Source of the DNA: Campylobacteraceae bacterium
Lineage (GTDB): Bacteria; Campylobacterota; Campylobacteria; Campylobacterales; Campylobacteraceae
Length of the DNA stretch: 33,809 nt
Assembly: GCA_031274495.1 (NCBI GenBank)
Contig: JAISQB010000084.1
Location: 1 to 33,809 of the forward strand
Reading direction: 5' to 3'
A program made the position numbers and the translations under genes. Below the pieces are notes generated by a model. That model saw only the letters and a list, made by a program, of their open reading frames with translations, was not told where the DNA came from and searched no databases. This document shows, piece by piece, positions 1-33,809 of this stretch (positions are counted from its first letter, which is position 1; every line of letters starts with the position of its first letter).

Positions 1-399
1 TACCACATTATCATATATGTATTGCGCTTTAAAAATTATATCTTTTGTTAAAGTGTATGAGGTTGCGTCAATTGCGATTGTCTCCGACCCACCGACCTCT
101 TGCCAGCCCGTAAAGATATAGTCCGTTCTGTTGAGAATTGTAGGAACTATTATGGATGAGCCTTGTTTTGCACTGAATTTATCTACTATACTATCATCAT
201 GATAAAGAAATGTCGCGGTACGGATAGTGTCGGTTGCAAAAGGACTTCCTCCTCCGCATCCTACAAATAGCATAGATACAAAAAGAATAGAAATTGTCTT
301 GTCAAAAACAAGTCTAAGCCTCATGCAGATTAATGTTTTTAGACTAATCGTATTTTTAGATACAGATGAAGTCAAAGCATTTAATAAAGAACTAAACAT
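1..399 (-). CDS. GLUG/InlB-family lipoprotein, N-terminal part (cut by window edge)
   Basis: The open frame begins at an ATG at 399 and stays open for 133 codons to base 1, so the gene continues outside the window. An AAGGGG ribosome-binding site lies at about 404-409. The protein starts MFSSLLNAL, has a hydrophobic stretch ending in FVGCGGG with the probable lipidated Cys at residue 48, then an InlB-type (Listeria-Bacteroides) repeat: ATFLYHDDS, then GSSIIVP, then FTGWQEVGG, then SYTLTKDIIFKAQY. The same order of elements is seen in the two-InlB-module members of the array at 10825-29060, so this is a fifteenth family member at a separate site. Presumed role: outer-membrane or surface lipoprotein. 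The part that would carry GLUG repeats is not visible here, so the family assignment rests on the N-terminal third. Confidence 0.8.
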   Translation of the reverse strand, partial: MFSSLLNALTSSVSKNTISLKTLICMRLRLVFDKTISILFVSMLFVGCGGGSPFATDTIRTATFLYHDDSIVDKFSAKQGSSIIVPTILNRTDYIFTGWQEVGGSETIAIDATSYTLTKDIIFKAQYIYDNVV

Positions 400-691
400 A
401 CTTACCCCTTGTATTGTTTAAATATTTATCAAAAAAATAAATTGCGCCATTTTATCACAAATGCAAGGAAAACTTATTTTTTTTCGGTAGTTTTTTAATT
501 AATTTTTATACTGTTGTAAAATTACATTTTGCTGTTATTTTTGCATTATCCATCTTTTACGTTATGTCCATCAAACCATATCTCATATAAATTAACTTTG
601 TCAAAATAACAAAGAGAATGGCTTCAGCTTCTTTCGTCATTGGCTTATATAATTCCTATGTAGACGATAATCCATTCCCATGCCGCTCCCA

Positions 692-733
692 TGAAAACAA
701 GCGAAGCGCTTTCGCTTTAGCGAAATGTTTCCC
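692..733 (+). repeat. Single copy of a 41-42 bp hairpin repeat
   Basis: This 42 bp unit begins TGAAAACAAGCGAAGCGC and ends AAATGTTTCCC. It matches the three tandem units at 7840-7963. Its central hairpin is TTTCGC-ttta-GCGAAA, and its ends GAAAACA and TGTTTCC are nearly complementary. It lies beyond the 3' end of the minus-strand olsF-type gene, as the three-unit block lies beyond the 3' end of the plus-strand copy. Confidence 0.75.
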
Positions 734-1077
734 TGAAACTAAAAAACAAAGAAAAATATCGGATTTGAAATTATTCATAGATTAAGTATGGTTTTTAGAA
801 ATAAAGAGACGCCTCGCTTAGTTTGGATTCCGGCTTTCGCGGAAATAACGGAGAAAGAGGCAAAGGCGATTTGCTTGTTTCCACATAAATGACGGAAAAA
901 GTTGTAAAGAATGATATTCCGTATTTTTTGCGATTTATCTGTTTTGTGTTGTTGCTTTGAATATGAGAAAAATAGATTCCCGCTTGCCTCGCCGAAAACA
1001 GACATTTGGAGCAAAACAAGCGGAGATCACGAAGGAACCCAAGGAGCAAGTAAAGAGACAATGTCTCTGACCAATGA

Positions 1078-1116
1078 AATTACAAGACGGAATTAAAACT
1101 ATTCCGCCTTGCAATT
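1078..1116 (-). terminator. Strong stem-loop after olsF-type gene 1
   Basis: The arms AATTACAAGACGGAAT (1078-1093) and ATTCCGCCTTGCAATT (1101-1116) form a 16 bp stem around a 7-base loop. Read on the minus strand as RNA it has 14 Watson-Crick pairs and two G-U pairs. It begins 20 bases after the stop codon of the gene that ends at 1136. There is no clear U-tract, so it may be a 3'-end stabilising hairpin rather than a classical intrinsic terminator. Confidence 0.5.
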
Positions 1117-1135
1117 CCCATTATCACTGCCGATT

Positions 1136-2845
1136 CTACTCTTTTAGATAAGGGGCGATGTAGCGGTCGTAGCGGGAGGTTTTGAACATGGCGATATCCA
1201 CTACCACAAGACCGCATATAGAGTTAAAAGTGGGGTCAACGCCAAAGTCCATGAACTGCACGCCGCCGTATTCGCAAAGTTCGGAATACTGCTTGTAAAG
1301 CGTAGGGATAGAGCAGCCCATACTGGTCAGCGTACCTTTTAGAAATTGCATATCTTTTTTGTAGTCGTTGCCGACAAAATTCTCAAGTATGCGCGTCGAT
1401 GAGGGTGGGTAAGGGTTTTTGGATGCCGCGACTACTACTTTGGGGGCAAAATATAATCTGTAAAACGACACTAAAAGGTCAATCGCCGCAGGGGGCATAG
1501 AAGCTGAGATAGAGACGATACCAAATAGATATCTATGGTGCGGATTGCGTGCAACATGTGCGCCCATACCTTGCCACAGATAGTCCAATCCGCGCTGTCC
1601 CCAATACATAGGCTGGATAAAACTTCGCCCCATCTCCACACCGTGTTCTAAGATAGCTTCCATCTTTTGATTGTAGGTAAATAGAGTGCTGGTGTAGAGG
1701 GTTTCCGTATTTTGCCCCTCTTCGGTCGGCGTGAAGCGGTACGCTCCGACGATTTCAAGACGGCGTGCGTCCCACAATATCAGATGATAATAGTAGTTAT
1801 CATAGCGGTCCAGATCCAAACGCCTCCCGCTCCCCTCGCCCACAGCGCGAAACGCTATCTCACGCAGCCGCCCCAACTCATGCAAGATAGGTGAATACCT
1901 CTCCCTATCAGTATGCCTATATAGATAGATACACTTATCATCAGGCGTTATGCCCAAAACTTCGCACTTCTCTAAGGCACCTCTAAGCGCCATGCGATTT
2001 GCGGGCAGAGCTATGGGAGTCTCGCCGCGAAAGCACCCTTGTTTGCCTTTGCCTATCCTATAGATATGGCGGCGGAATTTTTTGGCGATTGCGGAAAAGG
2101 AGATGTTGTCGTCGTTCCAATACTTGAACGGGATGCGTTTGCCGATGCGGATTTTAAGCCCTTTGCCTTGCTGTCTGAACATTTCGTCTATAAGCAGATA
2201 TGTAGAAAAAGGCTTGTAGATGATAGATAAGATATAAAAAAACAGGCTGTTTCTGCCTTTCAGATGTACCGGCACGATGGGGGCTTGTACGCGCATGGCG
2301 AGTCTGAGAAAGCCGCTGTTCCATTTGCGGTCGCAGATACCTTGAAGCCTAAAACGGGAAACTTCGCCTGCGGGAAACACTATCAACGCCCCGCCTCTTC
2401 GCAAATGCTCCTGCACATCTTTAATCTGCTGACGATTGGTCTGTCCGCCCATATTGTCCACGACAATCATAATGTCTTCCAGCGTCTTAAAGTGCGAGAG
2501 GATCTGGTTTGCCATCACCTTTATATCATCTCTTACGGAAGATATCGTTTTGATAATCGAAAGGCTATCCAATGTGCCCGTAGGATGGTTGGCGACGATG
2601 ATCACAGCGCCTTGCGTGGGGATATTTTCCAAATCCGCCACATCAACTTCGCAGCGAAATTCAAAATAGCGCAAAATTTCCTCAACGCAATCTATACCGC
2701 GAAGGCTCGGAAACCTCTGTTCAAACTCCAGAGCCTGTTTTTCGTGCAGTATTTTTTTCAACAACCATTTCATAAACCTTTTACGCCACGATGGTAATTT
2801 GCGGTTCTTAGTAAGTTCTTGTATCACGCTGTCAAGATGAAACAT
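1136..2845 (-). CDS. olsF: OlsF-type bifunctional acyltransferase (ornithine lipid synthesis), copy 1
   Basis: A 569-residue protein with two parts. The N-terminal half is a PlsC-like O-acyltransferase: NHPTGTLD at residues 86-93 is the HPxGxxD-type catalytic block, and FPAGEVSR at 157-164 is the substrate-binding block. The C-terminal half, about residues 290-500, resembles the OlsB-type GNAT N-acyltransferase (LREIAFRAVGEGSGRRLDLD, then EMGRSFIQPMY, then LFGIVSISASMP). In characterised OlsF enzymes this fusion makes ornithine lipid: N-acylation of ornithine by one half, O-acylation by the other. The start at 2845 has CCCCTT (AAGGGG) at 2854-2859. It diverges from pstC and is paralogous to the gene at 6102-7814, with long identical stretches, for example VDCVEE or IDCVEE followed by about 30 matching residues. 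Amino-acid specificity cannot be read from sequence; a generic bifunctional acyltransferase is the alternative. Confidence 0.72.
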   Translation of the reverse strand: MFHLDSVIQELTKNRKLPSWRKRFMKWLLKKILHEKQALEFEQRFPSLRGIDCVEEILRYFEFRCEVDVADLENIPTQGAVIIVANHPTGTLDSLSIIKTISSVRDDIKVMANQILSHFKTLEDIMIVVDNMGGQTNRQQIKDVQEHLRRGGALIVFPAGEVSRFRLQGICDRKWNSGFLRLAMRVQAPIVPVHLKGRNSLFFYILSIIYKPFSTYLLIDEMFRQQGKGLKIRIGKRIPFKYWNDDNISFSAIAKKFRRHIYRIGKGKQGCFRGETPIALPANRMALRGALEKCEVLGITPDDKCIYLYRHTDRERYSPILHELGRLREIAFRAVGEGSGRRLDLDRYDNYYYHLILWDARRLEIVGAYRFTPTEEGQNTETLYTSTLFTYNQKMEAILEHGVEMGRSFIQPMYWGQRGLDYLWQGMGAHVARNPHHRYLFGIVSISASMPPAAIDLLVSFYRLYFAPKVVVAASKNPYPPSSTRILENFVGNDYKKDMQFLKGTLTSMGCSIPTLYKQYSELCEYGGVQFMDFGVDPTFNSICGLVVVDIAMFKTSRYDRYIAPYLKE

Positions 2846-3608
2846 AGTAGCTACCCCTTAAATATCTAAAAGATGGATTGTAACATTTTTTTTCAAAAAA
2901 AACAACAGTTTTTACAACTTTTTTAAAAAAAGATAAAATTTAAAAACAATATTATTAATGCTAAAGTTAAGAGTATATAATATTACTTTAATAAGTATAA
3001 GAAGAGTTTAACGGATAAATTTGGCGATTTACAGATGAAGATCGGTATGCCTTATGTAGCTATACATCCCTATTTATCGCATTTTTCTTTAAAAAATTAG
3101 CGTTATAAAAGGGCGCTTTTGGCTTGATATGAAGCTTTTATATAGCTTATAAATACTAAACATAGATATTAATCTGATAACTAAAATTTATCTGTAATAT
3201 ACTATTTTGTTAGTTTCTCTTTCGGATAGACATAAGGTTCAGGCAAGACGATTTTCTTTATCATTATCTCTTTGGTGAGGGGTTTTAGCGCTCAAAATTT
3301 GCAAAATAAGCAGCCATCAAAACTCCCCGTTTTCTGCGAAAATATCGCGATAGCGAAGGGATTTCAGATCACCGCTTTTTTGCTTCAAAAAAGACAAAAG
3401 CCGTTTTATTAATATTTCATTTATATGAATGATAAAAAATGGTCAAAAATCGCATAAAAATAACAAGGTATGCAATAAAGTAACAAAAAAGAGACAAAAC
3501 GGTTACAGAGCAAAAGGGCAGCAGCAAAAAATATCGCGTGCGGCTTTGTAACCATTTGGCAATAAACTACCTTTAAAATGTAGACGCTTAAAAGCTAAAG
3601 GCATAAAA
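2846..3608. promoter_or_regulatory. Divergent regulatory region between olsF copy 1 and the pst operon
   Basis: No gene is supported in these 763 bases, and in particular pstS, which normally precedes pstC, is absent. The region is AT-rich. TTGTAACA occurs at 2878-2885 and TTACAA at 2912-2917 near the olsF side. TAACAA at 3461 and 3481 and GTTACA at 3502 lie near the pst side. A short T/A hairpin (CTTTTTT-gcttc-AAAAAAG) is at 3375-3393. TTTAAAAT at about 3572-3579 could be a -10 element for pstC. Pho-type control would fit the genes, but I cannot name the operator. Confidence 0.4.
3501..3553. promoter_or_regulatory. Inverted repeat upstream of pstC (candidate operator)
   Basis: GGTTACAGAGC at 3501-3511 and GCTTTGTAACC at 3543-3553 are complementary at 10 of 11 positions, separated by 31 bases, and end 55 bases before the pstC start. 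The core GTTACA/TGTAAC also occurs upstream of the divergent olsF-type gene. It could be a binding site for a PhoB-like regulator; that link is inference. Confidence 0.3.
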
Positions 3609-4469
3609 TTGAACAAGATAAACGACTTTATATTTTTTAATCTCACGAGATTTTCGGCTTATGCGCTGTTTGTCGTCTTAGCGGCTATATTTATCGTGCT
3701 TTTCATCGAGGCGAAGCCGGCGATAGATGCTTTTGGGGTGGACTTTTTGACCTCATCCAAATGGGCGCCCAACCTCGAAATCTTCGGCGGTTTCCCCGCT
3801 ATCATAGGCTCTATCCTCTCTACATTTATCGCAATGTTCATCGCCGTACCTTTGGCTATCGGCATAGCTATATTTTTAAGTGAGATAGCCCACGAGCGGC
3901 TAAAATCGCCTGTTGGGGCAGCTGTGGAACTTTTGGCGGCTATCCCCTCTGTCATCTACGGTATGTGGGGACTTTTCTACTTTGCGCCGATTTTGAGGGC
4001 GCTGTTTGGTGGTAACGGGCTTGGGCTTTTGACGGCGGGTATCGTGCTTTCTATTATGATATTGCCGTTTATGGCTTCCGTCGCAAGAGACGCTATGAAT
4101 ACCACACCCAACATCTTAAAAGAGTCCGCCTACGCCCTTGGAGCGACAAAGTGGGATGTGATAAAAAATGTGATTATACCCTACGCCAGAGCTGGTATCT
4201 TGGGAGCTGCTATCTTAGCTCTTGGGCGCGCGATAGGAGAGACTATGGCGGTGACATTTGTGATGGGCAATGTCCACAAAGTGCCCGACTCCCTAACATC
4301 CGCGGCGACCTCCATACCGGTAACCTTAGCCAATGAGTTCACGGAAGCCGACAGCACACTCTACTACTCATCGCTTTTTTATCTCGCGCTCATACTTTTT
4401 GCCATCAGCTTTGTCGTCATAGGCATAGCCAAATTTGTATTTTTCAGAAAATTAAGAGCAGTCCAATGA
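3609..4469 (+). CDS. pstC: Phosphate ABC transporter permease PstC
   Basis: A 286-residue inner-membrane permease with about six hydrophobic spans. Family marks are ELLAAIPSVIYGMWGLFYFA around residue 105, and the cytoplasmic loop that contacts the ATPase, ALGATKWDVIKNVIIPYARA, followed by LGRAIGETMAVTFVMG. It imports inorganic phosphate together with PstA and PstB. The start codon is TTG, supported by AAAGG at 3597-3601, seven bases upstream. It is shorter than E. coli PstC but within the range of compact PstC proteins. It is the first gene of pstC-pstA-pstB-olsF, and its stop overlaps the pstA start by four bases (ATGA). Confidence 0.95.
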   Translation: MNKINDFIFFNLTRFSAYALFVVLAAIFIVLFIEAKPAIDAFGVDFLTSSKWAPNLEIFGGFPAIIGSILSTFIAMFIAVPLAIGIAIFLSEIAHERLKSPVGAAVELLAAIPSVIYGMWGLFYFAPILRALFGGNGLGLLTAGIVLSIMILPFMASVARDAMNTTPNILKESAYALGATKWDVIKNVIIPYARAGILGAAILALGRAIGETMAVTFVMGNVHKVPDSLTSAATSIPVTLANEFTEADSTLYYSSLFYLALILFAISFVVIGIAKFVFFRKLRAVQ

Positions 4470-5302
4470 CACATAAATCAACAAGAGTCATCATAAACCG
4501 CGTCGTTTTGACGCTTTGTATCATCAGTGCGGCGTTTGGTATAGCGTTTTTGTTTTGGATACTTTTCGTACTCTTTTACAAAGGCTTTTTCGCTCTGAAT
4601 TTAGATATATTTTTGCACAACGCAGCCCCCAGCGGTATCGAGGGCGGCGGGCTAAAAAACGCGCTCATCGGTCAGGCAATGCTCGTATCATTTGCCTCTA
4701 TTATAGGTATACCGCTTGGCATATTGGCGGGCACATTTTTGAGTGAATACGGGCAAAAGACTAAGATCGCCAACTTCATCAGAGATATAAGCGACATTAT
4801 GATGAGTTCGCCCTCCATAGTCATAGGCGCGTTTATATATGCCATCTTGGTGCACCCTTTCGGGCACTTTTCGGGTTGGGCGGGGATAGCCGCACTCGCC
4901 GTCATAATGATACCGATAGTTTTGAGGGTGACGGATGATATGCTCCTGCTCGTCCCCCAAACGCAAAGAGAGGCGGCGGCGGCTCTGGGCGCTTCAAGAT
5001 ACAAAGTGATAACAGGCGTCGTCTACCGCGGCGCAAAAGTGGGCATCTTAACAGGCGCGCTGCTCTCGATAGCCAGAATCAGCGGCGAAACAGCCCCGCT
5101 TCTTTTCACATCTTTTAACAATAACTTTTTCAGTATGGACCTTGACGCGCCCGTAGCGTCTTTAACGGTCACGATGTTTAACTACGCGACAAGCCCGTAT
5201 GCCGATTGGCAAAGTTTAGGCTGGGCGGCGGCATTTTTACTGTCTATATTTGTCCTTGGGATCAATATAATAGGTAGATTGATAATCAAAAAGAGGAAAT
5301 AA
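4466..5302 (+). CDS. pstA: Phosphate ABC transporter permease PstA
   Basis: A 278-residue inner-membrane permease, partner of PstC in the high-affinity phosphate importer. It has about six membrane spans, the block [19 protein letters not shown], and the ATPase-contacting loop [20 protein letters not shown] followed by [16 protein letters not shown], which is typical of PstA. It starts with ATG in an ATGA overlap with pstC, so the two are probably translationally coupled. It ends one base before the pstB start. Confidence 0.95.
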
Positions 5303-5303
5303 A

Positions 5304-6089
5304 GTGGCAACTATCGCAGATATCAAAGAAAATCGCGCCATCGAGGTGGCAAATCTCTCTTTCACATACGCCAACACGGCGCAGAGTAGTCTAAGAGGTA
5401 TCAATATGCCCATCGCGCAAAACAAAATCACCGCCCTCATAGGTCCCAGCGGCTGCGGCAAAACTACGCTGCTTAGGTGCTTTAACCGTATCCACGACTT
5501 GTATCCTGGCAATTTTTACAAAGGCAAGATTGTCTTTGAGGGTCAAAACATCCTTGACGCCAAAACCGACCTCATAGACCTACGCACAAAGATAGGTATG
5601 ATATTTCAAAAACCCACCTCATTTCCTATGTCTATCTGGGACAACATCGCCTACGGGTTAAAACTAAAAGGTATCAGCTCCAAGTCCGAACTTAGCGGCA
5701 GGATAGAAAAAGCCCTCAAAGGCGCCGCCATCTGGAATGAGGTCAAAGATAGGCTAAAAGATGACGCCAACTCACTCTCAGGCGGACAGCAACAGAGACT
5801 TTGCATAGCAAGAGCCATAGCGGTCGAACCGCAGGTGCTTCTGTTTGATGAGCCTACATCCGCACTCGACCCCATCTCAACGCAAGCGGTCGAACAGCTC
5901 ATCACGGAGCTTAAAAACTCTGTGAGCGTCATCATCGTCACGCACAATATGCAGCAAGCCGCCCGCGTCAGCGACTATACGGCGTTTATGTACATCGGCG
6001 ATTTGATAGAGTTAAGCCCCACCAAGGAGCTTTTCGTAAACCCCAAAGAGAAGCTCACGGAAGAGTACATCACGGGCAAATTCGGGTGA
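5304..6089 (+). CDS. pstB: Phosphate ABC transporter ATP-binding protein PstB
   Basis: A 261-residue ABC ATPase that powers phosphate import on the cytoplasmic face of PstCA. Walker A is GPSGCGKTT at residues 47-55, the Q-loop is in [11 protein letters not shown], the signature LSGGQ is at 158-162, Walker B LLFDEP is at 179-184, and the H-loop is VTHN at 212-215. The GTG start at 5304 has GAGG at 5293-5296. Phosphate specificity is supported by the PstB-style [18 protein letters not shown] and by the pstCA context. The next gene downstream is an acyltransferase, not phoU, which is unusual. Confidence 0.96.
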
Positions 6090-6101
6090 TTTGTACTATT
6101 T

Positions 6102-7814
6102 ATGTTTAATACCAACGATATCGTCCGCGAACAGGCACTAAAGAGCAAACTGCCGCTTTTGCTTGAGAGGTTTTTTGGGTGGGTATTGCGCCGACTGCTG
6201 CACGAAAGGCAGTTTACGGAGTTTGAGGCAAAATACCCGAGTCTTCGCGGCGTGGATTGCGTTGAGGAGATTTTGCGATATTTTGAATTTCGCTGCGAGG
6301 TGGATGTGGCGGATTTAGAAAATATCCCCACACAAGGTGCCGTCATCATAGTCGCCAACCACCCCATCGGCTCATTAGACGCTTTAGCGCTCATCAAAGT
6401 GGTCTCCTCTGTGCGGGGCGATGTGAAGATAATGGCAAACCGCATCCTCTCCCACCTAAAAGCATTAGAAAATATCTTCATAGCCGTGGACAATATGGGC
6501 GCCCAAACCAACCGCACTCAGATAAAAAAGCTCCAAGAGCACCTGCGCCAAGGCGGAGCGCTCATAGTATTTCCCGCAGGAGAGGTGTCGCGCCTGACGC
6601 CCAAAGGTATCCGCGACTGCAAATGGAACAGCGGATTTGTAAGGCTTGCCTTGCGTATGCGCGCCGCCATCGTACCCGTGCATATCAAAGCCAAAAACAG
6701 CCTCTTTTTTTATCTTCTCTCCATCATCCACAAGCCCCTATCCACATACCTGCTCATAGACGAAATGTTCAAACAGCGCCGCAAGGGGCTCAAAATCCGC
6801 ATCGGCAAGCGCATACCATACGAGTACTGGAACAACGCCAAACTCTCCCTCACGCAGATAGCCAAATCCTTCCGCCGCCACATCTACCAGATAGGCAAAG
6901 GCAAACGAGGCTGCATCCGCGGCGAAACCCCCATCGCCCTGCCCTCCGAACGCCTTATGCTTAAAAGTGCCTTAGAGAAGTGCGAAGTTCTGGGCAAGAC
7001 GCCTGATGAAAAGAGTATCTATCTATATCACTGCGCCGACAAGGAGGCATTTTCGCCGATCTTGCACGAGCTTGGACGACTAAGAGAGATATCATTTCGC
7101 GCTGTGGGCGAGGGGAGCGGGCGGCGATTGGATCTGGACTGTTATGATGACCACTACTATCATCTGATATTGTGGGATTCGCACCGCCTTGAAATCGTCG
7201 GGGCGTATCGATTTATGCCAAGCGAGGAGGGGCAGAGTATGAAAAACCTATACAGCCGCACCCTATTTAACTACCATCAAGAGATGGAGACTATCGTGGA
7301 GTGCGGCGTGGAGATGGGGCGAAGCTTTATCCAGCCGATCTATTGGAGGCAGCGCGGATTGGACTATCTGTGGCAGGGTATGGGAGCGTATCTCGCGCGC
7401 AATCCCCAATACCGCTATCTCTTCGGTCCCGTCTCTATCTCAGCCTCAATGCCACCCGCCGCGATCGACTTGTTGGTCTCTTTCTATAGACTATATTTCG
7501 CCCCCAAAGTAGCCGTCGCCACCTCCAAAAACCCCTATCCGCCCTCACCGCCGCGTGTGCTTGAAAACTTCATCGGCAACGACTACAAAAAAGATATCCA
7601 ATCCCTCAAGAGTATGCTAAACAATATGAACTGCTCCATCCCCACACTCTACAAACAATACTCCGAACTCTGCGAACAAGGCGGCGTGCAATTCATAGAC
7701 TTTGGCATCGACCCCGATTTCAACGACTGCATAGACGGCTTCGTCTTAGTAGACACCACAAAATTCAAACCCTCCCGCTATAACCGCTACATTGCTCCTT
7801 ATCTTGGCGGTTGA
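6102..7814 (+). CDS. olsF: OlsF-type bifunctional acyltransferase (ornithine lipid synthesis), copy 2
   Basis: A 570-residue paralogue of the gene at 1136-2845 with the same two-domain plan: PlsC-like half with NHPIGSLD at about residues 86-93 and FPAGEVSR, then an OlsB/GNAT-like half with LREISFRAVGEGSGRRLDLD and EMGRSFIQPIYW. It begins 12 bases after pstB, with no strong ribosome-binding site, so it probably depends on coupling and on transcription from the pst promoter. Its position as fourth gene of a phosphate-uptake operon supports a role in phosphate starvation, when ornithine lipids can replace phospholipids; that role is known for ornithine lipids in other bacteria and is inferred here. 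The two copies differ mainly in the first 40 residues and the last 120. Confidence 0.75.
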   Translation: MFNTNDIVREQALKSKLPLLLERFFGWVLRRLLHERQFTEFEAKYPSLRGVDCVEEILRYFEFRCEVDVADLENIPTQGAVIIVANHPIGSLDALALIKVVSSVRGDVKIMANRILSHLKALENIFIAVDNMGAQTNRTQIKKLQEHLRQGGALIVFPAGEVSRLTPKGIRDCKWNSGFVRLALRMRAAIVPVHIKAKNSLFFYLLSIIHKPLSTYLLIDEMFKQRRKGLKIRIGKRIPYEYWNNAKLSLTQIAKSFRRHIYQIGKGKRGCIRGETPIALPSERLMLKSALEKCEVLGKTPDEKSIYLYHCADKEAFSPILHELGRLREISFRAVGEGSGRRLDLDCYDDHYYHLILWDSHRLEIVGAYRFMPSEEGQSMKNLYSRTLFNYHQEMETIVECGVEMGRSFIQPIYWRQRGLDYLWQGMGAYLARNPQYRYLFGPVSISASMPPAAIDLLVSFYRLYFAPKVAVATSKNPYPPSPPRVLENFIGNDYKKDIQSLKSMLNNMNCSIPTLYKQYSELCEQGGVQFIDFGIDPDFNDCIDGFVLVDTTKFKPSRYNRYIAPYLGG

Positions 7815-7839
7815 AAATAAGGTCATTGCGTCATTGCTG

Positions 7840-7963
7840 TGAAAACAAGCGAAGCGCTTTCGTGAAACGAAATGTTTCCTTGAAAACAAGCGAAGCGTTT
7901 TTGCTTTAGCAAAATGTTTCCTTGAAAACAAGCGAAGCGCTTTCGTGAAACGAAATGTTTCCT
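7840..7963 (+). repeat. Three tandem 41-42 bp hairpin repeats
   Basis: Units lie at 7840-7880, 7881-7922 and 7923-7963 with no spacers. Each starts TGAAAACAAGCGAAGCG and ends ATGTTTCCT. Units 1 and 3 are identical and carry TTTCGT-gaa-ACGAAA. Unit 2 has TTTTGC-ttta-GCAAAA and the distant copy at 692 has TTTCGC-ttta-GCGAAA, so bases on both sides of the stem change together. A second small stem, AAGCG-aag-CGCTT, precedes it. The block sits in the gap between two convergent genes, olsF copy 2 and the TonB receptor, where it could act in both directions as a 3'-end structure. Confidence 0.85.
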
Positions 7964-8000
7964 TGAAAAATCAAAATTTTGGATGGTGATATGACAACGC

Positions 8001-8033
8001 AATACATGCAGAGGATAATCCTCTACATGCATT
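8001..8033. terminator. Bidirectional hairpin between convergent genes
   Basis: The sequence from AATACATGCAGAGGA to TCCTCTACATGCATT forms a stem of about 15 bp with two wobble pairs and a three-base loop. It lies 36 bases after the stop of the minus-strand TonB receptor and downstream of the plus-strand olsF copy. There is no long T-run on either side, so it is a candidate terminator only. Confidence 0.4.
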
Positions 8034-8068
8034 GGCAAAAGGAGTTTTATGAAATTTAACAAACAATC

Positions 8069-10177
8069 TTAAAAGTCAGAGTTAAAGCCCACAATAATTC
8101 GTCTGCCATCTATATATTTGCCGTGAGTGTCGTATGCTATCTCTTTATTTGCGACATTATATAGACCTGCCGTGAACTTTAGGCTATCTTTGAACTTGTA
8201 TACAGCTCCGATATCAACAAGTGAGTAGCCTTTGTTTGTTACAGAAGTAGTAGCGGTAGCCTCATCGTACTTGCCTCTATAGTTATGTTGGACCCAAAGA
8301 TCAAGCTTGTTTGTGGCTTTGAAGTCAAGATTTGTATTTACCATATGCTTTGATATGCTATTCAAAGGGGCTCCGGTATCGTCGCGCTTACTTTTTGTGT
8401 ATGTGTACGAGGTGCCCAAGATGAGATTTGACAGAAGACCATAATTGAAAGTAACTTCAATGCCCTCAATCTTTGCCCCTTCTATGTTATGGTAAAACCT
8501 ACCACTGCTATATGGTCCTCCGGGTATATCCAAATACGGTAGATTTGAACCGTAAAAATCGGCAGACTCTTTATTACAAAACGGCAAAGCTGTGCTGGAG
8601 TTACTATCGCAAACGGTATAAGTTTCTATCTTGTCTTTAAATTTGGTATGGTAAGCGGTGACACTTGCGCTAAAACCGACATCTTGATTTGAGTAAGACA
8701 GCGCTATTTCGTAGTTCATACTGGATTCGGGTTTAAGATCGGGATTGCCCGCCATAACGACCGGTGGAAATGCCCCGCCGCCCGACACGCCGCCAAAATC
8801 ACTGGCTGATTGCCTTAAACTCGGGACTTTATATCCGCCTGAAGCACCGCCTTTAAGGACTAAGTTATCGGTCAAGCCGTATACTGCATAGATACGAGGG
8901 GTAAAATGTGTGCCGTAACCTTCATAGTTATTGACCCTAAAACCGCCCGTTAGAGCTAAATTGTCCGTGATGCTCCACTCATCTTCAGCAAAAACGGCGT
9001 ATTGCTGTTTTGACACTTCGTAAGAGTTATATTGAGTGATAGCGCTGCCGTTATTGCTCGATTGCATAACATTTGTGGCTCTATCGTCAAGTGTCTCTTT
9101 TTTGTATTGCAGACCTGCTGTCAAAGTGTTTGTCTCAAAAAAGTATGTACCTTGAGTGTTTGCCGTCAAGACGCCATAGTCTATGCCGTCGCCTCTTGAT
9201 GGGTTTTTCGTAAACGCGTCTTGGATATAGGTATTTAAGATAAAGTCTTTGGATTTGTAGTCATGCCCCAACGCCACCGTCTGTCTATTTGCTAAATTTT
9301 CCGAGCGAGTGTTATTTGACCATTGTTTGGTTGTGCGGTTTTGGACTATACGAGGTATCGATTTGCCAGGATTTGACGCTCTTAACTGTTGAGAGTAGTC
9401 GTAGCTTAGCCACACACTGTTTTCATTATTGATAGCCCAAGTAGTCTTTGCGCCTACCTGTTTGTTTGTAAATTCGGGGTTCATTCTTGTATTATCACCG
9501 CCGCAACTGGTTGCGTTATCCGCGCCCGGGCAGTAACTCTCTTTGATATTTATCGTTGAGCCGTACAGTTGCAACGACAATACATCTTGGATAAGCGGAC
9601 CTGCGAGATTGGCGCCCCATTGATAACCATCTTCGGTGATATCACTTTGTGACCTTGTGTATTCGGCTTTGATACTACCGCTCCACTCTTGGGGCGTTTT
9701 TTTGGTGATGATGTTGATAACGCCGCCCATAGCCTCGGAACCGTAAAGCGATGACATAGGTCCCCTTACGACCTCGATACGCTCTATCATTGATATGGGA
9801 GGCAGACCGCCCAGCATTACACCGCCGCCGCCGCCGTTTAAGCCATGCGCTTCGTTCGCGGGCAAGGGTTTGCCGTCAACCATATAAAGAGTGTAGGTGT
9901 TTGCCATACCGCGGATGGATATATCTTGAAAGACACTGCCGCCCGTCACATAAACACCGGGCACATTTTTCAAGGCGTCGGACAGATCGTTGTAAGATTT
10001 GTTCTCCAACTCCTCTTTTGTGATGACATATACGCTTGCAGGCGCATCGTCGATATTTTGCTCGTAGCCTGTCGCGCTCACGACTTTGATAGCCTCGACC
10101 TCTTCTACTTCAGCAGCGTTTAGGGCAAGTAGCGCCCCCCCTAACAGTAGCGAAACAAGGCAAAATTTACTTTTCAT
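8069..10177 (-). CDS. TonB-dependent outer-membrane receptor, catecholate-siderophore type (CirA/IrgA-like)
   Basis: A 702-residue protein. A signal peptide (to about residue 22, ...LLALNAA) is followed by a possible TonB box near EAIKVVSATG, a plug domain at about residues 40-155 (ASVYVITKEELENKSYNDL, then MVDGKPLP, then IEVVRGPMSSLYGSEAMGGV), and a 22-strand-type barrel ending in GRRIIVGFNSDF, with the terminal Phe expected for outer-membrane insertion. The late-barrel pattern (KHMVNTNLDF, then YRGKY, then GYSLVDIGAVYKF, then GLYNVANK) is like CirA/IrgA/CfrA receptors for iron-catecholate siderophores. The substrate is uncertain; vitamin B12 or another chelate remains possible. It stands alone: no tonB, exbB or siderophore ABC genes are in the window. 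Iron control is suggested by the Fur-like site upstream. Confidence 0.88.
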   Translation of the reverse strand: MKSKFCLVSLLLGGALLALNAAEVEEVEAIKVVSATGYEQNIDDAPASVYVITKEELENKSYNDLSDALKNVPGVYVTGGSVFQDISIRGMANTYTLYMVDGKPLPANEAHGLNGGGGGVMLGGLPPISMIERIEVVRGPMSSLYGSEAMGGVINIITKKTPQEWSGSIKAEYTRSQSDITEDGYQWGANLAGPLIQDVLSLQLYGSTINIKESYCPGADNATSCGGDNTRMNPEFTNKQVGAKTTWAINNENSVWLSYDYSQQLRASNPGKSIPRIVQNRTTKQWSNNTRSENLANRQTVALGHDYKSKDFILNTYIQDAFTKNPSRGDGIDYGVLTANTQGTYFFETNTLTAGLQYKKETLDDRATNVMQSSNNGSAITQYNSYEVSKQQYAVFAEDEWSITDNLALTGGFRVNNYEGYGTHFTPRIYAVYGLTDNLVLKGGASGGYKVPSLRQSASDFGGVSGGGAFPPVVMAGNPDLKPESSMNYEIALSYSNQDVGFSASVTAYHTKFKDKIETYTVCDSNSSTALPFCNKESADFYGSNLPYLDIPGGPYSSGRFYHNIEGAKIEGIEVTFNYGLLSNLILGTSYTYTKSKRDDTGAPLNSISKHMVNTNLDFKATNKLDLWVQHNYRGKYDEATATTSVTNKGYSLVDIGAVYKFKDSLKFTAGLYNVANKEIAYDTHGKYIDGRRIIVGFNSDF

Positions 10178-10217
10178 CTTCTCCTCCGTGTGGTTTAGAT
10201 TTTAGTTCCACAATATA

Positions 10218-10236
10218 TATTTTGATAATCATTATT
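10218..10236 (-). promoter_or_regulatory. Candidate Fur box upstream of the TonB receptor
   Basis: The 19-mer TATTTTGATAATCATTATT agrees with the classical Fur consensus GATAATGATAATCATTATC at 15 of 19 positions, including an unbroken GATAATCATTAT. It ends 41 bases upstream of the receptor start at 10177. A second AT-rich partial match, AATAATTATTATC, follows at about 10291-10303. Iron repression is the expected consequence. Confidence 0.6.
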
Positions 10237-10405
10237 GTGAATAAAAAAATGATATTATCAAAAATAAGATAAAAACAATCTTAGAATAATCAATAATTAT
10301 TATCACTAATGATAGTTGTATATACAAAAAGTATAAAATTTTGTAATTTTTATAGATGAAGGTTTAAAAATGGGTGCGGTATACGTAGAGCAAAAGCGCT
10401 GTCAC

Positions 10406-10600
10406 TTCATGCGCAAACGATAAGAGAAGAGAGGATTCCCGTTTGTGCAGGAATCCCGAAGGAGTGGGTATATTTGAGAAGTCTTTACGGTTGTCTGCTT
10501 GCGGGTATTGTTGCGCAAAGACTCTCGCCGCCAAGGAGGTGGCGGCATAGAGCGGAGCGAAATTGACAAAGTTTATCCGCTCTATGCCGCCACCTGCCCT
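10406..10600. repeat. Structured direct repeat, copy 1
   Basis: This segment is repeated at 10625-10818 with an offset of 218-219 bases. It contains a hairpin GGATTCC-cgtttgtgca-GGAATCC at 10433-10456. It also contains a perfect 20 bp inverted repeat: AGGTGGCGGCATAGAGCGGA at 10537-10556 and its complement at 10576-10595, with a 19-base loop. I do not recognise it as a named element, and there are no transposase genes or obvious target-site duplications. Confidence 0.85.
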
Positions 10601-10624
10601 CCTCAAAAAAGATATCTCTCGCCT

Positions 10625-10818
10625 TTCGTGCGAAAATGTCGAGAGAAGAGATGATTCCCGTTTGCACGGGAATCATGAAGAAGTGGGTATTTCGAGAAAT
10701 CTTTACGGTTGTCTGCTTGCGGGTTTTTTAGCGCAAAGACTCTCGCCGCCAAGGAGGTGGCGGCATAGAGCGAAGCGAAATTGACAAAGTTTATCCGCTC
10801 TATGCCGCCACCTGCCCT
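10625..10818. repeat. Structured direct repeat, copy 2
   Basis: This is the second copy of the element at 10406-10600. Its small hairpin is a perfect 10 bp stem, ATGATTCCCG-tttgca-CGGGAATCAT (10651-10676). The outer G-C pair of copy 1 is replaced by T-A here, a paired change. The large stem is 18 bp (10755-10772 with 10796-10813) around a 23-base loop. It begins 12 bases past the stop of the last array gene (minus strand), so its RNA would form a very stable hairpin at the 3' end of the array transcript. Confidence 0.85.
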
Positions 10819-10824
10819 CTCAAT

Positions 10825-12270
10825 TCATCTATCCTCCCAATAAAGATAAGGATAACCCTCACCTTCGTCTATCTTCCAAATCGTTGCAAAGTCCCAGCCA
10901 AGATCATCTTCGTAGGTCGTTTGCGTTTTAAGTTCGTCGTTTGTCTTATCCGCCCCGTCCAATCCGTCGGTGTCGTCGCTATTTTTAGGAGCGCCGTTAA
11001 CGCTCATGGTCTCTAAGGCGAAGTTGTTTGATACGGTGTAGGTGCCGCTGACATAACCAACGATACGATTGAAATGAGATGTGGCGTTGAGCTCTTGGTT
11101 GATAGCGGCGTTGTTGGTTATCGTAGAGCCGCCGTCAACAATTCCCGCGATGGCGCCGATATAACTGCTTGTACCGACTTTTCCCGCGGAGTAGCTGCCC
11201 TCTATCGTTGAGTTATTTCTAACATGTCCCGCGATGGCGCCGACATTGGTACTTCCTCTGACATTTCCTATAAAGTAACTGTTGTTTATCGTAGAGTTGC
11301 CAATATATCCCACGATGCCGCCGACTTCGGCACCTCCTGTGACATTTCCCTTTACATAGCTGTTGGTTATCGTTGAGTTGCCCATCAATTCTCCTGCGAT
11401 ACCGCCGACATAATTGCCGCCTCTAACCGATCTGTTCTCATCTATCAAAATACCAACATTTTTAATAGTACCTCCGCTTACATAACCGAACAGTCCGACT
11501 GGGTATGATGATACTCTATTTATCCAAAAGTTGCTTATCGTATGTCCGTCACCGTTCAATATGCCCTTAAATGGGTCCGGGGAAGAGCCGACAGGAGTCC
11601 ATCCTTGCGTTTCGCTGACACCGTTTTCTCCTACTTGCAGTTTAATGTCGCTTGTGAGGATATATTTGCCCGATAGATTGTCTCCGATATCGTCTAACTT
11701 GGTTTCGTTTAATATCTCTATGACATCGGAGGTGGCATAAAAGTTGATGTTACCCTCGGGCGTAAAGTTTCCGCTTGCCACAGATGTGTTGTGAGATAGA
11801 TGCCAACTTTTCGCATATTCCAGAGTTTTATTATCTAAGTCTACGCTATCGCCCCTGATGATATTCTCCTCTTTCAAAAGGTCAAGCTTCTCATCAAAAA
11901 ACGCAACCCTAAAAACCTCTATATATTGGGCTTTAAAAGTTACATCGCCCGTTACGATATAAGAGGTTTCATCTTTACCTATCATCTGCGCGCCTGCGAC
12001 CTCTATCCAACCATCAAAGAGATATCCCTTTTTTTCAGGAGCCTCAGGAATGGTGATGTTTGAACCCATCTCTTTACTTAGATTGGCTATCTCGACATCA
12101 TTCTCATCTAAAAATATCACCGTATAATAAGTAGTTACAACAGTAGGCGAGCCTCCGTTATAGCCGCCTCCTCCGCATCCAAAAAAGAGCAAGGAGGCAA
12201 AAATAGTTAAAACCAACGCTGCTAAATTTCCGGACGGCTTTACCGTCAAATTGTTTGAAAAACTAAACAT
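10825..12270 (-). CDS. Array gene 14 (last transcribed): GLUG lipoprotein with two InlB-type modules
   Basis: A 481-residue protein. The signal peptide ends at LLFFGC with the lipidated Cys at residue 32. InlB-type module 1 is at about 48-116 (VIFLDEND, then GWIEVAGAQ, then VTFKAQY) and a second, more divergent module is at 120-179. GLUG repeats run from GLFGYV at 259 through three full SY-type units to the NNAAINQ block at 386-392. The C-terminus is complete (YPYLYWEDR). One internal unit is unusual in reading TIEGSYSAGKV. GGAG at 12277-12280 supports the start. The gap to the upstream gene is 68 bases. The 3' side runs straight into the 18 bp hairpin of the structured repeat. Confidence 0.88.
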   Translation of the reverse strand: MFSFSNNLTVKPSGNLAALVLTIFASLLFFGCGGGGYNGGSPTVVTTYYTVIFLDENDVEIANLSKEMGSNITIPEAPEKKGYLFDGWIEVAGAQMIGKDETSYIVTGDVTFKAQYIEVFRVAFFDEKLDLLKEENIIRGDSVDLDNKTLEYAKSWHLSHNTSVASGNFTPEGNINFYATSDVIEILNETKLDDIGDNLSGKYILTSDIKLQVGENGVSETQGWTPVGSSPDPFKGILNGDGHTISNFWINRVSSYPVGLFGYVSGGTIKNVGILIDENRSVRGGNYVGGIAGELMGNSTITNSYVKGNVTGGAEVGGIVGYIGNSTINNSYFIGNVRGSTNVGAIAGHVRNNSTIEGSYSAGKVGTSSYIGAIAGIVDGGSTITNNAAINQELNATSHFNRIVGYVSGTYTVSNNFALETMSVNGAPKNSDDTDGLDGADKTNDELKTQTTYEDDLGWDFATIWKIDEGEGYPYLYWEDR

Positions 12271-12338
12271 CTTTCACTCCTTCCGCTATAAAATGTTTAT
12301 CAAAGAGGCAAATGGCGACCTGTTGCCATTCGCTCAAC

Positions 12339-13589
12339 TTACCTATCTTCCCAATAAAGATAAGGATAACCCTCACCTTCGTCTATCTTCCAAATTGTCT
12401 CAAAGTCCCAGCCAAGCCCGCCTTTACCATTTCCGTTTACCGCATCCGAATAGGTCATTTCCGCTTTAAGTTCCGCATCGCTTTTGAGCGTCCCCGCGTT
12501 GCCGTTGGCGCCTTCTATCACAATGCGCGTACTACTCAAAGCGAAGTTATTTGATACCTTATTGCTGCTGCTGACATAACCGCTGATACGATTCACCACT
12601 GATGTGGCGTTGACCTCTTGATGGATAGCTGCGTTATTGTTTATATTGCTTTCGATGACATATCCAGCGATGCCGCCGACACCGATATATGCGCTGATAT
12701 TTGCCATAGAGTAACTGGTGGCTATTCTTGAATTTTGTTTAATATATCCCGCGATGCCGCCCGCATAATAAGTTCCGCTGATATTTCCCACAAAGTAACT
12801 GTTGGTGATCGCTGAGCTAATTTGAATATACCCCGCGATGCCGCCGACATGCGTAGTTCCTCTAATGCTTCCTACGGAGTAACTGTTGGTGATTGTTGAG
12901 CCTTGCTGAACCCATCCCGAGATGCCGCCGACGCGCTCTTCGCCTTGAATGCCGCCGTTATTATCGTCTATCTCTACGCCAAGGTTTTTAATCGTGCCTG
13001 CTTCTATACGCCCAAACAGTCCGACCTCAGAACCCGATGGTCTATTGATCCAAAGACCCCTTATCTTGTGTCCGTTACCGTTGAGTATACCTCTAAATGG
13101 AGTTGGCGGAGGCGATCCGACAGGAAGCCACCCTTGCGCCCCTTCAAAACCGGCTCCGGTAGCTTTCAGCTCAATATCTTTTATCAAGATATACTTGCCT
13201 GATAGGCTATCTCTCATGGCGTCCAGTTCGGCTTGGTTTGATATCTCGATGACGCCTTGGGTGGCGTAAAAGTTGATATCGCTGCGCGGTATGAAAGTTT
13301 CGCCCAACGCAGTTGTACTTTTAGCCTGATACCAATCCTCTACGCCATACTCGCTCTTTTTATCATCAAGGTCTACAATAGCGCCCTCGGCAATATTGTC
13401 CGTCCCCAAAAGCTCAAGCGTGTCATCATAAAACGAAACCACATAGCCATTAAGATTGCGCGGATCACCCCCGCCATTACCGCTTCCTCCGCAGCCAAAA
13501 AAGAGCAAGGAGACAAAAAGAGTCAAAGCCAACGCCGCCAAATTTCCAAACGGTTTTACCGTCAAAGTATTTGAAAAAAAACTAAACAT
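12339..13589 (-). CDS. Array gene 13: GLUG lipoprotein with one InlB-type module
   Basis: A 416-residue protein with Cys33 in LLFFGCGGSGNGGG. It goes straight from the tether to a single InlB-type module at about 50-109 (VVSFYDDTLELL, then EDWYQAKS, then DINFYA). GLFGRIEAGTIKNLG opens three SY-type GLUG units, followed by NNAAIHQEVNA, where the usual NQ is HQ. The first GLUG units read GGISGWVQ and GGIAGYIQ. The C-terminal segment before YLYWEDR is the longer TYSDAVNGNGKGGLGWDF version. Only 35 bases separate it from the stop of the preceding gene, one of the two shortest gaps in the array. Its leader is of the GGAGCAAAAG type. Confidence 0.88.
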   Translation of the reverse strand: MFSFFSNTLTVKPFGNLAALALTLFVSLLFFGCGGSGNGGGDPRNLNGYVVSFYDDTLELLGTDNIAEGAIVDLDDKKSEYGVEDWYQAKSTTALGETFIPRSDINFYATQGVIEISNQAELDAMRDSLSGKYILIKDIELKATGAGFEGAQGWLPVGSPPPTPFRGILNGNGHKIRGLWINRPSGSEVGLFGRIEAGTIKNLGVEIDDNNGGIQGEERVGGISGWVQQGSTITNSYSVGSIRGTTHVGGIAGYIQISSAITNSYFVGNISGTYYAGGIAGYIKQNSRIATSYSMANISAYIGVGGIAGYVIESNINNNAAIHQEVNATSVVNRISGYVSSSNKVSNNFALSSTRIVIEGANGNAGTLKSDAELKAEMTYSDAVNGNGKGGLGWDFETIWKIDEGEGYPYLYWEDR

Positions 13590-13624
13590 CTTTTGCTCCT
13601 TCCATCACCAAATGTTTATCCGAC

Positions 13625-15097
13625 TTACCTATCTTCCCAATAAAAATATGGGTAACTCTCGCCCTCATCTATCTTCCAAGGATGCGAAGCGTTTTCTCCG
13701 TCAAAAGACCAGCTAAGGTCTACCTCATAAGTCTCTTGCGACTTAAAATCCGCATCTGTTTTATCTGCTCCGTCCAATCCGCCGGCATTGTCGCTAAATC
13801 TTTGAGCGCCGTTAACATTCATGGTGGCTAAGGCGAAATTATCTGATATTGTGTTGACGGCAGCAACCACCCCAACAATGCGATTGACACCGGATGAGCC
13901 GATAATCTCTTGATTGATAGCGGCGTTATTGGCAACCCGGCTTTGGAAAACATACCCCGCGATGCCGCCGACAGCCATATCTCCGCTGACACTTGCCTTG
14001 GAGTAGGTATTGGTTATGTTTGAGCCATCCCCAACATATGCCGCGATGCCGCCTACACCGATGTTTCCGCTAATGCTTCCTATAGAGTAGCTATTGGCTA
14101 TTGCTGAATTCTGCATATATCCCGCGATGCCGCCGATATTGTTGTTTCCGCTAACACTTCCTATAGAGTAACTATTGGCTATCGTTGAGTTGGTATTAAT
14201 AAGCCCCGCGATGCCGCCGATATTGTCTTCACCTTTAATGCCGCCGTTATCATCATCTATCAGAACACCAAGATTTTTAACCGTGCCTCCCTTTATACGC
14301 TTAAACAGTCCGACCTCGTAAGTCTGCGGTCTATTTATCCAAAGACCGCTTATCTTATATCCGTTACCGTTAAATATGCCTACAAATGGGTCTGACGGAG
14401 CTACCCCGATAGGAAGCCATCCCGCCGACCCCTCAAAACCATCCCCAGTAGATTCAAGCTCGATGTCCTTTATCAAGAGATAACTACCCGATGTATTATC
14501 TCTGACACCGTTTAGCTCGGTCTGGTTGGATATCTCTATGATATCGGGGACAGCGTAAAGGTTGATGTCGCTATCGGGCGTAAAGCTCTCTTCCAGCGGG
14601 TCTGAGCTTTTAGCCTGATACCACTCGCCTACGCCATACTTGCTCTTTTTGGCGCCAAGGTCTATGCTATCGCCTTTAGTAACGATATCCGTCTCCAAAA
14701 GATCAAGCTCGGCACCATAAAAGGCGACTCTAAAAATCCCTACATATTGGTACCTGACTTTAAAAGTTACATTGCCCGTTACGACATAAGAGGTTTCACC
14801 CGCCGCTATCGTCTGTTCTCCCCCAACTTCAAACCAACCCTCAAACTCATAACCCTCTTTTTCGGTAGCCGCAGGAACGGTTATGGATGAGCCTAATTTT
14901 TTGTTTAGCCTCGCTATCTCGCTATCATCCTCATCTAAAAATAGCACATCGTAAGTAGCGATAACAGCAGGAGAGCCTCCGTTATAGCTATTTCCGCCGC
15001 CGCAGCCAAAAAATAGCAAGGAGACAAAAAGAGTCAATGCCAATGCCGAATTTCCCGACAGTTTTCCCGTCAAAATTTTTGATAAAAAACTAAACAT
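13625..15097 (-). CDS. Array gene 12: GLUG lipoprotein with two InlB-type modules
   Basis: A 490-residue protein with Cys32 in LLFFGCGGGNSYNGG. Module 1 (VLFLDEDDSEIARLNKKLG, then EGWFEVGGEQTIAAGET) covers about residues 49-118. Module 2 (VAFYGAELDLLETDIV, then GEWYQAKSS, then DINLYA) follows. The GLUG part opens GLFKRIKGGTVKNLG, with K where siblings have G, and has three SY-type units before NNAAINQ. One unit reads GGIAAYVG instead of GGIAGYV. The C-terminus is DLSWSFDGENASHPWKIDEGESYPYFYWEDR in pattern, so L-to-F and G-to-S changes are visible in the usually fixed tail. Gap to the upstream gene: 78 bases. Confidence 0.88.
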   Translation of the reverse strand: MFSFLSKILTGKLSGNSALALTLFVSLLFFGCGGGNSYNGGSPAVIATYDVLFLDEDDSEIARLNKKLGSSITVPAATEKEGYEFEGWFEVGGEQTIAAGETSYVVTGNVTFKVRYQYVGIFRVAFYGAELDLLETDIVTKGDSIDLGAKKSKYGVGEWYQAKSSDPLEESFTPDSDINLYAVPDIIEISNQTELNGVRDNTSGSYLLIKDIELESTGDGFEGSAGWLPIGVAPSDPFVGIFNGNGYKISGLWINRPQTYEVGLFKRIKGGTVKNLGVLIDDDNGGIKGEDNIGGIAGLINTNSTIANSYSIGSVSGNNNIGGIAGYMQNSAIANSYSIGSISGNIGVGGIAAYVGDGSNITNTYSKASVSGDMAVGGIAGYVFQSRVANNAAINQEIIGSSGVNRIVGVVAAVNTISDNFALATMNVNGAQRFSDNAGGLDGADKTDADFKSQETYEVDLSWSFDGENASHPWKIDEGESYPYFYWEDR

Positions 15098-15175
15098 CTT
15101 TTACTCCTTCTATCAAAAAAATGTTTGCCAAAAGAGGCGAGCGCCGACTTGCCGCCCAAGCGCTTCACCTACAAC

Positions 15176-16561
15176 CTAATCTTCCCAATAAAGATATGGA
15201 TAACCCACGCCATCGTCTATCTTCCAAGTCGTTGCAAAATCCCAGCCAAGACCGCCCTTGCCGTCTGCGATTGTGTTGCCCATATAGGTCAGCCTTGACT
15301 TTAACTGCGCGATACTCTTGAGCGTACCCTCTTTGCCGTTGTCGCCCTCTATCTCGATCTTTGTGATACTTAGGGCGAAGTTATTTGTTATCGTGTTGCT
15401 GCCGGAGATATAGCCGACAATGCGGTTGATATCGACCAATCCGCCGATCTCTTGATTGATGGCGGCGTTGTTGATGACAGTCGAGCTATACCCGACATTG
15501 CCAGCGATGCCGCCTACGCCGATGCCGCCGCTGATTCTTGCTTCAGAGTAGCTCTCAGTGATCGTCGCGAAGTCGTAAACTTCCCCCGCGATGCCGCCGA
15601 TATTTGTATTGTCTCCGATGACGCTTCCTATGGAGTAGCTGTTGGTGACCATTGAGCCGAACTCAACTCTCCCCGCGATGCCGCCGACATTGGTAGTCCC
15701 GCTGATGCTAAGTTTAGAGTAACTGCCCCTTATCGTCGAGTCGCCGTAGACATGCCCTGCGATGCCGCCGACAAAGTTGTCCGCGCTGATGTTGCCTGCG
15801 AAGTAGCTGTTGGTGATCACGGAGTCGGTCGTGATGACCCCCGCGATGCCGCCGACATAATCCTCACCCTGTATCCATTTGGTCTCATCCGTTAAGACGC
15901 CCAGATTTTTGATCGTGCCTATCTCGACGCAGCCAAACAGCCCCACACGCGCAGCAGTCGGTCTATCTATCCAAAGACCGCTTATCTTGTGAGAGTTGCC
16001 GTTAAATATACCCGTAAACGCGTCTGCAAGGTCGCCGATAGGAGACCACCCATGTATCTCATCAAAGCCCGCCTCTCCCGCTCTTAGTTTGATATCTCTT
16101 GTCAAGCTGTAGTTGCCCGACAAGCCGTTTCTAATGCTATTTAGTTCGGCTTGGTTTGATATCTCTATGACATTGGGGGCGGCATAAAAGTTGACATCTT
16201 CACTTATCGTGAAATGTCCCTCTACAGCAGTCGCGTTTTTAGCCTGATACCAGCCAAGCACGCCATGCTCTCTCTTTTTGTCGTCAAGGTTTATACTATC
16301 GCCAAACTTTGCATACCTCGCCTCCAAAAGCTCAAGGTTCGCGTCATAAAACGAGACTACGCAACCCTCAAGAGTGCGCGTATTGCCCCAATCTCCGCTT
16401 CCGCAGCCAACAGACAGCAAAGAGGCGAAAAAAATCGACGCCAACTTAGTAAGGTTAAAACTTGAAAATATTGATATATTTGGGCTCTCCATAGACGCAG
16501 CCAACACCACCGAATGCCTGAACGGTTTTACGCTCACAGTATCTATCGAAAATTTAAACAT
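15176..16561 (-). CDS. Array gene 11: GLUG lipoprotein with one InlB-type module, lacking the terminal Arg
   Basis: A 461-residue protein with a longer N-terminus (about 20 extra residues, SMESPNISIF...) before the lipobox LLSVGC, Cys53. One InlB-type module (VVSFYDANLELLEARYAKFG, then LGWYQAKNAT, then DVNFYA). Four SY-type GLUG units precede NNAAINQEIGG. The protein stops at YWED: one extra T before the usual AGG codon makes TAG, so the last Arg is lost, a small frameshift at the very end. The leader region (16562-16635) resembles that of gene 2 of the array, including AGCAGCCGACC against AGCAGCCGGGT, rather than those of its immediate neighbours. Confidence 0.88.
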   Translation of the reverse strand: MFKFSIDTVSVKPFRHSVVLAASMESPNISIFSSFNLTKLASIFFASLLSVGCGSGDWGNTRTLEGCVVSFYDANLELLEARYAKFGDSINLDDKKREHGVLGWYQAKNATAVEGHFTISEDVNFYAAPNVIEISNQAELNSIRNGLSGNYSLTRDIKLRAGEAGFDEIHGWSPIGDLADAFTGIFNGNSHKISGLWIDRPTAARVGLFGCVEIGTIKNLGVLTDETKWIQGEDYVGGIAGVITTDSVITNSYFAGNISADNFVGGIAGHVYGDSTIRGSYSKLSISGTTNVGGIAGRVEFGSMVTNSYSIGSVIGDNTNIGGIAGEVYDFATITESYSEARISGGIGVGGIAGNVGYSSTVINNAAINQEIGGLVDINRIVGYISGSNTITNNFALSITKIEIEGDNGKEGTLKSIAQLKSRLTYMGNTIADGKGGLGWDFATTWKIDDGVGYPYLYWED

Positions 16562-16635
16562 CTCTCACTCCTCCCGCTATAAAGTATCCATAAAAACAGA
16601 ACCTATAAAAGCAGCCGACCCGCCGCCCACCCAAC

Positions 16636-18183
16636 TCACCTATCCTCCCAGTAAAGATAAGGATAACCCTCGCCATCATCTATCTTCCAAATTGTCTCAA
16701 AATCCCAGCCAAGCCCGCCGTCGCCGTCTCCGCTTGTCGCATTAGAATAGGTTAGCTCCGACTTTAATTGCGTGATATCTTTGGATGTGCCGGCAACGCC
16801 ACCTACACCTCCTACGACTTCCATAGTATCTAAAGCGAAGTTGTTTGTTGTATTGCTGCCGCCGCTCTGAATATAACCGATAATGCGATTGACACCGGTC
16901 GTGCCGTTAATATTTTGATTGATAGCGGCGTTATTGGTTACTATTGCATTATTCTTAATGCGTCCCGCGATGCCGCCGACATAATTTTTGCCGCTGACAT
17001 TTGCTGCAGAGTAACTGTTGGTTGTCTTTGAGTTGATATCAGCATCTCCCGCGATGCCGCCGACATAATTGTTACCGCTGACATCTCCTATGGAGTAAGA
17101 GTTGGTTATTAAGCCGGCAGTATAACTGAGTCCCGCGATGCCGCCGATTTGGTTGCTGCTTCCCTTGACACTTCCTGCGAAGTAACTGTTAGCTATTAGA
17201 CTGTTGCTAAGTTGTCCCGCGATGCCGCCGACTAATCTATCGCTTCCGCTGACATTTCCTTTTGCGTAAGAGTTGGTTATAGTTGAGCTGCGTCCCACAT
17301 ATCCCGCGATGGCGCCAACACAACTTCTACCTTTAACCTCTTTATCCTCATCTATCAAAAGCCCGAGATTTTTAATCTTACCTGCGTTTACATAGCCAAA
17401 CAGCCCAACACAATCAAATGCTCCATCTGTCCAAAAGCCGCTTATCATATGACCGTTACCGTTAAATGTGCCGTTAAATGAACCCGTAAATCCATCGGCA
17501 AATATGTTTGAACTATTCCCGATAGGAAGCCACCCAAGCGTTTCGTCAACGCCGTCCTCTCCTGCCTTTAGCGCAATATCATCTACGAGGATATATTTAC
17601 CCGTTAGATTATCTCTGACGCCGTTTAGTTCGGTCTGGTTTGATACCTCTATGACATTAGGGATAGCGTAAAAGTTCATGCTGCCCTCAGGCGTGAAATT
17701 ATCCTCTATCTTGGTTGCGTTTTTAGCTAAGTACCAACCATTGTCAAGGTCTATACTGCCGCCTTGGGTAATATTTTCTTCCCACAAAAGTTCAAGATTG
17801 GCATCATAAAATGCGACTCTAAAGAGTTCCAGATACCCGGCTTTAAAGGTTACATTGCCCGTTACGATATAAGAGGTTTCACCCGCCGCTATCGTCTGCG
17901 CTCCTCCCACTTCAAACCAACCCTCAAACGCATACCCCTCTTTTTCGAGAGCCTCGGGGACGGTTATGGATGAGCCTGCTTCTGCGTTTAGCTTGGCTAT
18001 CTCGCCATCATCTTCATCTAAAAATATCACATCATAAGTGGTGACAACAGAAGGAAAACCTCCGTTATAACTGCTTCCGCCTCCGCAGCCTATGAACAGC
18101 AAGGAGACAAAAAGGATCGAAACCAACGCGGTTACATATCCAAACGGTTTTACCGTCAAAGTATCTGTTGAAAAACTAAACAT
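16636..18183 (-). CDS. Array gene 10: GLUG lipoprotein with two InlB-type modules
   Basis: A 515-residue protein with Cys33 in LLFIGCGGGSSYNGG. InlB-type module 1 (VIFLDEDDGEIAKLNAEAG, then GYAFEGWFEVGGAQTIAAGE) is almost identical to that of the next gene upstream (18254-19831). Module 2 is shortened: after GGSIDLDN it goes directly to GWYLAKNAT, lacking the KKSEY-like stretch. The fold-linked region carries an insertion, GNSSNIFADGFTGSFNGTFNGNGH. Four SY-type GLUG units then NNAAINQNING. It ends WKIDDGEGYPYLYWEDR. Gap to the upstream gene: 70 bases; leader of the GGAGTGAAAG type. Confidence 0.88.
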   Translation of the reverse strand: MFSFSTDTLTVKPFGYVTALVSILFVSLLFIGCGGGSSYNGGFPSVVTTYDVIFLDEDDGEIAKLNAEAGSSITVPEALEKEGYAFEGWFEVGGAQTIAAGETSYIVTGNVTFKAGYLELFRVAFYDANLELLWEENITQGGSIDLDNGWYLAKNATKIEDNFTPEGSMNFYAIPNVIEVSNQTELNGVRDNLTGKYILVDDIALKAGEDGVDETLGWLPIGNSSNIFADGFTGSFNGTFNGNGHMISGFWTDGAFDCVGLFGYVNAGKIKNLGLLIDEDKEVKGRSCVGAIAGYVGRSSTITNSYAKGNVSGSDRLVGGIAGQLSNSLIANSYFAGSVKGSSNQIGGIAGLSYTAGLITNSYSIGDVSGNNYVGGIAGDADINSKTTNSYSAANVSGKNYVGGIAGRIKNNAIVTNNAAINQNINGTTGVNRIIGYIQSGGSNTTNNFALDTMEVVGGVGGVAGTSKDITQLKSELTYSNATSGDGDGGLGWDFETIWKIDDGEGYPYLYWEDR

Positions 18184-18253
18184 CTTTCACTCCTTCCGCC
18201 ATAGAATGTTTGTCATATGGGGCAAACAGCAACATGCCGCCGCTTGCTCACAC

Positions 18254-19831
18254 CTACCTATCTTCCCAGTAAAGATAAGGATAACCCTCATCCTCGTCCA
18301 TCTTCCAAGGATACGAGGCGTTGTCTCCGAATTTCCAACCAAGCCCACCGTTACCATCGCCGTTTATCGTACCCTCATATGTTGACTTCGTCTTTAGCTG
18401 CGTGATATCTTTGGATGTGCCGACAACGCCGCCCGTAGTTCCTATGACCTCCATGGAATCTAAAGCGAAGTTGTTTGTTGCATTGCCGCCGACTCTACCT
18501 CCTGAAATGCGATTGACGTCGGTCGTGCCGTTAATCTTTTGATTGATAGCGGCGTTATTGGTTAATGTCGTATTGTTAAAAACATGTCCCGCGATGCCGC
18601 CGACATAATTTTTGCCGCTGACGCTTGCTTCGGAATAAGAGTTGGTTATCTTTGAGTTGTCATAAGCGTTTCCCACGATGCCGCCGATACGATCATAATC
18701 TCCGCTGACATTTCCTATAGAGTAAGAGTTGGTTATTGAACTGGCAATAAAGATATCCCCTGCGATGCCGCCGACATAAAGACTGCTTCCGCTGACGCTT
18801 CCCGTGAAGTAACTGCCATCTACCATACTGCTGCTAAGTTGTCCTGCGATGCCGCCGACTCTACTATCGCTTCCGCTGATATTTCCTTTTGCGTAAGAGT
18901 TGGTTATAGTTGAGTTGCGTCCGAGATATCCCGCGATAGCGCCGACACGACCTTTACCTTTGACCCCCTTGCCCTCGTCTATCAAAAGCCCGAGATTTTT
19001 AATCTTACCTGCGTTTACATAGCCAAACAGCCCGACACAATCAAACGCTCTATCTATCCAAAAGCCGCTTATCGTATGACCGTTACCGTTAAATGTGCCG
19101 TTGAACGAGCCTGCAAACGCACTGGTAAATGTGCTTGAACTATTCCCGATAGGAAGCCACCCCAGTGTTTCGTCAACGCCGTCTTCTCCTGCCTTTAGTT
19201 TAATGTCGCCTGTGAGGATATATTTGCCCGTTAGATTATCTCTGACACTATTTAGCCCCTCTTGGTTTGATATCTCTATGATATTGGGGGCAGCGTAAAA
19301 GCTGATGTTGCTATCCGGCGTGAAGATTCCCTCTGCCTTGGTTGTGTTTTTAGATAGATACCAACTTGTCGCATACTCTAAGGATTTATTATCAAGGTCT
19401 ACGATGGAGCCTTGGGTAATGTTTTCTTCCCACAAAAGTTCAAGATTGGCATCATAAAACGCCACTCTAAAAATTTCTACATATTGGTACCTTGCTTTAA
19501 AAGTTACATTGCCCGTTACGATATAAGATGTTTCACCCGCCGCTATCGTCTGCGCGCCTCCCACTTCAAACCAACCCTCAAACTCATACCCCTCTTTTTC
19601 GAGAGCCTCTGGGACGGTTATGGATGAGCCTGCTTCTGCATTTAGCTTGGCTATCTCGCCATCATCTTCATCTAAAAATATCACATCATAAGTAGCTATA
19701 ACAGAAGGAAAACCTCCGTTATAACTGCTTCCGCCTCCGCAGCCAAAAAATAGCAAGGAGACAAAAAGAGTCAAAGCCGCTATATGTCCGAACAGTTTTA
19801 CCGTCAAATTATTTGAAAAAAAACTAAACAT
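18254..19831 (-). CDS. Array gene 9: GLUG lipoprotein with two InlB-type modules (longest member)
   Basis: A 525-residue protein, the longest in the array, with Cys31 in LLFFGCGGGSSYNGG. Its N-terminal 120 residues nearly match those of gene 10 (16636-18183), and both share the duplicated FNGTFNGNGH insertion and GLFGYVNAGKIKNLGLLID. The GLUG section has four SY-type units and NNAAINQKING, and differs more between the two genes than the N-terminus does. The tail uses the FGDNASYPWKMDEDEGYPYLYWEDR pattern, unlike gene 10. The mixture of near-identity and divergence points to recent duplication or gene conversion. Gap to the upstream gene: 35 bases, with a leader nearly identical to that of gene 13. 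Confidence 0.88.
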   Translation of the reverse strand: MFSFFSNNLTVKLFGHIAALTLFVSLLFFGCGGGSSYNGGFPSVIATYDVIFLDEDDGEIAKLNAEAGSSITVPEALEKEGYEFEGWFEVGGAQTIAAGETSYIVTGNVTFKARYQYVEIFRVAFYDANLELLWEENITQGSIVDLDNKSLEYATSWYLSKNTTKAEGIFTPDSNISFYAAPNIIEISNQEGLNSVRDNLTGKYILTGDIKLKAGEDGVDETLGWLPIGNSSSTFTSAFAGSFNGTFNGNGHTISGFWIDRAFDCVGLFGYVNAGKIKNLGLLIDEGKGVKGKGRVGAIAGYLGRNSTITNSYAKGNISGSDSRVGGIAGQLSSSMVDGSYFTGSVSGSSLYVGGIAGDIFIASSITNSYSIGNVSGDYDRIGGIVGNAYDNSKITNSYSEASVSGKNYVGGIAGHVFNNTTLTNNAAINQKINGTTDVNRISGGRVGGNATNNFALDSMEVIGTTGGVVGTSKDITQLKTKSTYEGTINGDGNGGLGWKFGDNASYPWKMDEDEGYPYLYWEDR

Positions 19832-19866
19832 CTTTTGCTCCTTCCATCATAAAATGTTTATCCAAC

Positions 19867-21228
19867 TCACCTATCTTCCCAGTAAAGATAAGGGTAACCC
19901 TCGCCCTCGTCCATCTTCCAAGGAGATGATGCGCCGTTGCCGAAATCCCAGCCAAGTCCGCCGTCTATGGAAGCGTTGGCATATGTCTTTTGCATTTTAA
20001 GTTCGCCGATTGTCTTATCCGCGCCGTCAAAGCTGTCGGCATCGTTATCGGTTTTGGGAAAGCCGTTGACTCTTATATCGATTAAGGCGAAGTTGTTTGA
20101 TACCGTACTGCTCTCTAACCTGCCGACAACGCGGTTCGTATCGTATCTGCCGACGACCTCTTGATTGATAGCGGCGCTATTGGTCACCCATGAGTTATAC
20201 TCGACCGATCCCGAGATGCCGCCTGCATTATTGACTCCTCTGATATCTCCCGCGGAGCAGCTGTTTGTTATCATTGAACTAAATGTGACGCTTCCCGCGA
20301 TGCCGCCGACATCGGTGTCTCCTTTGACGGTTGCTTTGGAGTAAGAGTTGGTTACCTTCGAGTCGGACATGACCCATCCTGCGATGCCGCCGATATTATA
20401 AGTTCCGCTGATATCTCCCGCGGAGTAAGTGTTGGTCACTTCCGAGCCGTACCCGACGCATCCTACGATGCCGCCTGCATAATAAGTTCCGCTGACATCT
20501 CCTATAGAGTAAGCGTTGGTTATCACCGAATTAGACCCGATATCGCCCGCGATGCCGCCGACATAACTCTCACCCTTAACCCCTCTTTCATCTATCAAAA
20601 CGCCTAAGTTTTTGATCCTGCCCCCTTCGACACGACCAAACAGCCCGGCATAATCATCACCTGATGTTTTATCCACCCAAAGACCGCTTATCTTGTGAGC
20701 GTTACCGTTAAATATACCCCCAAACGGATCCATATCATCACCGATAGGAAGCCACCCCTGCACCTCATCAAAACCATCCTCCCCGCTCTCTAACGCAATA
20801 TCGCTTATCAAGATGTAGCTACCCAACGGATCGTTTCTTATATCATCCAGTTCGGACTGGTTTGTTATCTCTATGACATTGGGGGCGGCATAAAGGCTGA
20901 TATTGCCCTCAAGCGTGAAGCTTGCCTCTATAGGAATCGAATCTTTAGCCAAGTACCAGCCATATACGCCATACTCACTCTTTTTATCGTCAAGATTTAC
21001 ACCAACGCCTTTGGTAACGCTTTTTGACTCCAAAAGCTCAAGGTTGGTATCATAAAACGAAACCGTATAACTGTCAAAGTTGCGCAGACTATTCTCATCT
21101 GCCCCTTTATCCGCACGACCTACAAATGACAAAGAGCCCAAAATAGTACCGGAGCATTTTAAGCCAACCACTGCCGTCAAATATTTAGACAGATTTTCCG
21201 TCAAAGTATCTGCTATAAAACTAAACAT
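19867..21228 (-). CDS. Array gene 8: GLUG protein with a lost lipobox cysteine
   Basis: A 453-residue protein. Where siblings read LLFVGCGG, this one has LSFVGRADKG, with Arg38 in place of the lipid-anchored Cys, so it should not be lipidated in the usual way. Residue 25 is a Cys but not in a lipobox. One InlB-type module follows (TVSFYDTNLELLESKSVTKG, then YGWYLAKDS, then NISLYA). Four SY-type GLUG units lie between GLFGRVEGGRIKNLG and NSAAINQEVVG; the usual NNAAINQ is NSAAINQ. The body pairs closely with gene 7 (21291-22640), sharing KTSGDDYAGLFG. The reading frame is intact, so it may still be secreted through its hydrophobic N-terminus or may be inactive. Confidence 0.85.
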   Translation of the reverse strand: MFSFIADTLTENLSKYLTAVVGLKCSGTILGSLSFVGRADKGADENSLRNFDSYTVSFYDTNLELLESKSVTKGVGVNLDDKKSEYGVYGWYLAKDSIPIEASFTLEGNISLYAAPNVIEITNQSELDDIRNDPLGSYILISDIALESGEDGFDEVQGWLPIGDDMDPFGGIFNGNAHKISGLWVDKTSGDDYAGLFGRVEGGRIKNLGVLIDERGVKGESYVGGIAGDIGSNSVITNAYSIGDVSGTYYAGGIVGCVGYGSEVTNTYSAGDISGTYNIGGIAGWVMSDSKVTNSYSKATVKGDTDVGGIAGSVTFSSMITNSCSAGDIRGVNNAGGISGSVEYNSWVTNSAAINQEVVGRYDTNRVVGRLESSTVSNNFALIDIRVNGFPKTDNDADSFDGADKTIGELKMQKTYANASIDGGLGWDFGNGASSPWKMDEGEGYPYLYWEDR

Positions 21229-21290
21229 CTTTTGCTCCTTTCACCGAAAAAGTGTTTATCAAAAACGCAAACAGCACTTTATGCCGTCTG

Positions 21291-22640
21291 CTACCTCTCC
21301 TCCCAATAAAGATAAGGATAGCCCTCATCTTTTTTCCAAGGAGATGAATCGCTCTCTCCGAATGACCAACCAAGCCCGAATGTAGGGGCATTGGAATAGG
21401 TCGTTTGCGTTTTGAAATACAGATCTGCTTTAGGCGTACCATCGCTGCCCTCATCACCCTCTGCTTCAATCTTCATAACATTTAAAGCGAAATTATTTGA
21501 TGCTATGCTGCCGTTCAGTTTGCCGACGATACGATTGATATCGTATCTGCCGACGACCTTTTGATTGATAGCGGCGTTGTTGGCTACTTTTGAGCTATAC
21601 TCAACTGATCCGGCGATGCCGCCGACATTATTGGTTCCGTTCACATTTCCCGTAGAGTAACTGTTGGATATCACCGAGTCGCCGTAAACATATCCCGCGA
21701 TGCCGCCGACATCACTATCTCCGTTGACGGTTGCTTTGGAGTAAGCGTTGGTTATTTTTGAGCCTGACATAACATATCCCGCGATGCCGCCGATATTGCA
21801 AGTGCCGCTGACGCTTCCCGCGCAAAAGCTGTTGATGATCTGCGAGTCAAATCCAACTCGTCCCGCGATGCCGCCTGCTTCATAAGTTCCGCTGACATTG
21901 CCTATAGAGTAACTATTGGATATCACCGAGCCAAACCCAATCTTCCCCGCGATGCCGCCAACATAACTCTCACCCCTAACCCCTTTGGACTCATTTATCA
22001 AAAGCTCGAGATTTTTTATCGTGCCCCCTTCAATGCAGCCAAACAGCCCTGCATAATCATCACCCGATGTTTTATTCACCCAAAGGTTGCTTATCTTGTG
22101 GGAGTTACCGTTAAATATACCCCCAAATGGCTTCGTATCATCGCCGATAGGCTCCCACCCCCATGTCTCATCAAAACCGTCTCCCTTAGCTTCTAATTTA
22201 ATATCTCTTGTCAATACATAACTGCCTGATGGATTGTCCCTTATAGCATTTAGTTCGGTTTGGTTTGATATCTCTATAACATTGGGCTCGGCATAAAAAT
22301 TGGTGCTGCCGCTTGGCGTGTAGTTCTCGCCTAATGCAATTGCGCTTTTAATCAAATGCCAACCCTCTACGCCATATTCGCTTTTTTTATCGTTAAGATT
22401 TATACTACCGCCGGCAATAACAACTTTCGTCTCCAAAAGTTCAAGCCCTGCGTCATAAAATGAAACTACATAACGGTCGAGATTGCGCACTCTCCACTCG
22501 CTTTTGCTTTTGCGATCCGCAAATAGCGAAGAGACGCAAGCAATCGAGAGCAATTTGCTAAAGCGTTTTGGTGCGATCGCAGACAAAGCCGACCGCTTAG
22601 ACGGATTTGCCGCCAAAATATTTAATGTAGAGCTAAACAT
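21291..22640 (-). CDS. Array gene 7: GLUG protein with a degraded lipobox
   Basis: A 449-residue protein whose N-terminus reads LLSIACVSSLFADRKSKSEW: the expected FAGCG is FADRK. Cys35 in LSIAC could be a makeshift lipobox but the context is poor. One InlB-type module (VVSFYDAGLELLETKVV, then EGWHLIKSA, then STNFYA). The pre-GLUG region and KTSGDDYAGLFG are shared with gene 8. Four SY-type units precede NNAAINQKVVGRYDINRIVG. The tail is SPWKKDEGYPYLYWEER, shorter by two residues and with E for D. It is flanked by leaders of the GGAGCAAGAG type. The gap to the upstream gene is 84 bases, the longest in the array. Confidence 0.85.
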   Translation of the reverse strand: MFSSTLNILAANPSKRSALSAIAPKRFSKLLSIACVSSLFADRKSKSEWRVRNLDRYVVSFYDAGLELLETKVVIAGGSINLNDKKSEYGVEGWHLIKSAIALGENYTPSGSTNFYAEPNVIEISNQTELNAIRDNPSGSYVLTRDIKLEAKGDGFDETWGWEPIGDDTKPFGGIFNGNSHKISNLWVNKTSGDDYAGLFGCIEGGTIKNLELLINESKGVRGESYVGGIAGKIGFGSVISNSYSIGNVSGTYEAGGIAGRVGFDSQIINSFCAGSVSGTCNIGGIAGYVMSGSKITNAYSKATVNGDSDVGGIAGYVYGDSVISNSYSTGNVNGTNNVGGIAGSVEYSSKVANNAAINQKVVGRYDINRIVGKLNGSIASNNFALNVMKIEAEGDEGSDGTPKADLYFKTQTTYSNAPTFGLGWSFGESDSSPWKKDEGYPYLYWEER

Positions 22641-22724
22641 CTCTTGCTCCTTTCATCAGAAAAATGTTTATCAAGATACCAAAGCAAAAAGCAATAAACC
22701 GCTATTTGCCAAACCCTTACCTAC

Positions 22725-24077
22725 CTACCTATCTTCCCAATAAAGATAAGGATAGCCCACGCCATCATCTATCTTCCAAGGAGACAAAACGCTCTCTCCG
22801 AAAGACCAGCCAAGACCATCTTCATAGGTCGCTTTCGTTTTAAGTTCACCTCTTATCTTGCTTCCTCCCTCCAATCCGTCAACATCATCAACAGTTCTAA
22901 TGAAGCCATTGATCTTTATAGCAGCCGAAGCGAAGTTGTTTGATATCGTGTTGTTATTCCATATAGAGCCGACAACGCGATTGGTTTCGTTTGCAGTGCC
23001 GTCAATCTTTTGATTGATGGCGGCGTTGTTGATTATTGTTGTGTTGGTTACGGCAGTTCCCGCGATACCGCCGACAAAGTCGACTCCGCTAACACTTGCC
23101 GTGGAGTAAGAGTTGGATAGCGTTGAGTTGCCGAGAACATACCCCGCAATGCCGCCGACACTATCGCCGCTTCCTATGACATCGGTGATCACTCCTCTGA
23201 CATCTCCTATAGAGTAAGTGTTGTTTACCGTAGAGATATTAGAAACATACCCCACAACGCCGCCGACAAAATGCTGTCCGATTACGCTTCCTATAGAGTA
23301 AGAGTTGGATAGCGTTGAGTTATTCCTAACGCTTCCCGCGATGCCGCCGACAAAATCTTCACCTCTGACGGATCTGTTCTCGTCTATCAGGACGCCGATA
23401 TTTTTGATTGTGCCTCCATTGGATACAAAACCAAACAGTCCTGTATGGGCCAACAGTGGTCTATCCACCCAAAGACCGCTTATCTTATGACCGTTGCCGT
23501 TAAATGTACCTCTAAATGTGGTGTCGGTCTGGTAGTACGCACCGGAATTATCGCCGATAGGAAGCCACCCTTGCGTCTCATCAAAGCCGTCCTCTCCTGC
23601 TTGCAGCACAATATCTTCTACCAAGAGATAACTACCTGACATATTGTCTCTTACAGCGTCTAATTCGGCTTGGCTCGATACCTCTATGACACCGTTGGCG
23701 GCATAAAAGCTGATATCGCTATCGGGCGTGAAGTTTCCATCTATAGCGGTTTCATTGTTGGCTAAGTACCAATCATCTACGCCATACTTGATCTTTCTAT
23801 CATCAAGGTCTACGACGGAGCCTATGGCGATATTTTCCCTGTCCAAAAGGTCAAGTTCGGCGTCATAAAACGAAATCGCGTAGCTGTCAAGAGCGCGCTG
23901 ACTGCCCCCGCCGCCGCTTCCGCCGCAGCCTACAAACAGTAAAGCTACAAAAAGGATCGGGATCAATATAGCAACGATCAAACCGACATATGTTGATATT
24001 TTTGGACTCATTGAAGCCAACTTAACTGAATGTTTAGACGGCTTTCCCGTCAAAATATTTGATAAAAAATCAAACAT
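22725..24077 (-). CDS. Array gene 6: GLUG lipoprotein with one InlB-type module
   Basis: A 450-residue protein with a long N-terminus (KLASMSPKISTY...) and Cys51 in LLFVGCGGSGGGGS. One InlB-type module (AISFYDAELDLLDRENIAIG, then DDWYLANNE, then DISFYA). The pre-GLUG region holds an insertion, DNSGAYYQTDTTFRGTFNGN. Three SY-type GLUG units, the second extended by about eight residues (RGVITDVIGSGDSVGG), which breaks the usual 28-residue spacing. The NNAAINQ block is followed by NETNRVVGSIW. The start at 24077 has GGAG six bases upstream. Its nearest relative in the tether and first module is gene 5. Confidence 0.87.
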   Translation of the reverse strand: MFDFLSNILTGKPSKHSVKLASMSPKISTYVGLIVAILIPILFVALLFVGCGGSGGGGSQRALDSYAISFYDAELDLLDRENIAIGSVVDLDDRKIKYGVDDWYLANNETAIDGNFTPDSDISFYAANGVIEVSSQAELDAVRDNMSGSYLLVEDIVLQAGEDGFDETQGWLPIGDNSGAYYQTDTTFRGTFNGNGHKISGLWVDRPLLAHTGLFGFVSNGGTIKNIGVLIDENRSVRGEDFVGGIAGSVRNNSTLSNSYSIGSVIGQHFVGGVVGYVSNISTVNNTYSIGDVRGVITDVIGSGDSVGGIAGYVLGNSTLSNSYSTASVSGVDFVGGIAGTAVTNTTIINNAAINQKIDGTANETNRVVGSIWNNNTISNNFASAAIKINGFIRTVDDVDGLEGGSKIRGELKTKATYEDGLGWSFGESVLSPWKIDDGVGYPYLYWEDR

Positions 24078-24144
24078 CTTTCACTCCTTACATTATAAAA
24101 TCTCTATCATATGAGCCAAACGGCTTATCGCCAGCTGCTCAAAC

Positions 24145-25356
24145 TCATCTATCTTCCCAATAAAGATAAGGATAACCCCCATCTATCTCCCAAGGTCCGA
24201 ATTTCCAGCCAAGATCATCTTTATAGGTCTCTCGCGTTTTAAAGTCTGCATCGGATTTAAGAGTTCCCGCGTCGCCGTTGGTGCCTTTTGGTGTAATATT
24301 TGTGGTGTATAGGGCGAAATTATGTGACACTGTATTGCTCGCGGTGAGATAGCCGACGATACGATTGACATTGGATGTACCGTTGACCTCTTGATTGATG
24401 GCGGCGTTATTGGTCACCGTCGATCTCAAACCGATAGCTCCAGCGATGCCGCCGACGGAACCCGCGCCGATAAGACTTCCCGTGGAGTAGCTGTTGGTCA
24501 CATTTGAGTCGCTGTAGGCGTATCCCGTGATGCCGCCGACTTGATTTCTTCCGTCGATATTTACCTTGGAGTAGCTATCGGTGATCCTTGAGTCATGCCT
24601 GATCTCCCCCGCGATGCCGCCTGCGGCAGTACCTGTTGCGATGATATTGCCCGTAGAGTAGGCGTTGGTTATCGAGCTATCATAGATATATCCCGCGATA
24701 GCTCCGACAGAACTTCTGCCTTTAACGCCTCTGCTCTCATCTATCAAAACACCGAGATTTTTAATGGTGCCTGCATTTACATAGCCAAATAGTCCGATAT
24801 TGTCGCCCGTTCTATTGATCCAAAGTCCGCTTATCTTATGACCGTTACCGTTAAATATCCCCTTAAATCGCCCCGACGCACTGCTGCTCCCGATAGGAAG
24901 CCACCCCTCAGCGGCGGCAAAACCATCTCGCCCGACCTCCAACGCGATATCTTTTACCAAAAGATAACTACCCGAAGGATTGTCCCTGACATCGTCAAGT
25001 TCGGCTTGGTTTGACACCTCTATGACACTAGGGATTGCATAAAAGTTAGTACTGCTCTGCGGCGTGAAGATTCCGCCTGTAGGAGTTGTACTTTTAGCCG
25101 TGTACCAACTTACCGCAAACTGCGCAGCTTTATCGTCAAGGTCTATATCCTCGCCCTCGGCAATATTTTCTACATCTAAAAGGTCAAGTTTGGCGTCGTA
25201 AAACGAAATAGCGTAACTGTCAAGAGCGCGTTGATCATCGCCGCCTCCGCCTCCGCCGCCACTGCCGCCGCAGCCAAAAAATAGCAATGAGACAAAAACA
25301 GCCGCCAAATATTTATATGGCTTTACCCTCAAAGCATCTCTTAAAAAACTAAACAT
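24145..25356 (-). CDS. Array gene 5: GLUG lipoprotein, shortest full-length member
   Basis: A 403-residue protein with Cys29 in LLFFGCGGSGGGGGGG, the longest Gly tether, encoded by GGN-type triplets. One InlB-type module (AISFYDAKLDLLDVENIAEG, then VSWYTAKSTT, then STNFYA). GLFGYVNAGTIKNLGVLID opens three SY-type GLUG units, then NNAAINQEVNGTSNVNRIVG. The tail is short (KFGPWEIDGGYPYLYWEDR), lacking the usual WKIDEGEG spacer. Gap to the upstream gene: 69 bases. Triplet slippage in the tether would change its length without breaking the frame. Confidence 0.87.
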   Translation of the reverse strand: MFSFLRDALRVKPYKYLAAVFVSLLFFGCGGSGGGGGGGDDQRALDSYAISFYDAKLDLLDVENIAEGEDIDLDDKAAQFAVSWYTAKSTTPTGGIFTPQSSTNFYAIPSVIEVSNQAELDDVRDNPSGSYLLVKDIALEVGRDGFAAAEGWLPIGSSSASGRFKGIFNGNGHKISGLWINRTGDNIGLFGYVNAGTIKNLGVLIDESRGVKGRSSVGAIAGYIYDSSITNAYSTGNIIATGTAAGGIAGEIRHDSRITDSYSKVNIDGRNQVGGITGYAYSDSNVTNSYSTGSLIGAGSVGGIAGAIGLRSTVTNNAAINQEVNGTSNVNRIVGYLTASNTVSHNFALYTTNITPKGTNGDAGTLKSDADFKTRETYKDDLGWKFGPWEIDGGYPYLYWEDR

Positions 25357-25425
25357 CTTTCACTCCTTTCACCCAAAAGTGTCTGTCGCAAGCGGCGACA
25401 AGTCACCGCCTGCTTAAGCCCATAT

Positions 25426-26751
25426 CTACTTATCTTCCCAATATAAAAAAGGGTAACCCTCACCCTCATATATCTTCCAAGGAGACAAGATATCATCTTC
25501 ATCAAAAGCCCAGCCAAGAGTATCCGAATAGAACTCTTGCGTCTTAAAATCCTCATCGGTTCCATCTATTCCCGCTTCGCCGTTGCTGTCTTTTATCGTA
25601 ATCTGCATAGTGTCTAAAGCGAAGTTGTTTGATATTGTCGTATGTCCGGTGTTTTGGATAACCCCTATGATACGATTGACATTGTTGTCCGTACCGTTGA
25701 TCTCTTGATTGATAGCGGCGTTATTGGCTAAGATCGAACCTTCAAAATATCCCACGATGCCGCCTATTTCTCTCGTCCCGCTAATATTTCCCGTGGAGTA
25801 GCTGTTGGTTATTGTTGAGACAGCCATCGCTCCCGCAATGCCGCCGAGCTCATAGTCTCCGACAATGGTTGCCTTGGAGTAAGCGTTGGTTATCGTTGCG
25901 TATTTATCAAGGATTCCCGCGATACCGCCGATATCACCATCCCCGCTAATCTTTCCCATGAAATAACTATTGATTATTTTTGAGCCTTCAAGAAGCTCTC
26001 CCGTGATACCGCCGACAGAGCAAATTCCGTTAACGCTTCCTATAGAGTAACTGTTGATTATCGCCGAATTAACTGTAAGAAATCCCGCGATGCCGCCGGT
26101 GTAACATTGACCTTTAACGCCGCCGTTGTCATCGTCTATCAGAAGCCCAAGATTTTTGATAGTACCGCCTACCACACCGGCAAATAGTCCGAAAGCACCA
26201 ACTCTCGAGGGCTCATCCATCCAAAGACCGCTTATCGTATGATGGTTACCGTTAAATATGCCGCCAAATGCGTTATCATAGTCTTTAAATAGAGGGGTCC
26301 ACCCATAAGTTTCATCAAAACCGTCCTCTCCTGCTTTTAATTCAATGTCTCTTAACAGAATATAATTACCGAACCGATTGCTTTCGATATTGCTTAGCTC
26401 GGCTTGGTTTGATATCTCTACAACATTGGGGATAGCGTAAAAGTTGGTATTGCCATTTGGTGTGAAGTTGCCGTCTATCGGCGCTGTGCTTTTGGCTAAG
26501 TACCATTCACTTACGCCATACTCGCTTTTTTTGGCGTCAAGGTCTATACTATTGCTGACAACTTCCGTGTCCAAAAGGTCAAGCTTATCATCATAAAACA
26601 AAACCTCATACTCGCTGAAGGTGCGCAGATCGATACTGCCCCCGCCGCCTCCTCCGCAGCCAAAAAATAGCAAGGAGACAAAAAGGATCAAAACCAACGC
26701 CGCCAAATTTCCGAACGGCTTTGCCGTCAAATTACTTGAAAAACTAAACAT
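25426..26751 (-). CDS. Array gene 4: GLUG lipoprotein with one InlB-type module
   Basis: A 441-residue protein. I start it at the ATG at 26751 (MFSFSSNLTAKPFG), which has GGAG in the family position. An in-frame ATG at 26793 would add 14 residues that no sibling has and would translate the conserved leader. Cys32 lies in LLFFGCGGGGGG. One InlB-type module (VLFYDDKLDLLDTEVVSN, then SEWYLAKSTA, then NTNFYA). The body opens GLFAGVVGGTIKNLG and has four SY-type GLUG units, including GGITGELLEG and GGIAGAMAVS, then NNAAINQEING. The tail is YPFLYWEDK, with F for Y and K for R. Gap to the upstream gene: 78 bases. Confidence 0.88.
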   Translation of the reverse strand: MFSFSSNLTAKPFGNLAALVLILFVSLLFFGCGGGGGGSIDLRTFSEYEVLFYDDKLDLLDTEVVSNSIDLDAKKSEYGVSEWYLAKSTAPIDGNFTPNGNTNFYAIPNVVEISNQAELSNIESNRFGNYILLRDIELKAGEDGFDETYGWTPLFKDYDNAFGGIFNGNHHTISGLWMDEPSRVGAFGLFAGVVGGTIKNLGLLIDDDNGGVKGQCYTGGIAGFLTVNSAIINSYSIGSVNGICSVGGITGELLEGSKIINSYFMGKISGDGDIGGIAGILDKYATITNAYSKATIVGDYELGGIAGAMAVSTITNSYSTGNISGTREIGGIVGYFEGSILANNAAINQEINGTDNNVNRIIGVIQNTGHTTISNNFALDTMQITIKDSNGEAGIDGTDEDFKTQEFYSDTLGWAFDEDDILSPWKIYEGEGYPFLYWEDK

Positions 26752-26829
26752 CTTTTGCTCCTTCCGCCATAAAATGTTTCTCATATGAGGCAAACGGCGA
26801 TTTGCACCGCTTGCCCAAACTTACCCGTC

Positions 26830-28131
26830 CTACCTATCTTCCCAATAAAGATAAGGATAATCCGCACCCTCATCTATCTTCCATGGATGGGAGGCGTTGT
26901 CTCCGAATTGCCAGCCAAGACCGCCGTTACCGTCTCCATCTATCTCACCCTCATAGGTTAATCTCGTCTTTAACAGCGCGTCGCTTTTGGGCGTGCCGTC
27001 ATTGCCGACCACGCCATCTATGTTAATATTCATGGTATCTAAAGCGAAGTTATTTGATACCAGTTCACTTAAGTCATTAATTATGGCGGCAATGCGATGG
27101 ACATTGATCAAGCCGTCATTATTTTGATTGATAGCAGCGTTATTAATTGCCATTGCGCCACTGGTAACTTCCCCAGCGATGCCGCCGACATAGTTAATTC
27201 CGCTGATATTTCCAATAGAGTAAGTGTTGGTTACCTCTGATGAACCACCGATCGATCCCGCGATGCCGCCGACATAATTGCCTTCGACGGCGTTTGCTTT
27301 GGAGTAAGCGTTGGTTATTTTTGAGTCAAATGCAACGTTTCCCGCGATGCCGCCGATAAAATAGTCTCCGCCAACATTCCCTGCGGAGTAGCTGAGGGTT
27401 ATCGTTGAATAAGTTTCAACGCATCCTGCGATGATGCCGACTTTACTTAAACCTTTAACCCCTTCGGTCTCGTCCGTCAAGACGCCGAGTTTTTTGATAT
27501 TGCCTCCTTCGATGCGTCCAAATAGTCCGACACAATTGTCCGATGGTCTATCTATCCAAAGTCCGCTTATCTTGCGTCCGTTACCGTTAAAGATACCCTT
27601 AAATGGGACTGTCTCATCGCCGATAGGAGTCCATCCTGCCGTTGCGTCAAAACCGACTTTTCCCGCTTGCAACTCAATATCTTCCAGCACGATATAGGTA
27701 CCCGATAGGTTGTTTCTGACGCTGCTTAGTTCGGCTTGGTCTGATATCTCTATGACATTTGGGATAGCGTAAAAGCCTGTTTTTTTATTTGGCAAAAAGC
27801 CTCCTTCTATCGGGACAGCACTTTGGGCTAAGTACCAATCTGTGCCGTACTTACTCTTTTTGGAGTCAAGGTCTATAACCTCGCCAGGATTGGTATAGTT
27901 CGCCTCCAAAAGCTCAAAGTCGGCATCATAAAACCAATAGGCGTGTGAACCTGCGACATACGGATTGACATAGTCGCCCTCCCACTCTCCGCAGCCCGCA
28001 AATAGTAAGGATACAAAAAGAATTGAGACCAAATTGATAAAGTTTGATGATCTTTTTGGGCTGATCGAAGCCAACTTAGTTGAATATTCAGACGGTCCTG
28101 CCGTCAAAGTGGGTATTGAAAAATTAAACAT
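26830..28131 (-). CDS. Array gene 3: GLUG lipoprotein with one divergent InlB-type module
   Basis: A 433-residue protein, the first full-length member in the direction of transcription. The extended N-terminus (KLASISPKRSSN...) leads to LLFAGC with Cys47. The tether is not Gly-rich but EWEGDYVNPYV. The InlB-type module is divergent (YWFYDADFELLEANYTNPG, then TDWYLAQSA, then TGFYA). The body opens GLFGRIEGGNIKKLGVLTD and has three SY-type GLUG units (the first GIIAGCVETYSTITLSYSAG), then NNAAINQNNDG. The late motif NRIVG is HRIAA here. The tail is complete (WKIDEGADYPYLYWEDR). Gap to the upstream remnant: 81 bases. Confidence 0.87.
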   Translation of the reverse strand: MFNFSIPTLTAGPSEYSTKLASISPKRSSNFINLVSILFVSLLFAGCGEWEGDYVNPYVAGSHAYWFYDADFELLEANYTNPGEVIDLDSKKSKYGTDWYLAQSAVPIEGGFLPNKKTGFYAIPNVIEISDQAELSSVRNNLSGTYIVLEDIELQAGKVGFDATAGWTPIGDETVPFKGIFNGNGRKISGLWIDRPSDNCVGLFGRIEGGNIKKLGVLTDETEGVKGLSKVGIIAGCVETYSTITLSYSAGNVGGDYFIGGIAGNVAFDSKITNAYSKANAVEGNYVGGIAGSIGGSSEVTNTYSIGNISGINYVGGIAGEVTSGAMAINNAAINQNNDGLINVHRIAAIINDLSELVSNNFALDTMNINIDGVVGNDGTPKSDALLKTRLTYEGEIDGDGNGGLGWQFGDNASHPWKIDEGADYPYLYWEDR

Positions 28132-28212
28132 CTTTCACTCCTTCTAATAGAAATCATTTACCAAAAAGATAAACATAGAAACAAACAGTTCGCCATTTGC
28201 TTCTATATTGAC

Positions 28213-28686
28213 CTATCTTGGATAAGGGTCACCCCCATCCATCTTCCAAATATACGAAGCGTTATCTTCGAAAAAGTAGTCAAGTCTCTGCCTCTTCAAA
28301 ACCTCATCTGTTGTTCCTACACTGCTGTTGCCGCCCTCATTTGCAATCTTCATAACGGCGAAGTTATTTACCACTGCGGTGTTAGTATAAAGATAAGCGA
28401 CCATGCAGCTGACATCGGATGTGTCTTTTGCTTCTATAACGGCGGCATTGGCGCTGATATTTTGGGTGTTGGTGATGTTTGATGAGTACCGATCGGGATT
28501 TATGATATCTCCGTCATACGCGTAACCGTTATATCCGTTTGCGTAGCCTGCAAATAGCAAGGAGACAAAAAGAGTTGAAGCCAAAGCAAAGTTTGATGAT
28601 ATTTTTCGGGCGATCTTATATAAAGCCCATGCCGCCGAATCTTTAGACGGATATACCGTTAAAATATCTGTTGAAAAACTAAACAT
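28213..28686 (-). CDS. Array gene 2: truncated family member (deletion remnant)
   Basis: A 157-residue open frame. The start MFSFSTDILTVYPSK and the hydrophobic segment LASTLFVSLLFAG match the family, but the lipobox Cys is Tyr (FAGYANG). All InlB and GLUG repeats are missing; the frame passes directly to remnants of the ISANAAVIE, VVNNFAVMKI and IWKMDGGDPY tail. About eight bases (TTTATTGG) are absent from the tail compared with siblings, so the frame shifts and ends at PYPR. It is almost certainly a decayed gene; a short secreted peptide cannot be excluded. It has a GGAGCGG ribosome-binding site. Confidence 0.7.
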   Translation of the reverse strand: MFSFSTDILTVYPSKDSAAWALYKIARKISSNFALASTLFVSLLFAGYANGYNGYAYDGDIINPDRYSSNITNTQNISANAAVIEAKDTSDVSCMVAYLYTNTAVVNNFAVMKIANEGGNSSVGTTDEVLKRQRLDYFFEDNASYIWKMDGGDPYPR

Positions 28687-28751
28687 TTTTCCGCTCCTTT
28701 TACGAAAAAGTATCTGTTAAAGCAGAACTCATAAAAGCAGCCGGGTACCCC

Positions 28752-29060
28752 TCACCATTTGCTTAAAACTAACTCACTCTTTTTATCGTCAATATCTATG
28801 CTGACTTCGGGCTTAACGCCTTTTGCCTCCAAAAGGTCAAGATTGGCGTCGTAAAATGAAACCGTCCGAACAGAAAGCGTATACTGCCTGTCGCCATAGC
28901 CCACACCCCCGCCGCAGCCTGCAAGCGCCAATGTGACAAAGATAGCTGCAGCCGACTTGGCAAAATTTGATGATATCTTTCGACCGATCACGGATGAAAT
29001 CAGTGCCGTTATCTGTTTAGATCGATTTGCACTCAAAGCATCTATCGAAAAATTCAACAT
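28752..29060 (-). CDS. Array gene 1: truncated family member, N-terminal lipoprotein part only
   Basis: A 102-residue open frame, the first of the array. The N-terminus is intact (MLNFSIDALS..., lipobox LALAGC with Cys49, GGG tether) and the InlB-type module begins (TVSFYDANLDLLEAKGVKPE). Right after DIDDKKSE the family sequence breaks and the frame ends at LVLSKW. Sequence beyond the stop resembles the spacer that normally follows a full gene, so one internal deletion removed the rest. It could still be made as a small lipoprotein. GGAG lies just upstream. It is nearest to the presumed array promoter. Confidence 0.72.
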   Translation of the reverse strand: MLNFSIDALSANRSKQITALISSVIGRKISSNFAKSAAAIFVTLALAGCGGGVGYGDRQYTLSVRTVSFYDANLDLLEAKGVKPEVSIDIDDKKSELVLSKW

Positions 29061-29457
29061 CTTTCACTCCTAACAGAAAGCGTTCATTGAAGAACCAAGT
29101 ACCTTTCACTTATGTCAGAAAACATTGTTAAAGATTTAAACTACATAATTTTATCATAAATATATAAAAATATCTGCTGTTTTGTAAACTTTTTAGTTAA
29201 GTATCGTATTTATGGGGTTTATTAATACTGCTTTGCTGTCATTTATGGGCTAAAGTGGTTAGTATTTTTTCGTAATTTTGATTTTTTTGTAAAAAATAGG
29301 TGACTTTTTAAAGTTAAGATTTATAAATCTGAGTAAGTTTGAATATTTTTTGTTAGAAATGACAGAAAGAGTTAGTTAATCTTGAGAAGTACGATAGAAA
29401 AGGTGAATATAAAAATACTAACGGGCTATTTACGGCTCGCACGAGAAAATGGCGGGT
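29061..29457. promoter_or_regulatory. AT-rich gap holding the likely promoter of the lipoprotein array
   Basis: About 397 bases without a supported gene. The first 30 carry the leader of array gene 1. On the minus strand TATGATAAAAT, with a possible -10 TATGAT at 29153-29158, lies about 92 bases before the start of gene 1. The same GATAAAAT lies upstream of the partial family gene at 1-399. The rest is AT-rich and I see nothing further that I can name. Confidence 0.35.
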
Positions 29458-30150
29458 TTATATATCAAAAAGGCTCTTTTGAGATTTTTTGGCGGGTTTT
29501 TTGGGAGGGGTAGATTTGGGGGGTTTGGGGACGGGCGGGGCTGCCTCCTCTTTTGGCGCGGTTTCAACTTTGGCGGTTGGTTCGTCTTGGGTGGGCGGTT
29601 GGGGCTCTTCTTCGCTTTGCGGTTTTACGCTTTTTCTTTTAGCGCGACCGAATAGTTTGAGTTTTAAGAAGAGTATAAAGACTAAAGTCACGGCAAATAG
29701 CCCCAGAGCGACATAAAGCAGCGTATCCAGCACATACCCTACCACATTGCCGCTTGCGGTGTCTTTTGCGATATCCTCTATCATCAGTGGGGCTGTTTTG
29801 GGGATGAGGGAGATGTGAAGCGCGCCGACGGCAGCCGTGACGGATGTGTCAAAAAGCTGCTTGCTGACGAATGAAACCTGCGTGGAGTTTTTATCGCCCT
29901 GCTTGACGCTTACGGTTTCGATCATGGACGAATTTGGCGTTTTTTTGAAAGATATATCGCTACGCAAGCCTTTGAAAATCAGCGCCGTAACGCTGCCATC
30001 GTGTTTTTGCTCGTATGAGGCGTTAAAAGCGCCGTTCACTTGAAGCGTGAGGTTAAAAGCGCCGCTCTCATCTTGGGAAAAAAATGCATCCGTGACATTT
30101 GCGCCAAATAGCGAAACAATGAGCAAAAACGAAAGCGTAACAACGCGCAT
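29458..30150 (-). CDS. Single-pass membrane protein of unknown function
   Basis: A 230-residue protein that I do not recognise. A signal peptide covers residues 1 to about 17 (LSFLLIVSLFGA). A periplasmic segment of about 115 residues follows, rich in beta-type sequence (FNLTLQVNGAFNASYEQ, then GSVTALIFKGL, then TQVSFVSKQLF). A membrane span is at about 136-163 (LLYVALGLFAVTLVFILFLKL), then a 62-residue tail dense in Pro, Lys and Glu (PKPPKSTPPKKPAKK). The tail would be cytoplasmic. Low-complexity, charged tails of this kind are often binding regions, but no partner is apparent. It is divergent from uvrA and shares its promoter region. Confidence 0.75.
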   Translation of the reverse strand: MRVVTLSFLLIVSLFGANVTDAFFSQDESGAFNLTLQVNGAFNASYEQKHDGSVTALIFKGLRSDISFKKTPNSSMIETVSVKQGDKNSTQVSFVSKQLFDTSVTAAVGALHISLIPKTAPLMIEDIAKDTASGNVVGYVLDTLLYVALGLFAVTLVFILFLKLKLFGRAKRKSVKPQSEEEPQPPTQDEPTAKVETAPKEEAAPPVPKPPKSTPPKKPAKKSQKSLFDI

Positions 30151-30178
30151 TTTCCTCTCCTTGATATAGGTGGGGTAT

Positions 30179-30240
30179 ATTGTATAACAGTTTTTCTTTA
30201 CCTACAATATATCATAAATTAAGAGCCTCTGTTATACAAT
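30179..30240. promoter_or_regulatory. Mirrored divergent promoter region of uvrA and the membrane protein gene
   Basis: ATTGTATAACAG at 30179-30190 and CTGTTATACAAT at 30229-30240 form a perfect 12 bp inverted repeat with 38 bases between. Each arm reads TGTTATACAAT outward toward its gene, so both contain a good -10 element (TACAAT) in mirror orientation. The plus-strand -10 would be 33 bases before the uvrA start; the minus-strand one is 29 bases before the other gene. A regulator binding both arms is also possible. Confidence 0.5.
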
Positions 30241-30273
30241 GATAAATTTCATTCATCGCATTAAGGATAGGAT

Positions 30274-33090
30274 TTGGACAGTATAAAGATTTACGGCGCG
30301 CGCGAAAACAACTTAAAATCTATCAATCTGGAGATACCCAAAAACAAACTCATAGTCTTCACAGGCATCTCCGGAAGCGGCAAAAGTACGCTCGCTTTCG
30401 ATACGCTCTACGCCGAAGGACAAAGACGCTATATAGAGTCGCTCTCTTCATACGCGAGGCAGTTTTTAGATAGGGTCGGCAAGCCCGATATAGACAAGAT
30501 AGAAGGGCTCACCCCAGCCATCGCGATAGACCAAAAGACGACAAGCAAAAACCCCCGCTCAACTGTAGGAACTATCACCGAGATATATGACTACTTAAGG
30601 CTTTTGTACGCCAGAGTGGGACATCAGCACTGCCACTTGTGCGGTAAGCCTATCTCAAAAATGTCCGCTTCGGATATCATCGAGCAGATTTTAAAACTCC
30701 CAAATGAAGCAAAACTCATCATCGTAGCCCCGCTCATCAACGAAAAAAAGGGAACTTTTTCGGATTTGATAGACTCCTTGCGCCTCAAAGGGTATGTAAG
30801 GGCTTTGATAGACGGCGTAGTGGTGCGGCTTGATGAAGAGGTAGACCTCGCAAAGACCAAAAAACATACGATAAAAGTGGTCATAGACCGCGTCGTGATG
30901 AGCGAAGAGAACAAAGAACGCATCGCCCAAAGCGTCGAAAAGGCGCTTGAGGAGAGTTATCAAGAGGTGGAGGTGGTGATACTAAACGCCAAAGAGATAG
31001 GGTATGAAAAAGAGAGTGTCCACTTTAGCGAGCATCTGGCGTGTTTTGATTGTAAGATAAGCTTCAATCCGTTAGAGCCGCTGTCGTTTTCGTTCAATTC
31101 GCCAAAAGGTGCGTGCGAGGCGTGCGACGGGCTTGGTATACGGTACACTTTGGATATGAGTAAGATTATAGATGAGGATTTGAGTATCGAAGATGGGGCG
31201 GTGAAGCTGCTTTATGGCTTCAATAAGAGCTTTTATTATAAATTTTTGATGGCGTTTTGCGAGAGCGAAAAGATAGATATCACCGTCCCTTTCGGTGAAC
31301 TAAAAGAGTACGAAAAAAAGGCGGTTTTGCACGGGAGAACGGAGGCGATATCATTTTTTTGGAAGCACCACAAGATAAGTAAAATCTTTGACGGTGTCAT
31401 CAAAATAGCATACGATATGATAAAAGACGAGCAGGGCTTTAGCGAATATATGAGCGAAAAAGTGTGCGACAAATGCGGCGGCTTCAGACTAAACCCCGAA
31501 TCCCTCGCCGTCAAAGTAGCCAACAAAGGCATCGCCGATATACTCGTTATGCCCATAGAAAAATCGACCGAATTTTTCTCCAACGAAGAGAACTTCAAAC
31601 ACTTCAGCCAGCAAGAGAAGATGATAGCCGCCCCCATCATCAAAGAGATAAACGAGAGGCTGCGCTTTTTGCACGATGTGGGGCTTGGCTACATCACGCT
31701 GGGACGCGACGCCAGAACGATAAGCGGCGGTGAGGCGCAAAGGATAAGGATAGCCTCACAAATAGGCAGCGGACTTACGGGAGTGATGTATGTGTTGGAT
31801 GAGCCAAGTATCGGGCTTCACGAGAGGGATACTCTAAAACTCATAAAGACGCTGAGAGCTTTGCAGGAGAAGGGCAACACGCTCATCGTGGTCGAACACG
31901 ACAAAGAGACCATCAACAACGCCGACTTCATCGTAGATATCGGTCCTAATGCCGGAAAATTCGGCGGGGAGGTGGTATTTAGCGGCACATTAGAGGAGCT
32001 TAAAAAGAGCGATACGCAAACGGCTCTGTATCTCACGGGCAAAAAGACGATAGATTATAGACAAGATAGAGAGCAGAAAAAGTGGCTTGAGATAAAAAAT
32101 GTCAATATAAATAATATCCGCAAACTAAATGTCAAAATCCCTCTGCAAAATTTCGTAGCCGTCACCGGTGTAAGCGGCAGCGGCAAAAGCTCCTTGATAC
32201 TCCAGACGCTGCTCCCCGTAGCAAAAGAGCTGCTAAACCACGCCAAAAAGATCAAAAAAGTCTCAGGCGTGGAGTGCTTAGGGTTAGAACAGCTCGATAA
32301 AGTCATCTACCTCGACCAAAGCCCGATAGGAAGGACACCCCGCAGCAATCCCGCCACCTACACGGGACTTATGGATGAGCTAAGAGCGCTTTTTGTCAAA
32401 ACCAAAGAGGCGAAAATAAGAGGCTACAAAGTGGGGCGATTCTCGTTCAATGTCAAAGGCGGCAGGTGCGAAAAGTGCCAAGGCGACGGCGAGATAAAGA
32501 TAGAGATGCACTTCCTGCCCGACATAATGGTCAAATGCGACGCGTGCGGCGGCAAAAGGTACAATGCGCAGACATTAGAGATAAAGTACAAAGGCAAATC
32601 GATAGCCGATGTTTTGGAGATGAGCGTGGACGAGGCAGCCGCCTTTTTCTCCGCCGTACCCAAACTCTATCAAGTCCTAAAAACGCTCCAAGATGTGGGG
32701 CTCGGCTACATCGCTCTGGGACAAAACGCCACCACCCTAAGCGGCGGCGAAGCGCAGAGGATAAAACTCTCCAAAGAGCTCAGCAGAAAAGACACAGGTC
32801 AGACGCTATATATCTTAGATGAGCCCACAACAGGACTTCACTTCGCAGATGTAGACAAACTAACCAAAGTCCTACACCACTTAACATCTCTTGGCAACTC
32901 CGTCTTAGTCATAGAACACAATATGGATGTCATCAAAAACGCCGATTTCGTCATAGATATGGGACCCGAAGGCGGCGACAAAGGCGGCAAAATAGTAGAC
33001 TGCGCCACCCCACTAAAAATGGCAAAAAACCACAAAAAAACCCACTCCTACACAGGAGAATTTTTAGCACAAGAGTTTGGGTTGGCGTGA
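30274..33090 (+). CDS. uvrA: Excinuclease ABC subunit A (UvrA)
   Basis: A 938-residue DNA-damage recognition ATPase of nucleotide excision repair, full length for the family. It has two ABC modules: Walker A at 31-39 (GISGSGKST) and 632-640 (GVSGSGKSS), and signatures ISGGEAQR at 483-490 and LSGGEAQR at 822-829. Zinc sites: C257/C260/C281/C284 in the first half, and C732/C735/C755/C758, the conserved DNA-interaction finger, in the second. An extra CxxC pair lies at C120/C123. The start is TTG at 30274 with AAGGA at 30263-30267, giving MDSIKIYGARENNLK, the usual UvrA N-terminus. No uvrB or uvrC is nearby. It overlaps the following antitoxin gene by up to four bases. Confidence 0.97.
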   Translation: MDSIKIYGARENNLKSINLEIPKNKLIVFTGISGSGKSTLAFDTLYAEGQRRYIESLSSYARQFLDRVGKPDIDKIEGLTPAIAIDQKTTSKNPRSTVGTITEIYDYLRLLYARVGHQHCHLCGKPISKMSASDIIEQILKLPNEAKLIIVAPLINEKKGTFSDLIDSLRLKGYVRALIDGVVVRLDEEVDLAKTKKHTIKVVIDRVVMSEENKERIAQSVEKALEESYQEVEVVILNAKEIGYEKESVHFSEHLACFDCKISFNPLEPLSFSFNSPKGACEACDGLGIRYTLDMSKIIDEDLSIEDGAVKLLYGFNKSFYYKFLMAFCESEKIDITVPFGELKEYEKKAVLHGRTEAISFFWKHHKISKIFDGVIKIAYDMIKDEQGFSEYMSEKVCDKCGGFRLNPESLAVKVANKGIADILVMPIEKSTEFFSNEENFKHFSQQEKMIAAPIIKEINERLRFLHDVGLGYITLGRDARTISGGEAQRIRIASQIGSGLTGVMYVLDEPSIGLHERDTLKLIKTLRALQEKGNTLIVVEHDKETINNADFIVDIGPNAGKFGGEVVFSGTLEELKKSDTQTALYLTGKKTIDYRQDREQKKWLEIKNVNINNIRKLNVKIPLQNFVAVTGVSGSGKSSLILQTLLPVAKELLNHAKKIKKVSGVECLGLEQLDKVIYLDQSPIGRTPRSNPATYTGLMDELRALFVKTKEAKIRGYKVGRFSFNVKGGRCEKCQGDGEIKIEMHFLPDIMVKCDACGGKRYNAQTLEIKYKGKSIADVLEMSVDEAAAFFSAVPKLYQVLKTLQDVGLGYIALGQNATTLSGGEAQRIKLSKELSRKDTGQTLYILDEPTTGLHFADVDKLTKVLHHLTSLGNSVLVIEHNMDVIKNADFVIDMGPEGGDKGGKIVDCATPLKMAKNHKKTHSYTGEFLAQEFGLA

Positions 33091-33338
33091 GAATGATAAC
33101 TGTACGATTAGCCTCTTGGGGTAACTCTACAGCTTTGAGACTGCCCAAAAAACTCCTAAAACAGTTAGGACTCAAAGAAAACTCTACGGTATCTATAGAT
33201 ATCACAAAAAACCAAGAGCTGATTATCAAGCCGATAAACAGACACAAAACACTCGCCGAACGTTTCAAGAACCGGAGCGGCACTTGTGAGGGCGAACTTG
33301 TGGATTGGGACAAACCCGTCGGCGGTGAAGTCTGGTGA
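33087..33338 (+). CDS. mazE: MazE-type antitoxin (AbrB/SpoVT fold)
   Basis: An 83-residue protein. The first 50 residues form an AbrB/MazE swapped-hairpin DNA-binding domain (ASWGNSTALRLPKKLLKQLG, then VSIDITKNQELIIKP). The tail VDWDKPVGGEVW matches the MazE C-terminal segment that binds the toxin. MazE neutralises MazF RNase and represses its own operon. I give the GTG start overlapping the uvrA stop; an ATG two codons later (33093) is equally plausible. No mazF follows: the frame opening at the TGATG overlap (33338) stops after nine codons. It may be an orphan antitoxin or one with a distant partner. Confidence 0.82.
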   Translation: MRMITVRLASWGNSTALRLPKKLLKQLGLKENSTVSIDITKNQELIIKPINRHKTLAERFKNRSGTCEGELVDWDKPVGGEVW

Positions 33339-33380
33339 TGAAACTAAATTTCGCCCCGATCGATTGAGATTTTGTAGACA

Positions 33381-33809
33381 ATGAGTATAAATTACCGATA
33401 TTTTAAGGGCTTTGGGATAGAAGTGGTCAAATGCGAAAACTCTGCTATCTCGTATCCTGTGCATACGCATATTTCGACTTTTGTGATAGGCTTGGTGCTA
33501 AAAGGGGAGGTTTGTCTTGGGGTTGGTCAAAGTTCATTTACTTGCGGTGCAAATCAGATTTTTACAGTGCCTCCCGACACGGCGCATAGCCTTAGCGCTA
33601 AGGCGGCGTATACTCTTATCAGTATCTGTATCGATAAAAACCTCGTAAGCGATAAAAATCTGCTCAAAGAGAGACTTTTGGTTTTGATGAACGGTATCGG
33701 CGAAATTAGCCATTTAAATAGAGAAAAGATTTTAAATAAAATAGACCTTTTTGAAGCGCTTCCCGATAAAAAGACAAAGATAGTCGCCCTGAAAAACTAC
33801 ATAGAACGC
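33381..33809 (+). CDS. AraC-family transcriptional regulator, N-terminal part (cut by window edge)
   Basis: The frame is open for 143 codons from the ATG at 33381 to the last base. The start reads MSINYRYFKGFGIEVVKCEN. A cupin-type sensing domain follows (PVHTHISTFVIGLVLKGEV, then GQSSFTCGANQIFTVPPDTAHSL), as in AraC_binding regulators. The segment LPDKKTKIVALKNYIER at the end is the usual run-in to the first helix-turn-helix, which lies outside the window. The ligand is unknown. It is 42 bases after mazE on the same strand, and there is no strong ribosome-binding site in the gap. The family call rests on the sensing domain and the linker only. Confidence 0.72.
   Translation, partial: MSINYRYFKGFGIEVVKCENSAISYPVHTHISTFVIGLVLKGEVCLGVGQSSFTCGANQIFTVPPDTAHSLSAKAAYTLISICIDKNLVSDKNLLKERLLVLMNGIGEISHLNREKILNKIDLFEALPDKKTKIVALKNYIER

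Follow-up and report, generated by a model that had tools for sequence, protein, structure and literature searches.

The locus examined here raises the question of how, and to what end, a bacterium came to carry fourteen genes of one family head to tail on a single strand. The explanation that we consider probable is a tandem expansion, specific to one lineage and achieved by local duplication, of the gene for an adhesin-like lipoprotein, giving rise to a co-transcribed set of binders. The window, meaning the whole stretch of DNA that was analyzed (33,809 nucleotides), corresponds to contig C46 in an assembly of 1.81 Mb that comprises 97 contigs and is 99% complete. The genome is of the Campylobacterota type, as the original prediction, made from the letters of the window, had supposed, and is that of a gut-type bacterium.

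The array occupies positions 10825–29060 of the minus strand and contains, just as predicted, fourteen members of one family, twelve of them full-length and two of them remnants, with nothing but family genes inside it. The full-length paralogs consist of 403–525 residues and share pairwise identities of 44–76% across their whole length, far more than chance would produce. Numbered from the low-coordinate end, they are member 1 (10825–12270, 481 residues), member 2 (12339–13589, 416 residues), member 3 (13625–15097, 490 residues), member 4 (15176–16561, 461 residues), member 5 (16636–18183, 515 residues), member 6 (18254–19831, 525 residues, the nearest relative of member 5 at 76% identity), member 7 (19867–21228, 453 residues), member 8 (21291–22640, 449 residues), member 9 (22725–24077, 450 residues), member 10 (24145–25356, 403 residues), member 11 (25426–26751, 441 residues, its start corrected to 26751 from the earlier assignment of 26793), and member 12 (26830–28131, 433 residues). 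The two remnants, located at what is presumed to be the promoter-proximal end of the array, differ in the manner of their truncation. In remnant 13 (28213–28686), the leader is fused in frame to the C-terminal part and the middle is deleted, while remnant 14 (28752–29060) retains a lipobox leader and ends within the second domain, the divergent InlB-like one described below. A further family member, which had been reported to start at position 399, is real as well; it is the N-terminal part of a fifteenth gene (1–399, minus strand), cut by the end of the contig, with the lipobox FVGC and a Flg_new match just below the Pfam cut-off.

The genes of the array are separated by spacers of 35–84 bp, and each has a conserved AAGGAG-type ribosome-binding site in front of it. 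The leader, the spacer, and the tail are conserved along with the genes, in agreement with what had been proposed. A small hairpin is repeated in most of the spacers (12305–12335, 15134–15165, 18219–18249, 21264–21293, 22681–22711, 25385–25415, and 26787–26816, as well as a weaker one at 24113–24140, all on the minus strand). Its interpretation as a covarying RNA was rejected because the covariation is weak, with 40 of 500 shuffles attaining the score, and a search of Rfam at the gathering score yielded no known structured RNA. Its interpretation as a genome-wide element was also rejected, since the sole convincing match in the genome outside the array is found shortly after the stop codon of a family gene on contig C62. 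Directly after the last array gene lies a long inverted repeat (10756–10812; −46 kcal/mol together with its surroundings), a second copy of which is located at 10538–10594; the repeat at 10756–10812 is likely to mark the end of transcription. Upstream of the whole array, a sigma-70-like sequence (TTTACA-18-TATATT, 29159–29188, minus strand) is a candidate promoter. Promoter-like matches occur across the region as frequently as in shuffled sequences and no more so, and they therefore give no grounds for asserting either a single transcript or promoters inside the array; it is the compact spacing of the genes that favors one transcript.

According to the original prediction, all members share a signal, a tether, an InlB-type domain, GLUG repeats, and a common tail. 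This plan holds for the leader, the GLUG repeats, and the tail, but for the InlB part only in the form of a divergent domain. GLUG (PF07581) was found, as expected, above the Pfam curated cut-off in all five full-length members tested, with E-values of 1e-7 to 1e-13, and GLUG repeats are present in each of the twelve. The units, 34 of 42 of which are exactly 28 residues long, are arranged as successive rungs. Gly1, Ile3, and Gly5 of the rung are almost invariant and most other positions are well conserved, with wide variation at positions 6, 8, 9, 12, 19, and 25–27. The canonical InlB module (Flg_new, PF09479), on the other hand, is recognizable in only four of the twelve genes, exceeding the curated cut-off in member 1 (residues 49–115, positions 11926–12126, minus strand) and member 6, with the same module aligning in members 3 and 5; Pfam did not see it in members 2, 4, and 8. 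What is common to all twelve is the divergent InlB-like domain, which is unreported by Pfam and matches the canonical modules with a probability of 94.7% in a profile–profile comparison (hhalign). A lipobox with its cysteine (PS00013-type pattern) is present in ten of the twelve, and these ten are, on the basis of their sequences, predicted lipoproteins and substrates of SPII. The description of the family as lipoproteins thus stands for these ten, but not for members 7 and 8, which have lost the lipobox, nor for remnant 13, where its cysteine is replaced by tyrosine.

In the AlphaFold model of member 6 (m91440ec64ea1), the GLUG part forms a right-handed β-helix with pLDDT mostly above 90, whereas confidence is low for the leader and the canonical InlB module. 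Among solved structures, this helix comes closest to the one formed by GLUG repeats in IgA1 proteases and to the B. ovatus structure 3n6z, with Z of 28–32, compared to about 18 or less for the next-best helices. Both of them are also detectably similar to the array helix in sequence. With the M26 IgA1 proteases, however, only the helix is shared; the Pfam match to the M26 N-terminal region is under the cut-off, and M26 protease activity was rejected because the HExxH zinc motif is absent in all twelve full-length members. Given a matched helix fold and no HExxH, the most reasonable interpretation of the GLUG helix is that of a scaffold for binding. A paper on a Gb3 lectin that surfaced as a lead on GLUG was set aside, as it concerns Glugea.

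Comparison with related genomes indicates that the array is lineage-specific, since the corresponding site is empty in the relatives. In G004, G003, G011, and G005, olsF lies directly beside hyp230, with a gap of about 1–12 bp and no array; in the source genome, a gene for a TonB-dependent receptor and the array stand between the two. In G008, pstB adjoins hyp230. As far as the genomes examined show, the array is therefore confined to the source lineage; the same fourteen genes in a conserved order, which had been named as the observation that would speak against the prediction, are not what the relatives show at this locus. A mobile element or phage as the origin was rejected, the matches to plasmids and phages being weak and partial, with none covering 80% of the query; no integrase or transposase was seen in the window.

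The family itself is more widely distributed than the array. It is present, as dispersed copies, in all 14 genomes of the genus, with at most about two copies in tandem in the other genomes among the matches listed. About 11 additional complete members and several contig-end fragments are found elsewhere in the source genome, and these counts are lower bounds, as the assembly is divided among many contigs and the members often lie at their ends. In the survey of the phylum, near full-length forms were encountered in the source genus as well as in two genera that belong to a different family, and most of the remaining matches represent the GLUG core within long proteins. Other genomes of the same taxonomic family lack it among the matches listed, save for one weak match. 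Its presence throughout the genus and near-absence from the other listed genomes of the same taxonomic family point to a link with the niche. Among 80 family members, the twelve array genes form one clade with moderate support (87), the nearest relative of which outside the array is the gene on contig C62. Neighboring genes of the array resemble each other more than randomly drawn pairs do (55.3 versus 52.3%, permutation p 0.006). The single clade, the matching 3′ hairpin of the C62 gene, and the greater similarity of neighbors are together consistent with tandem duplication of whole cassettes.

Sequences as diverse as these on a scaffold that stays constant could also result from antigenic or phase variation, in which one or a few members would be expressed at once and recombination between units would alter the surface protein. 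The leaders and tails are indeed more alike than the middle, with pS of 0.25 in the first 25 codons and about 0.53 in the body, which is near saturation for most pairs. In addition, pS is lower in the canonical InlB module than in the remainder of the gene for each of the six pairs, hinting at exchange of this module, PHI over all sites is significant, and T8 tracts are present at codons 3–5 of members 2 and 6. PHI is, however, non-significant on third positions and so fails to show general recombination, as correlation within codons may explain the signal; both genes with T8 tracts are in frame, and no tracts longer than these were found in the frames. Positive selection was rejected, since pN is lower than pS in all pairs of body domains and, for the two most similar pairs, at the variable positions of the GLUG rung too. 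Moreover, all twelve full-length units are complete, none of them lacking a ribosome-binding site or a start of its own, and the window showed neither partial, silent cassettes directed toward a single expression site nor a recombinase or an invertible promoter. Antigenic variation is thus unlikely, and the term surface-diversity locus, as applied in the original prediction, is apt in so far as a co-expressed set of different binders is the best reading, but not in the sense of variation by switching.

The same measures of divergence bear on a mostly neutral amplification, in which duplicates kept by recombination would now be decaying with little function. The two remnants at one end and the two members without a lipobox suggest that decay may be under way in some of the array, and pN/pS of about 0.5–0.7 over much of the gene points the same way. 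Partial decay nevertheless leaves unexplained the twelve long frames that are still open despite nearly saturated synonymous sites, and the strong conservation of the scaffold positions of the GLUG unit, as well as the excess of pS over pN in every pair of body domains, also makes neutrality distinctly unlikely. A different role is suggested by the TonB-dependent receptor (8069–10177), whose gene comes next downstream of the array and shares its strand; the array proteins might capture nutrients for this receptor in the manner of SusD-like partners. The receptor, like the array, is absent from the corresponding site in the relatives, and β-helix folds are common among polysaccharide-active proteins, although likeness of fold by itself says nothing about activity. 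The receptor resembles the ferric siderophore type (Cir/CfrA, below the curated cut-offs) rather than SusC, and the relatives of this receptor are found, in other genomes, on contigs other than those of the pst-uvrA locus, which together render such a partnership very unlikely; the receptor is also set apart from the array by about 650 bp and by the strong inverted repeat. Finally, a tandem cluster of polymorphic cell-surface repeat proteins would loosely fit a set for self or kin recognition akin to polymorphic contact systems, but no immunity, secretion, or toxin-domain genes are found between or beside the units, and this role appears highly improbable.

In the preferred reading, that of a tandem expansion into a set of binders, the ancestor would have been a gene composed of a leader, a divergent InlB-like domain, a GLUG β-helix, a YPYLYWED cap, and a 3′ hairpin, which took its place with olsF on one side and hyp230 on the other and whose complete cassette was then duplicated in tandem, head to tail. 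The copies would then have diverged, gaining or losing GLUG rungs and the canonical InlB module, with some of them decaying. A single transcript would start from a promoter above position 29060, with translation initiated separately at the strong ribosome-binding site of each gene, and the proteins would be lipidated and delivered to the outer membrane, where a glycine-rich tether would present the β-helix outward. There they may act as related but differing binders of gut surfaces or polymers. We can speculate, as a tentative extension of this expansion, that the array is a polycistronic, combinatorial binder set, in which about eight free positions of the 28-residue rung (6, 8, 9, 12, 19, and 25–27) vary the binding, the spacer hairpins set the relative dose of each protein, and the conserved joint of tail, spacer, and leader serves for the gain and loss of whole cassettes.

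With empty sites in close relatives, the locus offers a clean case of one gene giving rise to a large set of surface proteins in a bacterium, and the 28-residue rung, in which some positions are fixed and others free, would represent a natural scaffold for repeat-based binders, provided that the set of binders is real. The features that characterize tandem surface arrays, namely many contiguous paralogs on the same strand in a lineage-specific number, are all found here, and no tandem array of GLUG lipoproteins was found in the literature searched. A close parallel in composition is the insect-gut archaeon Methanimicrococcus blatticola, whose 16 Flg_new and 15 GLUG surface proteins are considered adhesin-like by the authors who described them (PMC9723798). 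Both cases involve a gut inhabitant, an expansion in a single lineage, and many envelope proteins with GLUG and Listeria–Bacteroides/InlB repeats, but M. blatticola is an archaeon, and the passage on these proteins describes no tandem array, whereas the proteins discussed here are bacterial lipoproteins encoded by twelve contiguous genes. In arrangement, a close counterpart is the lpl cluster in the nuSa-alpha island of Staphylococcus aureus, where about ten paralogous genes for lipoproteins lie in tandem within about 10 kb, vary in number among strains, and have additional homologs elsewhere in the genome (PMC4470592). The lpl genes belong to another protein family and their conserved part is intragenic, whereas in the present array the conserved joint consists of the 3′ end, the spacer, and the leader. 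The omp-1/p28 locus of Ehrlichia, with 14–23 tandem surface-protein paralogs in more than 26 kb and lineage-specific copies (PMC7789307), encodes porin-type outer-membrane proteins and is present genus-wide, unlike the lipoprotein array described here, the site of which is empty in relatives. The type of array is thus known from lpl and omp-1/p28, and an array of GLUG lipoproteins at this site is new.

A member of the lipoprotein family, a protein of 2928 residues with a lipobox, is encoded on another contig of the same genome (C70, locus L023, positions 5623–14409). It carries 13 canonical InlB repeats, together with the same GLUG part and YLYWEN tail. Two more small tandem clusters of the family, with three members each, are present in the same genome on contigs C54 (L077) and C60 (L024), and the YPYLYW tail is absent from the members of the C54 cluster.

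The array itself is followed by a noncoding tandem repeat (10430–10820) consisting of two copies of ~218 bp, both of which include a nearly identical 59-base palindrome. No further copy of the 17-base arm of this palindrome was found in the genome when up to two mismatches were allowed. A gene adjoining uvrA (29458–30150) encodes a 230-residue protein that is present in 13 of the 14 genus genomes and matched no family in searches of Pfam and NCBIfam.

The pstCAB genes for phosphate uptake are bracketed by two ornithine lipid synthase genes, one on the minus strand (1136–2845) and the other on the plus strand (6102–7814). The product of the latter scores above the NCBIfam cut-off for OlsF, the former has the same Pfam domains, and sequence comparison yields 73% identity between them. 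Two long matches were found in this genome only.
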